The notes under the pieces: model-generated | Told to the model about the DNA's origin: nothing | What the model saw: the letters and a program-made list of their open reading frames with translations, nothing else | Database searches by the model: none | Program-made: the position numbers and the translations under genes | Source of the DNA: a virus | Virus record (IMG/VR): IMGVR_UViG_3300008111_000057 | Coordinates: 1 to 61,830 of that record | DNA: 61,830 nt | Strand: one strand, 5' to 3' | In this document: piece by piece, positions 1-61,830 of the stretch | How the letters are laid out: each line of letters starts with the position of its first letter | Position numbering within the stretch: the stretch's first letter is position 1

Positions 1-966
1 AAGCTTCTAAAGTTCGATACAGATATGGCGTTAAATCCAATCTTGGATCCGCAGCCATCGGAAGATCCGGTGCTTGCGGGTGAGGAGTCTGCATCATGCC
101 CCCCACTAGTTTAGAAAATGCAGCGTATGCACCCTGCAATTCGTTCACCATCCTGAACGGAAAGCCGGATAGCATTTCCGCTCTTTCCTCATCTGTTTTA
201 GATGGGAAAAGATATTTCAGTGCTTCAATGCTATCAACCCCTAACTCTTGAAGGTTTCTTACAACAATTGAGTTGTTAAGAATATCTTGCGTCGAGTCCT
301 CGTAAACAGGGCCTAGCCAACGCCATAGAACTGTTATGTCTCCGTCTGGAATTAACCCCACCACATTAGGCGGAATCATCTGTGTTTCAATGCATGCCAT
401 CATGATTTGTTTGAGCTTTTGCTCATACATTTGCATGGCTTGCTTGTACATCTCCTGTTGTTCAGGAGGTGCGCTAGGTTCGAGTGCAATTGGCTTTTCG
501 AGTTTTGCAGCTTGAGCTAGGGTTGTTTTAAAGATCTGTTCTTCTTGGTAAATAATTAATTCAAAACACCGACAAATACCATGTTCATAAATAGCATTTG
601 CTTTTTTCTTGGTTGTTGCAGCAACACGACCGAACAGTGATTTGTATTCAGTTGCGGTGACGCCAGCAGAAATAGAAAGCTCGTCAACACCACCAAGTGC
701 CGTACGAATCTCTTCTCGATACTGTCGACCAAATGCGTTTTGGTCTCCCGTGATTGCGTCGGGAACAATGTAACCAACACGATCGTTTGGCTCCAGGTTC
801 GCAATAACGCGTGGCACTCTGATCTGAGCTTCCATGCCACGACTGACGGGATCAGCCTTGAACATGGATGCACTCATAGGTGATTGGCTAGCAAACCCTG
901 AGTTAGCGGCAATCGAAGGACGCTGGATCGCCATGTCACCGCCGGACTCCATCAGGTCGGTTTTGG
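1..966 (-). CDS. portal protein, C-terminal part (runs off window)
   Basis: An open minus-strand frame runs from about 966 off the left edge without a stop, about 320 codons. It is +1 relative to the upstream frame that encodes the N-terminal part (936-1535). The translation reads as a coherent virion protein, with stretches such as ESGGDMAIQRPSI, REEIRTALGGVDELS and a charged helix around VAATTKKKANAIYEHG. This suits the stem/wing part of a portal, the dodecameric ring through which DNA is packaged. The first ATG in this frame is at 952, but the protein is probably continuous with the N-terminal part. Portal identity is inferred from context (same operon downstream of TerL) and general character, not from a diagnostic motif. 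Confidence 0.6.
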
Positions 967-1535
967 GACGTGATGACAACAGTGTCAAAGTTAAGTTCAG
1001 ATTCAGAATGAGTCTCTTCAATTGAATCTGCTTTAATTGACAAACGAATGTATCTCTTTGCTCCAGGGCTGTAAGCGTTGTTAACGCCGGGGGTATTGGT
1101 AAGACTCTTCATCTGGATGTCACCAAAGCCATTCATGGCTTTGCGCACCTTATAGCTGTAGATGATTACAACTTCGTCCAGTTCGCCATCAACGTTGTAA
1201 TAGGAACGATATTCGTGTTTACGGAAATAATACAGACGGTAATTGTTTTTAGTAGGACGGATGTAAAAAAGTCCTTGGCCATCACAGATGAAATACTCCC
1301 AAATGGAATCAAGTCTCGTATCAAGCTTGTTGTATTTGCAAACACGATCAAGGAAGTCTTTACGTTGTGAACCGAAGTTATCTTGGGATGGGAAGAATTC
1401 AACTCCTTGGCGAATACCAAAGAGTTTCATCTGTGCAATATGGGACGCGACAATGCCTGTGTCAACGACAACGCCACTATCTCGATCAAGATAAGCGTTG
1501 ACAATTTCTTGAAGTCTGGCTTTAGCGTCCGCCAT
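936..1535 (-). CDS. portal protein, N-terminal part, apparently frameshifted
   Basis: 199 residues from ATG. It begins with a helical MADAKARLQEIVNAYLDRD segment followed by mixed alpha/beta sequence (ICDGQGLFYIRPTKNNYR, VDGELDEVVIIYSYKV). It stops at TGA after VITSQNRPDGVRR, whereas the +1 frame continues sensibly for more than 300 codons. A whole portal of 500 residues or more would be the usual size, so this looks like the first third of one gene. The switch lies upstream of 936, probably near a CCCAAAACC run at 959-967. Either a programmed or natural frameshift or a base error in the assembly would explain it. Confidence 0.6.
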   Translation of the reverse strand: MADAKARLQEIVNAYLDRDSGVVVDTGIVASHIAQMKLFGIRQGVEFFPSQDNFGSQRKDFLDRVCKYNKLDTRLDSIWEYFICDGQGLFYIRPTKNNYRLYYFRKHEYRSYYNVDGELDEVVIIYSYKVRKAMNGFGDIQMKSLTNTPGVNNAYSPGAKRYIRLSIKADSIEETHSESELNFDTVVITSQNRPDGVRR

Positions 1536-1570
1536 TATTTACTTTGGTTATTGAGTAATACTAGCAGGTT

Positions 1571-1981
1571 TTAAGAAACCGTCATATTCGAAAAACCTGC
1601 GGGTAAAGTGCCGCGATAAAACGTTGCGTTTGCTGCGTTTGCACCGTTGGGTAGATAGCTCATCGCCGCACCATTCCCTGGGGCACTTGGGTCATAACGC
1701 CCACCCATCTGCGCCATAGCGCCGTAAAGATTGCTGGAACCAAACGGACTACCTGCCATTGGAAGCTGAGGGAATCCTGGGGCTCCTGGCATTGGCTGCG
1801 GTTGCCCTGGGCCATAGACGTCATCAATGTTCTTGCGATTCTCACCGGGAAGAATAGGCTTGTCTTTATTCTTTGCACCCGGAATTTGAAAACGAGGATC
1901 AAACGGACTTGCGGCCATTGCTCCTGAATTGCCTAAACCTGTGCCGTAAAAACCACCGGGCTGCGTGAAATAATTTTGCAC
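1571..1981 (-). CDS. Pro/Gly-rich protein of unknown function, virion operon
   Basis: 136 residues, very rich in Pro, Gly, Ala, Met and Asn (for example PGQPQPMPGAPGFPQLP), with low complexity and no recognisable domain. It lies between the portal and the AbrB-like gene in the minus-strand virion operon, so a structural or scaffolding-like role is possible. Composition suggests a disordered protein. I do not recognise a family. Confidence 0.6.
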   Translation of the reverse strand: MQNYFTQPGGFYGTGLGNSGAMAASPFDPRFQIPGAKNKDKPILPGENRKNIDDVYGPGQPQPMPGAPGFPQLPMAGSPFGSSNLYGAMAQMGGRYDPSAPGNGAAMSYLPNGANAANATFYRGTLPAGFSNMTVS

Positions 1982-2009
1982 TCTAAATACTTCCGCTATT
2001 GGAACTATT

Positions 2010-2192
2010 CTACTCTTCTATAACTTCGTAGCCAGCGGCATCATTGACTTTGGTGATGATAATGCCAGTGCCACGTACATCCCAATTAAGGACGTCGCCT
2101 TCTTGCCAGCCAAGCTCTTCGACTACTTCGTCGGGAAACGTGATGTACTGGTCTCCGTTCTCATCCTCTTGGACTTCGAGAATGTAACTCAT
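2010..2192 (-). CDS. AbrB/SpoVT-like small protein
   Basis: 60 residues. The pattern ITFPDEVVEELGWQEGD, followed by LNWDVRGTGIIITKV, matches the swapped-hairpin AbrB/MazE fold (a short beta strand, 'P..v...lg...GD', then two beta strands). Proteins of this fold bind DNA as dimers, often as regulators or antitoxins; no toxin is adjacent. Its start overlaps the end of the upstream gene by 4 nt (2189-2192), indicating translational coupling. Fold assignment is fairly good; its role in the phage is unknown. Confidence 0.65.
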   Translation of the reverse strand: MSYILEVQEDENGDQYITFPDEVVEELGWQEGDVLNWDVRGTGIIITKVNDAAGYEVIEE

Positions 2193-2491
2193 TTTGATTC
2201 GAGCAATTTCTCCATTAGCTTATCAAGCTTATTGTTGATTTGATTGAAGTTGTCGTGCATTTGCTGGATTTCTCTTAGGAAGTCTACCTTAAGAACGTAA
2301 TCTAAAGGCATGCGTTTTAAGTCGTCTTCCAAAACGTCAATCCTTCGTTTCTGCGAGCCGATGTAATTGAAAGCTTGTTGGATTTGGTCGTTTTGTCTTC
2401 CAAGGATTTTACCTGCAACCCAACTGCCACCGGTAATAGCGGATACAACGGCCGTTAAACCGATAGCAATGTATTCAGGCCCCACGACCAA
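2189..2491 (-). CDS. small membrane protein with coiled coil
   Basis: 100 residues. An N-terminal hydrophobic segment (about residues 6-28, IAIGLTAVVSAITGGSWVAG) is followed by a long charged heptad-like helix (residues 35-100) ending in Lys. This one-TM plus coiled-coil layout resembles inner-membrane spanins and some holin-like or YtxH-like phage proteins. It lies just downstream of the large terminase. Membrane topology is inferred and function unproven. Confidence 0.6.
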   Translation of the reverse strand: MVVGPEYIAIGLTAVVSAITGGSWVAGKILGRQNDQIQQAFNYIGSQKRRIDVLEDDLKRMPLDYVLKVDFLREIQQMHDNFNQINNKLDKLMEKLLESK

Positions 2492-2516
2492 ATTCGCTTT
2501 TTTCTAATTCTAAGGT

Positions 2517-4043
2517 TCAGTAATCGACGTGGAGTTTTCCTTTGCGCATTAATCCGTTAATCATCCAGACTAAAGCATCAACGCAGTCATCATGACTGCT
2601 GACACCAAAGTTTGTCAGCTCTTCAAACATCGCGGTGAAGTTGCGGTAGCGATTGAAGATCAGTTTGCGATCCTCAAACAAACCCATACAGCCACGGAAG
2701 CGTGCCAATTTATCGGCGCGGAATCCTTTGACGGGATGCCAATTCAAGTTGTAAAGGCTTTCATTGGTTAAACACACGCGTTTAAAATCGGCCTCCAAAG
2801 AAGCCTGGTATTGTACCGCTTCTGAATAAATGTCGCACGTTGAATATGTTGGGTAGTAATTGCCATTCTCATCTTGTCCAAGGATATTCCAATCATTGAG
2901 GAGTTCTTTGAGAGCATCAAGTTTCTCAAGGTTTCCCATAACACGTAATCGACGATAGTCGATGACATGAATGCGATCTCCAATGCGACCACCCAATACC
3001 ATGACGGTGTAGTCATTCTTCTCTTTGGTGCCCGCAGATAAGTCAACACCTACAGCAAGACAATCAAATTCAGTTGCAATCTCCGCTTTAACAATCAGTT
3101 CTGGTGCCAGAGATAATTCATTCTGCCTGACGACTTGATTCATGTACTGGAACGAGAAGGCAATTGGTGCTTGTCGTTTCTTTTCTTTTAAGTAGTCAAG
3201 TGACCACATGTCTGGCCAATATGAAACCTCTTCTCCCGTTTTAGGATCAGTAAGGATGGCAGATAACACAATCTGAAGCCAGTTGTTTTGTGTGTTAAAT
3301 GTCGTTGCATGGATGTCATCATGTCTGAAGCGAGTACCAAGGCAGATAGCCCTGGCTCCTTCAAACATGGTGGGTGCAATCACAGCATTCCAGTTATCCT
3401 GCATCTGTTTACGAATGTCAGGGTTGGAGATGTCTGCGGCAGATTTAATGGCGTCATCAATGATCACCAGGTGTGAACGCTTGGAGGTCACCGAGCCTTT
3501 GAGACCTGCGGCACAGAGTGTAAATTGTTCCTCACCCGTGGTATCAATGCCAGCAAACTTGTGATCGATTGACCAGTACTCATTACTGGTTACGTTCTTG
3601 AGAAGACGTACGGTTGGAAAGACTTCTTGGTACCGCTTGCTTTCAATGATGCGTTTAATGGTCGCCGACTTAGAACGTGCAATGTCAACCGTATAGGAGA
3701 GATAAAGAATTTGTAGTGGCTTCTTGGCTTGTGTATGAAGACCAATAGCCCATGCCGTGAACAAACCTAAGATTGTGGACTTAGCAGATCCACGTGGTGC
3801 CAGAAGATCAACATTGGGTCCTGCAATTTTTAAAAGACACGCACTATCTTCGCCTGTAACAAAATGACGATGCCATTCTTTATGATGCTGTGCAGGAGGT
3901 TTATCGGCTACGTAATCACAAAAGTATCCAAAGTCTTCTCTTGCTTTCTTTAGAGACTCAAGATTACGTGGTACACGAATTTGTTGCCTACGTGCAGCAG
4001 CTTGCGCGTTACGTCGATATGCAAGATGTTGATATGCAGGCAC
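2517..4043 (-). CDS. terL: terminase large subunit
   Basis: 508 residues. It is the ATPase-nuclease that cuts concatemeric DNA and drives it into the prohead through the portal. Walker A is LLAPRGSAKST (residues about 80-90), Walker B is HLVIIDDAIKSA (about 190), and a motif near GTRFRHDDIHA follows. The RNase H-fold nuclease half begins at VGVDLSAGTKEKNDYT and retains a late HDDCVDALVW motif that supplies catalytic acidic residues. Length and motif order fit intact phage large terminases. It sits downstream of a candidate small terminase and upstream of the portal in transcription order. Confidence 0.95.
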   Translation of the reverse strand: MPAYQHLAYRRNAQAAARRQQIRVPRNLESLKKAREDFGYFCDYVADKPPAQHHKEWHRHFVTGEDSACLLKIAGPNVDLLAPRGSAKSTILGLFTAWAIGLHTQAKKPLQILYLSYTVDIARSKSATIKRIIESKRYQEVFPTVRLLKNVTSNEYWSIDHKFAGIDTTGEEQFTLCAAGLKGSVTSKRSHLVIIDDAIKSAADISNPDIRKQMQDNWNAVIAPTMFEGARAICLGTRFRHDDIHATTFNTQNNWLQIVLSAILTDPKTGEEVSYWPDMWSLDYLKEKKRQAPIAFSFQYMNQVVRQNELSLAPELIVKAEIATEFDCLAVGVDLSAGTKEKNDYTVMVLGGRIGDRIHVIDYRRLRVMGNLEKLDALKELLNDWNILGQDENGNYYPTYSTCDIYSEAVQYQASLEADFKRVCLTNESLYNLNWHPVKGFRADKLARFRGCMGLFEDRKLIFNRYRNFTAMFEELTNFGVSSHDDCVDALVWMINGLMRKGKLHVDY

Positions 4044-4070
4044 AATAAGTAATCAGCTAGTAACTGAATA

Positions 4071-4460
4071 CTACTTCATTCGTTGACGTTTTTGTTTTTC
4101 CTCTTCTGTGCTTGGTACTGGCGTGCCTTTTCCAAAGCTGCTTGGTGCTTGTCTTTGTCCGACATTGGGCTGTTGTCCTGGTTGCGTGCTTCCCGTTCTT
4201 TGAGGTGCGCCAGGATTTGGGGAAGCTGTTGGCGGTTGGTTTCCATTCTGTTCATTACGTGTTTCTGCAACAGCGCTCAATACTCTTGCGCCTTCGGCTG
4301 CAGGACTTTTAGCTTCACCACCAATGGGTGCTCCTTGTAATTCACGACGTCCACCAAACCGATTTCGATTCTCCTGCAATCTTTGCACAGCAGCACCAAG
4401 GCTACCAGCAAGCATTGCGTCGTTCCCTTGGTCGGTAGTTGGTTGTGGTGAATTCATCAT
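4071..4460 (-). CDS. disordered Gln/Pro-rich protein, unknown
   Basis: 129 residues, strongly enriched in Gln, Pro, Asn and Arg (for example NGNQPPTASPNPGAPQRTG), with no predicted globular domain. It lies between the candidate small terminase and the large terminase with short spacers, so it is probably translated from the same transcript. Function unknown. Confidence 0.6.
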   Translation of the reverse strand: MMNSPQPTTDQGNDAMLAGSLGAAVQRLQENRNRFGGRRELQGAPIGGEAKSPAAEGARVLSAVAETRNEQNGNQPPTASPNPGAPQRTGSTQPGQQPNVGQRQAPSSFGKGTPVPSTEEEKQKRQRMK

Positions 4461-4474
4461 ATGTGTATTTTAAC

Positions 4475-5101
4475 TTAACTGTCTTCGTACTGCATTTTGG
4501 CCCAAATACTCATGGACGCTTCTTCCAAGGGGATTTCAATTGGGTCATCTTTGAAGATAATTTGTAATTCACGTAGAGCACGATCTGCACCAGCCATTAG
4601 CAATCCTTTGCGATCACGGCTAGATGTGAATAGTTCAATCTGCGCAATAGTGCCACGTAATTCTTTTTGCATGCCAGCAATACGTGCCACGCCAGCATCA
4701 CGTTTGACAACACCGTTATCAACGTCTTCTCGTAACTTACGGATATCTTCCTGCATCTCCTCAATTTCATAGAGGAGTTTCTTGCGATGATCCGGCTTTT
4801 TGTAATGGGATTTAACCCATAAATCACACGCAGAAATACTACCTCCATAGCCAAGGAATCTGGCATAGAGATAGCATTCAATCACCGAGAAAGTTTCCTC
4901 GGCAAAACTACAAAACGCATCTTGATCTGAAGACGTTAAGTTGTCGACCCATTGGTCAAACAACTCAATATCGATAGCCTCGTTGCGCCTGGTTGTAGTC
5001 TCTGGCTTCTTCTGTATCTTTGAATTGCTGGCCTTGCTCTGCGGAAGTGCGTTGTTCAGACGCACCTTTGCCGATGGTTTCGCGTTCTTGGGTTCCAGCA
5101 T
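4475..5101 (-). CDS. candidate terminase small subunit
   Basis: 208 residues from the first ATG; the convincing part starts around residue 45 (IDIELFDQWVDNLTSSDQ). It contains a helical DNA-binding-like segment (SACDLWVKSHYKKPDHRK), a long coiled-coil region (EIEEMQEDIRKLREDVD) and an acidic C terminus. Position before TerL, size and the helix/coiled-coil layout suit a small terminase, which recognises DNA for packaging, but no signature motif is decisive. Its first about 45 codons overlap the 84-residue gene 4965-5219 in a +1 relation, so the true start or an N-terminal fusion is uncertain. Confidence 0.55.
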   Translation of the reverse strand: MLEPKNAKPSAKVRLNNALPQSKASNSKIQKKPETTTRRNEAIDIELFDQWVDNLTSSDQDAFCSFAEETFSVIECYLYARFLGYGGSISACDLWVKSHYKKPDHRKKLLYEIEEMQEDIRKLREDVDNGVVKRDAGVARIAGMQKELRGTIAQIELFTSSRDRKGLLMAGADRALRELQIIFKDDPIEIPLEEASMSIWAKMQYEDS

Positions 5102-5219
5102 CTTCTAATTTTTTCTTGGAAAAACTATAAGCCACTTCAGCGGCCTGTCGATATTTGTCAATATCAAACGGGTCGTCCTCAGTTGTTTTATTAACTTGGC
5201 CGGGAGGCAACGTTGTCAT
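4965..5219 (-). CDS. small charged protein overlapping the candidate small terminase
   Basis: 84 residues, highly charged and Gln/Glu/Arg-rich (EGQQF-like runs, TEEARDYNQAQRGYRY at the end), starting MTTLPPGQVNKTTEDDP. It shares 137 nt with the next gene in another frame. Both readings look protein-like near the junction, which suggests either true overlapping genes or one protein made by a +1 shift from this frame into 4475-5101. Function unknown. Confidence 0.5.
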   Translation of the reverse strand: MTTLPPGQVNKTTEDDPFDIDKYRQAAEVAYSFSKKKLEDAGTQERETIGKGASEQRTSAEQGQQFKDTEEARDYNQAQRGYRY

Positions 5220-5239
5220 GGCTTATAACTGCCTCAAGA

Positions 5240-5416
5240 TTAGAAATTAGACATCATGCTAGCGAGACCCTGTTGGAAAATGTCACGACGACCTTCAACA
5301 GACTTCTGACGTTGCTGGCGACCTTTAGATGCTTCAAGGCGGTTAAGAAGAGCCTCAAAATTATTAAGGTCAAAATTAGTGGCGGTATCAGTACCGGTAT
5401 TTGTAAGAGCGTTCAT
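5240..5416 (-). CDS. 58-residue small protein, tandem paralogue 1
   Basis: Translates as MNALTNTGTDTATNFDLNNF, then a basic helical segment EASKGRQQRQKSVEGRRD and the ending LASMMSNF. It is about 85-90 % identical to its neighbour at 5446-5625, so the two are a tandem duplication. It lies in the virion operon. High helical content and conserved ends suggest a small structural or scaffold-like peptide; no known domain. Confidence 0.7.
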   Translation of the reverse strand: MNALTNTGTDTATNFDLNNFEALLNRLEASKGRQQRQKSVEGRRDIFQQGLASMMSNF

Positions 5417-5445
5417 TTTACTCTTTCTTTAATAAAGGTTTAAAA

Positions 5446-5625
5446 TCAGAAGTTGGACATCATGCTGGCAAGACCTTGTTGGAAGATGTCACGACGACCT
5501 TCAACAGACTTCTGACGCTGTTGGCGACCTTTAGATGCTTCGAGACGCTGAAGGAGTTGTTCGAAGTTGTTAAGGTCAAAATTAGTAGCAGAATCGCTAC
5601 CGGTATCAGTGAGAGCGTTAGTCAT
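5446..5625 (-). CDS. 59-residue small protein, tandem paralogue 2
   Basis: Translates as MTNALTDTGSDSATNFDL, then the same core as the gene at 5240-5416 (LEASKGRQQRQKSVEGRR ending in LASMMSNF). Most DNA differences between the copies are synonymous or conservative, showing that both have been kept as coding sequence. Function unknown. Confidence 0.7.
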   Translation of the reverse strand: MTNALTDTGSDSATNFDLNNFEQLLQRLEASKGRQQRQKSVEGRRDIFQQGLASMMSNF

Positions 5626-5668
5626 TTGTTATTAACCAATTGTAGGTCTCTAAGTATTATAAACAGAC

Positions 5669-6652
5669 TTAACCAAAGGCAATACCAAGTAAGTTGTACA
5701 TCTTCTGATTAGCATCCATCCTGGCGATGTCTTTATCCGCTTCCGTACGAAGGCCCATGGTTTTGTAATCCCACTCGCCTTTCTTCTCTACGTTCTTAAG
5801 TGAGTAGCTACCTTCAATATCGGCCACGTCTTTCAAGCCAGCGTTAATGATCTCCTGAAGCCTAGCTTTTTTATCCCCTTCGATTGTGGCAACTGCAGTG
5901 CGCCAGCGCTCTTCGGAATCTGTGGCATACTTGGTTCCTTCAAGAGTACGGTCGTAGCCGTAATTGGATGCATCTCTTTGAATCTTTGCAATTTCTTCGG
6001 CAGATTTTGCGCGAATACGATCGCTTTCTAATCCAAAACCTCCTTGAAGATCAGCCTTTTCAAGTTCTGTTTTAGAAATTTGTTCCCAGGCAAATAAGCC
6101 GCCTCCGTTTGCCTCATCGTTATTAGTAACGCCCCCTGCTTCCGCTTCTCCAGTTCCACTTGTTACTTGGTTCAGCGTGTCTTTATTTGTTTGATAGTAT
6201 TGCTTACCGCTGTCAGCTAACTTGATGCCTTTGTCTTCAAGTTTATCTTTTAGATCCGCCAAGGATCTACCACTACCCGTTGCAATAGCTTCAAGCTCTT
6301 TGGCGCCAGCTTTATTGCCTTTTACTTCGTATTTAACACCACCAACCATAATTGTTGTGGTGTTTGATTTATTGTTAGCTTTTGGTTTGTCCTCTTCTTT
6401 TTGATTTTGTTTAGTTGACGGAACAATAGGCTGAAGAATAGGTTTAACAATAGGTTGGATTGTAGGTTTATTTTGCGCAGGCTTATTAGGCTTGTTGTCC
6501 TCCTTCTTGGGTTGGATATTAGGTTTGTTATCAGCAGGCTTATTAGGCTTGTTATCCTCCTTCTTAGGTTGGATATTAGGTTTGTTTTCAGCAGGCTTGT
6601 TAGGCTTGCTCTCCTCTTTCTTAGGTTGGATGTTGGGTTTATTTTTTGACAT
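5669..6652 (-). CDS. repeat-containing virion-operon protein
   Basis: 327 residues. Residues about 4-65 are a basic, Pro/Lys/Asn-rich tandem repeat of the type KPNIQPKKEDNKPNKPA. The middle (about 98-160) looks like a small alpha/beta domain (TIMVGGVKYEVKGNKAGAKE). The C-terminal half is helical and charged (KARLQEIINAGLKDVADIEG) and ends KMYNLLGIAFG. The helical tail resembles assembly proteins, and the repeat is probably a flexible linker or nucleic-acid-binding arm. No family recognised. Confidence 0.65.
   Translation of the reverse strand: MSKNKPNIQPKKEESKPNKPAENKPNIQPKKEDNKPNKPADNKPNIQPKKEDNKPNKPAQNKPTIQPIVKPILQPIVPSTKQNQKEEDKPKANNKSNTTTIMVGGVKYEVKGNKAGAKELEAIATGSGRSLADLKDKLEDKGIKLADSGKQYYQTNKDTLNQVTSGTGEAEAGGVTNNDEANGGGLFAWEQISKTELEKADLQGGFGLESDRIRAKSAEEIAKIQRDASNYGYDRTLEGTKYATDSEERWRTAVATIEGDKKARLQEIINAGLKDVADIEGSYSLKNVEKKGEWDYKTMGLRTEADKDIARMDANQKMYNLLGIAFG
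6455..6645 (-). repeat. intragenic tandem repeat encoding Lys/Pro/Asn arms
   Basis: About three imperfect copies of a 54-bp unit at the 5' end of the gene 5669-6652, each encoding a segment like NKPNIQPKKEDNKPNKPA. Unit-to-unit identity at DNA level is high, so recent expansion or contraction by slippage or recombination is likely. Confidence 0.75.
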
Positions 6653-6662
6653 GAGTTATCTC

Positions 6663-7328
6663 CTATGCGCTAGGTAAGTACTTGCTTTGGAATGTACTTG
6701 TTGCAGCATTCCCATATCTACCTGTTAGTTTACCAGTACTGTCTCTTTCAGGTGTACCAAAAATATCAGCAAGTAGCTGTTGGTTCGGCGTCATTACTTT
6801 GCCGCTGGCAATCATGTCAGCCTTGAGTAAGTTCTCAAAAGCTGCACCGCTTCGAATATTTTCTGCTCTAGCTCGATCAGCAAAACGATCGTAGTCTTCA
6901 GGACTGTATCCAATGCCCTGTTGCCGATATAAATTACTAGCAATATCTTGGAAGTTATCTCGGTAGTAATCAATAGGTTTGTTATAGCTTTTTGCTAAAC
7001 GCTTTTGAATAAACTCAGGATTACTAAATGCACCTTCTTGGGCTTCAAGATAAGCTTCGAATGCACCACGATCACCTGCATCTCTTAAACTCTGTGCTTC
7101 ACGCAGGATCCTACGTTTTTTAAGAGGAGTAGCACGTACTTGATCAAGGGCGTAATCTTGAAGCTCTTCTTCCCTTGGTGTCAAGCCGTATTCAAGAGGC
7201 TCACCGCCGCCGCCAAATAACCCGCCAAGGCCACCAAGTAGGCCACCTGCAGCCGCACCCCAGGGGCCAAGCGACATGCCTGCTAACGCACCACTAGAGG
7301 CACCACTTAACCCACCCTGCCAAGACAT
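6663..7328 (-). CDS. Gly-rich N-terminus virion protein, unknown
   Basis: 221 residues. An N-terminal Gly/Ala/Leu-rich hydrophobic segment (residues about 8-42, GALAGMSLGPWGAAAGGLLG) precedes a helical soluble part (REEELQDYALDQVRA) and DYYRDNFQDIASNLYRQQG. Glycine-zipper-like N termini recur in neighbouring genes of this operon, suggesting proteins that ride in the virion and may contact membranes during infection. That role is inference. Confidence 0.65.
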   Translation of the reverse strand: MSWQGGLSGASSGALAGMSLGPWGAAAGGLLGGLGGLFGGGGEPLEYGLTPREEELQDYALDQVRATPLKKRRILREAQSLRDAGDRGAFEAYLEAQEGAFSNPEFIQKRLAKSYNKPIDYYRDNFQDIASNLYRQQGIGYSPEDYDRFADRARAENIRSGAAFENLLKADMIASGKVMTPNQQLLADIFGTPERDSTGKLTGRYGNAATSTFQSKYLPSA

Positions 7329-7371
7329 AATGAACTACGCTCTCTTTCTTATTATTTTAAAGTGTTAACAC

Positions 7372-7881
7372 TTAGGCGAGGAAACCGGCAAGCTGTCCGT
7401 ACTGACCAATTGACGCAGGTGTGAGTCCACGTGCTCTGTATTCTTGTCGAAGATTTGGATCATTGGCACGAAGCTTGGCAATAGTGCGAGGAACTCTAAG
7501 TCGATTTGTAATATCTAAATTGTTTTCATATAAAGCAGATCCCCAGTCGGCATCCCGTTTGTCTGCCATGAAGTCAAGATAATCTTGACCTGCCTGTGTT
7601 CCTTGTGCATTGCCAAGTTGATTAAGGAGTGTATTGGCAATGCCACCAACAGCTTGCATGCCACCCCAAGAACCTAATCCACCTGCGCCAGGTGCGCTGC
7701 CAAACGCGGCTTGTCCTGCTGCGGACCCATCAATACTGGGGAATGAACCAAATGTACCCGCTGGTATATCAGCATTAAAAGCTGGAAGATTAAGTTGATC
7801 GGGTTTTGGGAAAGAATATTTTCCAGCTAGATCAAAATTACCAAACGTACCGGCTGGAATATTGGTGTGCCAATAAGACAT
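7372..7881 (-). CDS. virion-operon protein, unknown
   Basis: 169 residues. It carries an internal short repeat, NIPAGTFGNF near residue 8 and DIPAGTFGSF near residue 39, followed by a Gly-rich middle and a helical C terminus with LRVPRTIAKLRANDPNLRQ. No known domain. It follows the genes at 7893-8381 and 8394-9617 with short gaps, so it is part of the same transcript. Confidence 0.65.
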   Translation of the reverse strand: MSYWHTNIPAGTFGNFDLAGKYSFPKPDQLNLPAFNADIPAGTFGSFPSIDGSAAGQAAFGSAPGAGGLGSWGGMQAVGGIANTLLNQLGNAQGTQAGQDYLDFMADKRDADWGSALYENNLDITNRLRVPRTIAKLRANDPNLRQEYRARGLTPASIGQYGQLAGFLA

Positions 7882-7892
7882 TTTATTTTTCC

Positions 7893-8381
7893 TTAGACGT
7901 TAAAATTAATTCTACTGCTAAAGGGTTTGGAAGCCGTATTGCTATTTTGCATGGCTTGAATAACTGGATTAATAAAGTCAAACTTACGCGCCATTGCTTC
8001 ACCATATCGGTCAGGCATCTTCAGTACATTGGCAAAGATGTGACCCTTCATCGCACGTTCAGATGCTTTATCAGCCAGTTGATTCATAGGATCAACATAG
8101 GCTTGTGCTTGTAATGCAATAACACGTGGATCATTGGCAAGCATTGTTTGTACTTGTTGATCCTTGATTAATTTAGAAAATACAGAGGTTGGATCTTTAG
8201 GATCAAACGAGTCACCTCCACCGTACTGCGTTTGGTACTCCTTAACAATATCTGCATAGCTACCAGCAAGATTTGGATTGCCTGTTGCTTCTCCTGAAGT
8301 AGAACGCCAATCACCATAAGGCTGGTTCATGAAACCACCTTGGCCTCCTCCACCAAATAACCCACCAAAAAATCCTGCCAT
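7893..8381 (-). CDS. virion-operon protein, unknown
   Basis: 162 residues. The start AGFFGGLFGGGGQGGFMN is Gly/Phe-rich. The rest is mostly helical, with SKLIKDQQVQTMLANDPRV and NQLADKASERAMKGHIF. Such Gly-Phe N termini are shared loosely with the protein at 6663-7328. Function unknown. Confidence 0.65.
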   Translation of the reverse strand: MAGFFGGLFGGGGQGGFMNQPYGDWRSTSGEATGNPNLAGSYADIVKEYQTQYGGGDSFDPKDPTSVFSKLIKDQQVQTMLANDPRVIALQAQAYVDPMNQLADKASERAMKGHIFANVLKMPDRYGEAMARKFDFINPVIQAMQNSNTASKPFSSRINFNV

Positions 8382-8393
8382 TGTTCGTACCTA

Positions 8394-9617
8394 TCAGAAA
8401 CTAATATTGGGGGCTTGAAGGACTGCGTTGGCGTATGGTGCAGCAGTCATCATTTGACGCAAGTTGGCACCAGCATTGGCCTGTGCTCCAAGAGCAAGCT
8501 TGCCTGTTGTTGCCATGCTACCGAGCATCGCAAAGTTTGCTCCCATGCTGTTCATAATTTGCTGCTGGCGCACAACATCATTATTGCGTTGTTGCTCCAA
8601 CATCGGGAACATCGCCTGCATGTGAGTGCGTTCTTGTTCCAAAGCATGGGCCAACATGTCTTTAGCGCCAGAGTTAGCTGCATTCATCAATGCAACATTG
8701 CCTTCAAGGCCTACTTTCTGGAGTTGTTCAATGCGACCTAATTGAGTAGACAGTGCATTAGGATCGCCTTCACCGGTTTCCCGTTGACGTTGTTTTTGTA
8801 CTGTCTTACCAACTAACTCTTGCGCACCGATGCCAAGTAATGGAGCTGCTAACTGAAGAGCGGCGCCTTTGCCACCACCTAAAGCACGTCCTGCCGCACG
8901 TGTTAAATAAGTAGCACCTAAGCCTGCTCCTGCTCCTGCTGCAACTGCTTGTGCGGATTGCCCTTCAGTGTAATCTTGGAAGGCACCAAGTGCAGGTGCT
9001 AAGTAACCTAAACGGCCAAGATTACGAGTTACAGCTTCTTTGTTAAGTTCACCACCAAACAAATTACCTAAACTATTTAATGCACCGCCGCGTGCATTGG
9101 GATTCGATGGGTCGTTAGGAGGATTGTTCCCGCCACCACCTCCTCCTCCACCGGGAGGATTAGGGGGATTGCTCCCGCCGCTACCACGGGCACCCATCGC
9201 CGGAATAGAACTTTGTCCACCACCACGGCGAGTTTGCTCTGCCAACTCTACTTGAGTGCCTGTAATAGGACGCCTTACATCACCAGTCTCGTTACCACGG
9301 GCACCCATCGCCGGAATAGAACTTTGTCCACCACCGCGACCACCCGACTGTGTAATGCGTGTGTCTTCAGTTGTACCAGTAATACGTGGATCATTCGGAG
9401 TATCACCGGTAATCAGGATATTGTTTGCAGTCGTATTAGGAGCACCACCTTGAAATAACCCAGCAATGCCTTGGCCTGCTGCGCCAAGAGCTGCCATCAC
9501 TTGGGCAATTGCATCTGAAGCAAAATTTTGAGCTTCCTGTTGATTGAAACGAGAAGCGTTGCCACGACGTGAATAATTCTCGTTGTAGTCTCCGCCACTA
9601 CCTGTTATTAATGCCAT
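8394..9617 (-). CDS. low-complexity virion-operon protein with internal repeat
   Basis: 407 residues. Two near-identical 15-residue segments RGGGQSSIPAMGARG lie at about 93-107 and 131-145, the second followed by a Pro/Gly/Asn run. The C-terminal half is Ala/Gly-rich with potential membrane segments (QAVAAGAGAGLGATYL, LQLAAPLLGIGAQ) and a helix with LEQERTHMQAMFPMLEQQR. The composition is typical of phage proteins carried inside the capsid or of tail proteins, but no family is recognised. Confidence 0.65.
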   Translation of the reverse strand: MALITGSGGDYNENYSRRGNASRFNQQEAQNFASDAIAQVMAALGAAGQGIAGLFQGGAPNTTANNILITGDTPNDPRITGTTEDTRITQSGGRGGGQSSIPAMGARGNETGDVRRPITGTQVELAEQTRRGGGQSSIPAMGARGSGGSNPPNPPGGGGGGGGNNPPNDPSNPNARGGALNSLGNLFGGELNKEAVTRNLGRLGYLAPALGAFQDYTEGQSAQAVAAGAGAGLGATYLTRAAGRALGGGKGAALQLAAPLLGIGAQELVGKTVQKQRQRETGEGDPNALSTQLGRIEQLQKVGLEGNVALMNAANSGAKDMLAHALEQERTHMQAMFPMLEQQRNNDVVRQQQIMNSMGANFAMLGSMATTGKLALGAQANAGANLRQMMTAAPYANAVLQAPNISF

Positions 9618-9648
9618 GTTTACGACTATCTGTTATCAGCTAATTCTA

Positions 9649-10641
9649 TCACTGCATTTCTTCTGAATATTCAGTGACTGTTGGTAACTTAGGACGATTA
9701 GCTTGTGCAATAGCGGCGTTAACTGCCGCGCCTACTGCAGCGCCAGCAAGTGCACCTGTTGCTCCACCGATCAAACCACGGCGTGTTAATCCGCTGCGCA
9801 CCGTTTCAGTTGTATGTGAACGATAGCCTTTACCTGGTACTTGTTTAGACGGTGTGTTGCGAATACCTGCAGCTAAACCAGCAAGACCACCAAGAGCAGT
9901 CGTCGCGGTTGCAATGTTAACTGGATAGCCAAGCATACGAGCTTCTGGAATTCCTTCCAAGTTTTCAGGAGTTACTTTTAAGAGTCCCATGAAGCCGCTA
10001 TCTTGGTAGTAATTCTGCATGAAGTTTGCATAACGTTCTGGCGTCAAGCTTGGGATTTCTGCTTTTGCAGTTTCATATTTTAAAGGCGCGCCTTGACGAC
10101 CAAGGAAGAAACGATCGAATAATTCTTGGACTGGTTGTTCTGTTTCTCTGCGGTCATCTGCACCTTCAGGTGAATACGTTTGTGCGTACCCAGTGGCACG
10201 GAAGGCTTGGCCTGGGTTAAGAATATTAAAAGCACCACTCATGATTGTGGTTGGGATCGCCACACTTGCAGCCATCAACCCGGTTTTTGTTTTACCTAAA
10301 TCGCGGTACGCATCTTTACCAACCACCGCTTTCATTGTGTTTTCAATACCAGTATCCAATATTGCTAATGGGTGGTTGTAACGCCAATACACACCCCTTG
10401 TACCGTCATTAGTTAAATCAGTCGCTAAGCGTGTACCAAAAGCTCCAATGGCTTGGATGGGTGTTTCTTTTAAGCTAACACCTTGAGCACGCAAAGCTTT
10501 GTGATATTTACCAGCAACATTTAATACGCTTGGATAAACTTCTTCCGCAATACGTGTAGCTTTTTCGCTCTTGCGTGCACCTTCTTTTAATGCTTGAGAA
10601 GTATTTGATAGTAGTTGCTGAAACCGATTTGGATTAGACAC
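9649..10641 (-). CDS. virion-operon protein with membrane-like segments
   Basis: 330 residues with a basic helical N terminus (NTSQALKEGARKSEKATRI), several Ala/Gly-rich hydrophobic stretches (ATTALGGLAGLAAGI; GLIGGATGALAGAAVGAAVN) and an acidic C terminus ending EMQ. The start overlaps the end of the upstream gene by 8 nt. An ejection-type inner virion protein is possible; no sequence motif proves it. Confidence 0.65.
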   Translation of the reverse strand: MSNPNRFQQLLSNTSQALKEGARKSEKATRIAEEVYPSVLNVAGKYHKALRAQGVSLKETPIQAIGAFGTRLATDLTNDGTRGVYWRYNHPLAILDTGIENTMKAVVGKDAYRDLGKTKTGLMAASVAIPTTIMSGAFNILNPGQAFRATGYAQTYSPEGADDRRETEQPVQELFDRFFLGRQGAPLKYETAKAEIPSLTPERYANFMQNYYQDSGFMGLLKVTPENLEGIPEARMLGYPVNIATATTALGGLAGLAAGIRNTPSKQVPGKGYRSHTTETVRSGLTRRGLIGGATGALAGAAVGAAVNAAIAQANRPKLPTVTEYSEEMQ

Positions 10642-11296
10642 CGGCTATGCTCCCCATCATTTGTTGAATGTCGCCTAAGTTGGCGTTAACTCTTGTGTTA
10701 AACATCTCATCACGCATTGACTGACTGTTGGGCAAGCCATACGATTGGAACATAGTGCCAGGTGCATAACGACCTGCTAAATCATTTGCATGGTTAATGA
10801 TCTCACGTTGTTTATTTTGTTGGAGGATTGTAAGAATTTGTTCGTCAGATAACTGGGCTAACTCCTCGCCCGTCATCTTAGTTAAATCAATATTGTTTGG
10901 ATCAATATTCTGTTGTGTTCGTTGTGTCTGTTGTTGTGCGTCTTGTCCGGTTGATTGGAAACCATTAAATAAAGACGGACGACCAAGGGCTGCGCTAACT
11001 AAATTACCTGCACCAATAGCGCCCACAACATTGGCTGGAGTCTCCCACCCACTGCCTTGATATTGTTTAGTTACTTCGCCGGTTTTTAAATCTTTGATTT
11101 CTACATTTCTACCGGGTTTAAGTGCACGTACTCCAGCTACTGCACCCGCTGATCCCAATACGTCAGCAGCACCATAAAGCAAAGCCGCTGGCAATGAATC
11201 ACCCGTCGCTAAACTAAGACCCGCACTAATACCTCCGCTTGCCAAGCCTGGGCGAAGCGCCTCGAGCAATCCTTGGAATAGCTTTCCCTTGGCCAT
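10634..11296 (-). CDS. virion-operon protein, unknown
   Basis: 220 residues. Residues about 15-58 are Ala/Gly/Ser-rich and hydrophobic (ISAGLSLATGDSLPAALLYG). A Gln/Asp-rich segment (QQTQRTQQNIDPNNIDLTK) and a helical end follow. The last 8 nt overlap the start of 9649-10641, so the two are co-translated. Function unknown. Confidence 0.65.
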   Translation of the reverse strand: MAKGKLFQGLLEALRPGLASGGISAGLSLATGDSLPAALLYGAADVLGSAGAVAGVRALKPGRNVEIKDLKTGEVTKQYQGSGWETPANVVGAIGAGNLVSAALGRPSLFNGFQSTGQDAQQQTQRTQQNIDPNNIDLTKMTGEELAQLSDEQILTILQQNKQREIINHANDLAGRYAPGTMFQSYGLPNSQSMRDEMFNTRVNANLGDIQQMMGSIAGV

Positions 11297-11326
11297 TGGA
11301 ATATAGTTTTCTTTTATTATAAAGCG

Positions 11327-11929
11327 TTAGGCCTTGGACTCTTTTTCATCTTTGTCTTCTTTCTTGTTCGCAAGAAGTTGTGCAACTGATTTGTTATCAT
11401 CTACTTCGTTCTTTGCTTTGGCTTCTGCTTGTGCCATCAGTCGTCCTTTGGGATCAGGATTTGCAAATGATGGCATTGGGTTCTCACTACGTTCCTCTAC
11501 CGTAGGACTCAACGCATACATTTCTTTCCACATCGGATTGTAATCTGGTTGATCTTCTGGAGTTTGTTTAGTATTAGGACGACCGGTATCAAAGTTATAG
11601 TCGCGTTGGCGATTAAAAGGTTTACCGATACCAGCGAACACTTCATTAGGGATTACACGACCTTCTTCGTCTTGTTTAAATTCAATAAACCCAAGACCTG
11701 GGTTTAATCGCTGCTTTCGTGCTGAGATATTTTTCCTGATGTCAGTTTCGGTAAAACGACCAGGAGAGAACGGTGTCTCAAAACTATCTGCAGGAATAGT
11801 AAAGAGATCTGCGTAGCTTAGATTTTTCTTTTTCTCAAAGATATCTTTTGTAAAGTCAATGTAACGCTGGGGTTCATTCTTGGAAAAGTAGTCACTCCCA
11901 TGCCCAGCAAGGCGTGAATCTCGTGCCAT
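11327..11929 (-). CDS. charged protein, unknown
   Basis: 200 residues, hydrophilic, with a Lys/Glu/Asp-rich C terminus (KEDKDEKESKA) and short motifs such as PFNRQRDYNFDTGRPN. Its start codon overlaps the stop codon of the upstream 75-residue gene by one base. It is probably a virion or assembly protein because of its operon position; no domain is recognised. Confidence 0.65.
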   Translation of the reverse strand: MARDSRLAGHGSDYFSKNEPQRYIDFTKDIFEKKKNLSYADLFTIPADSFETPFSPGRFTETDIRKNISARKQRLNPGLGFIEFKQDEEGRVIPNEVFAGIGKPFNRQRDYNFDTGRPNTKQTPEDQPDYNPMWKEMYALSPTVEERSENPMPSFANPDPKGRLMAQAEAKAKNEVDDNKSVAQLLANKKEDKDEKESKA

Positions 11930-12156
11930 TAATCTTCCTCAGCTTTACGATACTTTTTCTTTTTCAATGATACTAAAGTCTTTCGCAAGTTTGCTTGTTT
12001 AACGGTGGACTTATCGTAATCCTCTGGATTGGCAAGTACGTTTTCTTGTAACTGCGCAGTGGTAATTCCTTTTTTAGCTGCTTTCTTGGTGAACGCACCC
12101 TTTTTAATTTCAGCCTTGTCAATCCAGTTTTTGTCTTTTTTCTTTTTATCAGCCAT
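11929..12156 (-). CDS. Lys-rich basic small protein
   Basis: 75 residues, strongly basic (starts MADKKKKDKNWIDKAEIKKG and ends KKKKYRKAEED). It may bind nucleic acid or the inner face of the capsid. It overlaps the start of 11327-11929 by one base, implying translational coupling. Function unknown. Confidence 0.65.
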   Translation of the reverse strand: MADKKKKDKNWIDKAEIKKGAFTKKAAKKGITTAQLQENVLANPEDYDKSTVKQANLRKTLVSLKKKKYRKAEED

Positions 12157-12196
12157 GATTAAACTCCTTCAGATAATTGCCGTAAAAGTGCTAAGA

Positions 12197-15100
12197 TCAG
12201 TATCCCATAAGCCCCAGACGTGGTTGATTGGGATTTAAACGATTCCGCAGATTGATTTGTTTGATAGTCAAATTAGTAATAGGTCCGGCAACATTTTCCC
12301 TTTCAGGCTCAGGGAAAAAGCCTGGTTGATAAACTTCTGCGTTTAAACGATTTGGACCAACATTCCTAAACTGCGGTTCAGCACGTACTGGGCCTTGCAT
12401 TTGAGGTGTTGGTTGACCTGCCGATAAAGCCAGTGGCAACTGATATTCTTCGGTTGCCAGGATATTAGGCTGAATGACTACAGGAGAACTTGCAGGCATT
12501 GCACGCTCTCGTTGCATTCTGGCCATGTAATTTGCAAGGTTAGTTGCGTAGACATCTGCTTCGGTAGTACGTGCACGTGCAATAGGCGGAACAACGTTAG
12601 AAGGGAAAGCAAGCTGTGTCGGTTCCAAGTTGCGTACGGTTGGTTCCGGTGTTGGTGCTACTGGACGATTAGATAACAGAGTTGATGGTCCAGAAGTACG
12701 TGCGGAAGAAGGTAGCTGTTTATTGGCTCTACGTGCTAATTCATTTAATGCTACTCCGGTCATAGCATCGGCAACATCTCGTGGATATTTGGCATACACA
12801 CCTTGAACAGCACGGCTCATATCAATTGCATCTCGTGCTTGTTGTGTCGGTTCTTGTGTGTACTTATAGGCTTGTGGATCTTCGTACGAACTTGGATAAG
12901 TAAAGAATTTAGTAACAGGATTACCTTGTTCATCAACTTCAACTTTACGTACACGATGCACAGGTAAAGCGGATTCGGTAGCAGTTGGTGGACGGTTAGC
13001 TGCTTCTGTATACTCGCCTTGTTTGGACATTGCAGCAGTACCATACTCGGCAAGTTCAGGCCCATAGATACCAATAGATGCCCTGGTATCTAATCCGGCA
13101 ACACCACCGCGTCCACGTACGTTTACATCCGCACCCATCCGCTTACCTGCCAGTTTCTGAACATTTGTTTCACCTGTATCAACATTGACATTGGGAAGAA
13201 GAATACGTTCACCGGTATCAGGGTCAATGCCAAGATCACCACCAATATTTACAACAGACTTAGCGCGTCCACCAGAGAGAAGACCACCTGGTACAATTTC
13301 GAGTTGCTCTTGTGAAATGTAATTACCAACCGGACGTCCACGCTCAATATTAGAAAGCTCACCTTCTTCAACGACCATATTGTCAGGTGCCGTGAGAACA
13401 GGGCGAACGACAATACCTTCTTCAACGCCACCCATCAGTTTCTGAGGAACGGCAGCCCTTCGAATGTTACGTGCGGTTGCTTTCTCTGCACCAGCGAGGC
13501 GACGCTCACTCATCTCGTAATTACGCAACGTTTCGTTAATACGTGCGTCAAGTTCATCTTGAAGATCTAAAGCAACTTCACGTCCACGACTCGCTGTTAA
13601 GTAGGCGTCACGTTCTTGCGGACTAGAGAAAGACCTACGTTGTTCGCCCAGGTCAACAACATCAGCTTGTAAGGCTGCATCACGTGCAACTAAGTTGTCA
13701 AGCTCAGTAGCTAAACCAATTTGATTACGTGTTTCTTGTAAACGAATATTACCAAGCCAATCTTTATAGCCTTCAACTTTATTTGCTAAGTTTTGTGCAG
13801 TATCTTCCATGTACACACCTTCTTTCAAGGATGATACAGGGAATTGTTCTCCAGCAATCGTAACGGTTCCTTCGTTTAAGTTTTCGAAGAACTGCTCGTT
13901 ACCTGCTGCGCCAAGTTTAAGTGCGTTACGACGTCTTGTAGCTTTAGGATCTTCTCGCCATGCTTCAGGACCAAACGCCTCGGCTAATTGGGTTTCTAAG
14001 CGCCCAGGGGTACCTGCGTCTGCCATCATCTTCTCGCGTCGTTGCTGGAGAAAACGTGCTGCCGAACTTTGTCCTAGGTCTGCACCAGGGGCTGTTTGTA
14101 GTTCGATAGTGCCGCCAGGAGCAAGGCCCGTACGTGCAGGGCGTACGCCTCCAAACTTAAAGCGTTCTCCGGTGCGGAGGTCGTAGCCAATACCTTCAGC
14201 CTGATCAATGGGCAGACCATCAGGTAATAATTTGGCGACTGTGTTAATTGCTACGTCACTTTCAACACCAGACCATTCGCTGGGATTAGATCCCATCATT
14301 GCCTTATAGTCGGCATCAGCTTGTGCATTCAATTGAGCAATTTGGTTTTTATCCAGGTCTTCGTTACGTGAGAGTTGTTGCCACACACGACCTGTTTGTT
14401 GTGCAGCACCAGATTCAACTGCGTCTGTTGCTTGGTTCTGTACTGCAGGATTACCACCAAAAGCACGTTGGAATTGTTCAAAGCGTGCTTCTTCTGCTTG
14501 CTCCAAAGTAAACCCAGTGCTTGCAAGAACTTGCCTTCCAATCTGTTCGTCTTCTAAAGCGGCTTGACGAATTGATTCTTTTGGATGCGACGAAAGCGGA
14601 TTCTTGAGATAAAACTCTCTTCCATTATCGTCCATAAGCATAAGTTCATTATCATATGGATTTCCTGTCAATACATAACCTTGATTACCCAAACCCTTGT
14701 GGAAGTCAAGGAATTTACCCTGTGGCTGAGCACGGGTTGTTACTTGAACAGGAGCAGGAGATTGCGACTCTAAAACGTTAAGATCCACAGTTGCCATTGG
14801 AATGGCTGGTCGATCTGATAATGAAGACGCAAATAAACTTCCTTGTGCAGGTGTTGCAGACAATGGGCGAGATGGTGCCTGCATAATAAATTCACCTGTG
14901 TCTTCTGCTAAAGCATTAATAGGCGAACGTAATGCCATCAAAGTTCCTTGTGTGCCAGGGATTTCAAGTTGGTATGTGCCTTTACGATTTTCTGCTGCTT
15001 GCAATAAATTTTTAGTTGCTGCTTGACGGCGTGCATCTGCTACCTTCCTTGATACCATCTCTTTAGGATCCGGGCGATAAGGTACGTATTCTTCTTCAAA

Positions 15101-15502
15101 ACCTAAGTCTTTACCAGATGTAAGACGATTGGCAAAATTAGTAGGTGTAGTTGGCGGTACACTCGGAGGAACATTTGAGTATTGCTCCGGTGCATGTGGA
15201 GCAACTGGTCTTGGATTCTCAGTTACACCACGATTGCCCGTAACACGAGCAGAACGTGACGGTGGAATATCAACAAGTCCAAAATCACCGGTACGTCGTG
15301 CGCCAAGATCAGTCATTTGTACACCACGGGGGCGTTCATTGCGTGCAGCACGTGTTAATGCCTCTGCCGCCGCACCTTTTCCCTTGAGGTTACGTAATGC
15401 GTAGTAGCCACCAGCTCCAGTGAGGGCACCTAAGCCAAGAAGGCCGGCCATTCCCAAGAGATTAGGACCTTCATTCCGTGATTCGCCGTAATATTCCGCC
15501 AT
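12197..15502 (-). CDS. large virion protein (1101 aa), unknown
   Basis: The first gene of the leftward arm. A hydrophobic Gly/Leu stretch at residues about 15-33 (LLGMAGLLGLGALTGAGGYY) is followed by a long soluble region rich in Pro, Arg, Gln and Glu. It contains helices such as ELDARINETLRNYEMSERR and segments such as DIGIDPDTGERILLPNVNVD. No enzyme motif was seen. Size, one N-terminal membrane-like segment and its place in the virion operon suggest an internal or ejection protein, but this is inference. Confidence 0.7.
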   Translation of the reverse strand: MAEYYGESRNEGPNLLGMAGLLGLGALTGAGGYYALRNLKGKGAAAEALTRAARNERPRGVQMTDLGARRTGDFGLVDIPPSRSARVTGNRGVTENPRPVAPHAPEQYSNVPPSVPPTTPTNFANRLTSGKDLGFEEEYVPYRPDPKEMVSRKVADARRQAATKNLLQAAENRKGTYQLEIPGTQGTLMALRSPINALAEDTGEFIMQAPSRPLSATPAQGSLFASSLSDRPAIPMATVDLNVLESQSPAPVQVTTRAQPQGKFLDFHKGLGNQGYVLTGNPYDNELMLMDDNGREFYLKNPLSSHPKESIRQAALEDEQIGRQVLASTGFTLEQAEEARFEQFQRAFGGNPAVQNQATDAVESGAAQQTGRVWQQLSRNEDLDKNQIAQLNAQADADYKAMMGSNPSEWSGVESDVAINTVAKLLPDGLPIDQAEGIGYDLRTGERFKFGGVRPARTGLAPGGTIELQTAPGADLGQSSAARFLQQRREKMMADAGTPGRLETQLAEAFGPEAWREDPKATRRRNALKLGAAGNEQFFENLNEGTVTIAGEQFPVSSLKEGVYMEDTAQNLANKVEGYKDWLGNIRLQETRNQIGLATELDNLVARDAALQADVVDLGEQRRSFSSPQERDAYLTASRGREVALDLQDELDARINETLRNYEMSERRLAGAEKATARNIRRAAVPQKLMGGVEEGIVVRPVLTAPDNMVVEEGELSNIERGRPVGNYISQEQLEIVPGGLLSGGRAKSVVNIGGDLGIDPDTGERILLPNVNVDTGETNVQKLAGKRMGADVNVRGRGGVAGLDTRASIGIYGPELAEYGTAAMSKQGEYTEAANRPPTATESALPVHRVRKVEVDEQGNPVTKFFTYPSSYEDPQAYKYTQEPTQQARDAIDMSRAVQGVYAKYPRDVADAMTGVALNELARRANKQLPSSARTSGPSTLLSNRPVAPTPEPTVRNLEPTQLAFPSNVVPPIARARTTEADVYATNLANYMARMQRERAMPASSPVVIQPNILATEEYQLPLALSAGQPTPQMQGPVRAEPQFRNVGPNRLNAEVYQPGFFPEPERENVAGPITNLTIKQINLRNRLNPNQPRLGLMGY

Positions 15503-15609
15503 GTGAGTCCTATCGTCTGATATTTCTATGATATCTGTATTTTAAGGTGCAAAATTCAAGAAATAACAACGTACGTTAGACTATATACAAGAAAAGTACC
15601 AAGAAATCA
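15503..15609. promoter_or_regulatory. divergent intergenic region between leftward and rightward arms
   Basis: A 107-bp AT-rich spacer separates the start codons of the leftward virion arm (15502) and the first rightward gene (15610). Promoters for both directions must lie here or inside the first genes. AT-rich segments such as TTAGACTATATACAAG and ATTTCTATGATATCTG are possible -10-like sequences, but I see no confident -35/-10 pair. Confidence 0.5.
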
Positions 15610-15846
15610 ATGGATCCGGTAGACAGAATGCAACGTGCCGTAGCAATGCGTGCCATTGCAAGTAAAACGGCGGATTTAGAGAAGGCAGGTGCTGATCCTG
15701 TTACGGTAAAAACGTTTTCTTCGGGTGCATTGCGGGAATTAGCGCGGCAAGTACCAGATTCCGATAAGTATAAAAGCGCATTCATGGCGGCAAGCAACTT
15801 TAAAAACCAGAATTCCAAAATTCCTAACCCTGATTCCAATTTTTAA
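15610..15846 (+). CDS. small protein, unknown, first gene of the rightward arm
   Basis: 78 residues, helical (MDPVDRMQRAVAMRAIASK; SGALRELARQVPDSDKYK), with an Asn/Pro-rich tail ending SNF. It stands alone in front of a strong terminator hairpin, so it is probably transcribed as a single-gene unit and may be expressed early or constitutively. Function unknown. Confidence 0.6.
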   Translation: MDPVDRMQRAVAMRAIASKTADLEKAGADPVTVKTFSSGALRELARQVPDSDKYKSAFMAASNFKNQNSKIPNPDSNF

Positions 15847-15882
15847 TTTTTAATTTTTTAGTAAATAACTAAATCTACGTAA

Positions 15883-15911
15883 AGCCGGGGTAGAATCCCC
15901 GGCTATTTTGT
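15883..15911 (+). terminator. rho-independent terminator-like hairpin
   Basis: AGCCGGGG and CCCCGGCT form a perfect 8-bp stem around a 6-nt loop (TAGAAT), followed by ATTTTGTCT. It sits 36 bp after the stop of the gene 15610-15846 and would isolate that gene from the run of small genes starting at 16382. Confidence 0.8.
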
Positions 15912-16381
15912 CTAAAAACTTGGGCAAACTCCTTGCAGCGTCTACACTTTTTGTTGATAGTGTACGACTTTTCGTAAAAATGGCCCCTATATACCCAAAA
16001 TAGGGAAAATATTTTTCTGACGGTTCTTACAACACCTGTGGGAATGCGAATGTGCATAGAAAAAAAAGAACGGTGGGTGGGTAGAGAATAAGTTGGAGCG
16101 AAGCGGGGGCATGCACGAGTTTTCCACAGGTTTTTCCACAGGCTGCAACACTTTCAGACAGCGTACGAATCCCTGAGATCCCTTCGCGCGCAATGCTTTT
16201 CGGCTACACGGCACTGCGGGAGATACAGAACAGTTCATCGAGAAGCTCGAGGTAATTGTCACTGTTTCAACACAAGCAAGACAGAAGAGTTAGCAATAGA
16301 TCCAAGGGTCATTCGTCAAGCTGGACGTTAAACGCAGCCGTTACTTCTGCGCACGTTAGTCGCAGATCAAGAGGATCAATC
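15912..16381. other. 470-bp non-coding region, candidate replication origin
   Basis: I find no convincing gene here: the open frames have poor composition. The left part is AT-rich (AATAGGGAAAATATTTTTC near 15998). The middle carries tandem TTTTCCACA motifs, and the right part has a short TCGA hairpin. It lies just beside the point where transcription diverges, which is where a phage origin would often lie. The origin role is inference. Confidence 0.45.
16120..16140 (+). promoter_or_regulatory. two tandem DnaA-box-like motifs
   Basis: TTTTCCACA occurs at 16120-16128 and again at 16132-16140, spaced 12 nt start to start, each followed by GG. TTTTCCACA is the form of the DnaA box known from cyanobacterial origins. 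A further TTTTCCACAGG occurs inside the gene at 32565. Tandem spacing in a non-coding region supports a protein-binding role. Confidence 0.6.
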
Positions 16382-16570
16382 ATGATCATCTACTTCACCC
16401 TGACTACAGATGAAGCCATCTATCAGTTCCAGGTGAACAAGGAGGAGAATCTGGTGCGTGTCACCAAGATGATCCTCAAGGCTCAATGCCCAGGAGAGTG
16501 GCATCGCTCCACACTCATGACCGTAGACGCAGGGCGCAAGCTCGTGCGTCAACTACAGAAGACCAGGTGA
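16382..16570 (+). CDS. 62-residue small protein, unknown
   Basis: MIIYFTLTTDEAIYQFQVNK... ends QLQKTR. A mixed beta/alpha pattern with a basic C terminus. An AGAGGATC sequence just before the ATG is a possible ribosome-binding site, unlike the following genes. It is the first of the tightly spaced run of tiny genes. I reject a longer reading from 16256 because its extra residues look non-coding. Confidence 0.6.
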   Translation: MIIYFTLTTDEAIYQFQVNKEENLVRVTKMILKAQCPGEWHRSTLMTVDAGRKLVRQLQKTR

Positions 16571-16583
16571 GTTATAGCTCCCA

Positions 16584-16630
16584 AGCCAGGTGCAATGCCT
16601 GGCTCTGGTCATTGCCACAATCCAGTGGCA
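16584..16630 (+). ncRNA. spacer element family A, copy 1 (two hairpins before an ATG)
   Basis: Hairpin 1: AGCCAGG and CCTGGCT (7 bp) enclose a 7-nt loop TGCAATG (16584-16604). Hairpin 2: TGCCAC and GTGGCA enclose AATCCA (16613-16630). An unpaired C/A-rich leader then runs to the ATG at 16647. Structure seen by eye; function unknown. Confidence 0.6.
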
Positions 16631-16646
16631 TCTACTACCTAACACC

Positions 16647-16838
16647 ATGGGTTTCCGTACATCCCTCGGACGTGCATTCTCTGCAGCTACTCAGGCTGCA
16701 TCACAAGAGTGGCACGAGTCTCAGCTTGATCGTCGCATCACTGGCGACGTCATCCGTTACAACGACCGTCGTATCACTGGCGACTACGCGCCAATCAACC
16801 AACGCAACAACTCCCGCGTTACTTATAGCGGGCGCTGA
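16647..16838 (+). CDS. 63-residue small protein, unknown
   Basis: Starts MGFRTSLGRAFSAATQAASQ and contains a duplicated motif RRITGDVIRYND then RRITGDYAPINQ, which comes from a visible DNA repeat (CGTC-CATCACTGGCGAC and CGTC-TATCACTGGCGAC). Basic. The start is chosen at 16647 because it follows the family A hairpins at the usual distance. Function unknown. Confidence 0.6.
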   Translation: MGFRTSLGRAFSAATQAASQEWHESQLDRRITGDVIRYNDRRITGDYAPINQRNNSRVTYSGR

Positions 16839-16896
16839 TCCGTAAGCGGACAGGGAGGTGCAAGTCCTCCCATCAGCATTGCCACAATCAGTGGCA
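16839..16896 (+). ncRNA. spacer element family A, copy 2
   Basis: Three successive hairpins: TCCG/CGGA (around 16839-16850); GGGAGG/CCTCCC with 7-nt loop TGCAAGT (16853-16871); and TGCCAC/GTGGCA with loop AATCA (16880-16896). The second has the 7-nt loop size of a tRNA T arm. It precedes the ATG at 16914 by 17 nt without a Shine-Dalgarno sequence. Confidence 0.6.
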
Positions 16897-16913
16897 TCTA
16901 CTCCATACCAACC

Positions 16914-17096
16914 ATGACTCAACAACTAGCTGCCGGCATCATCGCCGTTGCTACAACCATGGGTATTACTACCCAAGTCACCATCCATCTCCTGGATGTA
17001 GCTACGGCTAAGCAATGTCGCACTCATGACTGGCCGGCAACACAACACAGCGCACACATGGAATGGTGCGCAACCAACAACTATCCAACCAACTGA
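16914..17096 (+). CDS. 60-residue small protein, possible membrane segment
   Basis: MTQQLAAGIIAVATTMGITT begins a moderately hydrophobic N-terminal stretch. The C-terminal half is polar with two Cys and two His (CRTHDW; HMEWCATNNYPTN). Set between family A spacer elements. Function unknown. Confidence 0.55.
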   Translation: MTQQLAAGIIAVATTMGITTQVTIHLLDVATAKQCRTHDWPATQHSAHMEWCATNNYPTN

Positions 17097-17157
17097 TCCG
17101 TCTAAGCGGGTGACCAGGTGCAAACCCTGGTCCAGTTATTGCCACAATCCCGTGGCA
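17097..17157 (+). ncRNA. spacer element family A, copy 3
   Basis: A short CCG/CGG hairpin near 17098-17110; GACCAGG/CCTGGTC (7 bp) with 7-nt loop TGCAAAC (17112-17132); then TGCCAC/GTGGCA with loop AATCCC (17140-17157). Compared with copies 1 and 2 the middle stem has a different sequence but is fully paired. Confidence 0.65.
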
Positions 17158-17173
17158 TCTATCCCATACCAAC

Positions 17174-17374
17174 ATGGCGGACATGCAAATCTTTGCAGTT
17201 TACAAAGACAATAGCGACAGGTATATATCTGCTTGGAGAAATTATTCCGACGCATATGCGGCGGCAGGTGAAATACAAGCTATGGATCCAGAAGCAACTT
17301 ACTCCGTTCACACTATTGAAGAGGAAGAGTTTTCTGATTTCTGGTTCCACAATCTACATTTAACACTAGTCTGA
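17174..17374 (+). CDS. 66-residue acidic protein, unknown
   Basis: MADMQIFAVYKDNSDRYISA has a beta-rich N-terminal half, then an acidic stretch HTIEEEEFSDFWF. Possibly a small globular protein. Preceded by family A copy 3 and followed by copy 4. No family known. Confidence 0.6.
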   Translation: MADMQIFAVYKDNSDRYISAWRNYSDAYAAAGEIQAMDPEATYSVHTIEEEEFSDFWFHNLHLTLV

Positions 17375-17381
17375 TGGTGCA

Positions 17382-17427
17382 GGAGGGGTTCGATTCCCCT
17401 CCCAGGCATTGCCACAATCCCGTGGCA
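17382..17427 (+). ncRNA. spacer element family A, copy 4 (loop identical to a tRNA T loop)
   Basis: GGAGGGG/CCCCTCC (7 bp) encloses loop TTCGATT (17382-17402), which is exactly a canonical tRNA T-loop sequence. A TGCCAC/GTGGCA hairpin follows at 17410-17427. No acceptor stem or anticodon arm accompanies it, so it is not a tRNA. ATG follows at 17446. Confidence 0.65.
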
Positions 17428-17445
17428 TCCACTCAACACAACACT

Positions 17446-17640
17446 ATGTATTACATCATCATTGATGGCGTACAACATGGTTTCTCCCTTCAATGGGAAG
17501 AAGCACTGATCGAAGCTGCACAACAAGACCACATGCTTAACTCGCCGGAGTTAAACGACGGCATCCAAGGCACGCATGACGTACAAATCATGTCCTTCCA
17601 GGAGATGATGGAGGCCGACGACGTTGTGATGGTCATCTGA
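17446..17640 (+). CDS. 64-residue acidic protein, unknown
   Basis: MYYIIIDGVQHGFSLQWEEA... rich in Glu, Asp, Met and Gln, with a helical middle and ending DDVVMVI. The start is placed at 17446, immediately after family A copy 4; longer in-frame starts would run through the hairpins. Function unknown. Confidence 0.6.
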   Translation: MYYIIIDGVQHGFSLQWEEALIEAAQQDHMLNSPELNDGIQGTHDVQIMSFQEMMEADDVVMVI

Positions 17641-17653
17641 CCAGGCGTGAGCC

Positions 17654-17698
17654 GGGGCATCGAATGCCCCATACAACTATTGCCACAATCCCGTGGCA
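17654..17698 (+). ncRNA. spacer element family A, copy 5
   Basis: GGGGCAT and ATGCCCC can form a 7-bp stem with loop CGA, or 5 bp with the T-loop-like loop ATCGAAT (17654-17670). The TGCCAC/GTGGCA hairpin with loop AATCCC follows at 17681-17698. ATG at 17715. Confidence 0.6.
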
Positions 17699-17714
17699 TC
17701 TACTACACAACACC

Positions 17715-17945
17715 ATGTTGATCTACCAGCCTGAGTTTGACACTCGTCATCGCGTCATCTGGAATGGAGGTGACAGCTCTATGCTTCACTTCCAGAAACT
17801 GAAGGACGGCGAATGGAAGTACCTTGATAGCGTGACGTTTATGTCCATGCCTACAGGTACCAAAGAACTTCTCTACGAGATGAGAGAGTATTACAACTTC
17901 TCTATGACCATGCTCCAGGACATCATGTATGCGATAGCATTCTGA
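17715..17945 (+). CDS. 76-residue protein, unknown
   Basis: MLIYQPEFDTRHRVIWNGGD begins a beta-rich domain with aromatic residues (FQKLKDGEWKYLDSVTF), followed by a helix ending MLQDIMYAIAF. The start is set by the family A element upstream. No family recognised. Confidence 0.6.
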   Translation: MLIYQPEFDTRHRVIWNGGDSSMLHFQKLKDGEWKYLDSVTFMSMPTGTKELLYEMREYYNFSMTMLQDIMYAIAF

Positions 17946-17963
17946 TCCCTGCACTTAACCCTT

Positions 17964-18020
17964 CCGTTGTGGTATGCATGTACTACGACGGTGGGTTCTC
18001 TGCAGGACTCACATCCTGCT
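17964..18020 (+). ncRNA. two-hairpin spacer before the SSB gene
   Basis: CCGTTGTGGTA and TACTACGACGG pair over 11 positions with two G-U wobbles around TGCATG. GCAGGA/TCCTGC then encloses CTCACA. The first hairpin has a counterpart at about 18670-18693 (CCGGTAGTACA with TGTATTGCCGG) that keeps pairing with changed bases, so the structure seems selected. The SSB ATG follows at 18042. Confidence 0.55.
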
Positions 18021-18041
18021 CATCAACATCACAGTATTCTT

Positions 18042-18425
18042 ATGTTCAGCTCCACAATCATTGGCTATGTCACCGACCTCAAGGTGCTCAAGTCCAGGGA
18101 AGACGATAGTTATTTCCTGGCGGTAAGTATTGCAGTCAACGATCCATTTGGTGGTTCGTGCCGCTTGCGGTTTACGAACAGCAATGGGTTACTTGCTGCA
18201 TACAACAAGGGCACCTTGGTGACAGGCCATCAGCTCATTCTCACGCAGTGGAATGTACGCATCAGCACAATCAAGACGCACTACCAGAAGGATGGACAAC
18301 TAGTGACACTCAAGTACCCTGAGATCAAACTCACAGGTGTACGTGCCACTATCGGTGCGGCACCAAGGCCCAAGGCTATTGCTGCACCGTCTCAACCTGA
18401 GGAAGAAGACTACCTGGACTTCTGA
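18042..18425 (+). CDS. ssb: single-stranded DNA-binding protein, single OB fold
   Basis: 127 residues. MFSSTIIGYVTDLKVLKSRE... has the SSB-type order of strands: an N-terminal strand with G at 8, SIAVNDPFGGSCRLRFTN, then TGHQLILTQWNVRISTIKT. A Pro/Ala linker leads to an acidic tail EEEDYLDF like the partner-binding tails of bacterial and phage SSBs. It coats single strands during replication and repair. The start is set by the spacer element and the SSB N terminus. A second, double-OB SSB-like gene is at 35459. Confidence 0.75.
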   Translation: MFSSTIIGYVTDLKVLKSREDDSYFLAVSIAVNDPFGGSCRLRFTNSNGLLAAYNKGTLVTGHQLILTQWNVRISTIKTHYQKDGQLVTLKYPEIKLTGVRATIGAAPRPKAIAAPSQPEEEDYLDF

Positions 18426-18453
18426 CACACCATCTAAATCCAACTAACAACTC

Positions 18454-18651
18454 ATGTCCAACTCATTCAAAGACTCCTGTGTTGCTCTTGTCATTGGCAT
18501 TGGTAGTGGCTTACTCCTATCTACTGGAGTACAGAAGCTACTCAACCAACACTACGAAGAACACTGCAACGCAAGACCAAACCACAACCTTATACGTACA
18601 CAAGGACTCTTAGGAGACACATACTACTGTATCCACAGTAAGTACCTGTAA
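18454..18651 (+). CDS. 65-residue membrane protein, unknown
   Basis: MSNSFKDSCVALVIGIGSGL: one hydrophobic segment at residues about 8-25 (VALVIGIGSGLLLSTGV), then a polar tail with His and Cys. Probably a small inner-membrane protein. Function unknown. Confidence 0.55.
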   Translation: MSNSFKDSCVALVIGIGSGLLLSTGVQKLLNQHYEEHCNARPNHNLIRTQGLLGDTYYCIHSKYL

Positions 18652-18667
18652 TCTGCACATAACTCTC

Positions 18668-18717
18668 CCGGTAGTACACATGTATTGCCGGTGAGTTTTC
18701 TGCAGGTCACACCTGCA
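18668..18717 (+). ncRNA. two-hairpin spacer
   Basis: CCGGTAGTACA pairs with TGTATTGCCGG around CA (near 18668-18693), followed by GCAGG/CCTGC with a short loop TCACA (18702-18716). Same layout as the spacer at 17964-18020, with compensatory base changes. The ATG follows at 18746. Confidence 0.5.
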
Positions 18718-18745
18718 CTACACCACACGACACCAAGCTAGTTCC

Positions 18746-18985
18746 ATGAACTACCAAGCTGTTGAACAACTTCTCACGCAGGATGCTCGCCTGCTTGCCA
18801 GAAGAGATGCCCCTGTCATTGATCAAGAACTTGAAGAACAGCGTCAAGCTGCTCTCGAGATCTTCTTCCAATGGCAGGATGGCATGCGTGAGTACCAAGA
18901 CCTTATGCCGTTCTGCGTTGTACTTCAACGTAAGGTAGATCTCAACAGGGATCTGCTTCGTTGGGAACGCAGGCATGAGGACTGA
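18746..18985 (+). CDS. 79-residue charged helical protein, unknown
   Basis: MNYQAVEQLLTQDARLLARR... strongly helical and charged (QELEEQRQAALEIFFQWQDG), ending WERRHED. Could be a small coiled-coil regulator or inhibitor; nothing specific is recognised. Confidence 0.6.
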   Translation: MNYQAVEQLLTQDARLLARRDAPVIDQELEEQRQAALEIFFQWQDGMREYQDLMPFCVVLQRKVDLNRDLLRWERRHED

Positions 18986-18989
18986 CTCC

Positions 18990-19037
18990 TGATTGGAGGG
19001 GCTTCGGCCCTTCCCACCAGGACTCAACATCCTGGAT
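18990..19037 (+). ncRNA. spacer with UUCG tetraloop hairpin and T-arm-like hairpin
   Basis: AGGGGC-TTCG-GCCCTT forms a stable tetraloop hairpin. CAGGA/TCCTG with 7-nt loop CTCAACA follows. The arrangement is the same as the neighbouring spacers (two hairpins, then an unpaired leader to the ATG at 19058). Confidence 0.5.
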
Positions 19038-19057
19038 TCCATTCCATTGCATTTAAC

Positions 19058-19333
19058 ATGTCACTAACAGTTGGCAAAGAAGAACTTGACTCTGCAATTG
19101 CAGTGTTCAAGATAGAGCATTACTACCTGGAGTTCGATGACAACATCGTCTATCTCCATTGGGTAGCGACAACATCCCAAGCTCGTGAGTACATTGATGC
19201 ATTCCTTGAGTGTCTCGATGTACTAATTGACGAGCGATGGGTAGATACCTACGGTTCGCACGAACAAGGTAACCCTGTTCAGCTACCAGATGAAGACTAC
19301 ATTTGCTGTCGCTATATCCTGGAGACCGTTTGA
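19058..19333 (+). CDS. 91-residue protein, unknown
   Basis: MSLTVGKEELDSAIAVFKIE... alternates strands and helices (YYLEFDDNIVYLHWVATTSQ; AREYIDAFLECLDVLIDERW) and ends with two Cys near CCRYILETV. Acidic. The next gene starts one base after its stop codon. Function unknown. Confidence 0.6.
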   Translation: MSLTVGKEELDSAIAVFKIEHYYLEFDDNIVYLHWVATTSQAREYIDAFLECLDVLIDERWVDTYGSHEQGNPVQLPDEDYICCRYILETV

Positions 19334-19334
19334 C

Positions 19335-19541
19335 ATGAAGACGATCTATCGCATGCGTAACGGTTTTATCCAGATGGATTCTTATGGTGAGACTCATAAG
19401 TCCAACCATCTATTGAAAGCTGTGGTGGCTGCACTCATACTTGCCGCTAGCATTAGCACCATCGCAGCACTAGCCAGTAAGTACACGATGCTTGGCCCAC
19501 AGGGCATCAACGCATCCAAACCGTACGTCATGGGCTACTAG
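19335..19541 (+). CDS. 68-residue membrane protein, unknown
   Basis: MKTIYRMRNGFIQMDSYGET, then a hydrophobic segment at about 27-48 (AVVAALILAASISTIAALAS). The start at 19335 is one base after the preceding stop (TGACATG), so it is coupled. Likely a single-pass membrane protein. Confidence 0.55.
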   Translation: MKTIYRMRNGFIQMDSYGETHKSNHLLKAVVAALILAASISTIAALASKYTMLGPQGINASKPYVMGY

Positions 19542-19552
19542 CTAGCCATACC

Positions 19553-19585
19553 CTGGGCCTTCCTCCATGAGGATATAAGTCCCAG
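19553..19585 (+). ncRNA. spacer element family B, copy 1
   Basis: Outer helix CTGGG/CCCAG, inner hairpin TCCTC-CAT-GAGGA, and unpaired TAAGT before the 3' outer strand. This is the most diverged member: it keeps TAAGT and the outer helix but has a different inner stem. ATG at 19611. Confidence 0.6.
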
Positions 19586-19610
19586 TCAACCAACCAACTC
19601 ATCAATCCCC

Positions 19611-19985
19611 ATGCGCAATCGAGTATCTATCGTCAAGGAAGATCGGATCTGGCAACTCAGGTGCCAGGGATATGACTACGACTCAATCGGTAGCATTGTC
19701 AACTGCAATCCTCGTTACATGACAATTGTATTGCGTCGAGTGAGGCGTCGTCCTCCGATCGAGAAAGACCCAATCAAACGTGGTCGTCGCAGTAATTTCC
19801 TCAGCGATAATCAAGTAGAAGATATTCGTATGCGCAAAGCACAAGGTGAGACTGCACTATCTATTGCCAAGGACTATCACATTGGTGAGTCAGCGATCTG
19901 TAAGATTGCTAACAACGTAACCTATAAGGAACCTGCATACGACAGCGGCTATAGATATAACTTTACTAATAGGCTCACTCGTTAA
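19611..19985 (+). CDS. helix-turn-helix protein, resolvase/Hin-type
   Basis: 124 residues. The C-terminal part has RSNFLSDNQVEDIRMRKAQG then SIAKDYHIGESAICKIANN, a Hin/resolvase-like helix-turn-helix. The N-terminal part (WQLRCQGYDYDSIGSIVNCN) looks like a second one. The same C-terminal pattern (FLTDNDVLMIRHLHQKGLSN) occurs in the gene 28287-28622, so the two are relatives. Probably a DNA-binding regulator. Confidence 0.65.
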   Translation: MRNRVSIVKEDRIWQLRCQGYDYDSIGSIVNCNPRYMTIVLRRVRRRPPIEKDPIKRGRRSNFLSDNQVEDIRMRKAQGETALSIAKDYHIGESAICKIANNVTYKEPAYDSGYRYNFTNRLTR

Positions 19986-19990
19986 TAACA

Positions 19991-20025
19991 CTAGGCATCC
20001 ACACCATGTGTGGTGTAAGTCCTAG
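19991..20025 (+). ncRNA. spacer element family B, copy 2
   Basis: Outer helix CTAGG/CCTAG: both strands are changed relative to the usual CTGGG/CCCAG, a compensatory change. Inner hairpin CCACAC-CAT-GTGTGG, then invariant TAAGT. ATG at 20055. Confidence 0.65.
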
Positions 20026-20054
20026 TCAATTCATTACTCAACTCAACTCAAACC

Positions 20055-20411
20055 ATGACGACACAACTAGCCGAGCACATCCAAGTACTTGAAGCTCGCA
20101 TCAATTGCCTCATCGACAAGCTCCTTGCTAGCTACGCTAAGCGCTATGGAGATGGCGGCATTACCTTTGACATTGTTAAAGGTACCAAGTACTACAAACT
20201 TATTCAACGTGACGTCAAGCGTTCAGCTATTGACGGCAAGACTGGTGCATCAGTCCATGCATTTATTGACCGTCAATCTGGCGCTGTCTACAAACCAGCA
20301 AGCTGGGCGTCACCAGCTAAGCACGTACGCTACAACCTCATGGACGACGTATCGTTTGCCACCTGCATCCAAGATGCTGATTGGGCTGGCTCATATCTGT
20401 ACATGAAGTAG
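20055..20411 (+). CDS. conserved phage-type protein, unknown
   Basis: 118 residues. The helical N terminus EHIQVLEARINCLIDKLLAS is followed by a beta-rich domain (YYKLIQRDV, SVHAFIDRQSGAVYKPASWA, RYNLMDDVSF) ending GSYLYMK. I recognise this overall pattern as a protein type common in cyanophages and some actinophages, but no function is known. Confidence 0.7.
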   Translation: MTTQLAEHIQVLEARINCLIDKLLASYAKRYGDGGITFDIVKGTKYYKLIQRDVKRSAIDGKTGASVHAFIDRQSGAVYKPASWASPAKHVRYNLMDDVSFATCIQDADWAGSYLYMK

Positions 20412-20417
20412 TCAACA

Positions 20418-20467
20418 CATGGGCATCCACTATTGAGAATTTTAGCAAGAGTTGTGTAAGTCCCATG
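20418..20467 (+). ncRNA. spacer element family B, copy 3
   Basis: Outer helix CATGGG/CCCATG (6 bp), a long variable inner hairpin (ACT/AGT and TTG/CAA pairs) and invariant TGTAAGT. The inner arm is longer than in other copies, showing that length is free there. ATG at 20496. Confidence 0.6.
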
Positions 20468-20495
20468 CTCAACTGTCCACCTACCTCAACTCAAC

Positions 20496-20720
20496 ATGGG
20501 CGCACTCATGGAGCAGACTGAAGACAACAAGCGGTATCACCTCATCATCAACGTTGATGAGAAGTATGCCATCGTCAACGCACTAGCCTTCTATCATGCA
20601 CACCACACTCTGGGTGCACTGATGGATGAGGATGAGCGTGAACAATACATGCTCGCATTCCAAGAAGATGGTCCAACCTTTGTTGATTCCTTAGCAACAA
20701 AGGTGGCCAATACCTTCTGA
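20496..20720 (+). CDS. 74-residue acidic protein, unknown
   Basis: MGALMEQTEDNKRYHLIINV... acidic and helical (DEDEREQYMLAFQEDGPTF). An in-frame ATG at 20508 could also be used. Between family B copies 3 and 4. No family. Confidence 0.6.
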   Translation: MGALMEQTEDNKRYHLIINVDEKYAIVNALAFYHAHHTLGALMDEDEREQYMLAFQEDGPTFVDSLATKVANTF

Positions 20721-20723
20721 TCA

Positions 20724-20762
20724 CTGGGCAGCACCGACGTAAGTACGGTGTGTAAGTCCCAG
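20724..20762 (+). ncRNA. spacer element family B, copy 4
   Basis: Outer CTGGG/CCCAG, inner CACCG/CGGTG, and invariant TGTAAGT. The inner stem sequence differs from all other copies but is fully paired. ATG at 20793. Confidence 0.65.
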
Positions 20763-20792
20763 GCTTTACTGTCTACTTACTTAACTCAAACC

Positions 20793-20984
20793 ATGAGAGA
20801 CCCTAACTTTATTGACGAGCAACGCAACGCTGACTTGCTTGATGCCATGGCTGACATGGCATATGAACAAGAGCAAGCCATGCGTGAATCAGAGGAATTT
20901 GAATGGGACGGCATTGAAGAAATTTCAAGCGCCGAACGAAATGCTTGTGACCATTACAACGAGAGGTACGTAATCAATGACTAA
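20793..20984 (+). CDS. 63-residue acidic protein, unknown
   Basis: MRDPNFIDEQRNADLLDAMA... almost entirely acidic and helical, and ends NERYVIND. The start at 20793 follows the family B element at the usual distance. Its stop region overlaps the start of the next gene by 8 nt. Confidence 0.6.
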   Translation: MRDPNFIDEQRNADLLDAMADMAYEQEQAMRESEEFEWDGIEEISSAERNACDHYNERYVIND

Positions 20985-21265
20985 GTACACACTGCGTCAA
21001 GCATGGGAGGACGGTGACATCATCGTCATCCTGATCGCATGGACCCGAAGAAGGAGGTTGGTACTACACCCAAGGGGAACCTCTCGTCAGCCACTGCATC
21101 TTCTCCAAGAGGCAAGCGGTCCGGGTCTACGTCAAGTACTTCGAAGAGTACGAGATCGAAGGGCAGCCATCTCTTGGAGATACAACAACTCGATCCAACA
21201 TCGACATCTGTTTCTCCAACGAACTAGCTAAGGCTTACCCTGAATCCCGTCCGTACTACTGCTGA
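20977..21265 (+). CDS. protein of about 95 residues, needs a +1 shift to be read
   Basis: Frame one starts MTKYTLRQAWEDGDIIVIL. From about 21035 the +1 frame carries good coding sequence (GWYYTQGEPLVSHCIFSKRQ, then VRVYVKYFEEYEIEGQ, ending ESRPYYC) to a stop at 21263-21265, 3 nt before the next gene. The original frame decays into Arg/Leu-rich shadow sequence. The overlap zone contains the codons AGA-AGG-AGG (21048-21056), a known kind of +1-prone site that also looks like a Shine-Dalgarno sequence. Either programmed frameshifting or an inserted base is possible. Function unknown. Confidence 0.6.
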
Positions 21266-21268
21266 TCA

Positions 21269-21511
21269 ATGCAAGCAACTGCAACACCTGCACTCAGTAT
21301 CAACCAACGCAATCTCTATGCGTACTACCTAAATCACAAGAAGAAGTATGGGAACACACCATGCTTCGTACCTAAACTTCCATCGCAAAGCTCAAGGCTT
21401 GAGCAATATCTCCAGGCCTTGGTGCGACTGGAAGAATACGGATTGATACGTGTAGACAGAAGCAGTGCTAACTACACAGCATGGATCATGCTTGCACCCA
21501 AGGAGCAATAA
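21269..21511 (+). CDS. small winged-helix-like protein
   Basis: 80 residues: MQATATPALSINQRNLYAYY, then SSRLEQYLQALVRLEEYGLI and RVDRSSANYTAWIMLAPKEQ. The helix, helix, two-strand pattern resembles a small winged helix used in DNA binding. The assignment is tentative. Starts 3 nt after the preceding stop. Confidence 0.6.
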   Translation: MQATATPALSINQRNLYAYYLNHKKKYGNTPCFVPKLPSQSSRLEQYLQALVRLEEYGLIRVDRSSANYTAWIMLAPKEQ

Positions 21512-21998
21512 GCTACGTCGTATAACACTAGCGTTATATCATTCGCTATTTGCGAATGGCGAATAGATTATCCCGAGTAATCGAAGTATTGGCATGTATT
21601 GGCAATTCTTTGTTGCCAAACAATATTAAGTATTAATACCTACCCATCCCTGGTATGTACCTCTAACTAGTGGGTATGTACCAGGGATATCCTTCATTCC
21701 TATCTATATCTAGTACACACGTACCAAAAATATCTCCTCTTATACCAAGGGATAGTACACATGTACATGGGGAAGACGGGGGAAACCGTCAATACCATCT
21801 TATTCAACAGTGAATACAGTCTTATCTAACCCTCTATAGGGTTTCATACTCTTCTAGAAAGCTGTATGGATAAGCTGGTATTCATCCCTTAGGTACCAGG
21901 TTTAATACACTTTTTTAACAACGTATGAAACCCTATATCTAAGATAATAAGACGGTATTCACCCTTCTATAACACGGTATTCATCCTTTTACCCATCC
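21512..21998. other. 487-bp non-coding region rich in inverted repeats
   Basis: No convincing gene. It holds ATTCGC-TATTT-GCGAAT (21541-21557); a 7-bp hairpin TTGGCAA-TTCTTTG-TTGCCAA (21599-21619); a long imperfect palindrome around ATCCCTGG..CCAGGGAT (about 21645-21690); several GTACACATGTAC-like palindromes; and, at the right, the iteron/inverted-repeat element listed separately. Density of symmetry elements suggests a replication or regulatory locus. Confidence 0.55.
21812..21960. repeat. large inverted-repeat/iteron element, copy 1
   Basis: The left arm GAATACAGTCTTAT..TAGGGTTTCATAC (21812-21849) is complemented by the right arm GTATGAAACCCTA..ATAAGACGGTATTC (21923-21960) over about 33 of 38 positions. 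GGTATTCA-type sequences recur in both orientations inside and beside it (for example 21877, 21954 and 21976). The 38-nt left arm is identical to that of copy 2 at 56353. Confidence 0.75.
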
Positions 21999-22247
21999 TC
22001 ACCCAACCACAGACCTCACCTCAGGTCCAAACCTACGCATCTGATCTAGCATTCTTATCTCTGCTTGTTTGTTTTGCATTGGAATACTTTCATTCCGTAT
22101 CACAGATGTCAAGAAGTCCATCACCTTTTCAGGTGGTGGCATGGAACCTTGTGCTTTCATGTACTCTTGCTTCCATCCCTCAAGGAATGGACTACCACCA
22201 ACCGCATACCTACCAGCAATTAACATAAGTACAAACTCAGATCTCAT
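21999..22247 (-). CDS. 82-residue protein on the opposite strand, unknown
   Basis: MRSEFVLMLIAGRYAVGGSP, then FLEGWKQEYMKAQGSMPPPEK and NKQAEIRMLDQMRRFGPEV. It reads like a natural protein, and no plus-strand gene competes. It is isolated on the minus strand among plus-strand genes, between the iteron element and family B copy 5, so it would need its own promoter. Function unknown. Confidence 0.55.
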   Translation of the reverse strand: MRSEFVLMLIAGRYAVGGSPFLEGWKQEYMKAQGSMPPPEKVMDFLTSVIRNESIPMQNKQAEIRMLDQMRRFGPEVRSVVG

Positions 22248-22258
22248 CTAAGTTTAAG

Positions 22259-22297
22259 CCTGGGCATCCACACATTTAGTGTGGTGTAAGTCCCAGG
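22259..22297 (+). ncRNA. spacer element family B, copy 5
   Basis: CCTGGG/CCCAGG outer helix, inner CCACAC/GTGTGG with loop ATTTA, bulged T and invariant TAAGT. A clear member with the consensus layout. ATG at 22323. Confidence 0.7.
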
Positions 22298-22322
22298 GCA
22301 TCTCCACTTACTCACAACAACC

Positions 22323-22574
22323 ATGCTTGTTTCCAAACTGATTGATCAACTACTTAAAGCACAGAACAAATACGGAGACTTTGACATTTGCGTTTGCGAT
22401 TCTTCCGAAGCAAACAATGTCGAATCGATTACTGACGGAGTTGAGTTTAACTTTCGTTTGTTTAACGAGAAAACTTATGAAGAATTACCTGGAATTAGTT
22501 TTGAAGAAGAAGAAGAACAAGATGTTGATCACCAAAGTGCTAAGTACTTTGGTGTAATCTTCCGTGACTACTAA
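22323..22574 (+). CDS. 83-residue acidic protein, unknown
   Basis: MLVSKLIDQLLKAQNKYGDF... DICVCDSSEANNVESITDG, with a strongly acidic run EEEEEQDVDHQ and an end KYFGVIFRDY. The pattern 'lId.L......G' followed by strands is typical of small phage proteins of unknown role. Codons are AT-richer than its neighbours. Confidence 0.6.
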   Translation: MLVSKLIDQLLKAQNKYGDFDICVCDSSEANNVESITDGVEFNFRLFNEKTYEELPGISFEEEEEQDVDHQSAKYFGVIFRDY

Positions 22575-22581
22575 TTAATAC

Positions 22582-22609
22582 CTGGGCATCCACATGGTGT
22601 AAGTCCCAG
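22582..22609 (+). ncRNA. spacer element family B, copy 6 (shortest)
   Basis: CTGGG/CCCAG outer helix, CATCC/GGTG directly closed by a short loop (ACAT), then TAAGT. It defines the minimal element of about 28 nt. ATG at 22640. Confidence 0.65.
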
Positions 22610-22639
22610 AGTTACACCAACCTCACCTTCAACTCAACC

Positions 22640-22927
22640 ATGGAACAAACCAAGAAGTATCCTGAACTCACCTGGACCAAGAACGAGTACCACCAATTGC
22701 AGCTAGTACTTGATGCACTCAAAGCCATTTGTGCTCGCGAAGATAAACGTCATCAAATGGACGAGCATCTTGATCCACACATGCGTAACGTTATCGATGA
22801 GGTGATCGGAATGCTGGAAGATGAGATCGACTACGATCCAACACCTAACGAATCTGGAGAACCACCCATGACTATGGATGAGATGCACACTGCTGCATGG
22901 AAAGAACACCTTGCCATGCATTCATAA
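22640..22927 (+). CDS. 95-residue acidic protein, unknown
   Basis: MEQTKKYPELTWTKNEYHQL... QLVLDALKAICAREDKRHQM, with a helical acidic middle and a Met-rich end (PPMTMDEMHTAAWKEH). No family. Followed by a strong hairpin. Confidence 0.6.
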   Translation: MEQTKKYPELTWTKNEYHQLQLVLDALKAICAREDKRHQMDEHLDPHMRNVIDEVIGMLEDEIDYDPTPNESGEPPMTMDEMHTAAWKEHLAMHS

Positions 22928-22949
22928 CACCAGGTAGTACATAAGTACT

Positions 22950-22984
22950 GGCCGTGTATCAGTATCCCTGATGCACGGCCTTTA
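22950..22984 (+). terminator. strong hairpin, possible terminator
   Basis: GGCCGTG/CACGGCC (7 bp) with a second stem ATCAG/CTGAT inside, followed by TTTACC. The T run is short, so it may end transcription only partly or serve as an RNA-stability element like the other spacers. Confidence 0.5.
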
Positions 22985-23030
22985 CCTTGACTGCCCTGGT
23001 AGACTGACCTAGTTAATCAACTCAATTCAA

Positions 23031-23240
23031 ATGACATCCTCCAACACTCCTCGCATTCCCGACTCTCTTGACATGCAACGCTTGCAGGCCATGCAGCTTG
23101 TAGCGAAGATGAAGGAATCAGCCGAGAGACATGGCATTGGTTTCATTGGGGGCTTCATTGCTCCCAATGGAGAGAAATTTGTAATGACAAATATGGATGA
23201 CGATGATGCCATGGCACTCATGCCGGAGGATCTCAAGTGA
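23031..23240 (+). CDS. 69-residue protein, unknown
   Basis: MTSSNTPRIPDSLDMQRLQA... MQLVAKMKESAERHGIGFIG, then NGEKFVMTNMDDDDAMALM. A helix plus hairpin layout. The stop overlaps the GTG start of the next gene (GTGA). Confidence 0.6.
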   Translation: MTSSNTPRIPDSLDMQRLQAMQLVAKMKESAERHGIGFIGGFIAPNGEKFVMTNMDDDDAMALMPEDLK

Positions 23241-23434
23241 CTAAGAAATCTCCCATTAGTTTTGATCGCACCATTCATGGTGTGAACATCACTGAACATG
23301 GTATCAAGTCAGTAAGTAAACAGATCAAGCTTGGTCCATTCCAACTGACTGTCAACGCCAGTCCCAATGGCGTCAAAGGATCAGTCAGTATCCCTGGCAC
23401 AGGCTTGAGCATTCCAAACATTAAGTTAATCTAA
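23237..23434 (+). CDS. 65-residue protein, possibly DUF4236-like
   Basis: Starts at GTG overlapping the previous stop. The second half, LGPFQLTVNASPNGVKGSVS then PGTGLSIPN, resembles the short beta-rich DUF4236 pattern ('gv.lslsk.G...svg.pGtg.s'). The last codons lie inside the 44-nt block shared with the next spacer. Weak family assignment; function unknown. Confidence 0.55.
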   Translation: MTKKSPISFDRTIHGVNITEHGIKSVSKQIKLGPFQLTVNASPNGVKGSVSIPGTGLSIPNIKLI

Positions 23435-23438
23435 AGAT

Positions 23439-23466
23439 CTGGGCATCCTTACGGTGTAAGTCCCAC
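23439..23466 (+). ncRNA. spacer element family B, copy 7
   Basis: TGGG/CCCA outer helix, CATCC/GGTG closed by TTAC, then TAAGT. It shares 44 identical nucleotides with copy 8 (23422-23465 against 23809-23852), starting inside the upstream gene. ATG at 23494. Confidence 0.65.
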
Positions 23467-23493
23467 ATCCAACTTCCATCTCAACATAACACC

Positions 23494-23811
23494 ATGCCTA
23501 AGAAACAAGCACTCAATCCTCACTTCCCTACTGGTCCTAGAACTATTACTCTTGATCTGACTGAAGATCAATGGTGGGCATTGATTAACATGCTCAGAGC
23601 ACGCACTGATTTCTATAAGAAGTTGCGGTTTGATCTCATTAGATTAAAGGATGATGGCCTTGAGAAACAAATTGATCAGTACACTGAATCCATGGAAGAC
23701 ATTGTATCTATATTGGAATCAGTACAAGAACAAGTAGCACCTTTGTATTACACAAAAGCAAAGCGTGCTGAGTGGCGTAAGCAACGTATTGATACACCTG
23801 ATTTCCCATAA
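23494..23811 (+). CDS. 105-residue charged helical protein, unknown
   Basis: MPKKQALNPHFPTGPRTITL... DLTEDQWWALINMLRARTDF, then a long amphipathic helix (LEKQIDQYTESMEDIVSILE) and a basic end AKRAEWRKQRIDTPDFP. No domain recognised. Confidence 0.6.
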   Translation: MPKKQALNPHFPTGPRTITLDLTEDQWWALINMLRARTDFYKKLRFDLIRLKDDGLEKQIDQYTESMEDIVSILESVQEQVAPLYYTKAKRAEWRKQRIDTPDFP

Positions 23812-23820
23812 GTTAATCTA

Positions 23821-23858
23821 AAGATCTGGGCATCCTTACGGTGTAAGTCCCAGGTCTT
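23821..23858 (+). ncRNA. spacer element family B, copy 8
   Basis: An extended 10-bp outer helix AAGATCTGGG/CCCAGGTCTT (one T-G wobble), CATCC/GGTG, then TAAGT. Most of it is a recent duplicate of copy 7, yet here the outer helix is longer. ATG at 23885. Confidence 0.7.
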
Positions 23859-23884
23859 GTCCACCAACTCAATTCAATTCAACC

Positions 23885-24070
23885 ATGGCTACCACAAACA
23901 CAAACCTCAGCTTGTTTGATCGCATCAATGTTGCACGCTGCGCAATGGAGCGTGCCCATAATAATCATTTTGATCGCGATCGTTTTGTTAGCGAGTACAC
24001 AACTGCAAAGATGTGGACTCGTTACAACTGCTACATCTCAACCACCGTTTCATTCGTGGAGCCTGACTGA
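23885..24070 (+). CDS. 61-residue protein, unknown
   Basis: MATTNTNLSLFDRINVARCA... MERAHNNHFDRDRFVSEYT, then aromatic and beta-rich to VSFVEPD. The stop codon shares one base with the start of the next gene (TGATG). Function unknown. Confidence 0.55.
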   Translation: MATTNTNLSLFDRINVARCAMERAHNNHFDRDRFVSEYTTAKMWTRYNCYISTTVSFVEPD

Positions 24071-24330
24071 TGACTGTCCTTGCTATCGAACACACATCAT
24101 TCACTGACACTCATGTCACAGTTACAGCAGTTGTTGACGACATGCGCCTACTCTATCGGGCGACTCGCTTCGAGCCTGAAGAGTGGGCTCCTGCACTGTG
24201 CACAACAACTATTGAGTTGGATCCAGAGGAACCGATTCCTCTTGACGAAGATGGCTTCTGCAGCTATCTTGATCAGCTCGATCCTCACTGGCAACTTGTT
24301 GACAACTCTGACTACGATCTAGATTCATGA
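24070..24330 (+). CDS. 86-residue acidic protein, unknown
   Basis: MTVLAIEHTSFTDTHVTVTA... beta-rich (DDMRLLYRATRFEPEEW) with an acidic second half (ELDPEEPIPLDEDGF). Its stop overlaps the ATG (24327) that once began the next gene and is now a stub. Function unknown. Confidence 0.6.
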   Translation: MTVLAIEHTSFTDTHVTVTAVVDDMRLLYRATRFEPEEWAPALCTTTIELDPEEPIPLDEDGFCSYLDQLDPHWQLVDNSDYDLDS

Positions 24331-24371
24331 TTGGTTTCTCAATTGAATTCAAACGCTGGTACTTAAAATGA
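24327..24371 (+). pseudogene. 14-codon stub of the gene now at 24886
   Basis: ATG overlaps the previous stop (ATGA) and encodes MIGFSIEFKRWYLK before TGA. This matches the first 12 or so residues of the intact gene downstream, MIGFSIEFKKFYFV (24886-25089). It is the original start of that gene, cut off when the homing endonuclease inserted. Its stop overlaps the endonuclease ATG. Confidence 0.75.
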
Positions 24372-24889
24372 AACACAAACCTATCCCAGAAGAAATTGTT
24401 GAATACTTAAAAGTTGATTTAACAATTCCACATGGATTACGTTGGATCAAGCTAGTACCAAACAATAACAGGTGCAAAGTTGGAGATCCAGCTGGATCAA
24501 AATGTTCTAATGGTAAATATAATTTACATTACAAACGAATTAAATACTACAATCATCGAATAATTTTTTATCTTCAAAACAATTTAGATCCGGATTATTA
24601 TCAAGTAGATCATAAGATTCATGATGATAATACAGGAGAACTTCGCTTGGCAACCCATCAGCAAAATCATTTTAATCGTAGATCTTGTATTGGTTCTTCT
24701 TCTAAATACAAAGGCGTTTCATGGCATGCAAAAGACAAACGATGGGAAGCACGAATAGGATTTAACAATGAAATTATTTACATTGGTAAATACATAAATG
24801 AAGAAGATGCTGCAATAGCTTATAACCATGAGGCTATAAAGCTTTTTGGTGATTATGCTTTTATTAACACATTAGCAGAATGTCAATGA
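24368..24889 (+). CDS. HNH homing endonuclease with AP2 DNA-binding domain
   Basis: 173 residues. Residues about 55-100 contain an HNH core (YKRIKYYNHRIIFYLQNN, then DYYQVDHKIHDDNTGELRLA and HQQNHFNRR). Residues about 112-168 form an AP2-type domain (SSKYKGVSWHAKDKRWEARI; IYIGKYINEEDAAIAYNHEA). Such enzymes cut allelic DNA and spread into it. The gene is clearly AT-richer than its neighbours, a sign of transfer. It overlaps both flanking frames by 4 nt (ATGA at each end) and is bordered by duplicated target sequence. Confidence 0.85.
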   Translation: MKHKPIPEEIVEYLKVDLTIPHGLRWIKLVPNNNRCKVGDPAGSKCSNGKYNLHYKRIKYYNHRIIFYLQNNLDPDYYQVDHKIHDDNTGELRLATHQQNHFNRRSCIGSSSKYKGVSWHAKDKRWEARIGFNNEIIYIGKYINEEDAAIAYNHEAIKLFGDYAFINTLAECQ

Positions 24890-25089
24890 TTGGATTTTCC
24901 ATTGAGTTTAAAAAGTTTTATTTTGTACTGCGTGGTCCCAAGGGTCGAGTGTATCTGGCAACTGGCTTTGCTAAACGCATGCCAGTCATAATACTGACCG
25001 GTGATTACATACTGGAGCAGTGCATCGGCACATGGCCTGGTGATGAGACTGACGAAGAACTTCTTGATCAGTTGAAAGACATCCGCTAA
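24886..25089 (+). CDS. 67-residue protein restored downstream of the homing endonuclease
   Basis: MIGFSIEFKKFYFVLRGPKG... VYLATGFAKRMPVIILTGDY ending LLDQLKDIR. The first codons repeat the stub at 24327 at protein level with many synonymous changes, so the endonuclease apparently brought its own replacement 5' end. The ATG overlaps the endonuclease stop. Function unknown. Confidence 0.65.
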   Translation: MIGFSIEFKKFYFVLRGPKGRVYLATGFAKRMPVIILTGDYILEQCIGTWPGDETDEELLDQLKDIR

Positions 25090-25094
25090 TTAAC

Positions 25095-25121
25095 CGTCCT
25101 GGGCATGACGTTAAACTGCCT
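25095..25121 (+). ncRNA. H-type pseudoknot leader, family C, copy 1
   Basis: Stem 1 CGTC (25095) with GACG (25107); stem 2 GGCA inside loop 1 with TGCC (25117-25120); linker TTAAAC. 24 nt before the ATG at 25145. Confidence 0.7.
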
Positions 25122-25144
25122 ATTCTACTTACTCATTTAACCCA

Positions 25145-25444
25145 ATGGAAATCAATTCTCCAACACCTCCTTTAGATCTTGTCAATGATTGGATGACACA
25201 TTGGTATGACGATAACCAAACAGATGACACGCAACCGCTGTATATTGCAACTAAAGCTTCAATGTGGGGCGCAATCTGGGGTGCTACCAATGCTTTGGAA
25301 ACAGCCATCCAAGACACGGCACCTGTTCATTGGCGCGTAGCTGGTGGGGCAGAAGATGGCCAACAGGTAGTACGTGTTATTGATTTAATGGAATGGCTTG
25401 CACAGTTCCGTAAAGAATACGAAGAAAAGATGTCTTGTAATTAA
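25145..25444 (+). CDS. 99-residue protein, unknown
   Basis: MEINSPTPPLDLVNDWMTHW... YDDNQTDDTQPLYIATKAS, a Gly/Trp-rich middle (MWGAIWGATNALETAIQDT) and a charged helical end. Many cyanophage small proteins share the 'vndWm..W' type of start. Expressed behind a family C pseudoknot. Function unknown. Confidence 0.6.
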   Translation: MEINSPTPPLDLVNDWMTHWYDDNQTDDTQPLYIATKASMWGAIWGATNALETAIQDTAPVHWRVAGGAEDGQQVVRVIDLMEWLAQFRKEYEEKMSCN

Positions 25445-25449
25445 TCAAC

Positions 25450-25476
25450 CGTCCTGGACATGACGCTAAACTGTCC
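25450..25476 (+). ncRNA. H-type pseudoknot leader, family C, copy 2
   Basis: Stem 1 CGTC (25450-25453) with GACG (25462-25465); stem 2 GGACA (25456-25460) with TGTCC (25472-25476); linker CTAAAC. It precedes the PcfJ-like gene start by 23 nt. Confidence 0.75.
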
Positions 25477-25499
25477 ATTCCACTTACCTACACTACACC

Positions 25500-27239
25500 A
25501 TGCAATTCGCTCTGCCTTCCAATCTTCAGACTGAACTCTTGGCTTATGATCCAAAGCTCAAGGCTTTGGCTAAGCAAGCCAACAAACCAGAAGCCAAGAA
25601 ACCGACGTATCCACTTGGCAAGATTCCTTGCTTGATACCAACACACATTGTGCGTGAAGCCGATCAGCAAGATGCAATTGCTCAGATCAATCAGCGTCCA
25701 GCACCACAGCGTTATCAAGTCTTTACTACACCTGTAGATGTAGCAACACCACAGGCTAGGCTCAAGGTCATTGCCATCCTGTATCACTACGAACAGGTGT
25801 GGTATGCAGCATGGTTACCTTCTAAGCAAGAGAAGGATCAGTATGTGTACGGTCATGCGTATGCATTCAAGAACACATCAGCTACACAGAAGACTGCACC
25901 AAATTGGATATGGAATAGCAAAGATGATTGCGTTGTCCACGACATTGGTCGTGGCTCACAACTCTTTGTCTACACCAATACAGCAACCATAGAAGATATC
26001 CGCGAAAAAGATTACGATAGCTGGCGTAGTTATCCATGGCGAGCAGGTAACCTTTACTGCCAGAAGGGTTATACAATTCGTGATACTGTTGTTAATGAAT
26101 TTGATAACAGCCTGCGGGAAAATCTCCCAACATGGGAAGATTCCCGTGGATTGTTTGATCGCATACGCTGCAAGAATATCTTTGATGCAGCAAACATACC
26201 GTCAATGATGTCAAAGCATCTTGATGAAACTCAAGGCTTGACTGTTGATAACTTCATTGCTGCTTCACTTGCATTCAAAGAAGAACACGGCTATAGCTCA
26301 TTAACGTATTCTGTTGTCACAAAGATTCAGCACATTGTTACTAAACCTGCCATCAAGAAACTATTGCAAGCAGAGTTAAACCGTAGCATTGATGCATATA
26401 ATGATCCCAATAACAAACACCAGCAACCTATTAGGCAAGGCTTTGCAACTTTTGTGCAGATCCTTAACTCAATCGAGTGGATTGATTCCATCTGGCCAGA
26501 CTGCCCTATTGATTACTATCAGACTTATTTCAAAGAACTTAAGTATCTTCGCTTGACTGAAGTGCGTCTACGCAGTGGGGCTACACAAGAGCCTTGTTTA
26601 ATCGACTGGTTACGTGAGCACATGCCTATTGCATCACTGTTTACAATCATGCGTAAGTACTTGGACAAACAACTTACTGAATACAATGGTCGCTGGGTTG
26701 ACAGCGATGTTGGGTACCAGCGTCAACGCTTTGGTGAACTCAACGATACATTCTCCATGATGCTTAAGATCCTTCATGTTGGTAATACATTGGAGCCACC
26801 GAAGCGTTGGCGTCTGACCGAGTTCCATGACTACGTACAATCCGAAGCATGGAAGATCCAGAATCCAAAGGAGTCCCTACGTCAAGATCTATTTCCTGAA
26901 CCCATCAAAGTCACACGTCTTGATAGGGTATGGACATTCTTTCAGCCTGTTGACACACATCAACTATCCATGTGGGGGCAAGCCGTACGCAACTGCGTTG
27001 GCTCTGCATCCCACTATGCGGATGACATCAAGAAACGTAAGCACTTCATTGTGTTATGTATGATTGATAACAAGCCCACCTTCACAATTCAATTGGTTGT
27101 GGACCAGGGTATGATGTCAGTCAAGCAGATTGCTGGCGTTGGCAATCGCAGTCTTGACTCAATAGAACGCAACGATTACACGGAAGCCTTCCGTGAGGTC
27201 TTGCAATTGCGTGAATCTGAGCTAAGCTCTAAGAGCTGA
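25500..27239 (+). CDS. PcfJ-like protein
   Basis: 579 residues. The C-terminal region, at about residues 490-560, has the pattern of PcfJ-like proteins found on plasmids and phages: AVRNCVGSASHYADDIKKR, then HFIVLCMIDNKPTFTIQL and VKQIAGVGNRSL. The N-terminal 450 residues are not recognised. PcfJ was described from a conjugative plasmid and its biochemical role is unclear; phage copies are common. Produced behind a family C pseudoknot, followed by a terminator-like hairpin. Confidence 0.65.
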   Translation: MQFALPSNLQTELLAYDPKLKALAKQANKPEAKKPTYPLGKIPCLIPTHIVREADQQDAIAQINQRPAPQRYQVFTTPVDVATPQARLKVIAILYHYEQVWYAAWLPSKQEKDQYVYGHAYAFKNTSATQKTAPNWIWNSKDDCVVHDIGRGSQLFVYTNTATIEDIREKDYDSWRSYPWRAGNLYCQKGYTIRDTVVNEFDNSLRENLPTWEDSRGLFDRIRCKNIFDAANIPSMMSKHLDETQGLTVDNFIAASLAFKEEHGYSSLTYSVVTKIQHIVTKPAIKKLLQAELNRSIDAYNDPNNKHQQPIRQGFATFVQILNSIEWIDSIWPDCPIDYYQTYFKELKYLRLTEVRLRSGATQEPCLIDWLREHMPIASLFTIMRKYLDKQLTEYNGRWVDSDVGYQRQRFGELNDTFSMMLKILHVGNTLEPPKRWRLTEFHDYVQSEAWKIQNPKESLRQDLFPEPIKVTRLDRVWTFFQPVDTHQLSMWGQAVRNCVGSASHYADDIKKRKHFIVLCMIDNKPTFTIQLVVDQGMMSVKQIAGVGNRSLDSIERNDYTEAFREVLQLRESELSSKS

Positions 27240-27248
27240 AGCCACAGC

Positions 27249-27285
27249 AGGGGCATCCTATCCTCGTAAATGGGATGCCTCTTTA
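27249..27285 (+). terminator. hairpin with short T run
   Basis: AGGGGCATCC pairs with GGATGCCTCT over 10 positions (one G-T wobble), followed by TTTACC. It lies between the PcfJ-like gene and the next start (27289), so it may act as an attenuator or stability element rather than a full terminator. Confidence 0.5.
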
Positions 27286-27288
27286 CCT

Positions 27289-27498
27289 ATGGACTACACC
27301 GATGACCAACTACTTGCCATGGCCATGGCCAACATTGGTGAGTACATTACGGACAACTCACCGCAGTACATCTTGATTGAAGAAGATCCTCGCAATGAGG
27401 ATGACTACGATAGCTGGACTTACGGAATGGAAGTCCTGCCTCAAGATCACACTTGGCAGTCAGATTCAATTGACGTAAGCCCAAGTGAGGCCGACTAG
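27289..27498 (+). CDS. 69-residue acidic protein overlapping a tRNA gene
   Basis: MDYTDDQLLAMAMANIGEYI... very acidic (EEDPRNEDDYDSW), ending SPSEAD. Its TAG stop (27496-27498) is made from bases 8-10 of the tRNA-Leu that starts at 27489. Function unknown. Confidence 0.6.
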   Translation: MDYTDDQLLAMAMANIGEYITDNSPQYILIEEDPRNEDDYDSWTYGMEVLPQDHTWQSDSIDVSPSEAD

Positions 27499-27564
27499 CC
27501 CAACGGCAGAGGCAAGCGACTTAAAATCGCTACAGTCCCGGTTCGAATCCGGGGTCGGCTACCA
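27489..27564 (+). tRNA. tRNA-Leu (anticodon TAA), short variable loop
   Basis: 76 nt including encoded CCA. Acceptor GGCCGAC/GTCGGCT (one G-T pair), D arm GCC/GGC with GG in the loop, anticodon stem AGCGA/TCGCT with loop CTTAAAA (anticodon TAA), variable loop ACAGT, T arm CCCGG-TTCGAAT-CCGGG and discriminator A. It is a canonical cloverleaf, but bacterial leucine tRNAs normally carry a long variable arm, which is absent. Its first 10 nt overlap the upstream gene. Confidence 0.9.
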
Positions 27565-27582
27565 ACTCAACACACTACACCA

Positions 27583-27942
27583 ATGGACATCATTCGTTCG
27601 ATCAAGTGCCTTATTCCTGAGTTCCATGCCTTCAGTGCTGAGGACAGGGGCTATCACGTTGGTGCTACCTGGACTGACGACCAGGGGTTGCGTGACTATC
27701 ACAACGTTGAACTCAAGTACACACGCAACTCAGAACGTCTAGCGCTCCAAGGCAAGCAGCAGCCTGATGGCAGTTGGCTTTACATTGAACCCAATGGTCG
27801 TTGCCATGTCATGTCAGCAGAGCGTGCTGCTCACTTCATGGCCCAGGCACAGGCACAAGCTCAGATCCTGGAACAAATGTTACAGAACATGAACACAGAT
27901 GGAGGCGATGGAGTGGTAGACACCACTGCGATAACTGTGTAA
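27583..27942 (+). CDS. 119-residue protein, unknown
   Basis: MDIIRSIKCLIPEFHAFSAE... a beta-rich region (DRGYHVGATWTDDQGLRDYH; PDGSWLYIEPNGRCHVM), then a Gln/Ala/Met-rich helix. Starts 18 nt after the tRNA, so it may be released by tRNA processing. Function unknown. Confidence 0.6.
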   Translation: MDIIRSIKCLIPEFHAFSAEDRGYHVGATWTDDQGLRDYHNVELKYTRNSERLALQGKQQPDGSWLYIEPNGRCHVMSAERAAHFMAQAQAQAQILEQMLQNMNTDGGDGVVDTTAITV

Positions 27943-27966
27943 GATCATCTAGCCAAGGACTACTCA

Positions 27967-27986
27967 GCCCCTGCGTAAGCGGGGGC
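27967..27986 (+). ncRNA. GNRA tetraloop hairpin before a start codon
   Basis: GCCCCTGC and GCGGGGGC pair over 8 positions (one T-G wobble) around GTAA. It is very stable and ends 8 nt before the ATG at 27995, close enough to affect ribosome entry. Confidence 0.55.
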
Positions 27987-27994
27987 CTTCCTTC

Positions 27995-28315
27995 ATGACA
28001 AACGATTCTATTGATCTTGACCTTGTTGACCAAACCATTGCACTGATACCAGAGCAAGCCTGGACTCAAGTGAGACAAGCAATTATTACAGCCTTAGTTG
28101 ATAACATGCCTGGCTTTGCACTTGAGAAGTTGACAGGTACTTATGATGGCTTCGATCGTGCAGAAGAGATTCTGTATGACTACTATCAACTTCCTGCTTT
28201 AAAACAAGATCTTATTGTTGATGCATTCAGTATCATGGGTGCATTCAATTGCCTCGAACTACTTAGCTCATTGAATCTTACTGAAGATGAATTGCAGACA
28301 ATGCAACAGCAGTAA
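27995..28315 (+). CDS. 106-residue acidic helical protein, unknown
   Basis: MTNDSIDLDLVDQTIALIPE... AWTQVRQAIITALVDNMPG, helical throughout, acidic, ending DELQTMQQQ. The last 29 nt overlap the next gene in a different frame. Function unknown. Confidence 0.65.
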   Translation: MTNDSIDLDLVDQTIALIPEQAWTQVRQAIITALVDNMPGFALEKLTGTYDGFDRAEEILYDYYQLPALKQDLIVDAFSIMGAFNCLELLSSLNLTEDELQTMQQQ

Positions 28316-28622
28316 CACACGCGTTACTTGTACTGAACATCTGGGACCTGATGTAACCAAACGCTATTGTCGTTGTCTTGATTGTGGTTGCAAGTTCCGT
28401 ACTGTTGAACGGTACGAAGTTGCTAAACCAATTCCATTAAAAGCCTACAAACCTATTGGTACCAGGAATGGAAACTCTTTCTTGACTGACAATGATGTGT
28501 TGATGATTCGTCATCTACATCAGAAAGGATTGAGCAATGGTCAGATAGCAATACGCTATGACACTGCTCGCAGTACAATCTCACGTATTGTCAACTACAA
28601 AACTTACACCAACATCAAATGA
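28287..28622 (+). CDS. zinc-ribbon plus helix-turn-helix DNA-binding protein
   Basis: 111 residues. The N terminus has CRQC (residues 3-6) and CLDCGC (about 30-35), a likely zinc ribbon of the 'C..C...RYRRCLDCG..F.T.E' kind found in NrdR-like and phage regulators. The C terminus has RNGNSFLTDNDVLMIRHLH then IAIRYDTARSTISRIVNYK, a resolvase-type helix-turn-helix related to the gene at 19611. It probably regulates phage or host transcription. Confidence 0.7.
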   Translation: MNCRQCNSSNTRVTCTEHLGPDVTKRYCRCLDCGCKFRTVERYEVAKPIPLKAYKPIGTRNGNSFLTDNDVLMIRHLHQKGLSNGQIAIRYDTARSTISRIVNYKTYTNIK

Positions 28623-28948
28623 CACAACAACACCCGATCACCCCACTACCGAAGCTATTCCAGAGGTGGTCAGAACAGTTTGAAGCAGGGAGACCACTCT
28701 ATGCAATGTTTGAAGATATTTACAGAGCAGGAGCAGACGCTGAGCTGGAGGCGTGCTGTGAGTGGTTACAGGATCCTGATCTCAATGTAGACACTTACAA
28801 ACTCCGCGCCGCACGCCGTCCTCAGCCGCCGAGCCTCAAGGAACAGGCGCTTGCTCTTGTCGAGCAGCACGAAGATGGTTGGCGACCGTCGCCCAAAGAT
28901 TGGGACACCCTTCGTCGTGCCCTTGAACAACTTCCCGACAACAACTAA
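28619..28948 (+). CDS. conserved cyanophage-type protein, paralogue 1
   Basis: 109 residues. HPITPLPKLFQRWSEQFEAG..., core AGADAELEACCEWLQDPDLN, then RRPQPPSLKEQALALVEQ and end TLRRALEQLPDNN. Strongly related to the gene 29258-29605. Start overlaps the previous stop (ATGA). I recognise the 'HPITPPPELvqqW...ELEACCEW' pattern as common in cyanophage and cyanobacterial small proteins; function unknown. Confidence 0.75.
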   Translation: MTQQHPITPLPKLFQRWSEQFEAGRPLYAMFEDIYRAGADAELEACCEWLQDPDLNVDTYKLRAARRPQPPSLKEQALALVEQHEDGWRPSPKDWDTLRRALEQLPDNN

Positions 28949-28956
28949 TTACTACA

Positions 28957-29256
28957 ATGACAACCAAGCGACAATTTGATTACAAGATTGGTGACCGTGT
29001 TGCTGAACGTCCCAAACCCCATGGGATCTACACAAACAACCAACAAACAAGAGAACGTATCTCTCAATACAGGAGCCAGCGGTATGGTGAAGTAGTTGGT
29101 ATCAACTACAAGAACAACTCACGTGGTGCCACCCAAAAGTTCTTGCTTGTTCGTTGGGATCATTTACCTAGCCCAACTGAACATGCCACTGCACGCATCT
29201 GTCCTGTGTCAGCGCTAGAACGTCTGACCAAAGAAGTCCTTGTCCCTGGCGAATGA
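28957..29256 (+). CDS. 99-residue basic protein, unknown
   Basis: MTTKRQFDYKIGDRVAERPK... GEVVGINYKNNSRGATQKFL, then LVRWDHLPSPTEHATARIC. It is beta-rich with a pattern 'GDRV...GeVvgi......VrWd', like small SH3/KOW-type barrels. Might bind nucleic acid. Tentative. Confidence 0.6.
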   Translation: MTTKRQFDYKIGDRVAERPKPHGIYTNNQQTRERISQYRSQRYGEVVGINYKNNSRGATQKFLLVRWDHLPSPTEHATARICPVSALERLTKEVLVPGE

Positions 29257-29257
29257 C

Positions 29258-29605
29258 ATGACACAAGAACACCCAATCACCCCACCGCCTGAACTGGTGC
29301 AGCAGTGGGTAGACGCTTACTTTGGCGGTGGAATCTCCCATGTAGACCTCGCTGCCCAAGCTGCCCAATGGGGCGCGGACCAGGAGCTGGAGGCGTGCTG
29401 TGAGTGGATTGACTCCTTTCAAAACAAATTTGTTTATGCCCATGATCTTCGTCTTGTCCGCCGCCCCAAGGCGCCGAGCTTGAAGAAACAGGCACTGGAA
29501 GCTTTGACATCTGCACCTGGGCCTGACTATCCCATTGTGATGACAATGCTTAACGCTGATCAACATGCCCTAATCCGCCGCGCCTTAGAGCAACTCGATG
29601 ACTGA
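29258..29605 (+). CDS. conserved cyanophage-type protein, paralogue 2
   Basis: 115 residues from MTQEHPITPPPELVQQWVDA. Core WGADQELEACCEWIDSF and RRPKAPSLKKQALEAL, end LIRRALEQLDD. Clear paralogue of 28619-28948, with one gene between them. Start set at 29258, two nt after the previous stop. Function unknown. Confidence 0.75.
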   Translation: MTQEHPITPPPELVQQWVDAYFGGGISHVDLAAQAAQWGADQELEACCEWIDSFQNKFVYAHDLRLVRRPKAPSLKKQALEALTSAPGPDYPIVMTMLNADQHALIRRALEQLDD

Positions 29606-29807
29606 AAACCAAATCCACTTTATACGTGGTTGCTGTACAACAATCCTTGCCTTTGCAGCTACTGGTTTAATCGCTGCAATCTTTTTGTCACCTGATGAAC
29701 CTAAGAACAACTCTAAGTTTGAAGTCATTGATCAGTACGAAGGTTGTTCAGTAATCCGTTACACTGATCCCACATCTCGCTGGCATTACTTCCTTAAGTG
29801 CTCATGA
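29598..29807 (+). CDS. 69-residue membrane protein, unknown
   Basis: MTENQIHFIRGCCTTILAFA..., one hydrophobic segment (TILAFAATGLIAAIFLS, residues about 14-30), then a small soluble domain ending HYFLKCS. The C-terminal pattern 'vidqyeGcsViRytd......yFlkC' is typical of small phage membrane-anchored proteins. Overlaps the previous gene and thyX. Confidence 0.6.
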   Translation: MTENQIHFIRGCCTTILAFAATGLIAAIFLSPDEPKNNSKFEVIDQYEGCSVIRYTDPTSRWHYFLKCS

Positions 29808-30445
29808 ACGTACAACTTGTTTGGGCAACGCCCAATGCAGAGGAAATGATCACGCGCATGGCACGCGTCTCTGCACCAAAGAACCAAGACAACATGGATA
29901 CCGCACCCAAGTTGTTGCGTTATCTGATTAAACATCAGCACTGGTCACCGTACGAGATGGCCAATCTCTGTGTTGAAATCAACACAACACGTGCAATCTC
30001 ACCGCAGATCCTTAGGCATCGTTCCTTCTCATTCCAGGAATTCAGTCAACGTTACGCAGATACCAGTGAACTTGGCTCAGCTATTATTCCTCATCTGCGT
30101 CGACAAGACTTTAAGAATCGTCAAAACAGTATTGATGATTTGTCTGCTGATGCAATCAGTGGTTATTACCGCCGCATTAGCAAGTTGTATGAAGACGCTG
30201 AACATCTCTACCGCGAGATGGTTAGCAGCGGCGTTGCAAAAGAATGTGCCAGGTCCATCCTGCCACTTTCAACACAGACCCGTCTCTTCATGAATGGCAC
30301 TATCAGATCTTGGATCCATTATCTACAACTGAGGACTCATGAATCAACCCAACTCGAACACAGAGAAATTGCAGGAACAATTAAAGGAATCTTCTGCAAA
30401 GAATTCCCAATCATCGGAGAGGCTGTGTTCTCAACAGATCAATGA
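29804..30445 (+). CDS. thyX: flavin-dependent thymidylate synthase ThyX
   Basis: 213 residues. Makes dTMP from dUMP using FAD, NADPH and methylene-tetrahydrofolate. The ThyX signature RHRSFSFQEFSQRY (RHRxxSxxxxSxR) lies near residues 71-84. SPYEMANLCVEINTTRAISP and HYLQLRTHESTQLEHREIAG fit the substrate and FAD regions. The start at 29804 overlaps the previous stop (ATGA). It supplies thymidylate for phage replication and fits the neighbouring replication genes. Its 3' end overlaps the next gene by 107 nt. Confidence 0.95.
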   Translation: MNVQLVWATPNAEEMITRMARVSAPKNQDNMDTAPKLLRYLIKHQHWSPYEMANLCVEINTTRAISPQILRHRSFSFQEFSQRYADTSELGSAIIPHLRRQDFKNRQNSIDDLSADAISGYYRRISKLYEDAEHLYREMVSSGVAKECARSILPLSTQTRLFMNGTIRSWIHYLQLRTHESTQLEHREIAGTIKGIFCKEFPIIGEAVFSTDQ

Positions 30446-30557
30446 TCTGATTGAGAGGTATAAAGAACCAGAGCAAGCACGCCAGTTCCTTATGGGGGCT
30501 GGCATCATTGATGAGAATGGAGACCTCATGCCTCCATATCAAAACACCTCAACCTAA
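30339..30557 (+). CDS. 72-residue protein overlapping the end of thyX
   Basis: MNQPNSNTEKLQEQLKESSA..., then INDLIERYKEPEQARQFLMG and AGIIDENGDLMPPY. The second half is a convincing helical domain. The first 35 residues are encoded inside thyX in another frame; a GAGG before the ATG supports this start. Function unknown. Confidence 0.6.
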   Translation: MNQPNSNTEKLQEQLKESSAKNSQSSERLCSQQINDLIERYKEPEQARQFLMGAGIIDENGDLMPPYQNTST

Positions 30558-30580
30558 TTAACTATTACCACTAATCACCT

Positions 30581-30847
30581 ATGACACGACAACAACTTGT
30601 TAATTGTTCCACTGTTACTCAAACAGTATTCGATGCATTCTGGCCACTTGGTATGTATCCAGATGATATGGATACTAGCAATCTTGCTTTAGCCTTGCGA
30701 GCTGTTGCGGATCAAGTCGTGCCGGATCAACAAGAGCCAGCAAGCTCGCCGCACATGGGAAGTTTTATCTCTCATGTAAAGTGGAGCCAGTGCCAGACTA
30801 TTCGCATCCAACTCCTTGCCATTGCTGACGAGCTTGAAGCCCAGTAG
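30581..30847 (+). CDS. 88-residue protein, unknown
   Basis: MTRQQLVNCSTVTQTVFDAF..., then DDMDTSNLALALRAVADQVV and IRIQLLAIADELEAQ. Helical, acidic. Preceded by a leader ending CTAATCACCT, which recurs before the genes at 31899 and 32311. Function unknown. Confidence 0.6.
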   Translation: MTRQQLVNCSTVTQTVFDAFWPLGMYPDDMDTSNLALALRAVADQVVPDQQEPASSPHMGSFISHVKWSQCQTIRIQLLAIADELEAQ

Positions 30848-30856
30848 TCACCTTTA

Positions 30857-30973
30857 CTAAAAGGTTGCAGCACTTTGCTTCTTCAGTTCTGTGACGGCAT
30901 GCTTGGACTCCACATCCTTGCGTGCCAGCTTTTTCTTTTTGTCCACCAGGTAAACGATCAGTGCCTTGTTCAT
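30857..30973 (-). CDS. 38-residue basic peptide, opposite strand
   Basis: MNKALIVYLVDKKKKLARKD... ends LKKQSAATF. Its ATG overlaps the stop of the upstream minus-strand gene (ATGA), so the two are coupled and both probably real. Minus-strand islands like this are rare in the rightward arm. Function unknown. Confidence 0.5.
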   Translation of the reverse strand: MNKALIVYLVDKKKKLARKDVESKHAVTELKKQSAATF

Positions 30974-31122
30974 TTGATTTGTCCTCCAGTGACGTAAGGA
31001 AAGTAGCAGATGTTACGGTAGGTCAGGCAAAGCCATGGACGGTGTGCTAAGTTCCACCATGCCTTGTCTGTCTTAGCCTGCTCCTCTTGGTTGTATTTGC
31101 AACCACGATACGTTAACGTCAT
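30970..31122 (-). CDS. 50-residue protein, opposite strand
   Basis: MTLTYRGCKYNQEEQAKTDK..., then WWNLAHRPWLCLTYRNICYF. The segment 'yRGvkY........' followed by 'yRG..Y' resembles the small DUF4278-type proteins frequent in cyanobacteria and their phages. A longer form would start at TTG 31194; I prefer the ATG. Function unknown. Confidence 0.55.
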   Translation of the reverse strand: MTLTYRGCKYNQEEQAKTDKAWWNLAHRPWLCLTYRNICYFPYVTGGQIK

Positions 31123-31196
31123 GGCTTTGGTATCTATTGATACGGAAAGTATATGACGATTGGTGTATATGATGTTGTTTACCAGGTAACACAACC

Positions 31197-31388
31197 ATGA
31201 TTTCTATTTCAGAAACCTGCAAAGAGTTCAACAAAGCAATGGGTATCAAAGGAAGGTTTTTCCTTTTTGTCCTTGGTTTTGTTGGGTTATTGTTTCCAGG
31301 GTGGGTAGCCTACGTTGTTCTCTCTGGTCTTGCTAAATGTACAGAAGATAAAAATATGTATGTACTTTTAAAACAACTTGCAGACTAA
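31197..31388 (+). CDS. 63-residue membrane protein, unknown
   Basis: MISISETCKEFNKAMGIKGR, then one strong hydrophobic segment (FFLFVLGFVGLLFPGWVAYV, residues about 21-44) and a short polar tail. Starts 75 nt from the divergent gene 30970-31122, a likely promoter region. Function unknown. Confidence 0.6.
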   Translation: MISISETCKEFNKAMGIKGRFFLFVLGFVGLLFPGWVAYVVLSGLAKCTEDKNMYVLLKQLAD

Positions 31389-31390
31389 CA

Positions 31391-31582
31391 ATGTCTTTTC
31401 TTTTGGCTCGTGTCACAGATGAATCTGATCTTCCAGATGATTACTACTCATTTGTCCAACAGTTTACATACTGGCAAGGAAGCTACGCTTCTCAACTTGA
31501 TACGGAATCATTGATGATCTTGCTATGGCAAATGGACAAACGTATTAAAGAGCTTGAGGCAAAGCAAAGTAATCTGCAATGA
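31391..31582 (+). CDS. 63-residue acidic protein, unknown
   Basis: MSFLLARVTDESDLPDDYYS... YWQGSYASQLDTESLMILLW, ending in a coiled-coil-like helix KELEAKQSNLQ. Starts 2 nt after the previous stop and overlaps the next start (ATGA). Function unknown. Confidence 0.6.
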   Translation: MSFLLARVTDESDLPDDYYSFVQQFTYWQGSYASQLDTESLMILLWQMDKRIKELEAKQSNLQ

Positions 31583-31875
31583 AAGGATTTAGCTCCACCA
31601 AACAACGCACACGTTCATCTAGTTATTGGGTTGCTTCCTACACCAAAGACAATCAGGATGAGCCATTTGGCATACACAAAAAAGTTTTGTCTTACAAACC
31701 AGGGCAAGACAAAGAACTCTTGATGATTCGTTATTGTAACTCAATTATGAAGATTAACCAAAACATATGGGAGATCCTGGTCCATCAGGGGCCAGATGAT
31801 ACCCCAGACTCTGGTGACCAAATTGTTTTAAGATTATCAAGAGAAAAGTTCAAGGGCTCTGCTCAAGTAAACTAA
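31579..31875 (+). CDS. 98-residue basic protein, unknown
   Basis: MKGFSSTKQRTRSSSYWVAS... KKVLSYKPGQDKELLMIRY, then ENIW-type aromatic segment and DQIVLRLSREKFKGSAQVN. Beta-rich. Coupled to the previous gene by a 4-nt overlap. Function unknown. Confidence 0.6.
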   Translation: MKGFSSTKQRTRSSSYWVASYTKDNQDEPFGIHKKVLSYKPGQDKELLMIRYCNSIMKINQNIWEILVHQGPDDTPDSGDQIVLRLSREKFKGSAQVN

Positions 31876-31898
31876 CTAGCCATTACCACTAATCCTCC

Positions 31899-32291
31899 AT
31901 GAACAAAAGACAAATTGAAATGCTCCGCTTCATCGTTAAACAAGAGATTGAAACTGCTGGCATTGATGGCATGGAGCATGGCGCTTGGGGCTGGGCCGAA
32001 AAACAGTTAGACAAAAATTGGGAAGAATTCCAGCAATCTTTCACGGATCCCAACGAAATGGAGTACAAATCTTTTGACTCAATTAAAGAACTTTTTGAGG
32101 ATCTACATGCGGATGAAAAAATCTATCTAAAAAGGCTTCTTTTAAAAGAAAAAAAAGAAAAGGTCAGTGAGGATGAAAACGAGCGCCGTTTCAAAGCCTG
32201 CCTTGAAGAAATTCGCAAACTTACCCACGCAGATCTTGTCAATCTAATGGGCAAAGAGTGGTTTGAAGACTATCGCCGCCAGTTCCAATAG
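31899..32291 (+). CDS. 130-residue charged helical protein, unknown
   Basis: MNKRQIEMLRFIVKQEIETA..., then MEHGAWGWAEKQLDKNWEEF and KEKKEKVSEDENERRFKACL. Nearly all helical, alternating charge, likely coiled coil. Leader CACTAATCCTCC resembles those at 30581 and 32311. Function unknown. Confidence 0.6.
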   Translation: MNKRQIEMLRFIVKQEIETAGIDGMEHGAWGWAEKQLDKNWEEFQQSFTDPNEMEYKSFDSIKELFEDLHADEKIYLKRLLLKEKKEKVSEDENERRFKACLEEIRKLTHADLVNLMGKEWFEDYRRQFQ

Positions 32292-32310
32292 TCGCTTCTC
32301 CTAATCACCC

Positions 32311-32469
32311 ATGAAATCACTCGACGACTACACAACGCTCGGCGCAATAGTCTTGGTTTTGATTGTCTTTATTGCTCTTGGTATCTGGTGGCTGCCTCAA
32401 AAATGGCAGGGCTGCCAGAAACTGTATGACAAAGTGCCTGCCCAGGTTGTTTGTTTCCTGAGCGAGTAA
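32311..32469 (+). CDS. 52-residue membrane peptide, unknown
   Basis: MKSLDDYTTLGAIVLVLIVF..., a single hydrophobic helix (residues about 10-28, LGAIVLVLIVFIALGIWWL) and a short tail with two Cys. Leader CTAATCACCC. Probably an inner-membrane peptide. Confidence 0.6.
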   Translation: MKSLDDYTTLGAIVLVLIVFIALGIWWLPQKWQGCQKLYDKVPAQVVCFLSE

Positions 32470-32564
32470 GCACCTTCACTAATACTCCCGAACGGGAAAA
32501 TGGACCTGAGCACGTCCTAAAACTACTCATCAGTTTTCCTTATCATTCAACTCAACTCAACACC

Positions 32565-33323
32565 ATGAAACTCCTCAAGTTTTCCACAGGTAACGGCAAG
32601 CTCAAGAATCGTCTGATCTTCAACATCCCAGCGGGCTATGCATGTCCACACGCTGGTGTCTGTAAGACCATGGCTGATCGTGTCACTGGCAAGATCATGG
32701 ACCTACCTCAGTTCACTGGCACAGAAGCAGATGAGTATCGTTGCTTTGCTGCTATGGCAGAGACCAGGCCAACCGTACGTGAAGCTCGTTGGCACAACTG
32801 GGATCTGCTGCGTGAGACCATGCATATGAATGGGAATCAAGCCATGCTTTTGCGTGATCTGATCGACCTATCACTCTCAATGCAGCCATTGAAGAAGCTG
32901 CTTCGGATCCATGAGTCAGGCGATTTCTGGACTGAGAACTACATGCGTGCTTGGATCATGGTCGCACAAGAGCGTCCTAAGCAAACCTTCTACGCATACA
33001 CCAAGTCGCTTGGAATGTGGCTGAACCTCAAGGACATCATCCCATCTAACTTTTATCTCACTGCGTCGCAAGGTGGAACACTCGACTACCTGATCCCCAA
33101 GTACCCTGAAGTGTTCCAGCGCATTGCTCATGTGGTCTACACAGAAGAGGAAGCGCAAGAGCGTGGGCTAGAGATCGATCATGACGACAGCCATTGCCTT
33201 GGTGACAAGCCGTTCGCACTCTTGGTTCATGGTTCCCAGAGGGCTGGATCTGATGCCATGAAAGCCTTAACGCAACGGAAGAAAGAAGGTAAGTTTGTAG
33301 GTTACGGTAAGTCACAAAGGTAG
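32565..33323 (+). CDS. Gp88-like phage protein
   Basis: 252 residues. KLLKFSTGNGKLKNRLIFNI opens a domain with CPHAGVCKTMADR (Cys-rich), EYRCFAAMAETRPTVREARW, LLRIHESGDFWTENYMRAW, TFYAYTKSLGMWLNL and FYLTASQGGTLDYLIPKY. This order matches the mycobacteriophage gene-product-88 family and related phage proteins, whose function is unknown. The start at 32565 is preferred over an upstream in-frame ATG because it follows the usual CAACTCAACACC leader. The gene contains one TTTTCCACAGG motif near its start. Confidence 0.75.
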   Translation: MKLLKFSTGNGKLKNRLIFNIPAGYACPHAGVCKTMADRVTGKIMDLPQFTGTEADEYRCFAAMAETRPTVREARWHNWDLLRETMHMNGNQAMLLRDLIDLSLSMQPLKKLLRIHESGDFWTENYMRAWIMVAQERPKQTFYAYTKSLGMWLNLKDIIPSNFYLTASQGGTLDYLIPKYPEVFQRIAHVVYTEEEAQERGLEIDHDDSHCLGDKPFALLVHGSQRAGSDAMKALTQRKKEGKFVGYGKSQR

Positions 33324-33330
33324 TTATCAC

Positions 33331-33363
33331 GATAAGACCTGGTACTATATGCCTGGTCTTATC
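33331..33363 (+). terminator. hairpin between the Gp88-like gene and the polymerase region
   Basis: GATAAGACC/GGTCTTATC (9 bp, perfect) around a 15-nt loop. No long T run follows (CTGTTC), and the ATG of the next gene is only 7 nt away, so an RNA control or processing role is as likely as termination. Confidence 0.5.
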
Positions 33364-33370
33364 CTGTTCA

Positions 33371-33604
33371 ATGGCTTACATCATTAGTACGTTGGTGGAT
33401 GGTGTGCCACACGCCATCCATGCCAATAGTTCCGACTCCAAGTTTGAACTGTTAGCTTTGGATTCTGCTAGTTCACTTAGTAGAATTTACTCCCATCCTT
33501 ACCGGGCTGGTGCTTATCAAGTTCTAAGTTGGATCCTGGACAATGAACCCACACTCTCCTGTTATGAGCTCCAGGTTTCCGATGAAGCCCGGTTCCAAAA
33601 ATGA
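33371..33604 (+). CDS. 77-residue protein before the DNA polymerase
   Basis: MAYIISTLVDGVPHAIHANS... FELLALDSASSLSRIYSHPY, ending SDEARFQK. Its last 23 nt overlap the likely start of the polymerase, so the two are coupled. Function unknown. Confidence 0.6.
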   Translation: MAYIISTLVDGVPHAIHANSSDSKFELLALDSASSLSRIYSHPYRAGAYQVLSWILDNEPTLSCYELQVSDEARFQK

Positions 33605-35405
33605 ATCTTGGTTAGTCTTTGATATTGAAACCAATGGCCTCTACGATAAAGTCACGAAAGTTTTTTGTATCGTTATCTACGATATCAACCGAGAAGAAAC
33701 TTTTGCTTATGGGCCTGATCGCATTGATGATGCTCTTGCTCATCTGGCAACCGGTGATGTACTCATTGGTCACAATGTGATCTTCTACGACGTACCGGTT
33801 CTGCAAAAACTACATTCATTCAACTGCAAAACACGCATCCTTGACACACTCATCTGCACACGACTCATTTGGCCCAAAGAAAAACTCTACGACCTTGACG
33901 TACAACTCTATCCGGAAGTTCCGAAGAACTACCGCGGGATGGCCGGTCTTAAAGCCTGGGGTTACCGCCTCTCCGATAACAAGATTGAGTTCAAAGATTT
34001 CTCGGAGTACTCAGAAGAAATGCTTGTCTATTGCAAGCAAGACGTCTCGGTTACTTCAAAACTTTGGAGGCATATCGCCAACCAAGGCTATCCAGAACAA
34101 GCTCTCAAACTTGAACACGACTTTGCTCTTGCCATTAATAAACAAATTAGAGCAGGTGTTTCTTTTGATGTGGATGCAGCTATTGATCTTGTGGATAATC
34201 TCCGAGCAAGAGAAGCACAGCTTGAAACGGAACTAAAAGAAATCTTTCCGCCAATCGAACATCGTAATTGGTTTACTCCTAAGGTCAACAATAAAAATCG
34301 TGGCTATGTCAAAGGAGTACCTTTTGAAAAAATCCATTACGAAGAATTCAATCCTGGATCTCGTGATCAAATTGCTGATCGACTCAAGGCTAAGTACGGA
34401 TGGCAACCAGAAAAGACAACTGAAAAAGGAAATCCAATCCTTAATGATGAAGTGTTAGAGGCATTGCCTTATCCAGAAGCCAAGCCTCTGGCAGAATACA
34501 TGCTCATCAAGAAACGCCTTGGTCAAATTGCAGATGGCAACAACGCTTGGCTCAAGCTGGTTAATAATGACAGCAGTCGTATGCACGGTGACGTTGTTAC
34601 TAACGGCTGCGTCACTGGTCGTTGTGCTCACCGATACCCAAATATGGGTCAGGTTCCAGCAGGCTATTCGCCATACGGCAAAGAATGTCGGTCATTATTT
34701 CATGCACCACAAGGATGGGACATGATTGGTATCGATGCCAAAGCATTGGAGCTACGATGTCTTGCTGGTTACCTTGCCATCTATGACGGTGGTGAGTATG
34801 CACGTGTGGTCACGGATCCAACAATTGACATTCACGTGTACAACCAAGAGCGTTTTGGTGTTGCTACCAGGGACATCAGTAAGCGTTTACTGTATGCCGT
34901 GTTGTATGGCGCTGGTCACCTTAAGGCTGGCAGCATTGTGGATCCGAATGAAAAAGATGAAGAAGTTCTGCGTAAACTAGGAAGAACTGCAATTAATTCA
35001 TTCATGGCTGAGGTGCCAGCCTTGAAAGAACTTAAGGAACGTATTGAATCTCAGATTGCAAACAATGATTGTCTCATTGGATTAGATCGCCGTATTCTTT
35101 ATTGCCGTTCGGCATTCAAAGGATTGAATGTTTTATTACAATCAGCAGGCGCAATCCTCATGAAGCAAGTTGTTATTAACATTCATGACAACATTGAGTC
35201 TGCCCTCAGTCTGCCCCATGGGGCAGAGTGGGAACAAGTCTTGATGGTTCATGACGAAGTGCAACTGGTTTGTAGTCCCAAATACACTGAACAGATCAGA
35301 GCCCAAGCATTGGCAGCTTTTCCACAAGCACAGCAATTCTTTGGATTCCTCTGTGACATTGAGGGAGATTCTCGTGTAGGATCCAACTGGAGCCAAACGC
35401 ACTGA
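33582..35405 (+). CDS. DNA polymerase I family (T7 gp5-like) with 3'-5' exonuclease
   Basis: 607 residues from MKPGSKNESWLVFDIETNG. The exonuclease domain has DIETNG (Exo I, about residue 13), GHNVIFYDVPVL (Exo II) and YCKQDVSVT (Exo III). The polymerase has motif A GIDAKALELRCL (about 381), motif B KRLLYAVLYGAG (about 432) and motif C MVHDEVQL (about 555). Replicates phage DNA. Shorter than T7 gp5 (704 aa). An earlier ATG at 33543 would add 13 residues. Tyr in the dNTP-binding helix of motif B is seen (LYAVLYGAG). It lies directly upstream of the SSB gene. Confidence 0.95.
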   Translation: MKPGSKNESWLVFDIETNGLYDKVTKVFCIVIYDINREETFAYGPDRIDDALAHLATGDVLIGHNVIFYDVPVLQKLHSFNCKTRILDTLICTRLIWPKEKLYDLDVQLYPEVPKNYRGMAGLKAWGYRLSDNKIEFKDFSEYSEEMLVYCKQDVSVTSKLWRHIANQGYPEQALKLEHDFALAINKQIRAGVSFDVDAAIDLVDNLRAREAQLETELKEIFPPIEHRNWFTPKVNNKNRGYVKGVPFEKIHYEEFNPGSRDQIADRLKAKYGWQPEKTTEKGNPILNDEVLEALPYPEAKPLAEYMLIKKRLGQIADGNNAWLKLVNNDSSRMHGDVVTNGCVTGRCAHRYPNMGQVPAGYSPYGKECRSLFHAPQGWDMIGIDAKALELRCLAGYLAIYDGGEYARVVTDPTIDIHVYNQERFGVATRDISKRLLYAVLYGAGHLKAGSIVDPNEKDEEVLRKLGRTAINSFMAEVPALKELKERIESQIANNDCLIGLDRRILYCRSAFKGLNVLLQSAGAILMKQVVINIHDNIESALSLPHGAEWEQVLMVHDEVQLVCSPKYTEQIRAQALAAFPQAQQFFGFLCDIEGDSRVGSNWSQTH

Positions 35406-35411
35406 GCTCTT

Positions 35412-35438
35412 CGTCCTAAGTATGACGCTAAACTACTT
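35412..35438 (+). ncRNA. H-type pseudoknot leader, family C, copy 3 (before SSB)
   Basis: Stem 1 CGTC (35412-35415) with GACG (35424-35427); stem 2 AAGTA (35418-35422) with TACTT (35434-35438), wholly different bases from copy 2 yet fully paired; linker CTAAAC. The SSB gene starts 20 nt later. Confidence 0.8.
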
Positions 35439-35458
35439 ATCACCTACTGTTTGAACAC

Positions 35459-36259
35459 ATGAACTTTGTTACAGTTTGCGCTCAACTCAACGACACACCT
35501 CGCGAAGTTTATACTTCTGCCACATCAAGCAACTATGTTGCAGAGGTAATGCTTCCTCCTGTAGGAAAAAATAAATCTGCAACATCTCTTGCGCTTCATG
35601 TTTACGGCAAGGCTGCTGAGAAATTCAGGACCCTTGATCGTGGTGCTCGTTTGTATGTACACGGTTCAAAGATCCGTTACGATATTGATGCCAAGGCATA
35701 CTCACTGCACGGCGGTGTTATTGCAGTTGTTAATGATTCGTTTCCAATTTTTAACGATGTGATTCTTACTGGTCGTTGCATTAAAGACATCGATCAAGAA
35801 GATGCACGTGCGTTTAAGACAACACCAGATGGTTTGATGATTGCCAATCAAACCATCTCAGTTAATACTGGTCGGAACCAAGGAGACTTGTTCAACTTCT
35901 ATGCAATTAATAGCAAGGATGACAAGTTAAATAACGCTGAGTTGATGGTCAACTTTACACGGAAAGGAACTGGACTTACCATTCGTGGCCGTCTTGTTAC
36001 CGATGCATGGACTGATAAAGAAACACAACAACGCCGAACACTGACCAAGATCCAGCTTGTGCAGATGACCTTGGCGCCAAAGCCTGGCATCAACGAGCCA
36101 AAGCCCGTAGCGTCCCAGACGACGGTTGCTTCTTCTGATAATGTTGCTACACTGTGGGGCGGCAAGACTGCCGAAGATTCCTGGAGCCAAGGTCTGCCTG
36201 ATCTCCCTGGTCAGTACGGACCAGCTCCTGAGCCTACTCCTGAATTCATTCCGTTCTGA
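35459..36259 (+). CDS. single-stranded DNA-binding protein, two OB-fold-like halves
   Basis: 266 residues. The first half (MNFVTVCAQLNDTPREVYTS; KSATSLALHVYGKAAEKF; GARLYVHGSKI) and second half (DVILTGRCIKDIDQEDARAF; DLFNFYAINSKDDKL; LTIRGRLVTDAWTDKETQQR) each show SSB/OB-fold strand order. A Pro-rich linker ends in PEFIPF, like the acidic-aromatic SSB tail. It probably protects single strands and recruits partners at the fork. Placed after the polymerase and behind a family C pseudoknot, which may allow self-control. Confidence 0.75.
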   Translation: MNFVTVCAQLNDTPREVYTSATSSNYVAEVMLPPVGKNKSATSLALHVYGKAAEKFRTLDRGARLYVHGSKIRYDIDAKAYSLHGGVIAVVNDSFPIFNDVILTGRCIKDIDQEDARAFKTTPDGLMIANQTISVNTGRNQGDLFNFYAINSKDDKLNNAELMVNFTRKGTGLTIRGRLVTDAWTDKETQQRRTLTKIQLVQMTLAPKPGINEPKPVASQTTVASSDNVATLWGGKTAEDSWSQGLPDLPGQYGPAPEPTPEFIPF

Positions 36260-36262
36260 CTC

Positions 36263-36493
36263 ATGCCTCTTCAACTTGATTTACAAGAACAAGATCTTCT
36301 TTCTTTAGAAGACGCCATTGCGTACGAATTTTTTATGGAGAGTGCATACAACATTATGCACAGTGCTAATGAAAAGGATTTAGACATTGCTGAACAAGTT
36401 TTAAAACTTGCTCAAGCTTCTTATCTGATTGCAAATATTTTTTGCGAAGTACGTTTAATTAACTCACAACAAACCAATGACACCGACGCATGA
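36263..36493 (+). CDS. 76-residue acidic helical protein, unknown
   Basis: MPLQLDLQEQDLLSLEDAIA... EFFMESAYNIMHSANEKDL, helical throughout, ending QTNDTDA. 17-nt overlap with the next gene. Possibly a small replication accessory protein by position only. Confidence 0.6.
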   Translation: MPLQLDLQEQDLLSLEDAIAYEFFMESAYNIMHSANEKDLDIAEQVLKLAQASYLIANIFCEVRLINSQQTNDTDA

Positions 36494-36716
36494 TCAGTTC
36501 ACTCTCCTCTATGAGGATGAGCACACTAAACTTCTGTATGAATTCAAGGCTCTTGTTGCTGACGATGTAATCAATCACCTTGTGGATTTTCTCAAGGGTT
36601 GTGGCTACATGGAAAGCAGTATCTTTGAATGCATGAAAGAATCTTCTGAGGCATATTTCGATTCATTACGTACTCAGCAGTACGTAATGAAATGGGACAA
36701 GCCTGAAGCAGAATGA
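36477..36716 (+). CDS. 79-residue acidic protein, unknown
   Basis: MTPTHDQFTLLYEDEHTKLL..., then DVINHLVDFLKGCGYMESSI and ending WDKPEAE. Helical. The family C pseudoknot of the next gene follows its stop within 6 nt. Function unknown. Confidence 0.6.
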   Translation: MTPTHDQFTLLYEDEHTKLLYEFKALVADDVINHLVDFLKGCGYMESSIFECMKESSEAYFDSLRTQQYVMKWDKPEAE

Positions 36717-36721
36717 TGATT

Positions 36722-36748
36722 CGTCCTGAGCATGACGTTAAACTGCTT
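36722..36748 (+). ncRNA. H-type pseudoknot leader, family C, copy 4
   Basis: Stem 1 CGTC (36722-36725) with GACG (36734-36737); stem 2 GAGCA (36728-36732) with TGCTT (36744-36748, one G-T pair); linker TTAAAC. ATG at 36770, 22 nt downstream. Confidence 0.7.
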
Positions 36749-36769
36749 ACTCCTGACTACGAAACAACC

Positions 36770-37786
36770 ATGACTTCTTCGATGACCACCAAGAAAACTT
36801 CTGCGCTTGCATCCAGGGGACTTGATTCCTTTAAGCTTTTCCAAGCCAAAGAGTTTGTTTCTGGCTACCAGAATCTTGTAACAATTCAACCACTAAACAA
36901 ATCAAAAGTACGTGGTTGGTTTGTCCGCAAGTCTGATCTTGATACCTGCGGATGGACTGCTACTGAAGATGAGTTTGCCAATGGTTCCGTCATCTGGAAC
37001 TATAAGCAGACCTTTGGTATGGCACCTAATACCTCCATTGAAGAGGGACTTAACTTCACGGAACCTCGCGTCCAGATCTTGTTGCGTTCTCCACTCATGG
37101 TGGAAGAGACAACTGGGATGCGTCAAACGATTGGCACCTTTGAAGATCCAGAGGTCAAAGCCATGTTTGAAAATGACAAGATTGCATCCGACCTTGCTAA
37201 CAGCAAGGGCGAGATGTACAAGCGTAAGTACAGTGTACGTACAAAGTACCTTGTATATATCCTGACCCAGGACAACAAGCGTGCTCATAAGATCCCCATG
37301 GTGCTAACACTCAAGGGTCTTAACGGAACCGATGTTTCCGACAAGGTTAAGCTGTACGAAAAGGAAATGTCTAAATGCCTGAGCAAGGCACTGGACTCTG
37401 AGGTACCGCTGGCATTCAACGAGAAGTTTTACGCCACTACGGTGTTTACTCCCGTCCTTGCCAACGAGATGCGTGGTGCTAACAACGTAGAGATTTGCGC
37501 CATCGAATCTTTTGACATCCCTGACTACAGCTCCCAAGAGGAAGCGGTTGCATCATTGGGCCGCCTTTCGATTCCTGATGAAGATCGTGAATCGACTTGG
37601 AAGTACCAAGGGATGTTTGAAGACTATATAAATCAACATTCTCGCCAAGATGCGCAGCGTCTTGGTGGTGCTTACGGAATCAAAGATGGCGTACAGATTC
37701 TTCCCGTCTCACGCATCGCAGATGCAGTTGATGTGAAAGCATTGCCTGCACGCAATGAACTAACCGGAGAAGATCTTAGCCTTTGA
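36770..37786 (+). CDS. replication-region protein, possibly DUF5895-like, unknown
   Basis: 338 residues from MTSSMTTKKTSALASRGLDS. Mixed alpha/beta with segments NKSKVRGWFVRKSDLDTCGW, RVQILLRSPLMVEETTGM, RKYSVRTKYLVYILTQDNKR and HKIPMVLTLKGLNG. This overall look resembles cyanobacterial and phage proteins of a DUF5895 type, which I cannot confirm. The start at 36770 is preferred: a longer ORF from 36713 would translate through the pseudoknot. Placement next to polymerase and SSB suggests a replication or recombination role. Confidence 0.65.
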   Translation: MTSSMTTKKTSALASRGLDSFKLFQAKEFVSGYQNLVTIQPLNKSKVRGWFVRKSDLDTCGWTATEDEFANGSVIWNYKQTFGMAPNTSIEEGLNFTEPRVQILLRSPLMVEETTGMRQTIGTFEDPEVKAMFENDKIASDLANSKGEMYKRKYSVRTKYLVYILTQDNKRAHKIPMVLTLKGLNGTDVSDKVKLYEKEMSKCLSKALDSEVPLAFNEKFYATTVFTPVLANEMRGANNVEICAIESFDIPDYSSQEEAVASLGRLSIPDEDRESTWKYQGMFEDYINQHSRQDAQRLGGAYGIKDGVQILPVSRIADAVDVKALPARNELTGEDLSL

Positions 37787-38015
37787 GGCGGTTCAAGATG
37801 TCATGGTCAACTTGATTACTCATCAAGTCCATGGCATCCTTTACTAATCCTTTAATAGCAACTTGACGCATCGTGGCGATCTTCGTTAGTAAGGTCGCCA
37901 TTTCTTTTAGCTCACTCATTGAACTGCATTCGTTAATGGAACGTATCATCTTCTCTTGCCAGAAGGCTTCTTCTGGACCCATTTCAAATTGCAACATGGG
38001 ATTCAATTGTTTCAA
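37776..38015 (-). CDS. 79-residue helical protein on the opposite strand
   Basis: MKQLNPMLQFEMGPEEAFWQ..., then SSMSELKEMATLLTKIATMR and GLVKDAMDLMSNQV. It is a natural-looking helical protein; the pattern 'NPMLqFEmgpEEaFWqEKMIRSI' is one I associate with cyanophage and cyanobacterial small proteins. It runs against its neighbours and overlaps the 3' end of the previous gene by 11 nt, so its transcript would be antisense to that gene. Function unknown. Confidence 0.65.
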   Translation of the reverse strand: MKQLNPMLQFEMGPEEAFWQEKMIRSINECSSMSELKEMATLLTKIATMRQVAIKGLVKDAMDLMSNQVDHDILNRLKG

Positions 38016-38075
38016 AGTATTCTAACTACAACGTAAACTTAATTAAACCTTTTGTTTATGTTAGGGATTCAACAC

Positions 38076-38264
38076 ATGAAACCAGAAGACAAAGCTGCTC
38101 TTACCGTCGGTGCTCAAACTGCATTAGTGACAGCGGCTGCTGCCATCCTTCTGCCTAACCCAGTCTCCTGGGCGGCTGCTATAGTGGCAACGTACCGCAT
38201 GGCCAAGCGTGCTCGCATCCAATCTCTGATTGACCAAGGGCAAGCCAAGTACTGGAGGGGGTAA
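38076..38264 (+). CDS. 62-residue membrane protein, unknown
   Basis: MKPEDKAALTVGAQTALVTA..., a hydrophobic segment of about 30 residues (TAAAAILLPNPVSWAAAIVA), then a basic tail (RMAKRARIQSLIDQ). In-frame starts at 38058 or TTG 38052 would make it slightly longer. Holin-like properties are possible but not shown. Confidence 0.55.
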   Translation: MKPEDKAALTVGAQTALVTAAAAILLPNPVSWAAAIVATYRMAKRARIQSLIDQGQAKYWRG

Positions 38265-38300
38265 CCACCTGGTACAACACACCAACTCAATTCAAATCAA

Positions 38301-39236
38301 ATGCAAACACAAGTTGAACTTAATGCAGCGCAAGCTGCAATCTATACACGCACGAATCTTTCACGTGCCTTTCAAGACTTTGATGACACCGACATTGGTG
38401 GCATCTATTTGCGAGGCGATGATTGTGTTGTGGTGCGTCGCGATGGTAGCGAGCAAGCTTACAACAGGGAACTAATCAAGACTTCCTTTAACAACTACAC
38501 CCACCGTCTTAAAGATTTCTTTTCCTATCTTGGTCCCAATTATCGTGGCCCTAGTGTATGGCACAACAATGCTTACATTCTTTTTAAGGGCTGGAACTAC
38601 TCACACGCACTCGGACACCTGAGCTCCCATGCAAAACTACAAGCACACTGGGCTGACAAATTTATACATGTATCAAACACCGACAAAGTCTTGCACCTCC
38701 TCCAGTCCGATCAAACGGATATTGGACATTTGGTTGCGCCAGACGGATTGCGGCTTCCGAATCGGCCCATTGACATTGACGGTGACATGGAAGCTGACGA
38801 CTCCGAGCCTGTCATGGGTGAACCTTGGTGTTCGTGTGGGTCGTATCAGCGTCAGCTCAGCAACGTATCTGACTTTGCGTCCGAGATCCAAGGATTCAAA
38901 CCCTGGTGCATCCACCTGACTTGGTTCAACAAGTACAGGGAACTGCTGTGCAAGCGCACCGAAGCACGGAATGCCAGTCCCAGTGGCACACCTGAGAAGT
39001 GTGTTGCCTGGTGGTATGCACCACCCGCTGATCACATCAGTGATGGACGCTTTGTATTGTTGTATACAAACTCAGGTGCACAAGCTCCGCTCAGTCATTG
39101 GCGTACCTACAAGCCCAAGGATATCTTTACCCAGCATGATGCATGGGATCTGTTTTTCAATATGATGGAGGCTGGCTACGTTCCATTCCCTGGTACTGCA
39201 TTGCCACAACTCAAGTCTGCTGTCAAAAAACAATGA
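38301..39236 (+). CDS. SWIM-type zinc-finger protein, unknown
   Basis: 311 residues. A C-x-C-x(24)-C-x-H arrangement (CSCGSYQRQ ... KPWCIHL, residues about 182-210) fits the SWIM zinc finger, which binds nucleic acid or protein. The N-terminal half (GGIYLRGDDCVVVRRDGSEQ; WHNNAYILFKGWNYSHALG) is of unknown fold. Set among replication genes. Overlaps the next gene by 4 nt. Confidence 0.65.
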   Translation: MQTQVELNAAQAAIYTRTNLSRAFQDFDDTDIGGIYLRGDDCVVVRRDGSEQAYNRELIKTSFNNYTHRLKDFFSYLGPNYRGPSVWHNNAYILFKGWNYSHALGHLSSHAKLQAHWADKFIHVSNTDKVLHLLQSDQTDIGHLVAPDGLRLPNRPIDIDGDMEADDSEPVMGEPWCSCGSYQRQLSNVSDFASEIQGFKPWCIHLTWFNKYRELLCKRTEARNASPSGTPEKCVAWWYAPPADHISDGRFVLLYTNSGAQAPLSHWRTYKPKDIFTQHDAWDLFFNMMEAGYVPFPGTALPQLKSAVKKQ

Positions 39237-39547
39237 CATTTCAAATCGATAATGGCGTTGTTTACCTAGGTACTCAATGCCCCAGTACAATACTCAAAAT
39301 TGAGTCAAAAGATTCAATGATTGACCCTGAGCTACGCAAGTATGCAACAGAGTTAGTCAACAAACCTTTTCCAAAACAAATGATGCTATCCAACGGCAAG
39401 TACTCACTACACCTTGAACTTGATGAAGACACTTACTGGGGTCTTGTTAAGCTAGGTGCAGAAATCAAAACTGATTGTGAAACTTATGCAGAACACATCC
39501 TCATTGGGCATATTGAATCCGGACTCGATCAACAAGCTACAGATTGA
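39233..39547 (+). CDS. 104-residue protein, tandem paralogue 1
   Basis: MTFQIDNGVVYLGTQCPSTI..., then GKYSLHLELDEDTYWGLVKL and GAEIKTDCETYAEHIL. The second half is similar in pattern to the next gene (SMTIHIEWDETDPDLQWWTD; LGAEGQETFMINALQQ), so the two arose by duplication. ATG overlaps the previous stop. Function unknown. Confidence 0.65.
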   Translation: MTFQIDNGVVYLGTQCPSTILKIESKDSMIDPELRKYATELVNKPFPKQMMLSNGKYSLHLELDEDTYWGLVKLGAEIKTDCETYAEHILIGHIESGLDQQATD

Positions 39548-39701
39548 ATGCATTGAAGAAGAGGATGGTTCCATGACCATTCATATCGAATGGGATGAAA
39601 CAGATCCCGATCTTCAATGGTGGACAGATCTTGGCGCAGAAGGCCAAGAAACCTTTATGATTAATGCACTCCAACAAGCTTGTGATTGTTATGTCGATTG
39701 A
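39513..39701 (+). CDS. tandem paralogue 2, start uncertain
   Basis: The coding part LQIECIEEEDGSMTIHIEWD..., then LGAEGQETFMINALQQACD. No ATG fits well: a TTG at 39513 would give 62 residues, while ATGs at 39456 or 39489 overlap the previous gene more deeply. Acidic; shares the C-terminal fold pattern with 39233-39547. Function unknown. Confidence 0.55.
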   Translation: MNPDSINKLQIECIEEEDGSMTIHIEWDETDPDLQWWTDLGAEGQETFMINALQQACDCYVD

Positions 39702-40077
39702 CACCTACGGCCTTAGCTCTGAGCAGTACACCGAGTTCTTTCATAAGAACATTCGTGCTGCAGCCAAGCTTTACTTGGATACCTGCAACATTTTGAGCAG
39801 CGAAGGGGTCGGCAATGTCGACTTCAAAACTGTCTCAGAGATGTACCAAGAAGCTGTGTACACTACCAATGATGATTGCCGTCGTTACCAAAAGAGTAAC
39901 AACCCCGAGGCTCTCAAAGATACTGATCTGCTAGGTATCTATCCTTCTAGAGAAGAGCTGTTGGCTGAGATCCAGGCTGTCAATGCCAAGGTCGAAGCAC
40001 TGAACGACTACGTTGCTGAGTTAGTTGCGGTCACCACCAAAGGGCTTACCGGCATTGCTGATCGCCTGGTAGACTAA
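39691..40077 (+). CDS. 128-residue protein with C-terminal coiled coil
   Basis: MSIDTYGLSSEQYTEFFHKN..., helical, with LLGIYPSREELLAEIQAVNA and VEALNDYVAELVAVTTKGL. The start overlaps the previous stop by 11 nt. A C-terminal coiled coil suggests an oligomer. Function unknown. Confidence 0.6.
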   Translation: MSIDTYGLSSEQYTEFFHKNIRAAAKLYLDTCNILSSEGVGNVDFKTVSEMYQEAVYTTNDDCRRYQKSNNPEALKDTDLLGIYPSREELLAEIQAVNAKVEALNDYVAELVAVTTKGLTGIADRLVD

Positions 40078-40099
40078 ACCCGCCGCCCTGCAGGGACGC

Positions 40100-40126
40100 C
40101 GTCCTGGTCAAGACGTAAAACTGACC
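40100..40126 (+). ncRNA. H-type pseudoknot leader, family C, copy 5
   Basis: Stem 1 CGTC (40100-40103) with GACG (40112-40115); stem 2 GGTCA (40106-40110) with TGACC (40122-40126); linker TAAAAC. ATG at 40147, 20 nt downstream. Confidence 0.75.
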
Positions 40127-40146
40127 ACCCATCTCAACACCACACC

Positions 40147-40260
40147 ATGTTTGAATCCTTGTTTACCGCCGTACTTCCGGTGATCAAAGATTTGTTGTGG
40201 GCAGCAGCCGGAGCTCTGCTGACCTACGCACTCAACAAATTCCAATTTCAATTCAACTGA
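40147..40260 (+). CDS. 37-residue membrane peptide
   Basis: MFESLFTAVLPVIKDLLWAA, continuing AGALLTYALNKF. Amphipathic and hydrophobic throughout, so probably membrane-associated. Its own pseudoknot leader and in-line position argue that it is a real gene. Possible small holin or membrane effector; unproven. Confidence 0.55.
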   Translation: MFESLFTAVLPVIKDLLWAAAGALLTYALNKFQFQFN

Positions 40261-40263
40261 ACC

Positions 40264-40983
40264 ATGACTCAAGTTACCCAGGCTAAACTCAAGGACTTAT
40301 CTGTCATCAAACTCTACGAGCATTATGCTGCTCTCGAAAAGTCTTTGCCTCTTCTCACTCCTGAGTCCCAAGAACTGGCTAAAGCAGAGCTTGAGTCTTG
40401 CGCCGACTTACGGTCAGAAAAAGTTGATCGTATCTATTACGCCATGGCGGCGCATGAGGATGCCCTTGAACGCATCAAGAAAGAAGGCGATCTCATTACG
40501 CAATCCAAGCGTCACCACGAATCCCAGTTGCGGTCGCTGAAAGGCCTGCTAAATTACTTACGTCGAGTCCTTCCTTTGGACTCGAATAAAATCACAGGTC
40601 GCAATTATCAGTTCACCTTTGTCCGCAAAAAAGAACTTACCGTCGAAGTTACCACGGATCCAGAGTTTTGGCACACTCAAGAGCGAACAGATTATTGCAT
40701 TGAAGAAGAAGTCACAACAACAAAACAAGTTGTTGTACGATCAATGTCAGGAGAAGTTCTATCCACTAGAACAGAACCTAAAACCGTCACTAAAATCCTC
40801 CCTAATCTCGATGCCATACGCAGCGCCTATCAAGAAGGTCGGCAACTTCCAACAGGAGTCAAGGTCGTCCAAGAGTACTCTGTCCGTTCCAAACGAATCT
40901 TCAGTGAACCCCGAATGGAATTGGTTTCACCCGAGTATCCAGACGAGCTTCTACGAGAAGATCCCAGCACCGACGAATCTTGA
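40264..40983 (+). CDS. Gp157-like phage protein
   Basis: 239 residues. Long helical N-terminal half (LKDLSVIKLYEHYAALEKSL; KVDRIYYAMAAHEDALERIK; SQLRSLKGLLNYLRRVLPL) followed by NKITGRNYQFTFVRKKELTV, the layout of the siphophage Gp157 family, in which a helical bundle precedes a short beta region. Gp157 in streptococcal phages was linked to phage resistance; function elsewhere is unclear. The gene starts 3 nt after the previous stop. Confidence 0.6.
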   Translation: MTQVTQAKLKDLSVIKLYEHYAALEKSLPLLTPESQELAKAELESCADLRSEKVDRIYYAMAAHEDALERIKKEGDLITQSKRHHESQLRSLKGLLNYLRRVLPLDSNKITGRNYQFTFVRKKELTVEVTTDPEFWHTQERTDYCIEEEVTTTKQVVVRSMSGEVLSTRTEPKTVTKILPNLDAIRSAYQEGRQLPTGVKVVQEYSVRSKRIFSEPRMELVSPEYPDELLREDPSTDES

Positions 40984-41224
40984 AGATGCGTGCATCAAGA
41001 TGGATTGTCATCTACATGCCGTCAAGGATTTTGAATTGCAACTTGAGATGAACAAGTTGCAGATCGACATGGTTAAAGATGGTGGTGAAGTAGCACCTTA
41101 TTGTATGGATGAATACGAAGACCTAGAACAAAAGAAGCTCAAGCTTCTTGTTGGCAAACGGTTTCATCAGAATGCATCCAATGCATACTGGTACTACTTG
41201 CAAAAAGAAAAAACAAGTAAGTAA
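40904..41224 (+). CDS. protein overlapping the end of the Gp157-like gene; start uncertain
   Basis: From a GTG at 40904 the product reads NPEWNWFHPSIQTSFYEKIP, then APTNLEDACIKMDCHLHAVK and DMVKDGGEVAPYCMDEYEDL. From the ATG at 41000 it would be 74 residues (MDCHLHAVKDFELQLEM...). Sequence quality before 41000 favours the longer form or an even earlier start. Helical; function unknown. Confidence 0.5.
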   Translation: MNPEWNWFHPSIQTSFYEKIPAPTNLEDACIKMDCHLHAVKDFELQLEMNKLQIDMVKDGGEVAPYCMDEYEDLEQKKLKLLVGKRFHQNASNAYWYYLQKEKTSK

Positions 41225-41258
41225 ATGCAAGTACAATAGTTAAAGCTGTAGGAGTTCC

Positions 41259-41522
41259 ATGGGCGGTGATCCAGTCCTTAACAAATTAATTGCTGGGTTT
41301 ACCCAGGATGGAACTCCTCTTTCCGCAACGATTGGTTCCAAGATGGAGCATGGTGTTGTCATCTTGACAGCAGCCATGCTTTCTAATGAAAACCTTGCGG
41401 CATCAATGGATGCAGAAGAGATGGTAGATGCTGCCATCAATTACTACAACATTATTCAAAAACGTCTTGGTTATTACCAAGAGCATCAAGCCCATTCATT
41501 AGAACGTCTTTTAGGTAGCTGA
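41259..41522 (+). CDS. 87-residue protein, unknown
   Basis: MGGDPVLNKLIAGFTQDGTP... KMEHGVVILTAAMLSNENLA, then AINYYNIIQKRLGYYQEHQ. It begins a group of tightly packed genes (41259-42975). A GTAGGAG motif about 5 nt before the ATG is a true Shine-Dalgarno sequence, in contrast with the 16-25 kb genes. Confidence 0.6.
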   Translation: MGGDPVLNKLIAGFTQDGTPLSATIGSKMEHGVVILTAAMLSNENLAASMDAEEMVDAAINYYNIIQKRLGYYQEHQAHSLERLLGS

Positions 41523-41523
41523 A

Positions 41524-41895
41524 ATGCCTGACGTATTTGGATTACCCCAAGACAAAGCAGCTAATACTGCTAGCAGATTGGCTAGTCGTTACGATGCCAA
41601 TACTGCATGGAGCTCTTTGGATGCAACGCCTACATGGCAACTTGGCGGAGACATGCGTGAACAATATACCAAACACATTCCACGTCGAGGACGGAATCAA
41701 ATCTCTGTAGACTTTGACGATATTACTATTGATCGCACTCCATCTACTCCTGTGCGTTTTAATGTGTCAGAAGGAATGGGACCTATTCAAATTATGGATA
41801 TGGCTAAAAATCTTCCTCAAGGTGTGCAAAATCTAGTTTTAGCTCCAGTGCAAAAAATTGCCGGCAAGTTCATGGTTGGCGGTTTTAACTCCTAA
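41524..41895 (+). CDS. 123-residue protein, unknown
   Basis: MPDVFGLPQDKAANTASRLA..., then NQISVDFDDITIDRTPSTPV and IQIMDMAKNLPQGVQNLVLA. A strand-rich middle and an amphipathic C terminus. Starts 1 nt after the previous stop. May be a virion component by its position before 43013. Function unknown. Confidence 0.6.
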   Translation: MPDVFGLPQDKAANTASRLASRYDANTAWSSLDATPTWQLGGDMREQYTKHIPRRGRNQISVDFDDITIDRTPSTPVRFNVSEGMGPIQIMDMAKNLPQGVQNLVLAPVQKIAGKFMVGGFNS

Positions 41896-41940
41896 TCTGC
41901 CAATAAATCTGGTAAGCTAGGACTGTCATACCCCTTATCA

Positions 41941-42135
41941 ATGGAACCTGTCTACGTACCTAAGCTCACCGTCTCATACGCGGTTGATGTCGAGGTAGCA
42001 TACAACGCATTCAATGGCAAAACCATGGATGAAATTGCTGATTTTATTCAAGACGAAATCCATGACATGTTATTTGACATTGAGCAAGTAACCGGTGTAA
42101 CCTCTGATAACACTGCTCTTTACTTCAACGACTGA
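41941..42135 (+). CDS. 64-residue acidic protein, unknown
   Basis: MEPVYVPKLTVSYAVDVEVA..., then KTMDEIADFIQDEIHDMLFD. A strand-helix-strand pattern. Its TGA stop shares one base with the next ATG. Many phages have a similar 'VdvevaynAF.GkT.deiAd.iqdel' small protein; function unknown. Confidence 0.65.
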   Translation: MEPVYVPKLTVSYAVDVEVAYNAFNGKTMDEIADFIQDEIHDMLFDIEQVTGVTSDNTALYFND

Positions 42136-42386
42136 TGATGAACACTGATTACCTTGCTGAGTTTGATCCAAAGGAAGAAGAAAAGACTCAGACTTTTCTT
42201 GAACACATGTACAAATGCTCGGGACGCGAAGATCCGAATCATCCCATGCATAGTCTTTACACTGGGTTGTACCAAGACTTTTGCATAAGGGAAGCTGGTC
42301 CTCTTGCTCGTGAGCGTTGGTTTGAAATGCAAGAAGCCATTCGCCTTTACGAAGAAAAGAAATTGCAACCCGTCATTCTTGACTGA
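42135..42386 (+). CDS. 83-residue acidic protein, unknown
   Basis: MMNTDYLAEFDPKEEEKTQT..., then DFCIREAGPLARERWFEMQE. Helical and acidic. Start and stop share a base with both neighbours (TGATG), so this group of genes is translationally coupled. Function unknown. Confidence 0.6.
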   Translation: MMNTDYLAEFDPKEEEKTQTFLEHMYKCSGREDPNHPMHSLYTGLYQDFCIREAGPLARERWFEMQEAIRLYEEKKLQPVILD

Positions 42387-42736
42387 TGGAACATCCTCAT
42401 GAACCCGTAGATGCCATCAAGGGTTGGCAAGACTGGTACAAAAAACATCGCATTGTTGCACAAATGGATGAGCCTCTTGTGACTAAAGACTCACGTGAAA
42501 ACATGCACGACACTGCTGACGCTGTTAATAGTGCAGCCAAGGCAATGTGGATGAACAAAGCTCAGGAACACTTTGCTGATACCCTTGCTGAGTATCAGTA
42601 CGAACTTTCTGGCAAAGATCTGTACAAAGCTTTTTATAAAGCTGCGTACGAAAACGCAGAGGCTGCTCGTAAAGAGTATGAAAAATCAAAAGAGTTGATG
42701 GACATGCTTCGTTATAGCAGCCTTGCACAAGACTAA
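42386..42736 (+). CDS. 116-residue helical protein, unknown
   Basis: MEHPHEPVDAIKGWQDWYKK..., then helical AVNSAAKAMWMNKAQEHFAD and KAAYENAEAARKEYEKSKEL. The start overlaps the previous stop by one base. Function unknown. Confidence 0.6.
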   Translation: MEHPHEPVDAIKGWQDWYKKHRIVAQMDEPLVTKDSRENMHDTADAVNSAAKAMWMNKAQEHFADTLAEYQYELSGKDLYKAFYKAAYENAEAARKEYEKSKELMDMLRYSSLAQD

Positions 42737-42975
42737 TGGTGCGTTCCAAAGATCCTGAATATCCTTCGTGGATCTGCCATAGCTGTGGCGAGACCTATGG
42801 CACGTGGTACAAACGCGGCTCATACGTTGGGCCGCCTCATCACTGCGCAACCTTTCATAAGGGAACTTGTGAGATGTGTGAAGCAGAAGATGCGCTTGTT
42901 ACCGAGCCTCGGGACTATGGACATCTACGGGCAGATTGGAGGCGTGCCATGATACAAAGTAAAAACTCCCAGTAA
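42736..42975 (+). CDS. small zinc-ribbon-like protein
   Basis: 79 residues. WICHSCGETYGTWYKRG (CxxC), then HHCATFHKGTCEMCEAE (C...CxxC), a probable zinc ribbon. The aromatic 'YPsWiChsCGe.yG' pattern is one I associate with cyanophage small proteins. Metal binding is likely; the partner is unknown. Confidence 0.7.
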   Translation: MVRSKDPEYPSWICHSCGETYGTWYKRGSYVGPPHHCATFHKGTCEMCEAEDALVTEPRDYGHLRADWRRAMIQSKNSQ

Positions 42976-43012
42976 ATCAATGCGATAATAAAGAGTATAT
43001 AGCTTAAATGAC

Positions 43013-44335
43013 ATGCCGTTATATAGAGACCCACGTCGTAAAGATCTTCTTTATGAAGTTATCAAAGTACAGACGTGTAGTGGGGAACCACTAGAAGTTA
43101 CAACGGCAAGTGGTACAAGTACTTACGTGCAACCTGCTGGTATGGCAGGGGATGCATTTGGACGTACACGTGTATCAGCACCTCTAACTCTCTTTGATTC
43201 AAGCCATCGTTACAACGACAATGGCTTGTGGTCTACGTCCAGTGGTACCGGTGGTACTTCTGCATTCAATGCAAACCAAGGTCTTGTTGAACTCAACGTA
43301 ACCACTACATCTGGTTCCGAGATCATCAGGGAAACAAACAAGGTCTGTTCATATCAACCAGGGAAATCCTTGTTGGCTATGTCAACCTTTGTAATGGATG
43401 CTCCAAAAACTAACTTGCGTCAACGCGTTGGTTACTACGGTGCTTCTAATGGTGTGTACCTAGAGGTCAGTGGTACCACGGGGCCTGCCTTTGTTGAACG
43501 CAGTGCTGTAACTGGAAGTGTTACTGAAACACGTGTACTGCAAGCTAACTGGAACATTGACAAACTAGATGGCAACGGACCCTCAGGTTTTACGCTTGAT
43601 CTCACCAAGGCTCAAATCCTTTGGTTTGATATCGAATGGCTTGGCCTTGGTACCGTGCGTGCAGGGTTTGTAATCAATGGTGCATTCATTCACTGCCATT
43701 CATTCCATCACGCCAACCTAATTACGTCCACCTATATAACAACGGCATCTTTGCCGTTGCGTTATGAAATTACTAATGTAGGTACTACGGCAAGCAACAG
43801 TACTTTAAAGCAAGTTTGTTCGACAGTCCTATCGGAAGGTGGATACGAACTACGTGGAGCACAGTCTGCCATTGGTACTCCTATCGCATCACCACGTGAT
43901 CTAACAGTCATCTCCACTGAGTACCCTGTTATTTCTATTCGTCTTAAATCAACCCGTCTTGATGCAATTGTTATCTTGACCGCCTTATCAATCATGGGTA
44001 TTACTAACAATTCAAACTACAACTGGAAAGTAATTACAGGTGGTACAACCACAGGGGGGTCATGGGATACCACTGGAGCAACTTCTTCGGTTGAGTACAA
44101 CATCACTGGCACTTCCTTTACCATGGGGACAGGACGTGTGTTGGCAAGTGGTTTTGCCACTGGTTCTAACCAAGGTTCAACCGTTGTTGACATTCTGAAA
44201 GAAGCTTTGTTTTCATTCCAGTTAGAACGCAATGGTCTTACCAGTACTCCAACAGAATTAACCTTGGTATGCAGCAGTGCTCAAGCTGGCTCTGATGTCC
44301 TTTCTTCCATGGACTGGGAAGAAATCTCAAGATAA
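43013..44335 (+). CDS. virion structural protein
   Basis: 440 residues, beta-rich and Thr/Ser/Gly-rich: GRTRVSAPLTLFDSSHRYND, GLVELNVTTTSGSEIIRETN, SLLAMSTFVMDAPKTNLRQR and SFHHANLITSTYITTASLPL. I recognise this type from large phages, where it is annotated as a virion structural protein, possibly tail-fibre or baseplate associated. It lies on the plus strand, apart from the main leftward virion arm. Confidence 0.65.
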   Translation: MPLYRDPRRKDLLYEVIKVQTCSGEPLEVTTASGTSTYVQPAGMAGDAFGRTRVSAPLTLFDSSHRYNDNGLWSTSSGTGGTSAFNANQGLVELNVTTTSGSEIIRETNKVCSYQPGKSLLAMSTFVMDAPKTNLRQRVGYYGASNGVYLEVSGTTGPAFVERSAVTGSVTETRVLQANWNIDKLDGNGPSGFTLDLTKAQILWFDIEWLGLGTVRAGFVINGAFIHCHSFHHANLITSTYITTASLPLRYEITNVGTTASNSTLKQVCSTVLSEGGYELRGAQSAIGTPIASPRDLTVISTEYPVISIRLKSTRLDAIVILTALSIMGITNNSNYNWKVITGGTTTGGSWDTTGATSSVEYNITGTSFTMGTGRVLASGFATGSNQGSTVVDILKEALFSFQLERNGLTSTPTELTLVCSSAQAGSDVLSSMDWEEISR

Positions 44336-44380
44336 GTCGTTGATTTGTTTTTGATAAACTAGAACTATTGATTAAAAGCT

Positions 44381-44944
44381 ATGTATACCCCTGGTCCTCA
44401 AACGCAACAACCACCCCAGATGGGGGTGGAACCACTCAATTCTGGGGTGACTCCAGGACCTCAAGCAAAGCCCAAGGCTCCTGGTAAATCAAAGAATGGT
44501 GATGTCGGGGCCTTCATCCAGCAATGTATCTCCCTTTCCTCCTACCTCAAGGAACTTGAGACACAATCCCATCTCATTCACCTGAACTACGAGGGGCCTA
44601 ACTTCCTCGGGGTGCATGGGTTCCTTAAAGACCAGTACGAAGCTCATCTGGAACAGTTCGATACGTTAGGTGAGTTCATCCGCAGCATGGACTATCTGAT
44701 GCCCATGTGCGCCAGGGGACTGGCTGATGCTGGTCCTGGCATCCAACATGTTACCAGCTACAAGGGAACAGAAATGCTTGCCACGTACTACAAGAACTTG
44801 GAGGAGCTAGGCATGAAGTCCAAAAAGCTAGAGCCTATTGCTGCCAAGGTGGGTGCCATTGATATCCAGAACTACATGGCTGAGCTGTGTGGGCAAGCCT
44901 TTAAGGCTGCTTGGTTTGTTAAAGCTACTTTGCGGAACGGTTGA
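44381..44944 (+). CDS. Dps/ferritin-like protein
   Basis: 187 residues. After a Pro/Gln-rich tail of about 40 residues comes a four-helix ferritin-like domain: TQSHLIHLNYEGPNFLGVH, FLKDQYEAHLEQFDTLGEFI. The ferroxidase ligands of Dps are present by alignment with the known pattern: His in 'IHLN', His in 'GVHGF', Asp in 'QFDTL' and Glu in 'LGEF'. Dps stores iron, consumes peroxide and binds DNA. A phage copy could protect DNA or act in the virion. Overlaps the next gene's start. Confidence 0.75.
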   Translation: MYTPGPQTQQPPQMGVEPLNSGVTPGPQAKPKAPGKSKNGDVGAFIQQCISLSSYLKELETQSHLIHLNYEGPNFLGVHGFLKDQYEAHLEQFDTLGEFIRSMDYLMPMCARGLADAGPGIQHVTSYKGTEMLATYYKNLEELGMKSKKLEPIAAKVGAIDIQNYMAELCGQAFKAAWFVKATLRNG

Positions 44945-47007
44945 TGGCTAATGAAAAATTAACCGAAGAACAACTTCGGGCTATCCAAGCAATGGGAGCT
45001 TCCCTATCCACATTGGGAATAGGGCCTGCAACAATGCTTCCCTTTCAAGACTTGTTGCAATCAAACGCAATTTCAAAAATTAAACAACAAGAAGCAATGC
45101 GGATGTTTCCGCAAGCTGACTCAAATCTATTTGATTACACGCGCGGTGGAACACTGCCATATAAACAACCAATGTTAGCTAATGAAGTAATTCCATTAAC
45201 TGAAAAAACTGCTAGTAGTCGAGTTTTTGATAAAGAGATCAAAACAAATTCTCCATTAAGTGCAAGAGAAATTTATAGAAGTAGATCATCTCTTCCTGAG
45301 TATTTAAGTGGGCGTCCAGGTGCTCCTAGTCCTGAGTTAGGTTCTTTTGCAAACGCTATTAGCAATAAAACAATTTTTCCAGAAGGTGATATACAAGCAA
45401 TTACTGTAACGCCTGGTCCAAACCCTGGTCGTTTTGCACAAGATTATGCAGAAATCTTAGCAGATAAGTTAGGCAAAACATTAACTGAATATGAACAAGA
45501 ACAATTAAACAGCGGAACTAATGTTACAAAACTACAAAACAAAATTAAAGCATTAACTTCTAAAACACCAGGTACGGCTGGTTATATTTGGGGCAATGTA
45601 AAATATCCTCAATATAGTTATGCAGAAGGAAATTGGGGTCTTGGACAAAAACTAGCAGGAGAAAATCCTTCTATATATTTGTCAAGAATAAATGCTGATC
45701 CATCAAACGAAGCAAGGTATCTTTATACAGGTGATATTTTAAAAGGACAAGGAGGCATTGAGCCAAGGGTTCCTTTTAAACAATACGAAGATCTTGGTCC
45801 CGGTACAGGTCCCTCTTGGGGCATAGCTCCAAATAAAGACATCAGTTTTAGAAAAGATTTAATTGGTGCCAGGGGAGAATTAACAACAGGAGATTTGCAA
45901 GCACTGCTCGCTGAACGAGGATTGCCTTTTGAATATCAAGTAGAAGGTGATCGCTATACAAGAAAAAAACCTGGATTTGTATTACGAGCCAACTTAGAAA
46001 AATTAGCTAACTCTGAAAGCATTAGTCCAAGCCAGGCCGCTGAAAAATACGCGCGTTTGATTCCAAATGTAGGTGAACCTGTAATACCTCCAACGGCTGC
46101 GGTTAGCGCAAGAGTAGGGGAGTTTCCAGAACAAGGGCAAATGGCTAGCCCATTTGGTCGCTTTGCCGCCAAAACAGATTTACGGCAAATTGGCATCTTA
46201 CCGCCAGGGGATAAAGCTACCTATAGTCCTTTTACAGTAGATGAATTTACAAATGTATTTCAACCTGAAAATACAAGATACAATGCAAGTTCCTTAAAAG
46301 AAATAACCCCATCAAAGGTAGTTCCGGCATCACCTGGATCTTTATTTGATGAAGACTTTATCGAAGGCAGTTACCAATTCAACATAAACAGAGATGTATT
46401 AAGACCTCAAGCTGCAAATAAACTCTTAAACAAAACAACTAAAACTTTAATTGAACAAGCAAAACCAGTTAGAGCTATGGGTCTTGGTGGTTTAGCTACA
46501 GGTGGAGTTTTAACTGCAATGGATCCTGCCGTTATTGATGCTTTGTCTCGTGGTGATTACCAACAAGCAGGGACAACTGCTGCATTAAACACTGCTATTG
46601 GTTCTGTTACAGGTGGCGCAACGGCTAAGGGTTTACAAGCCTTGCAAGCTGCTGGATACGCAAGACCTGCTGCTGCAATTGGAACTGTTCTTCCTGCAGT
46701 TGGTGGTGTTCTTGGTGGAGTTGGTTTAGCTGAAACTGGTAAAGCTCTTAACCGTGCATATCGTGCACAAACAGGTAAAGATTTTCCAACCAGAAATCAA
46801 CCTATACAACCTACTCCCTACACAGGGCCAACTCCTTCTATACAACCACGGATGGGCAAAGCTGTTTTAAATAACAGGCTTGTTGACGTACCTTATGGTT
46901 CTGTAGCAGGAACCAAAACAGTTGGTCGTCCTTGGTGGGATAAAGCTGGATCCGCATTCCAGGGTTTACTAAATCGTTTTAATGCCGGCAGTATTGTTGG
47001 ACGTTAA
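44944..47007 (+). CDS. 688-residue-scale protein, likely virion, unknown
   Basis: 687 residues from MANEKLTEEQLRAIQAMGAS; an alternate TTG start lies one codon earlier. No enzyme motif. A mainly soluble N-terminal part is followed by Gly/Ala-rich hydrophobic segments near the C terminus (MGLGGLATGGVLTAMDPAVI; AIGTVLPAVGGVLGGVGLAE), like those of the leftward virion proteins. The gene is AT-richer than its neighbours and may have been acquired. It overlaps the Dps-like gene stop (TGATGG) and is convergent with the HNH gene. Confidence 0.65.
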   Translation: MANEKLTEEQLRAIQAMGASLSTLGIGPATMLPFQDLLQSNAISKIKQQEAMRMFPQADSNLFDYTRGGTLPYKQPMLANEVIPLTEKTASSRVFDKEIKTNSPLSAREIYRSRSSLPEYLSGRPGAPSPELGSFANAISNKTIFPEGDIQAITVTPGPNPGRFAQDYAEILADKLGKTLTEYEQEQLNSGTNVTKLQNKIKALTSKTPGTAGYIWGNVKYPQYSYAEGNWGLGQKLAGENPSIYLSRINADPSNEARYLYTGDILKGQGGIEPRVPFKQYEDLGPGTGPSWGIAPNKDISFRKDLIGARGELTTGDLQALLAERGLPFEYQVEGDRYTRKKPGFVLRANLEKLANSESISPSQAAEKYARLIPNVGEPVIPPTAAVSARVGEFPEQGQMASPFGRFAAKTDLRQIGILPPGDKATYSPFTVDEFTNVFQPENTRYNASSLKEITPSKVVPASPGSLFDEDFIEGSYQFNINRDVLRPQAANKLLNKTTKTLIEQAKPVRAMGLGGLATGGVLTAMDPAVIDALSRGDYQQAGTTAALNTAIGSVTGGATAKGLQALQAAGYARPAAAIGTVLPAVGGVLGGVGLAETGKALNRAYRAQTGKDFPTRNQPIQPTPYTGPTPSIQPRMGKAVLNNRLVDVPYGSVAGTKTVGRPWWDKAGSAFQGLLNRFNAGSIVGR

Positions 47008-47258
47008 CTAGTCCAGTGCTCAAGCCTGTGGCAGTTGCAGCAAAGCGGAATACACTTCTCAATCTCTTGCTCAACCCTGCTCCAAGCGTAACCATGGTTA
47101 ACCATGGATGAGATGTTATTGTCCTTGTCACCTATGTGGTGGAACTCAAGGACACGATGATCATTCAGCCCACACTTCTTGCACTGCAAAGTCTTCTTGT
47201 ACTCCAGAAGCTTTTTTCGATTCTTATCGATACGTTTTTTAGCAGTGCCCCAGGTCAC
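47004..47258 (-). CDS. HNH endonuclease
   Basis: 84 residues. CKKCGLNDHRVLEFHHIGD and CIPLCCNCHRLEHW give the zinc-supported HNH motif (CxxC, HH, CxxCHR). Basic N terminus. Such small phage HNH proteins nick or cut DNA; some are homing endonucleases, others aid packaging. It sits at the convergence between the plus-strand 44944-47007 gene and the minus-strand tRNA region. Confidence 0.85.
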   Translation of the reverse strand: MTWGTAKKRIDKNRKKLLEYKKTLQCKKCGLNDHRVLEFHHIGDKDNNISSMVNHGYAWSRVEQEIEKCIPLCCNCHRLEHWTS

Positions 47259-47298
47259 GTCTAGTTTTTGTGCACGTGTGCATATAATTTATCAGTTT

Positions 47299-47323
47299 TC
47301 TCAATAAACGTGGTTTATTGAGA
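47299..47323. terminator. 11-bp hairpin beside the tRNA region
   Basis: TCTCAATAAAC and GTTTATTGAGA pair perfectly over 11 bp around loop GTG (47310-47312). It lies between the HNH gene and the minus-strand tRNA-like genes. No strong T run follows on either strand, so termination is possible but not certain. Confidence 0.5.
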
Positions 47324-47332
47324 TTCTTAATA

Positions 47333-47408
47333 GCACCTGGGTAGGAGTCGAACCTACATCGTCCTGCAGCGGCAGTAACCGTCTTATCCAATTAGCTCGG
47401 ACCAGGTG
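47333..47408 (-). tRNA. tRNA-like gene, isotype unresolved
   Basis: On the minus strand the 7-bp acceptor CACCTGG/CCAGGTG is perfect, the T arm GTAGG-TTCGACT-CCTAC is canonical, and the D-loop region has AATTGGATA. However, no 5-bp anticodon stem with a 7-nt loop can be drawn in the middle (CTGC-CGCT-GCAG forms a 4-nt loop). CCA is not encoded. It is either a degenerate tRNA or a tRNA with an odd anticodon arm. Confidence 0.55.
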
Positions 47409-47409
47409 A

Positions 47410-47480
47410 TCGGGATGGAAGGTACTGCCCCTTCTCCTTTGCGTCCCAAACGCAATGTGATACTTTTCTACTACATCCCG
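47410..47480 (-). tRNA. tRNA-Pro (anticodon TGG) with atypical D and T loops
   Basis: Minus strand, 71 nt. Acceptor CGGGATG/CATCCCG (7 bp), beginning with C1-G72 and A73 as in bacterial proline tRNAs. Anticodon stem TTGCG/CGCAA with loop TTTGGGA (anticodon TGG). T stem GAAGG/CCTTC. The T loop is GGCAGTA rather than TTCRANN, and the D loop AAAAGTA lacks the usual GG. These changes should weaken the elbow, so it may be unusual or decaying. Confidence 0.6.
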
Positions 47481-47512
47481 AGTGACCCCCTGGTTTGTGC
47501 ATCATCCTGAAA

Positions 47513-47540
47513 ACCATTTTGTTGACGTCAACAAAATGGT
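47513..47540. repeat. perfect 28-bp palindrome
   Basis: ACCATTTTGTTGAC followed directly by its complement GTCAACAAAATGGT with no spacer. True zero-loop symmetry suits a dimeric protein site (operator, recombinase or terminator-binding) or cruciform. It lies next to the tRNA-like genes. Confidence 0.8.
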
Positions 47541-47734
47541 CTACGTATAGGAGCTAAGCATAAGGGGTGTTGTTAATAGATGGATGCAGTGTAACTGGCG
47601 TACCGACAATCGGGCTGTGAGTTAACCAGGCGTATCCAGACAGTGACTGCACCACTATCTTGGGCTCTCCATCTAGGCTATCTGCCTAACGAGTCACCCA
47701 CGGCCCCATCGGAAAGAGAGGGGGAACTCAATTA
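47541..47734. other. non-coding stretch with nested hairpins
   Basis: No gene seen. The plus strand has CCGA-CAA-TCGG near 47606 and CTGG/CCAG around it. The minus strand has TAGGC-AGATA-GCCTA nested in a longer GGG/CCC arm (about 47660-47700). It may hold another degenerate tRNA, but no acceptor stem and T arm can be matched. Confidence 0.4.
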
Positions 47735-48406
47735 TTATACATCTTCATTAGGTGTTCTCCAAAAGTACTCATCGTTTTCTCCAAGACGACCCCACTTGGG
47801 GGCGTGTTCCACATCAAAGTAGCGTGTTGATACCTTGAAGTCTGGTGTCTTGAGGTTGTGATAACTCAATGATGGATCAACCATGCGACACCGATTGTTG
47901 GGATAAGCGCCAATTTGACCGTTGTCCAAAGCCACAATATTATGGGATTTGTGCTCATCAGGAAACTCCGAAAAGTAAAAATCAGGTTCGTTCCGATGAG
48001 GATGATAATTGTCTACGGTAAATAAATATGTGCCCTTCATTACACCTGCGCTTCGTGTCAGGATTTCAAAACCCATGTTGAAGATTAAATTCTTTTCAAC
48101 GATCGTAAGTCCATGGTCAAACCCATTCCAGAACTGAAGGTCTGTCAACTCCAAGTCAGGTGTAGGTTCTTTGGGTTTGTCTGGATAGTCTGAGTCCCAT
48201 GCAAGAAACGCACTGATAGGAAGCTTGTCATACAACGCTCCGTACTCAGTCAAGTACGCTTCAAAATACAGTGCTCGACCCGTAAGTGATTTACAGGTGA
48301 CCCAATAGCCAGGTGTGTACTCACCATGTCCTTTCTGAAGGTCGTACAGATATTCCTTGCGGACCCATACTTTGATTGGTGGTACGTTGGCAACAAGAGT
48401 TGTCAC
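47735..48406 (-). CDS. conserved phage protein, unknown
   Basis: 223 residues, GTG start: TTLVANVPPIKVWVRKEYLY..., then ALYFEAYLTEYGALYDKLPI, FDHGLTIVEKNLIFNMGFEI and HNIVALDNGQIGAYPNNRC. Beta-rich and aromatic. I associate this pattern with cyanophage proteins of unknown function. Its GTG lies right beside a terminator-like hairpin (48406-48433). Confidence 0.7.
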   Translation of the reverse strand: MTTLVANVPPIKVWVRKEYLYDLQKGHGEYTPGYWVTCKSLTGRALYFEAYLTEYGALYDKLPISAFLAWDSDYPDKPKEPTPDLELTDLQFWNGFDHGLTIVEKNLIFNMGFEILTRSAGVMKGTYLFTVDNYHPHRNEPDFYFSEFPDEHKSHNIVALDNGQIGAYPNNRCRMVDPSLSYHNLKTPDFKVSTRYFDVEHAPKWGRLGENDEYFWRTPNEDV

Positions 48407-48433
48407 AAAAAATCCCGGTTGTTATACCGGGAT
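48406..48433 (-). terminator. rho-independent terminator-like hairpin (minus strand)
   Basis: On the minus strand ATCCCGGT/ACCGGGAT (8 bp) with loop ATAACA is followed by TTTTT and then GTG, the start of the next gene. It would end transcripts coming from 48708 and upstream. Because no space remains for a promoter, it could instead be an attenuator or a leaderless start. Confidence 0.65.
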
Positions 48434-48540
48434 CATAGCTTCCTTCTCACCCAACTTGTTGCTAAGCACTACGTCTGTAACGTGAAGGAGCTTTCGACTA
48501 TTGGCTCCAGAGCGATATTGCTCTGTATGTCAGGATACCA

Positions 48541-48708
48541 TCATTTCTTCTTCTTTGCGGCTGCTTCCTTCTTCTTGGCAATCATCTCTTTAAACTTGTC
48601 GCGTGCAGCAGCTTGCTTGTCGGTACCACCTGCTTTGCCCTTGGGAGGTACGGCTTTACCCTTGGGAGGAACTGCTTTGCCGCCTGCAGGTTTCTTAGCT
48701 TGTGCCAT
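48541..48708 (-). CDS. 55-residue Lys/Ala-rich basic protein
   Basis: MAQAKKPAGGKAVPPKGKAV, then PPKGKAGGTDKQAAARDKF and a Lys-rich end. It contains a direct repeat (AVPPKGK twice). Strongly basic, histone-like composition, so DNA or RNA binding is likely. Member of a basic gene cluster (48541-49447). Confidence 0.65.
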   Translation of the reverse strand: MAQAKKPAGGKAVPPKGKAVPPKGKAGGTDKQAAARDKFKEMIAKKKEAAAKKKK

Positions 48709-48738
48709 GATTGTTAAGTAACTCTTTTGATTATAAAG

Positions 48739-48939
48739 TTACTTACCTTCTTTGTAACGACGAGCTGCACGTCCAGCTTTCTTGGCACGTTCAGTGTTAG
48801 GTACAAACTGTTTACCCTCTCTACTACCAGCTCTTTTCTTCTGGTCAGTCTCCGCACGTTCTTCTTTAGACAGTGATGCCCACGCTTTCTCTGGGAGGTA
48901 ACGCTTGGTGTAACCTTTTTGAATTGCTTTGTCTGTCAT
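48739..48939 (-). CDS. 66-residue basic protein
   Basis: MTDKAIQKGYTKRYLPEKAW..., then ETDQKKRAGSREGKQFVPN and ERAKKAGRAARRYKEGK. The pattern 'YtkRYLPekaW..LskeErkeTdkkKraGSr.gkqfVpNTe.ak.ar' is a common small basic cyanophage protein of unknown role. Start overlaps the previous stop by 4 nt. Confidence 0.75.
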   Translation of the reverse strand: MTDKAIQKGYTKRYLPEKAWASLSKEERAETDQKKRAGSREGKQFVPNTERAKKAGRAARRYKEGK

Positions 48940-49166
48940 GTTAAGGCAGCAGGTTTAAACTGAAGTGCATTCATAATTATTTCTTTTGTTCTTTGAGAAT
49001 AATTACTATTTATAAGCTCAGTTAATTTAAAAGGATATTGATATCTTAATGCCGCTTCTCTTACCTCAGGATTATTGGCGCTTTGTTTTGCAATCTCCTG
49101 CATAAAAGTTTGATTAGGAAAAGCGTCAGGCGTATAACCTGTTGAATACTTACCAGCTAGGTTCAT
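48936..49166 (-). CDS. 76-residue protein, unknown
   Basis: MNLAGKYSTGYTPDAFPNQT..., then MQEIAKQSANNPEVREAALR and NSNYSQRTKEIIMNAL. AT-rich gene with a helical product. 4-nt overlaps on both sides, so it is coupled to both neighbours. Function unknown. Confidence 0.6.
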   Translation of the reverse strand: MNLAGKYSTGYTPDAFPNQTFMQEIAKQSANNPEVREAALRYQYPFKLTELINSNYSQRTKEIIMNALQFKPAALT

Positions 49167-49447
49167 TGTTTATTCTCTTTGTACTTCTTGGCAGCAGACT
49201 TAGCTTTACTACGTTTTTCATACTCGTCTTTGGTCTGCCATTTTTCTTCGCCCCACTTCTCCAAGGACTTTTGTTTCTCGCCTTTGCCACCTTTATATCC
49301 ACCACCAGCTTCTTTGTACTCACTTGCAACAAGCTGAGCCTTACGTGCGGACCACTGCCCAGGCTTGCCACCTTTAGATCCTGCCATCACGCGATCTTTA
49401 ATACGTTCGCGTAACTCAGGCTTAGTGTATTTATTCTCCTGAGACAT
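49163..49447 (-). CDS. DUF5872-type basic protein
   Basis: 94 residues. ELRERIKDRVMAGSKGGKPG, then QWSARKAQLVASEYKEAGGG and GKGEKQKSLEKWGEEKWQTK. The 'GGKPGQWSARKAQLlA.eYkkaGGgYkg.k...Q.sL.kW..e.W.Tk' pattern is that of DUF5872, found in phages, bacteria and plants. Function unknown; probably nucleic-acid related because of its charge. Confidence 0.8.
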   Translation of the reverse strand: MSQENKYTKPELRERIKDRVMAGSKGGKPGQWSARKAQLVASEYKEAGGGYKGGKGEKQKSLEKWGEEKWQTKDEYEKRSKAKSAAKKYKENKQ

Positions 49448-49604
49448 CAGGATTCGTAACTCTTTCTTCTAATATTTTAGCCCACTTACATGGACGTATT
49501 ATTGCTTCTTCTATTTCCTTACTTTTGATGTAAGGAAATTCTTTCGTTAATCTTGCAAAGTATTTTTCGAGGCGTTCAGCCTCGGAAGGGATGTGGCACT
49601 TCAT
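49431..49604 (-). CDS. 57-residue protein, unknown
   Basis: MKCHIPSEAERLEKYFARLT..., then PYIKSKEIEEAIIRPCKWAK. The start is set at 49604, within the end of the upstream gene. Overlaps the next gene by 17 nt. Helical, with two Cys. Function unknown. Confidence 0.55.
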   Translation of the reverse strand: MKCHIPSEAERLEKYFARLTKEFPYIKSKEIEEAIIRPCKWAKILEERVTNPDVSGE

Positions 49605-49785
49605 GATTGGTATCAAACTTCTCAATGATCATGTCAATTTTTTCCAGTGAATCAAGACGACACATCAACTCCGTAATTGCATTGATAGTAACGGGGTGCT
49701 CAGTGCGTGCTGCAAAAGCAAGTGCATCGCGCAGATGGCGACTTGCTTCATCCAAGGATCCTTTAACTTGATTAGAAAGAGCCAT
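49576..49785 (-). CDS. 69-residue protein, unknown
   Basis: MALSNQVKGSLDEASRHLRD..., helical (ALAFAARTEHPVTINAITEL; LDSLEKIDMIIEKFDTN). The pattern 'Vk.sLdeAs.hLRdALAfAARtEhP' is shared by small cyanophage proteins. I prefer the ATG at 49785 to the longer frame. Function unknown. Confidence 0.6.
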   Translation of the reverse strand: MALSNQVKGSLDEASRHLRDALAFAARTEHPVTINAITELMCRLDSLEKIDMIIEKFDTNHEVPHPFRG

Positions 49786-49810
49786 TACTTTGCTAGGTAG
49801 TACAACTAGA

Positions 49811-50398
49811 TTAACACCAAATCCAACCAATCTGATAGGAGTCAAAGTACGGTTCTACCCCCAAGGATTCCATCAGCTCATACACAAGGCGTCCCTTGCC
49901 ATGGCGGCGACCGTCAGGTGCTTTAATGTTGTCGTCCACCACAATCAAGGTGCTAGGCCCCAAGAGGCCAGACGCTGCAAACAATTCTTTTAGATGATGA
50001 GAAGCAGGCGCCCAATCATGATTCCAATCTGTGATGTTGTACGAATCCAAGTACAAGAGAGATACATGGCCGTGCATCGTATCAAGAGCTTCGACAGAAT
50101 CTGATTCAATAACTTCTGCATGCTTGGTAGATGTACGTGCTAGCTCACAAGCCTTTGGGTCAATGTCAATTGAAATCAGTTGACCTTTCCCACGGATGTC
50201 GATGTAGTTATCAAACAACAAAGTTGAGCAGCCATCTCCTGTGTAGTTGTTTTCCTCTCGGTACGTACCAGTCTCAACAATGATTGGCTCGTCACACGAG
50301 TCAAGGTGTGCAAAAATTTTTTCAAAGGTTTCTTTGCGAGCGCCTAGCTGTGCCTTAAGAGGAGCAAAATAAATATCCCAGGTACGCTTCTTGGTCAC
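49811..50398 (-). CDS. class I SAM-dependent methyltransferase-like protein
   Basis: 195 residues. PIIVETGTYREENNYTGDGC resembles motif I, LISIDIDPKACELARTSTKH motif II (acidic residue binding the SAM ribose), and HVSLLYLDSYNITDW then TLIVVDDNIKAP later motifs. The fold matches the Methyltransf_24-type Rossmann proteins that often modify sugars or polysaccharides. Target unknown; it may act with the (broken) glycosyltransferase. Overlaps the next minus gene by 4 nt. Confidence 0.75.
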   Translation of the reverse strand: MTKKRTWDIYFAPLKAQLGARKETFEKIFAHLDSCDEPIIVETGTYREENNYTGDGCSTLLFDNYIDIRGKGQLISIDIDPKACELARTSTKHAEVIESDSVEALDTMHGHVSLLYLDSYNITDWNHDWAPASHHLKELFAASGLLGPSTLIVVDDNIKAPDGRRHGKGRLVYELMESLGVEPYFDSYQIGWIWC

Positions 50399-50667
50399 AG
50401 GTCTACGCGTGTGTATGGTACGTCCTGTGATTGTAGCTCCCTTTCGTACTCGTCAGCCTCAACGGTCTCCACGTCCTTGTATGCCAGGTTGACAAAACAA
50501 CCAGTGCGGCACTCTTCGTCGAAGTCAAAATAGAACCGAGTTAAATTTGCAGTCATTTTCCAAAAACAAAACTTAGTTAAGAATTGCAACAACCATTTCC
50601 AAATTGCTGGCACAAGCCAGCCAAAACAAGAGTAGTACCCCTGAACACCAAGTAAAAACTTGTTCAT
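50395..50667 (-). CDS. 90-residue protein with N-terminal hydrophobic segment
   Basis: MNKFLLGVQGYYSCFGWLVP, aromatic and hydrophobic up to about residue 36 (WKWLLQFLTKFCFWK), then a soluble acidic domain FDFDEECRTGCFVNLAYKD. Probably membrane-anchored. Overlaps both neighbours by 4 nt. Function unknown. Confidence 0.55.
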   Translation of the reverse strand: MNKFLLGVQGYYSCFGWLVPAIWKWLLQFLTKFCFWKMTANLTRFYFDFDEECRTGCFVNLAYKDVETVEADEYERELQSQDVPYTRVDL

Positions 50668-50786
50668 TGGCGGGATGCGACCTCCATGAAAAACAGGTAA
50701 GCATCCATGCTAATAACTACAAACATAGCCCCAAGGATTGAAGCAATCGCGTAGTTGAATCCGTCCATGGCAGTAGGTTCCTTCAT
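50664..50786 (-). CDS. 40-residue membrane peptide
   Basis: MKEPTAMDGFNYAIASILGA, then MFVVISMDAYLFFMEVASRQ. A single hydrophobic helix. Its TGA overlaps the ATG of 50395-50667, indicating coupling. Divergent from the nuclease gene starting at 50820; the 33-bp gap between them should hold promoters. Function unknown. Confidence 0.55.
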   Translation of the reverse strand: MKEPTAMDGFNYAIASILGAMFVVISMDAYLFFMEVASRQ

Positions 50787-50819
50787 CTGTTAGACTAATA
50801 GTAATACACAAAACCATCA

Positions 50820-51674
50820 ATGGTTGCTAGACTAAATACGTCAGACCCTTGGATTAAAGCCAAGGACGAGCAACCAGAAGTCATGCGGTCGTTGAATAGG
50901 ACCGCAGCCAGAATTTCTCTTAACGGTCGACGTCACTATACAACGCCGTTACCCACTGGTCCTGCGCCTTCCGTAACCACTATCATTGGCGAGACCGCTT
51001 CCGAAGCAAACAAGCGGAAGCTTGAAATGTGGTCGAAAGCAAATCCCGGTGTCAAGGAAGCTGCCGCCGAACGAGGAACCGCAATTCACTATGGCATGGA
51101 ACAATACCTCAAGGGGAATAAAACTCCGGATATTCCTGAAGAGTATTCCGATTTTTGGTCGGGAATGCCATCGATATTGGACCAGTTCCAGGAGGTCCTT
51201 TGGGCGGAATCGCCGGTACTTGACAAGTTTAATTTTACTATTGGGTCTGATGACGTGGCTCGTGTGTGGGGTTGCGATGATGAGGGACGTGCCTGGGCTG
51301 GTGCTCCTGACATCATTGCTGTGGCTAACGGTAAGCTTACTCTTGCTGACCTAAAGACCAGTGTCAAACCCTATAGCCGCAAGTGGCCTAAAGATTTGGA
51401 AAAAGGGTCCCAAGAATGGAGAGACCTGCTTGGTGGTCATATGAAATTTAAAAAGACTTGTAAGCAGCTCGCTGCCTACGACATAGCTATTGAGCAGACT
51501 CTTGGTATGACCGTCCAACAAGCGGCAATCTTGGTATCAACGCCTGTACGTACACAAGTCTTTAAGATCTCTCGGAATTTTCTTAACATGCTTCGAGAAG
51601 ATTGGTACAAAATTGTAGATGAGTACTACAAACAAATTGAAAACTGTAATGTATATGACGCAGATTTAATTTAA
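50820..51674 (+). CDS. PD-(D/E)XK exonuclease (RecB/Cas4-like)
   Basis: 284 residues. AGAPDIIAVANGKLTLADLK supplies the PD ... (D)xK catalytic core, preceded by AAERGTAIHYGMEQYLKGN, the usual 'RGT.iH...E' helix of phage RecB-like nucleases; a Gln (CKQLAAYDIA) follows as in motif QxxxY. It probably processes DNA ends during recombination or replication. It starts a rightward operon that includes the primase-helicase. Confidence 0.8.
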   Translation: MVARLNTSDPWIKAKDEQPEVMRSLNRTAARISLNGRRHYTTPLPTGPAPSVTTIIGETASEANKRKLEMWSKANPGVKEAAAERGTAIHYGMEQYLKGNKTPDIPEEYSDFWSGMPSILDQFQEVLWAESPVLDKFNFTIGSDDVARVWGCDDEGRAWAGAPDIIAVANGKLTLADLKTSVKPYSRKWPKDLEKGSQEWRDLLGGHMKFKKTCKQLAAYDIAIEQTLGMTVQQAAILVSTPVRTQVFKISRNFLNMLREDWYKIVDEYYKQIENCNVYDADLI

Positions 51675-51710
51675 ATCTATGCAAAGGGAGGCAAGCGCCT
51701 TACTAGAATA

Positions 51711-51893
51711 ATGGCCTACAACCCCCAAGAGAAGATGGAGTGTCGGAAACGGTTGGCATGGACGATTGCTTGCGAGCGGGCCGTTGTTACAAAAGAAGAT
51801 GCTGTAACGATTTACAACAGACTCATGGATGAATTTAATGGGATGGATAAGAGAAATAAATATAAACAGAGTGAGTCCAATAAGTCTCAGTGA
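51711..51893 (+). CDS. 60-residue charged protein, unknown
   Basis: MAYNPQEKMECRKRLAWTIA..., then CERAVVTKEDAVTIYNRLMD and Lys/Asn/Ser-rich end. A GGGAGGCAAG upstream of the ATG is a possible ribosome-binding site. Between the nuclease and the primase gene. Function unknown. Confidence 0.55.
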   Translation: MAYNPQEKMECRKRLAWTIACERAVVTKEDAVTIYNRLMDEFNGMDKRNKYKQSESNKSQ

Positions 51894-51959
51894 TTTAACG
51901 ATATCTTAGGAGACGTCCTGGGTTGGTGGCCGTAGGATGAAAAGACAAGCCAAAAACAC

Positions 51960-52145
51960 ATGAGCACCCACGTCATCGGCGTGGGCGAATGGATGCATAC
52001 CCTTGTTAGCCGCATGGCCAATGCGGCGGATGGGGATTTGTTTTGTCTTCCAACGCCTATGCATTTACATGCTTACAACTTGGTAAAAGACGATCAATAT
52101 CCCGATCGCAGCTTTAGAATCTCTCTTACCTACCCAACGAAATGA
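51960..52145 (+). CDS. 61-residue protein, unknown
   Basis: MSTHVIGVGEWMHTLVSRMA..., then GDLFCLPTPMHLHAYNLVKD. The last 4 nt overlap the primase-helicase ATG (ATGA). A structured-looking leader with CGTCCTGGG precedes it but does not fit family C. Function unknown. Confidence 0.55.
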   Translation: MSTHVIGVGEWMHTLVSRMANAADGDLFCLPTPMHLHAYNLVKDDQYPDRSFRISLTYPTK

Positions 52146-54775
52146 CGCCGAGTATGAACCAGCAGGCAGTAAAACCGGGCGAAATTCGGCTCGATCTCAT
52201 TCCCATTGACTGGCCCTTGACCCCACTGGGTCCCAACAAAGATCCTTACGTCATGGGATGGCAGAACAAACCGTTTACTAAAGAAGAAATTGAAAATGAA
52301 ATTATCAACGGAGAATGTAAAGCTATCGGATTACTTGGTGGTCCTGCCTACAACCATCCTTATGGTCTCGTTTGGGTTGATGTTGACGGACCATCCGTCT
52401 ATGAACTCATCGAACAGATTTCCAACCTCCCAATACTCGATGCATTGCCGCCCACCCTTACCATCCTCAGTGGCAAAGCAGGCCGAGAGCGTCGCCTCTA
52501 CAAAGTAAGTAAAGAAAAACAAAAGCATTTCATTCGTAACAAATACACATGGACCTCGCAGGGGTCCATGGAAAAACTTGAGATCTTGTGGAAGCGGCAC
52601 CAAGGCGTATTGATGGGTGCGCATCCAGATACGCAAGGTTATTTCACTGCCGAAGGTTTGGGATTTGAATGGGCAGACAAATTACCTGAACTTCCGGATT
52701 GGGTATTGAATGGCATCATTACCAGGAATGCAAAGCAAGGGCGTCCTGCTGAAGAAGTCTCACGCATCATCGGTAACTCGTTCGCAATCACCAGTCGCAT
52801 TGGATTGGAACGGGATATGCAATTGGCAGTTGCTGCGATGTGGGCACTCCCCATTGAGGCAGTCGATGACTATGACATTTGGATTGCGATCGGACAGTCG
52901 CTCCATGAGTTGGATGAATCCCTGCTTGATCAATGGGATGAATGGTCCAAACAAAGTGACAAATACAAAGAGAACGAATGCCATAAGCGTTGGTTATCCT
53001 TTACAAAAGGTGGTGGCCGGGGCATTGGTACGCTTTACCATCTGGCTGAGCAGAATGGATGGAAGCGTCCGCAGGAAGACAAGGTTTCTTCCCCTGACGA
53101 TGCTACGATCAATCTGGCGGCAAGCATTCTTCCCGAAATCGAAAGAAATGTGGAAGAAGAAATGAATCGCCTTCTCAACACTGCAACTCCAACCGACACA
53201 ACTCTAATGAACACCGAAGATTATGGCGATGATGTACAACCTAAAAGCGCCAAGAAGAATAAAGAGAAGGAACTCAGGCAACCTAAGAATGAAGTTGCGG
53301 ACAAACTACTTGGAATCTATGCAAACAATCTGCTCTTTAGTCTCCCGCACAATCAATTCTTTATGTATGACCCTAGCCAAGGTCTGTGGAGCAAAGTAAG
53401 CAAGATTGAAATGCTTGGTGATATCCGTTCCAAGCTACAAGCTCTTATTACTAGTGGTTGGTTACGCGAAGGGTTTAGCTTTCAAATGCTTGATGATATG
53501 TTCAAGCAACTGCAAGCAATGGTCCCGTGTGATAAATGGCACGAGGCAACAGATGTTCTGCTATTCACCAACGGTGTACTTGACGTCACAACAAAGGAAC
53601 TGCGGCCATTTGACCGTAATTTGCATATGACGCAACAGATGCCATATGCCTATAACCCTCAAGCAACCTGCGAACCAATCATTGATTGGCTTCGTTACAC
53701 GCAGCATGGTTCTGAAAAACGTACGCAAGTTCTTCGTGCATGGCTACGGGCAACTCTTCTTGGTCGCCACGAGCTTCAAAAGTTTCTTGAGTTGGTTGGT
53801 CCTGGTAAATCTGGTAAATCCACTTATGCAAACCTATGTGTTGCACTGGTAGGTAAACGTAACGTCTGCTCCACAGAGCTAGAACAGATTGAGAAGAACC
53901 GATTTGAAACTGCAAGTTTCATGGGTAAGAAAATCATTCTGTTCCAAGACTCTGACCGTTATGGTGGCAGTGTTTCAAAACTAAAAGCCATTACTGGTGG
54001 TGACTGGATTCGTTCTGAGTTCAAATACCAAGCAGATCAACTGGAGCCTTTCCAGTTCCAGGGTGTTGTCATCATTACTGCTAACGAAGCAATTCAGTCC
54101 ACCGACTACACCTCAGGTCTTGCCCGTCGCCGCCTTACTATTCCGTTCGACCGTCCTTTTACTGGTGGGCAAGAGCAACAACGTACCTTAATGGGTTTCG
54201 ATAGTAAGGGTACTCCTGAAGGAGATTTTGCACCTTTGCTTCCAGGGCTTGTCAACTGGATCCTGGCTATGTCTGAGTCGGAAATGCGTGACTACTTGAT
54301 GGAGACATCAAAGCACGTTGATTTCTTCCAGGCTTATGAGAAGGATCAAGCCATTCGTTCCAATCCGATTTTGGATTGGCTGGATAAACGCGTTATCTTT
54401 GTGCCAGGGGCGGAAGTTGCTATGGGTATGTGTAAACCTTCACCAGGGGGTGTCAATTACTATGTCGACTGGACCACGCAGGTGTATCCGTCTTACGCAG
54501 AGCATTGTCGTAGTGCCAATGTTGGTGTATCGGGGCGTTCTCGCTTTGAGGTCCTACTTATGGACATCTGTAAAAACCAACTGAAACTAAATGTCTACGC
54601 AACCAAAAAAACCAATGGGTTGGTAATTCACAACATCTTGATACGTGATGGTGTCAGGGATGACTACAAGTGTTACCCCTCCATCCTGGAAGTAGCTGCA
54701 GACCCCGCCAAATACAAAGAAATGTACGGTGTTAACCCTGCGATAATGGAGGAATACATTGCGACAAACCATTGA
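52142..54775 (+). CDS. primase-helicase (PrimPol-like N terminus, SF3/D5-type helicase)
   Basis: 877 residues. The N-terminal about 230 residues resemble archaeo-eukaryotic PrimPol (VWVDVDGPSVYELIEQ holds the acidic pair; LTILSGKAGRERRLYKV). PriCT-like helices follow (YDIWIAIGQSLHELDESLL). The C-terminal helicase has Walker A GPGKSGKST (about residue 552), Walker B KKIILFQDSD, motif C VVIITANEAI and arginine residues SGLARRRLTIPFDRPF. It primes and unwinds at the phage fork. Ends with a 4-nt overlap with speD. Confidence 0.85.
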   Translation: MTPSMNQQAVKPGEIRLDLIPIDWPLTPLGPNKDPYVMGWQNKPFTKEEIENEIINGECKAIGLLGGPAYNHPYGLVWVDVDGPSVYELIEQISNLPILDALPPTLTILSGKAGRERRLYKVSKEKQKHFIRNKYTWTSQGSMEKLEILWKRHQGVLMGAHPDTQGYFTAEGLGFEWADKLPELPDWVLNGIITRNAKQGRPAEEVSRIIGNSFAITSRIGLERDMQLAVAAMWALPIEAVDDYDIWIAIGQSLHELDESLLDQWDEWSKQSDKYKENECHKRWLSFTKGGGRGIGTLYHLAEQNGWKRPQEDKVSSPDDATINLAASILPEIERNVEEEMNRLLNTATPTDTTLMNTEDYGDDVQPKSAKKNKEKELRQPKNEVADKLLGIYANNLLFSLPHNQFFMYDPSQGLWSKVSKIEMLGDIRSKLQALITSGWLREGFSFQMLDDMFKQLQAMVPCDKWHEATDVLLFTNGVLDVTTKELRPFDRNLHMTQQMPYAYNPQATCEPIIDWLRYTQHGSEKRTQVLRAWLRATLLGRHELQKFLELVGPGKSGKSTYANLCVALVGKRNVCSTELEQIEKNRFETASFMGKKIILFQDSDRYGGSVSKLKAITGGDWIRSEFKYQADQLEPFQFQGVVIITANEAIQSTDYTSGLARRRLTIPFDRPFTGGQEQQRTLMGFDSKGTPEGDFAPLLPGLVNWILAMSESEMRDYLMETSKHVDFFQAYEKDQAIRSNPILDWLDKRVIFVPGAEVAMGMCKPSPGGVNYYVDWTTQVYPSYAEHCRSANVGVSGRSRFEVLLMDICKNQLKLNVYATKKTNGLVIHNILIRDGVRDDYKCYPSILEVAADPAKYKEMYGVNPAIMEEYIATNH

Positions 54776-55134
54776 GCAACGGTCGTCATCTGATCCTTGA
54801 CCTTTATGGTTGTGATCAAAACCTTTTAGATAACTATGAGGAGCTCCAGCGTTTGCTGGAAGCTTCTCTTGTTTTGGCGGGAGCAAATATCTTACGTATC
54901 TTTGGTGAGAAATTTGAACCGCAAGGCGTTACCTTGTTGGCACTATTGTCTGAATCCCACGCATCTATCCACACGTGGCCAGAAGTAGGGTATGCGGCAG
55001 TTGATCTATACACCTGTGGTGATACCACGCTCACACATCGGGCTGCAGAATTTTTGAAATCAAAACTCAAGGCAACAACAGCGGAAGAAAAAGAGCTTGT
55101 GCGATCAATTGAACCTCTTGATTGTGTAGAGTAA
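54772..55134 (+). CDS. speD: S-adenosylmethionine decarboxylase proenzyme (SpeD)
   Basis: 120 residues, TTG start overlapping the previous stop (TTGA). Decarboxylates SAM for spermidine synthesis; the precursor self-cleaves to form a pyruvoyl group. The cleavage site and catalytic set are visible: SESHASIHTWPE (Ser after Glu, and His) and DLYTCGD (Cys). Prokaryotic class 1b size. Polyamines would support replication and packaging. Cyanophages are known to carry speD, which supports the host inference. Confidence 0.9.
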   Translation: MSNGRHLILDLYGCDQNLLDNYEELQRLLEASLVLAGANILRIFGEKFEPQGVTLLALLSESHASIHTWPEVGYAAVDLYTCGDTTLTHRAAEFLKSKLKATTAEEKELVRSIEPLDCVE

Positions 55135-55154
55135 ATCGGAATTATTCCGATCTA

Positions 55155-56021
55155 ATGACTAAGAAAGCAAAACTTTTGTGGTGTGGTGACATCGTTGCCA
55201 TGACCGGCTTTGCACGTGTAACTGAAAATGTTATCTCTCGTCTGAAAGACGACTTTGAAATTGTTGTTCTTGGTAACAACTGGTGGGGTGATCCAACGCC
55301 ACTTCAGCAGGAGTACAAGATGTACCCGTCATCTAACCGTCATCAGACCGCACCTTTTGGTGAGCAACGCATTCGTGAGATCGTTGAACGTGAACAACCC
55401 GACGTGGTATTTACGATCAATGATATGTGGATTATTAATGAGCAATACAATCAAATTAAGGATCTGCACAAGGCTGGCAAGTTTAAATTTGTTGGCTATG
55501 CACCCATGGATTCGTATGCATGGACAGGTTGCTTAGCGGATACTGCCAATGAATGGGACGCTGTGGTCTCGTACACAGAATTTGGTGCACACGAATTTAT
55601 GGCTGGTGGTATCACCAGGCCTATCTCTATTATTCCGCATGGTGTGACTCCTGGTCAGTTCTATCCAGTAGATAAGGCAGAGGCACGCCGCAAGCTGGGA
55701 CTTAAAGAAGATAGCTTCATTGTTTTCAATGGTAACCGCAATCAATTCCGCAAACGGATTGACATCACAATCAAAGCATTTGCTGCGTTTGCGGTAGATA
55801 AACCTAATGCAATGCTTTACCTGCACATGGGGCTCAAGGACCAGGGCTGGGACATCATGGAGGTGTTTGCACGTGAGATGACACGTGTGGGTCTTGATCC
55901 GAACGGACGCATCATCATGACGACGCAATCGGATGGACCGCCGAACGTATCGGTGGAGATGCTTAACACCATCTACAACGCATGTGACGTGGGCGTTAAC
56001 GGATACCAACTACGCACGTGA
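55155..56021 (+). CDS. glycosyltransferase (GT4-like), truncated at the C-terminal domain
   Basis: 288 residues from MTKKAKLLWCGDIVAMTGFA. GT-B fold: N-terminal domain GFARVTENVISRLKDDFEIV and REQPDVVFTINDMW; linker IPHGVTPGQFYPVDKAEARR; start of C-terminal domain FIVFNGNRNQFRKRIDITIK. It ends at TGA just after ACDVGVNGYQ, before the Glu-x7-Glu donor-binding region; the rest of the C-terminal domain appears in another frame. As it stands it is probably inactive. Confidence 0.7.
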   Translation: MTKKAKLLWCGDIVAMTGFARVTENVISRLKDDFEIVVLGNNWWGDPTPLQQEYKMYPSSNRHQTAPFGEQRIREIVEREQPDVVFTINDMWIINEQYNQIKDLHKAGKFKFVGYAPMDSYAWTGCLADTANEWDAVVSYTEFGAHEFMAGGITRPISIIPHGVTPGQFYPVDKAEARRKLGLKEDSFIVFNGNRNQFRKRIDITIKAFAAFAVDKPNAMLYLHMGLKDQGWDIMEVFAREMTRVGLDPNGRIIMTTQSDGPPNVSVEMLNTIYNACDVGVNGYQLRT

Positions 56022-56277
56022 GATGCCATGCCCTTCCTCTGATCACCTTGCTGAGATCTTGACGTACCTGTACCAAGACAAAGGCATTCGTGAATGGGTT
56101 GGTACACGCTGCCGAGAACGTGTGCTGGATCCACAGTTCTCATGGGACACAGTTGCGTCTCAATTTGGTGGCATCTTTGAGGAGGTGTTGTCCCAAGAAC
56201 CTGAACCTGTGGCAAAACCTAAAGAAAAACGGAAGGAACGAAAGGATCGTACGAAGACCCGGAAGCTTGGTAAGTGA
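56020..56277 (+). pseudogene. detached C-terminal fragment of the glycosyltransferase
   Basis: The +1 frame gives REMPCPSSDHLAEILTYLYQ, then IREWVGTRCRERVLDPQFSW, the normal ending of GT4 enzymes ('l...l..ll.d.......a...v....sW'), followed by a Lys/Arg-rich tail. Between CDVGVN and this segment roughly 60-70 residues are missing relative to a full enzyme. An internal deletion plus frame change is the simplest reading. Confidence 0.6.
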
Positions 56278-56352
56278 CGTTTGATGGTACGTATGTACTG
56301 TGGAGAACGTACGGAGATGGGTAAAACAATGAATACCGTCCTATTCAAGGAT

Positions 56353-56500
56353 GAATACAGTCTTATCTAACCCTCTATAGGGTTTCATACGTTGTTAAAA
56401 CAGTGTTGCATTTGTGGAAAAAATCATGAAGCCACACAGAGGTGCAACACTTTTTCAACACAGTATGAAACCCTATATCTAAGTAAATAAGGCGGTATTC
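56353..56500. repeat. large inverted-repeat/iteron element, copy 2
   Basis: The left arm GAATACAGTCTTAT..TAGGGTTTCATAC is identical over 38 nt to copy 1 at 21812. The right arm GTATGAAACCCTA ends in GTATTC at 56500. The centre differs from copy 1 and forms its own inner repeat (GTGTTGCA/TGCAACAC). TGAATACC and GGTATTCA motifs flank it (56330-56526). No gene lies within 56278-56551. Confidence 0.75.
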
Positions 56501-56587
56501 ACCCCTCCACAAGCCGGTATTCACAGTTTCTCTTGCGTACACTTCCCAACAGTGGTACAGTGTCATGGTCCCCACTACCAGGAGGTC

Positions 56588-57016
56588 ATGGCACGCACCT
56601 ACCTAGAGATGCTTCCGCTTTGGTACGTACAGGACCAGCTAGAGCTCTCTGACCAATACGCGACAGGTCTTGCGTGGAAGACGCAAGCACGTGGTCACAA
56701 GCCCGGTGACATAGCTGGCCGGCAGCATGGCAAGTACTGTTACGTTTCTCTTTGCGGCGCACGGTACCAAGCGCATCGCATCGTGTACTACTTACGTACT
56801 GGTAGCGATCCAGGGAACGCAGACGTCGTTCACGACCCCTCCAACGTCACGTACGACAACCGTCAGGAGCTAGCCCTCAAACAACGCCGCACCCGTCCTG
56901 CGCCTTCATACCGACGCCGCACACGTAACGCCGAAGGAGAGCTGGTCTACAACCTGGAGAACGGCATGTCCTTCCACAAGTACCAACGCCTTATCGGCAA
57001 CCCACTCAGTTCTTAA
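56588..57016 (+). CDS. HNH endonuclease-like protein
   Basis: 142 residues from MARTYLEMLPLWYVQDQLEL. HGKYCYVSLCGARYQAHRIV, YYLRTGSDPGNADVVHDPS and VTYDNRQELALKQRRTRPA follow the HNH homing pattern 'yr.HRivwyl.tG..P....ViH....n..DNr..NL', although the Asp/Asn pattern is altered (VVHDPSN). AGGAGG lies just before the ATG, a strong ribosome-binding site rare in this arm. It neighbours iteron copy 2. Confidence 0.65.
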   Translation: MARTYLEMLPLWYVQDQLELSDQYATGLAWKTQARGHKPGDIAGRQHGKYCYVSLCGARYQAHRIVYYLRTGSDPGNADVVHDPSNVTYDNRQELALKQRRTRPAPSYRRRTRNAEGELVYNLENGMSFHKYQRLIGNPLSS

Positions 57017-57018
57017 TC

Positions 57019-57738
57019 ATGGCCAACTACACCAAACGCATCAACGAACTGGCTTCTGTACTGTCGCCTTTCCGGTACGTTGCCAACATTGAGTTACTTA
57101 CGGATGCACAGTTAAGTGCACATGGTTATTACAGGGGATTTATATGCCCCCATGGGCATACCATTCGTGACAAGACATATCACTGGTGTTACGAATGTGT
57201 TCGTAAAATTTCCAATAACAACTGTGGTTTTGACATCAACTATATTGATGGCTTGTACAAACATCGCCTGCTATCCATCTGGAGCAAGATACCTGTAAAG
57301 GATTTTGAAGAGTGCTGGGAAGCACCTGCGTTAACAAAAGCGCGCATTCGTTTCCCTTCCTATCGTTCTGCTAACAGTAAAAACCTAGCTGAAAACATCA
57401 GTGCACATAAAGTCATTTATCAATGTGCATGGGGAGATGTTGGCAAGATGGTTGTAACACGTACGTGCCGCAATAAAGATTGTCTTAATCCTTTGCATAT
57501 GATTTCAAGTTGGAATCGCACTTTCCCACCCGTTGAGATCCAACCGTTCCATCACACGTTTGACCCCAGCAAATTAATGCACGCTGCAGATAACCAGCTA
57601 AAAGAAACACCTGAACCCATTATGAAAGCCAAGTACAAACAAACGATTCAACATCCGTTGGTGAACAAAAACACCCCGGATTATGATGATACACAGGAGC
57701 TGTATTACGGTTCATATGCCCAGGAATTCAGTAGTTAG
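57019..57738 (+). CDS. HNH/zinc-binding nuclease-like protein
   Basis: 239 residues. CPHGHTIRDKTYHWCYECV gives a zinc site. AHKVIYQCAWGDVGKMVV then RTCRNKDCLNPLHMISSWNR matches the His-Me-finger pattern 'HR..y...G......V.HtCrnr.CvNP.Hl'. Likely an endonuclease or a structural relative. Starts 2 nt after the previous gene; the C-terminal tail is disordered. Confidence 0.65.
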   Translation: MANYTKRINELASVLSPFRYVANIELLTDAQLSAHGYYRGFICPHGHTIRDKTYHWCYECVRKISNNNCGFDINYIDGLYKHRLLSIWSKIPVKDFEECWEAPALTKARIRFPSYRSANSKNLAENISAHKVIYQCAWGDVGKMVVTRTCRNKDCLNPLHMISSWNRTFPPVEIQPFHHTFDPSKLMHAADNQLKETPEPIMKAKYKQTIQHPLVNKNTPDYDDTQELYYGSYAQEFSS

Positions 57739-58624
57739 TCAAGAGCAACGAACTAAAAATAATCCATTAGTACTTGGTACTTTTGATCAGCTTTCGCTGC
57801 GTTATTTACGTGGCAATCTTGGTGCAAAGTACCAAGTAAAAACCAACGGGTTTGGCGGCGGTACGTACAACAATTGGTTCCAGGTCAATCTTTCGGCACC
57901 TGCTTGGATCATTGTTACCAAAGGGCCGCCGCGCCCTACATATATCAACGTCAGTGTCTATGATCTCAACAACATCCCTCAAACAGATCTGCCTGTGTTC
58001 CAGGCTGATTCACTGACTGATGGTATCAACAATCTAGGAGATGTGTACATTCCTTACCTCAATACGGTAATGAGTGTTCAATCTGATCTTTACAACACCT
58101 TTGATAGGTTGCGGCTTGATCGTGGTGATGACCGATACTTTCCTTTAGGCGTTGGCAGCTATTTAATTTGCATTTCGTCTACACGCAACGAACCCCTTAA
58201 TTACGAAGTTGGTGTTGTTATCGAGCCTGCTTCTACCGCTCAAGAAGTATATTGGGAGCTAGAAGACGTAGATGGCAGCATTGTATTGCAGGAGTACACG
58301 ATTGATGTAGCAGAGATTGTTAGTCCTGTAGACACTGCAGTTATTATTCCTCCCAATGGAGGTGCATTCACTGAAGCTCTTTGTGTTATTGAATCTCCAG
58401 GGGGGAGTGTTACTGTTGGCACCAACTCCACATGGTTAATTGGTACGCGTATTCCAAGTGGCAATATCAATGATTTTAAAATAGAACTAGAGCCTGGTGA
58501 TGACGCATACTACGATACTATTCATGACCACTCATTGTCAGATTGGCAAGCTGCTTGGAGTAGGGAACATCAAGATACCGATCGGTTCCCTGAGGTCTTT
58601 ATTCCGTTAACAAACAGACCATGA
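57716..58624 (+). CDS. virion-like beta-rich protein, unknown
   Basis: 302 residues from MPRNSVVSQEQRTKNNPLVL. Beta-rich and low in Cys: YLRGNLGAKYQVKTNGFGGG, TYINVSVYDLNNIPQTDLPV, GDDRYFPLGVGSYLICISST, GGSVTVGTNSTWLIGTRIPS. I would call it a tail or capsid-decoration type of protein by composition only. Overlaps the previous gene by 23 nt and the next by 4 nt. Confidence 0.6.
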   Translation: MPRNSVVSQEQRTKNNPLVLGTFDQLSLRYLRGNLGAKYQVKTNGFGGGTYNNWFQVNLSAPAWIIVTKGPPRPTYINVSVYDLNNIPQTDLPVFQADSLTDGINNLGDVYIPYLNTVMSVQSDLYNTFDRLRLDRGDDRYFPLGVGSYLICISSTRNEPLNYEVGVVIEPASTAQEVYWELEDVDGSIVLQEYTIDVAEIVSPVDTAVIIPPNGGAFTEALCVIESPGGSVTVGTNSTWLIGTRIPSGNINDFKIELEPGDDAYYDTIHDHSLSDWQAAWSREHQDTDRFPEVFIPLTNRP

Positions 58625-58743
58625 TCAAAAAGCTACTTGCTTTATTCCGTAAAAAACCACGTAAACATTATCCGCATGTTGCTTGGTTGCGCTATTGTAT
58701 GGAAAATCCATCGGCACCAGGGTGCCGCATGTATGACGTATGA
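58621..58743 (+). CDS. 40-residue basic peptide
   Basis: MIKKLLALFRKKPRKHYPHV..., then WLRYCMENPSAPGCRMYDV. The start overlaps the previous stop (ATGA) and the stop overlaps the next ATG. An amphipathic basic N terminus and a small conserved-looking 'NP.apgCr.Yd' end, a pattern seen in tiny phage peptides. Function unknown. Confidence 0.6.
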   Translation: MIKKLLALFRKKPRKHYPHVAWLRYCMENPSAPGCRMYDV

Positions 58744-58880
58744 CTCTTTTAGATCCTCCTCAAAAACCCAAAGAACCTAAACCAGTGCCTTCCAGGATTA
58801 CGGAAGCCACTGAAGAAGACTGGCAAGATTTTTTTGCCGAGCAAGAAAACTTGGATTACCTAAGAGAATTTGACCGGTAG
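58740..58880 (+). CDS. 46-residue acidic peptide
   Basis: MTLLDPPQKPKEPKPVPSRI, then TEEDWQDFFAEQENLDYLRE. A Pro/Lys linker followed by an acidic helix. Coupled to the previous gene by a 4-nt overlap. Function unknown. Confidence 0.6.
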   Translation: MTLLDPPQKPKEPKPVPSRITEATEEDWQDFFAEQENLDYLREFDR

Positions 58881-58903
58881 AATAAAGAAAAACCAGATCT
58901 ACC

Positions 58904-59092
58904 ATGAGCGTAAACAACTATATCGAAGCTGCTCTCGCTGTTCATGCGGCGGCTTCTGTTATTACCGCCTTAACACCAACCCCAAAAGATGACGCACTTG
59001 CAGTAAAAGCTTACCGCATCATCGAATTGTGCGCTTTGGTTGTAGGCCGTGCCAAAGAACCCGGCACTGAAAAGCGTCGCCGTCGTCGTTGA
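58904..59092 (+). CDS. 62-residue protein, unknown
   Basis: MSVNNYIEAALAVHAAASVI..., then ALTPTPKDDALAVKAYRIIE and a basic RRRRR end. A helix-hairpin-helix-like layout with 'alTPTPKDD' is typical of a small cyanophage family of unknown role; a lysis role is possible since the lysin gene follows convergently 2 nt away. Last gene of the rightward arm. Confidence 0.65.
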   Translation: MSVNNYIEAALAVHAAASVITALTPTPKDDALAVKAYRIIELCALVVGRAKEPGTEKRRRRR

Positions 59093-59094
59093 TC

Positions 59095-60099
59095 TCAATA
59101 GTTCCAACGAACGCGTGGCTTGCCTTCTCTGATACCAAGGTGCACGAAACCTTTTGGTGCGCCGTAGCCTAATGAGTAAGGCCAATTTTTATCACACCAG
59201 CTTTGCACTGTGTTGATATCCACACCATCAACGTAAAAATCAACGGCTCCTTTTGATGGAGCACTGTAAGTGTGCTCACTGTTCTTGGCACCGCCTACTT
59301 GTGTATTGATGGGTTCTGGGCGAGAAGCACTTGTGATGATCAATGGTTTGTTACCAAATTGCTTACGTACTTTCTCAAGGAATAAACAAAGTTCTTTTGC
59401 CGTATCACATTGATACTGTTTGGTGAACCGACGAGCTTCTTGATTAAGAGTTAATTCACCATAGGTGATGTTAGGTGTGATCTTATAGGTGAACGGGCTC
59501 CAAGGAGTAAAGTTACTGGCGTGCGGGTCAACATCTTTTTTTTCTCCAATGTTTTGGAGTTGTCGATCCATAATTTGAATTAATTTTGTACTGTAGTCTG
59601 GATCAGTAGCGTATCCTTCTTTGACCAGTAAACGCGCACATTCATTTCTACTGGTTGCCCTGTTAACACCTTTGTGCCCATCAAAGTCTTTGTACCAACG
59701 ATCAACAAGGTACGAAACACAGGTTCTTAGGTCAGGGAAATCAATGAATCCAGCCTTGATTGTGATCCACTGACCGTTGATAAATTCCTTTGTTTCAACC
59801 GTAGAGCCAGATCCTTTTAATCCAAAGTAATTGTTTTTACCGGAGGTGTGTTGACCCCAGCCAGACTCAAGTGCCCACTGTGCAGCAACGCATTCAGGAA
59901 ATTTGGCACCTGCTTCTTTTGCTGTTTTAACAACAACATCCCAAGTAATGGTGCTTTCCTTGGCTGGCTTATTGCGATATTTAACAGAAAAAGACTCCAA
60001 GACCTCAGGTGTTAACTGAGATTGGAGCCATTCCCATGCGTCAATTTGATGCGGTTCTTTGTTAAAGAACTCAGCAGCGTCTGTAAGTTTAATTGTCAC
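59095..60099 (-). CDS. two-domain lysin: glucosaminidase plus M15-type peptidase
   Basis: 334 residues. Residues about 55-150 form a FlgJ-like N-acetylglucosaminidase: AAQWALESGWGQHTSGKNNY (catalytic Glu in ALESGWG) and CARLLVKEGYATDPDYSTKL. Residues about 190-334 form an M15-type D-Ala/L,D-peptidase: NSEHTYSAPSKGAVDFYVDG (zinc His and Asp) and GFVHLGIREG (second His). Together it would cut both the sugar and peptide parts of peptidoglycan at lysis. Convergent with the small gene at 58904. Confidence 0.85.
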   Translation of the reverse strand: MTIKLTDAAEFFNKEPHQIDAWEWLQSQLTPEVLESFSVKYRNKPAKESTITWDVVVKTAKEAGAKFPECVAAQWALESGWGQHTSGKNNYFGLKGSGSTVETKEFINGQWITIKAGFIDFPDLRTCVSYLVDRWYKDFDGHKGVNRATSRNECARLLVKEGYATDPDYSTKLIQIMDRQLQNIGEKKDVDPHASNFTPWSPFTYKITPNITYGELTLNQEARRFTKQYQCDTAKELCLFLEKVRKQFGNKPLIITSASRPEPINTQVGGAKNSEHTYSAPSKGAVDFYVDGVDINTVQSWCDKNWPYSLGYGAPKGFVHLGIREGKPRVRWNY

Positions 60100-60149
60100 A
60101 ACACAACTATCAATTGTTTTTATTTTAACTGATAATAGTGTCGTGTATT

Positions 60150-60416
60150 TTAAACTTCAACGTAACCAAGTGGATGCGGTAATGGCGGCAAAGGATCTGG
60201 TACGTCCCAGGGGAGTCCTGATGCTTTGTTTAATTCCGCATCAACGCGTGCTGCCAAAGCGTTTTCAATTTCCTTAACGCGGTCAGACGTAAGGGCATCT
60301 TTGCACCAGCCCATGACGGTCTCTTTATTGAGGCTGAGATAGGGCACCCATTTTTTACGGTCAGCGGGGGCAAGTTCAACAATGCCAGAAGTACTGACTG
60401 TGTACTTACCCGCCAT
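60150..60416 (-). CDS. DUF7936-like protein, paralogue 1
   Basis: 88 residues from MAGKYTVSTSGIVELAPADR. KKWVPYLSLNKETVMGWCKD, then NALAARVDAELNKASGLPWD. The helix-rich part '...l..e.v..Wc...l....v..iE.al...vdaelN..sGlPW' is shared with 60734-61057 (EEVVNWTLAALGVDQVVSIE; LHNQIQAKLHPTSESGVPW), matching a small phage family (DUF7936). ATG at 60416 preferred over the longer frame. A structured leader precedes it. Confidence 0.65.
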   Translation of the reverse strand: MAGKYTVSTSGIVELAPADRKKWVPYLSLNKETVMGWCKDALTSDRVKEIENALAARVDAELNKASGLPWDVPDPLPPLPHPLGYVEV

Positions 60417-60441
60417 CTGACCAATGGATTGCTGTGACTTC

Positions 60442-60504
60442 ACTACCTGGGTAAGAAGCACTATCCGGAAGTCTCCGATCTAGCAATGAAATTCCCCAGG
60501 TAGT
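60442..60504 (-). promoter_or_regulatory. structured leader before the gene 60150-60416
   Basis: ACTACCTGGG and CCCAGGTAGT form a perfect 10-bp outer stem separated by 43 nt. The interior contains a second stem (ATCGGA/TCCGGAT with a bulge). On the minus strand it lies 25 nt upstream of the ATG at 60416. It could be an attenuator, a ligand-binding leader or a protein site. Confidence 0.5.
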
Positions 60505-60516
60505 TTTAGTCATTAC

Positions 60517-60699
60517 TCAATCTTCAACAACTTCAGGATTAACGGCAGCAACTTGTTCTTCCTCTGGCGCAAACTCAAGAGTTTCGATCAGTTGGCCGAT
60601 AAGGTTACCAGCGAAAGCAACAAGGTTGCCGTCACCAGTGGCACGTGCAGAACCAAAGGAATTGATGGCGCTAACTAGCTGAGACTTTGTGCAAGCCAT
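60517..60699 (-). CDS. 60-residue cyanophage-type protein, unknown
   Basis: MACTKSQLVSAINSFGSARA..., then GDGNLVAFAGNLIGQLIETL and ending NPEVVED. The pattern 'L..AiNsfgsArAtGDgnLv.fa..liqqlldtLef' matches a widespread small cyanophage protein of unknown function. In the lysin/tail-fibre operon. Confidence 0.75.
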   Translation of the reverse strand: MACTKSQLVSAINSFGSARATGDGNLVAFAGNLIGQLIETLEFAPEEEQVAAVNPEVVED

Positions 60700-60733
60700 A
60701 ATGAACAGATAACTTCAAAGAGTATAACAAAAA

Positions 60734-61057
60734 TCACCAGGGAACGCCAGATTCAGAAGTGGGGTGCAATTTGGCTTGGATCTGGTTGTGCAGTGCTTCT
60801 TCAATCGAAACAACTTGATCAACGCCAAGTGCTGCCAGGGTCCAGTTCACCACTTCTTCTTTGGTGAGTTCACTGAAAGGAGTGAAGTTATCAGGGTCGG
60901 GTTCACCAAGACCAACGCTGCCGTAACAACCGGTAGTTTCACCGTCTTCTTCCAGTGATGCAGTCCAATGGATGGTGTATACAGCGCCATCAGGACAGGT
61001 GTCACCATCAGGAAGATGACGTTCGAGGTTGGCAATATCCCAAACAGTGTTGGTCAT
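60734..61057 (-). CDS. DUF7936-like protein, paralogue 2
   Basis: 107 residues. TVWDIANLERHLPDGDTCPD, AVYTIHWTASLEEDGETTGC, GSVGLGEPDP, FTPFSELTKEEVVNWTLAAL and SGVPW at the end. The beta-rich N-terminal half plus a helical C-terminal half ending GVPW fits the DUF7936 pattern, common next to tail-fibre genes in cyanophages. Function unknown. Confidence 0.75.
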   Translation of the reverse strand: MTNTVWDIANLERHLPDGDTCPDGAVYTIHWTASLEEDGETTGCYGSVGLGEPDPDNFTPFSELTKEEVVNWTLAALGVDQVVSIEEALHNQIQAKLHPTSESGVPW

Positions 61058-61107
61058 AGTTAATGATATTTTCTTTTATTTTACCAGGGGTGATTAGTGA
61101 GTAGGGC

Positions 61108-61830
61108 TTAGATGCCTGCCGCAGTTAAACGACCTTCCAAATCTTCGATCTTCTGGAGAGCTTCCTGCAGCGCAGCGGTCAGCAGGGGCACCAGTTTGGA
61201 TTGGTCAATGCCTTGGTAGACCGGGTTGCCGTCGTCGTCCACTTCATCTTTGGTGCCAGTGGCACACTCAGGAACAATTTCCTGCGCTTCGTGAGCGATA
61301 AAGCCGTCAACGATCTTGTCTAGATCGGCAATAAAGTTAAACTGACTGGGCTTCAGTTTGTTAATGCGATCAATTGCACCCCTTAATGGAACCACATTTT
61401 CCTTTAGCCGGTAGTCGGACGACGTCGCGTATGTTGTAGCCGTTGTGGTAATGCTAACTGTTCCAACCGGAGTTCCACTAGTGCCGTTTGGGTTGGATGT
61501 ATGGAAAAATGCCAGAACATTGCTGCCATTCCTGGAAATGCTTAACGCTCCTGCTGATGACGTTGCTTCTATTCCATACCAACCGGTTGAGTTTGTTGCG
61601 GCCGTACTGGTTGTCATCAAGACGTCTTGGGTGTTCTTAATGACCATTGCCTGCGTCGGGCTGCTCGCTCCGTCGGCGGTAGTGGAGAACACTAAACGGC
61701 CCGGCATGTCGTTAGCGCCGGGGGTGCCGTCTACGACAGCTTCTATGGTTGCGCCCGATTTGTCTGCGCTTCCATCAAAACCATTAAACGTAAGACCGCC
61801 GAGATAATCTCCGTTTTGGACTATGGACGA
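61108..61830 (-). CDS. tail fibre with S74 peptidase/chaperone domain (partial at window edge)
   Basis: The frame is open to the right edge of the window. The shaft part includes DGTPGANDMPGRLVFSTTAD, a motif frequent in phage fibres. The C-terminal about 100 residues form the intramolecular chaperone: SSDYRLKENVVPLRGAIDRI, GFIAHEAQEIVPECATGTKD and LVPLLTAALQEALQKIEDLE. The Ser-Asp of SSDYRLKENV is the usual self-cleavage site. It helps fold the trimeric fibre and is then released. The main receptor-binding part is outside the window. Confidence 0.9.
   Translation of the reverse strand, partial: SSIVQNGDYLGGLTFNGFDGSADKSGATIEAVVDGTPGANDMPGRLVFSTTADGASSPTQAMVIKNTQDVLMTTSTAATNSTGWYGIEATSSAGALSISRNGSNVLAFFHTSNPNGTSGTPVGTVSITTTATTYATSSDYRLKENVVPLRGAIDRINKLKPSQFNFIADLDKIVDGFIAHEAQEIVPECATGTKDEVDDDGNPVYQGIDQSKLVPLLTAALQEALQKIEDLEGRLTAAGI

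Follow-up and report, generated by a model that had tools for sequence, protein, structure and literature searches.

A 27-nt putative RNA pseudoknot recurs at gene junctions of diverse phages and may form a boundary between neighbouring RNAs

Introduction

What is the short repeated sequence that precedes several genes in the replication region of a relative of Synechococcus phage S-EIV1, and what could it do there? An earlier note on the 61,830-nt stretch of viral DNA analysed here (hereafter the window) had described five H-type pseudoknots, each just before a start codon, with a near-constant first stem and a second stem that changes but stays paired. By analogy with phage T4 gene 32, it had suggested a regulon controlled by the single-strand binding protein (SSB). 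We examined the copies of the window, collected further copies from viral contigs, phage genomes and bacterial genomes, and compared the element with known structured RNAs.

Results

Copies of the element in the window

The five pseudoknots (at 25095, 25450, 35412, 36722 and 40100) are all as described: the first helix (S1) pairs at 4/4 positions and the second (S2) at 5/5, G-U pairs counted. The distance of 18-24 nt reported between element and ATG agrees with the 23, 23, 20, 21 and 20 nt that we measured from the end of S2. As a total, five is one too few, a sixth copy having been missed at 32502-32528, in which S1 pairs at 4/4 positions but is wholly exchanged and S2 pairs at 4/5 with one C.A mismatch. 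The original observation is confirmed and is larger than first noted, with six copies in the window, dispersed over 15 kb, and others in many unrelated phages. A relaxed scan of the window yielded just these 6 copies; over 60 dinucleotide shuffles the mean was 0.33 and the largest value 2. A further match at position 16314, whose loop is shorter, was left out of the copy count. The copies and the genes beside them are as follows.

25095-25121, + strand: copy 1, CGTC-CT-GGGCA-T-GACG-TTAAAC-TGCCT; 5 nt past the TAA of ORF 24880-25089, with ATG 25145 23 nt on
25145-25444, + strand: 99-aa ORF between copies 1 and 2
25450-25476, + strand: copy 2, CGTC-CT-GGACA-T-GACG-CTAAAC-TGTCC; 5 nt past the stop of ORF 25145-25444, with ATG 25500 (PcfJ-like) 23 nt on
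25500-27239, + strand: PcfJ-like gene (PF14284, E 1.3e-05); 42% identity to a pseudoknot-led S-EIV1 homologue
32502-32528, + strand: copy 3, GGAC-CT-GAGCA-C-GTCC-TAAAAC-TACTC; ATG 32565 (GP88-like) 36 nt on
32565-33323, + strand: GP88-like gene (PF17338, E 3.7e-40 on 32565-33317); 68.5% identity to a pseudoknot-led S-EIV1 homologue
35412-35438, + strand: copy 4, CGTC-CT-AAGTA-T-GACG-CTAAAC-TACTT; 6 nt past the stop of the DNA polymerase gene 33543-35405, with the SSB ATG 35459 20 nt on
35459-36259, + strand: SSB gene (PF00436, phrog_44); 61.5% identity to the S-EIV1 SSB
36722-36748, + strand: copy 5, CGTC-CT-GAGCA-T-GACG-TTAAAC-TGCTT; 5 nt past the stop of ORF 36477-36716, with ATG 36770 (DUF5895) 21 nt on
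36770-37786, + strand: DUF5895 gene (PF19247); 82% identity over 327 aa to a pseudoknot-led S-EIV1 homologue
40100-40126, + strand: copy 6, CGTC-CT-GGTCA-A-GACG-TAAAAC-TGACC; 22 nt past the stop of ORF 39664-40077, with ATG 40147 20 nt on
40147-40260, + strand: hydrophobic 37-aa peptide (MFESLF...), resembled by MFE... peptides that come after the element in other contigs

The S-EIV1 genome carries seven copies and, as in the window, one of them precedes the SSB gene. In both phages the copies sit inside runs of co-oriented genes, and none of the six window copies is directly followed by a U-tract. The S-EIV1 counterpart of the 37-aa peptide is alike in start and size only, and tblastn gave no match for it.

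Two covarying helices with fixed loops

The window copies and the viral-contig scans give the consensus S1(4)-CU-S2(5)-W-S1'(4)-NUAAAC-S2'(5), a 27-nt, mostly intergenic element with the layout of an H-type pseudoknot, whose two crossing helices covary around the loops CU, W and NUAAAC. Scans in which one helix was left free returned at least hundreds of further copies, the site totals being lower bounds, counted among the matches listed, in five of six scans. When S2 was left free, 111 of the 138 sites among the matches listed paired at 5/5 positions (shuffle mean 43.8, maximum 58). When S1 was left free, 4/4 pairing was found in 209/265 sites among the matches listed, with 47 distinct helices (shuffle mean 30.5, maximum 47); this set is made of loci first fetched by S1-free scans, and S1 has only three pairs in 53 of its 265 sites. 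Pooling all viral loci gave 275 fully paired sites of 342 among the matches listed, a set that includes loci first fetched with S1 fixed, which the 265-site set leaves out. Only sites with identical flanks were merged, which leaves related contigs in the counts, and the totals of distinct sites range from 377 to 575 between analyses because of edge limits and of the loci included in each. The flanking genes are varied, with 240 upstream protein clusters among 447 sites and 226 downstream clusters among 430.

Four leaders homologous by sequence to those of S-EIV1 keep the element with changed helices, and both helices covary in related as well as unrelated phages, which bears out the view that compensatory change marks a selected, structured RNA. 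The near-constancy of stem 1 holds for the five copies first noticed, which happen to share it, but beyond them S1 covaries too. A DNA-level or promoter element was rejected since pairing is kept while the helices are exchanged.

The 2/1/6 loop geometry was found at 505 sites versus 1 in reversed sequence. Sites assigned to a (3,2,5) geometry appear, going by the printed examples, to be a register shift of the 2/1/6 sites. In loops-fixed alignments, conservation is confined to the 27 nt, and the loop letters, which are largely set by the search patterns, are near-invariant while the helices vary. The patterns used for collection themselves set the loop lengths and most loop letters, which makes the strict geometry and the loop conservation independent results only in part. 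Lengthening S1 by one pair was unsupported (33% paired), and a longer S2 (U6-A28) was 72% paired without covariation. Nested folding gave the S2 hairpin alone as the minimum in four of the five window copies folded.

Each helix is supported by strong covariation. We infer that the two coexist in one molecule, the 27-nt RNA then being a compact H-type pseudoknot in which loop-helix triples are probable. Covariation by itself cannot separate a pseudoknot from two alternative hairpins; the strict loop lengths, though partly set by the search patterns, favour simultaneous helices.

Position relative to genes and tRNAs

A typical site lies 5-8 nt past a stop codon and before a scaffold, SSB, GP88 or one of many small genes, or a few nucleotides from a tRNA. 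The 5-8 nt spacing from stop to S1 was observed in 212/559 sites versus 33/2795 random ones, and spacings below 5 nt in only 4/215. On the other side, fewer than 20 nt separate S2 from the ATG in only 9/189 sites, this distance having a sharp floor at 20 nt in the cyanophage copies and being most often 20-24 nt (86/189), and 57-74 nt separate the element from the ATG in several scaffold leaders. Only 50 of 550 sites fall inside ORFs of 100 or more codons, versus 64% of random places. The frame after the upstream stop is open through the element in 77/127 sites, and the phases from upstream stop to downstream start (46/45/36 of 127) are random, arguing against recoding by frameshift or readthrough.

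Many kinds of tRNA are found near the element, and copies also occur inside a tRNA array. Of 382 sites, 15 have a tRNA 2-11 nt 3' of the element (five of them near-identical tRNA-Asn contexts) and 3, all in S-CRM01, start 2 nt behind a tRNA, where 0.17 would be expected per side. A larger set gave a tRNA 3-7 nt after the element in 8/339 sites (0.38 expected within 30 nt), two of which are shared with the 382-site set. A U-tract lies in the first 14 nt downstream of 71/567 copies, about one in eight, as compared to 14.1 (maximum 24) in local shuffles, and fifteen copies stand directly behind a hairpin and U-tract.

In Staphylococcus, Streptococcus, Lactobacillus and D6E phages, each genome gave one pattern match, which lies before the scaffold gene. 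An upstream Hsp20 cluster is paired with 11 downstream clusters and a downstream scaffold-like cluster with 9 upstream clusters, and DUF932 genes are also followed by the element, with varied downstream neighbours. SSB, GP88, PcfJ and scaffold-like genes retain the element even where their upstream neighbours differ, and its place before SSB is kept in S-EIV1 and related contigs. The SSB cluster makes up 23/430 downstream ORFs, or 20/369 among sites with both flanking ORFs. The element is specific neither to SSB genes nor to start codons: standing directly before a start codon holds for the window copies without being a rule for the others.

Distribution in phages and bacteria

We found the element in phages of Synechococcus, Nostoc, Staphylococcus, Streptococcus, Lactobacillus, Vibrio, Mycobacterium, Corynebacterium and Moorella. 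Of the 27 Vibrio phage records in a blastn result, the one examined carries an intact copy, its S1 fully exchanged (TCTC/GAGA), and S-CRM01 has five well-paired copies, three of them touching tRNAs. Some bacterial genomes also carry the element, the structure being formed at the pattern match in 51/97 genome stretches; the other 46 were taken as chance matches. We did not count sites whose S2 pairs at only 3/5 positions, namely those before the scaffold genes of Stenotrophomonas BUCT702 and Leuconostoc LLC-1 and the one before S-CRM01 gp32, despite its T4-like look at first. The structure is not formed at the Lak-phage and coliphage matches (L313, L314).

Discussion

A candidate RNA boundary at cistron junctions

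We propose, with a probability of roughly 40%, that the pseudoknot acts autonomously as a boundary on RNA, stopping exonucleases where cistrons meet and, together with a U-tract, ending transcription. The pseudoknot would be stiff enough to halt processive enzymes. The RNA would be cut on either side, by RNase P at a tRNA or by other endonucleases in the unstructured leader, and exonucleases arriving after the cut could not cross the element, so that the RNAs on its two sides could have separate lifetimes. The upstream mRNA would gain a stable 3' end just behind its stop codon, and the copies with a U-tract would probably double as intrinsic terminators. As the spacing fits between a terminating and an initiating ribosome, the element could stay folded during translation of both genes. 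It would delimit six junctions within the replication region of the window.

Covariation, stop and ATG spacing, avoidance of ORFs, tRNA adjacency, U-tracts, and the Hsp20 and scaffold-like clusters with their varied partners argue for this boundary. Against it stand the fifteen copies behind a hairpin and U-tract, where the upstream mRNA is already structured at its 3' end, the six window copies without U-tract, and the tight cyanophage ATG spacing, which equally suits a translation element. RNase J as the sole target is weakened by the intact Vibrio phage copy; to our knowledge, Vibrio has no RNase J. More tentatively still, this one 27-nt pseudoknot could be a general phage RNA punctuation, employed by phages that infect several bacterial phyla and by some bacteria, that isolates cistrons and tRNAs from mutual decay and processing and needs no dedicated protein.

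Other readings of the element

Translation control of the downstream gene, in which the pseudoknot and an unstructured A/C-rich leader recruit the 30S subunit (standby site) or bind a regulating protein, would account for the sharp 20-nt bound and the 20-24 nt mode, and for the retention of the element by SSB, GP88, PcfJ and scaffold-like genes whose upstream neighbours vary. A Shine-Dalgarno-like word is absent in 5/6 element-led S-EIV1 genes examined, but S-EIV1 genes without the element mostly lack it too (present in 24/115). Since copies beside tRNAs or in a tRNA array have nothing to translate, and several scaffold leaders have an ATG spacing of 57-74 nt, we consider this reading rather unlikely. 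We rate a little lower a signal to RNA polymerase (put-like antitermination or pausing) or mainly a terminator, in place of a nuclease barrier: the U-tracts immediately 3' of 71/567 copies and the copies right behind hairpin-U-tracts, before scaffold-capsid genes or before tRNAs would fit it, but 496/567 copies show no U-tract within 14 nt downstream and the window and S-EIV1 copies lie within co-oriented gene runs. It is improbable that the element is a binding or cutting site of a host or phage RNA-processing endonuclease with the conserved loops CU and UAAAC as signature. Near-invariant loops beside variable helices, as in protein or ligand sites, and a position at junctions, including tRNAs, point that way; however, the loop letters are largely fixed by the search patterns, invariant loops are equally expected from internal triples, and we know of no enzyme common to such different hosts.

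The SSB-controlled regulon of the earlier note is not supported, and SSB binding to the window copies is at most a hypothesis. The idea draws on the copies before SSB in the window, S-EIV1 and related contigs, and on T4 gp32, which binds a leader pseudoknot (PMC3014915). Set against these are the 23/430 share of the SSB cluster, the single match before scaffold in each staphylococcal, streptococcal and lactobacillus phage, the copies beside tRNAs and after Hsp20 and DUF932 genes with varied neighbours, and S-CRM01, where S2 of the pre-gp32 site pairs at 3/5 and three of five well-paired copies touch tRNAs; an operator as in T4 gene 32 is therefore very improbable. A small-molecule riboswitch of the minimal pseudoknot type (as preQ1 or SAM-II) would also be short, with near-invariant loops, upstream of genes, but there is hardly any chance of it given that the genes looked at have no metabolic theme, copies lie beside tRNAs, and no Rfam riboswitch matched at gathering thresholds.

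RNA annotation has a gap here, as the element is so common in viral sequence, covaries very strongly and matches nothing in Rfam 15 at gathering score. Should it block nucleases, it would explain unequal RNA lifetimes of neighbouring genes in compact phage operons, and would be a very small natural RNA boundary and a ready part for RNA engineering.

Comparison with known systems

At gathering score, Rfam 15 gave no family over the element and only tRNAs in the window and 20 other loci. At relaxed E, a ceN69 snoRNA match overlaps the 36722 copy (18.4 bits, gathering 45, E 2.1) and was taken as chance. The STAXI covariance model (RF01728) had no match in the window at E up to 10. A literature search, made also with the core RNA and DNA strings, found no description of the element in the publications it covered, among which were neither the genome paper of S-EIV1 nor the 2017 survey (224 candidate RNAs).

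REP/BIME sequences are dispersed enterobacterial hairpins that lie soon after stop codons and are said to stabilise the upstream RNA. Our element is likewise a dispersed structured repeat close behind stop codons, but consists of two crossing helices of strict geometry and is kept at homologous junctions. Luteovirus frameshift pseudoknots and the pistol ribozyme, whose P1 hairpin loop forms a pseudoknot, have a short first loop and an A-rich third loop. The 27-nt element shares these loops but has no fixed reading phase, and its conservation stops at 27 nt. ToxI of type III toxin-antitoxin systems forms tandem repeats beside the toxin gene, whereas the element occurs as single dispersed copies. 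A ToxI-type antitoxin RNA is mentioned as a pseudoknot of 36 nt (PMC12373285).

The pseudoknotted fold as a mechanical exonuclease block, only proposed here, recalls the exoribonuclease-resistant RNAs of flaviviruses and plant viruses, which are larger ring-like folds of RNA viruses, unrelated to the element; a flaviviral xrRNA stops bacterial RNase J1 (PMC5760640). STAXI RNA consists of two or three pseudoknots in tandem, in which UUCG loops are frequent (PMC2864571), and resembles the element in lying near genes for DNA-binding proteins including SSB. The window copy before SSB has a parallel in the gene 32 leader of T4, T2 and RB69, also a small H-type pseudoknot in a phage mRNA leader. In that leader the pseudoknot lies 67 nt upstream, and the A+U-rich stretch that comes next carries UUAA(A) repeats and covers the ribosome binding site (PMC3014915); the 20 nt between copy 4 and the SSB ATG (35439-35458), ATCACCTACTGTTTGAACAC, are without UUAA repeats. 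The gene 32 pseudoknot is known for one gene, whereas the element described here is dispersed over many genes and tRNAs.

A covarying two-helix element in the window and in S-EIV1

The element considered here is a 27-nt candidate H-type pseudoknot, S1(4)-CU-S2(5)-W-S1'(4)-NUAAAC-S2'(5), in which S1 and S2 are the helices, primes mark their 3' strands, and L1 to L3 are the intervening loops. The earlier note had reported five copies in the window, and the sequence check bore out their existence and exact positions: all have S1 CGTC/GACG, L1 CT, five S2 pairs, a one-base L2, and NTAAAC or TAAAAC as L3. A homologue search with the pseudoknot-led genes of the related Synechococcus phage S-EIV1 (KJ410740) led to a sixth copy, with GGAC/GTCC as S1 where the homologous leader of S-EIV1 has TGTC/GACA. 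Under a relaxed scan the window gave 6 matches (mean 0.33, maximum 2 per shuffled window) and S-EIV1 gave 9; we judge that S-EIV1 carries seven copies, including an imperfect one at 39529, and that its two plus-strand matches are due to chance. Four leaders are common to the window and S-EIV1 by protein similarity (PcfJ, GP88, SSB, DUF5895; the SSB proteins are 61.5% identical), and a fifth, before a short peptide beginning MFE, was matched solely on how the peptide starts and on its size. Between homologous leaders the helix letters change and the pairing is kept, except for single S2 mismatches in some copies.

Sixth copy and other features of the window
32502-32528: sixth copy, before a GP88-like gene
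32487-32496: short inverted repeat (CCCGAACGGG) just 5' of the copy at 32502
40086-40095: short inverted repeat (CCCTGCAGGG) just 5' of the copy at 40100
16314-16333: CGTC-AAGCTG-GACG-TTAAAC, with element-like S1 and L3 and a shorter loop between the S1 strands
27489: tRNA-Leu, the only tRNA listed by ARAGORN in the window
47410-47480, minus strand: tRNA according to Rfam (42.3 bits), absent from the ARAGORN output

At the sequence level, the comparative evidence for the two helices is very strong. A viral-contig scan with S1 and the loops fixed and S2 free took in at least 118 stretches; among the matches listed (148), 118 pair at all five S2 positions and 24 at four. After merging identical flanks, S2 is complete in 111 of 138 listed sites, versus 43.8 (maximum 58) when the 3' strands were dealt out anew. 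For S1, three scans with S2 and the loops fixed were used, counting the loci that they first fetched: among the matches listed, 209 of 265 distinct sites pair at 4/4 positions (shuffled mean 30.5, maximum 47), 53 at 3/4 and 3 at 2/4, with 47 different complete helices and 55 of the 59 mismatches at the outer pair. Taking all viral loci together, the listed matches (n = 342) comprise 275, 64 and 3 sites in these classes. Outside the 27 nt, conservation is limited to a faint stop-codon signal at -8 to -6 and a weak preference for A behind S2', and two reversed-sequence controls gave 5 matches versus 272 and 1 versus 505 in real sequences. These patterns do not by themselves prove a coexistence of the two helices in one molecule; we infer that they probably do coexist, with likely loop-helix triples. 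Counting against a pseudoknot, nested folding preferred the S2 hairpin alone in four of five copies.

Distribution of the element

The named phages carrying the element (S1 4/4, S2 at least 4/5) are S. aureus phage B166, S. hominis StB12, Streptococcus Javan407, Lactobacillus phiEF-1.1, Moorella MTATph1, Nostoc NMeng1, Microcystis Mwe-JY13, Synechococcus S-SM2, S-H35 and S-CRM01, thermophilic phage D6E, Mycobacterium Labelle, Vibrio D456 g1 and Corynebacterium phi673. The outer S1 pair is mismatched in near-copies from Paracoccus ParMal1, Cylindrospermopsis virus RM-2018a and a gut microvirus, and a near-copy in Arthrobacter Molivia has a longer L3. In a scan of 18 named phages, 16 of the records held matches, 31 in all (reversed pattern, 5), and one blastn answer held 135 matching records, 83 from Staphylococcus phages and 27 from Vibrio (two and one fetched, respectively).

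Among 84,980 species of bacteria and archaea, a related pattern found 97 stretches, and the element is formed in 51. One group consists of Firmicutes contigs with scaffold-like genes; in the other (Omnitrophota, Deltaproteobacteria and others) it adjoins or overlaps the 3' end of a gene for a tiny Cys-containing peptide. This peptide ends in ...RPVAHCxEGC, ...PRVAHCSDGC or variants of these, and its last Cys codon lies at a nearly constant distance from the element; the records that carry names come from Omnitrophota, Deltaproteobacteria and Neomarinimicrobiota. Some of these loci precede an Rrf2-like regulator, as read from the translation, and one (L293) a desulfoferrodoxin gene (Pfam).

Loci fetched in the scans (L numbers), by neighbouring gene
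Following Hsp20 or DUF932 genes: L334, L337, L340, L341, L344, L377, L380, L383, L386, L480; L342, L366, L370, L385, L387, L442
At tiny-peptide genes: L210, L220, L227, L244, L248, L256, L258, L266, L268, L270, L271, L278, L281, L287, L290, L293

Position relative to genes, tRNAs and U-tracts

Open frames of 100 or more codons contain 50 of 550 copies versus 64% of random places, and a long frame ends with its stop codon 5-8 nt upstream of 212 of 559 copies versus 33 of 2795 random places. In an earlier set the distance from stop to element was exactly 5 nt in 71 of 215 copies and shorter in only 4. Among the 189 copies followed within 60 nt by an ATG gene of 40 or more codons, the start is 20-24 nt away in 86 and nearer than 20 nt in only 9. 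Downstream genes encode, among others, scaffold proteins of two Pfam families (PF14265, PF06810), SSB, PcfJ, GP88 and DUF5895; on the upstream side, Hsp20, DUF932 and portal proteins are among the products. When the 369 copies with both neighbours were paired, 670 pairs had only the downstream gene in common, 382 only the upstream gene and 280 both: the element keeps to neither neighbour exclusively, with the downstream gene as its more frequent companion. Many phage contigs have it directly behind an Hsp20 or DUF932 gene, in some cases followed at once by a U-tract and promoter-like boxes (L340, for example). Before scaffold-like genes, five loci (L198, L231, L232, L261, L277) have a second hairpin-like stretch (GCGT-TCTGG ... 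CAGA-GGGC) after the pseudoknot, perhaps part of scaffold autoregulation.

A tRNA begins 2-11 nt behind the element in 15 of 382 copies, five of them near-identical tRNA-Asn contexts, and the element starts 2 nt after a tRNA in three copies, each of them from S-CRM01 (expectation 0.17 per side). In a larger set, 8 of 339 copies end 3-7 nt before a tRNA (0.38 expected within 30 nt; two sites common to both sets). In the cyanomyovirus S-CRM01 (record positions 149226-149783), two copies (L424, L434) occupy gaps between tRNAs, 2-5 nt from the tRNA ends, in the ARAGORN order tRNA-Ser, 2 nt, element, 5 nt, tRNA-Met, 2 nt, element, 3 nt, tRNA-Leu; the tRNA-Ser is an ARAGORN call unannotated in the record. 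Of 567 copies, 71 have a U-tract in the 14 nt behind them, versus 14.1 in local shuffles and 4-23 in other nearby 14-nt windows. A U-tract precedes the element in 25 of 559 copies, with an abutting hairpin in 15, seven of which have a named organism (Firmicutes or Streptococcus phage).

A possible boundary in RNA

When a stop codon occupies the A site, the mRNA entry of the ribosome is about 5 nt away, and an initiating 30S subunit reaches about 20 nt upstream. The spacing limits of the element match these distances, so it seems placed to stay folded between terminating and initiating ribosomes; this speaks against the ribosome as the agent of its function. A nearby RNA end or cut is what coding junctions, tRNA spacers and U-tract ends share, and we therefore favour, as a sequence-based proposal, a boundary that would stop exonucleases and, with a U-tract, polymerase as well. 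The sequence, covariation, geometry and placement of the element are observed directly; nuclease block and termination we infer from them. The order hairpin, U-tract, element in 15 copies is unexplained by protection of upstream RNA. A role in translation suits the data too: in cyanophages the distance to the ATG varies little, and the element stays with downstream genes more faithfully than with upstream ones. Shine-Dalgarno-like words precede 24 of the 115 S-EIV1 genes without the element, a count in which the crude label for element-led genes took in five chance matches with six real ones; S-EIV1 genes mostly have no such word, so element-led genes that lack one are nothing unusual.

Comparison with known RNAs

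Rfam 15 at gathering score returned only tRNAs, and no match to the element, in the window and 20 further loci. We found no description of the element in the part of the relevant literature that was searched. It is not STAXI, whose model has no match in the window at E up to 10. An unrelated viral fold is known to stop RNase J1 mechanically (PMC5760640). The earlier note had proposed an SSB-controlled regulon modelled on the T4 gene 32 leader pseudoknot. The T4 family is known for one gene and has an A+U-rich operator, whereas the window element has six sites and, before the SSB gene, no such operator; the likeness holds at one of the six, the SSB leader.
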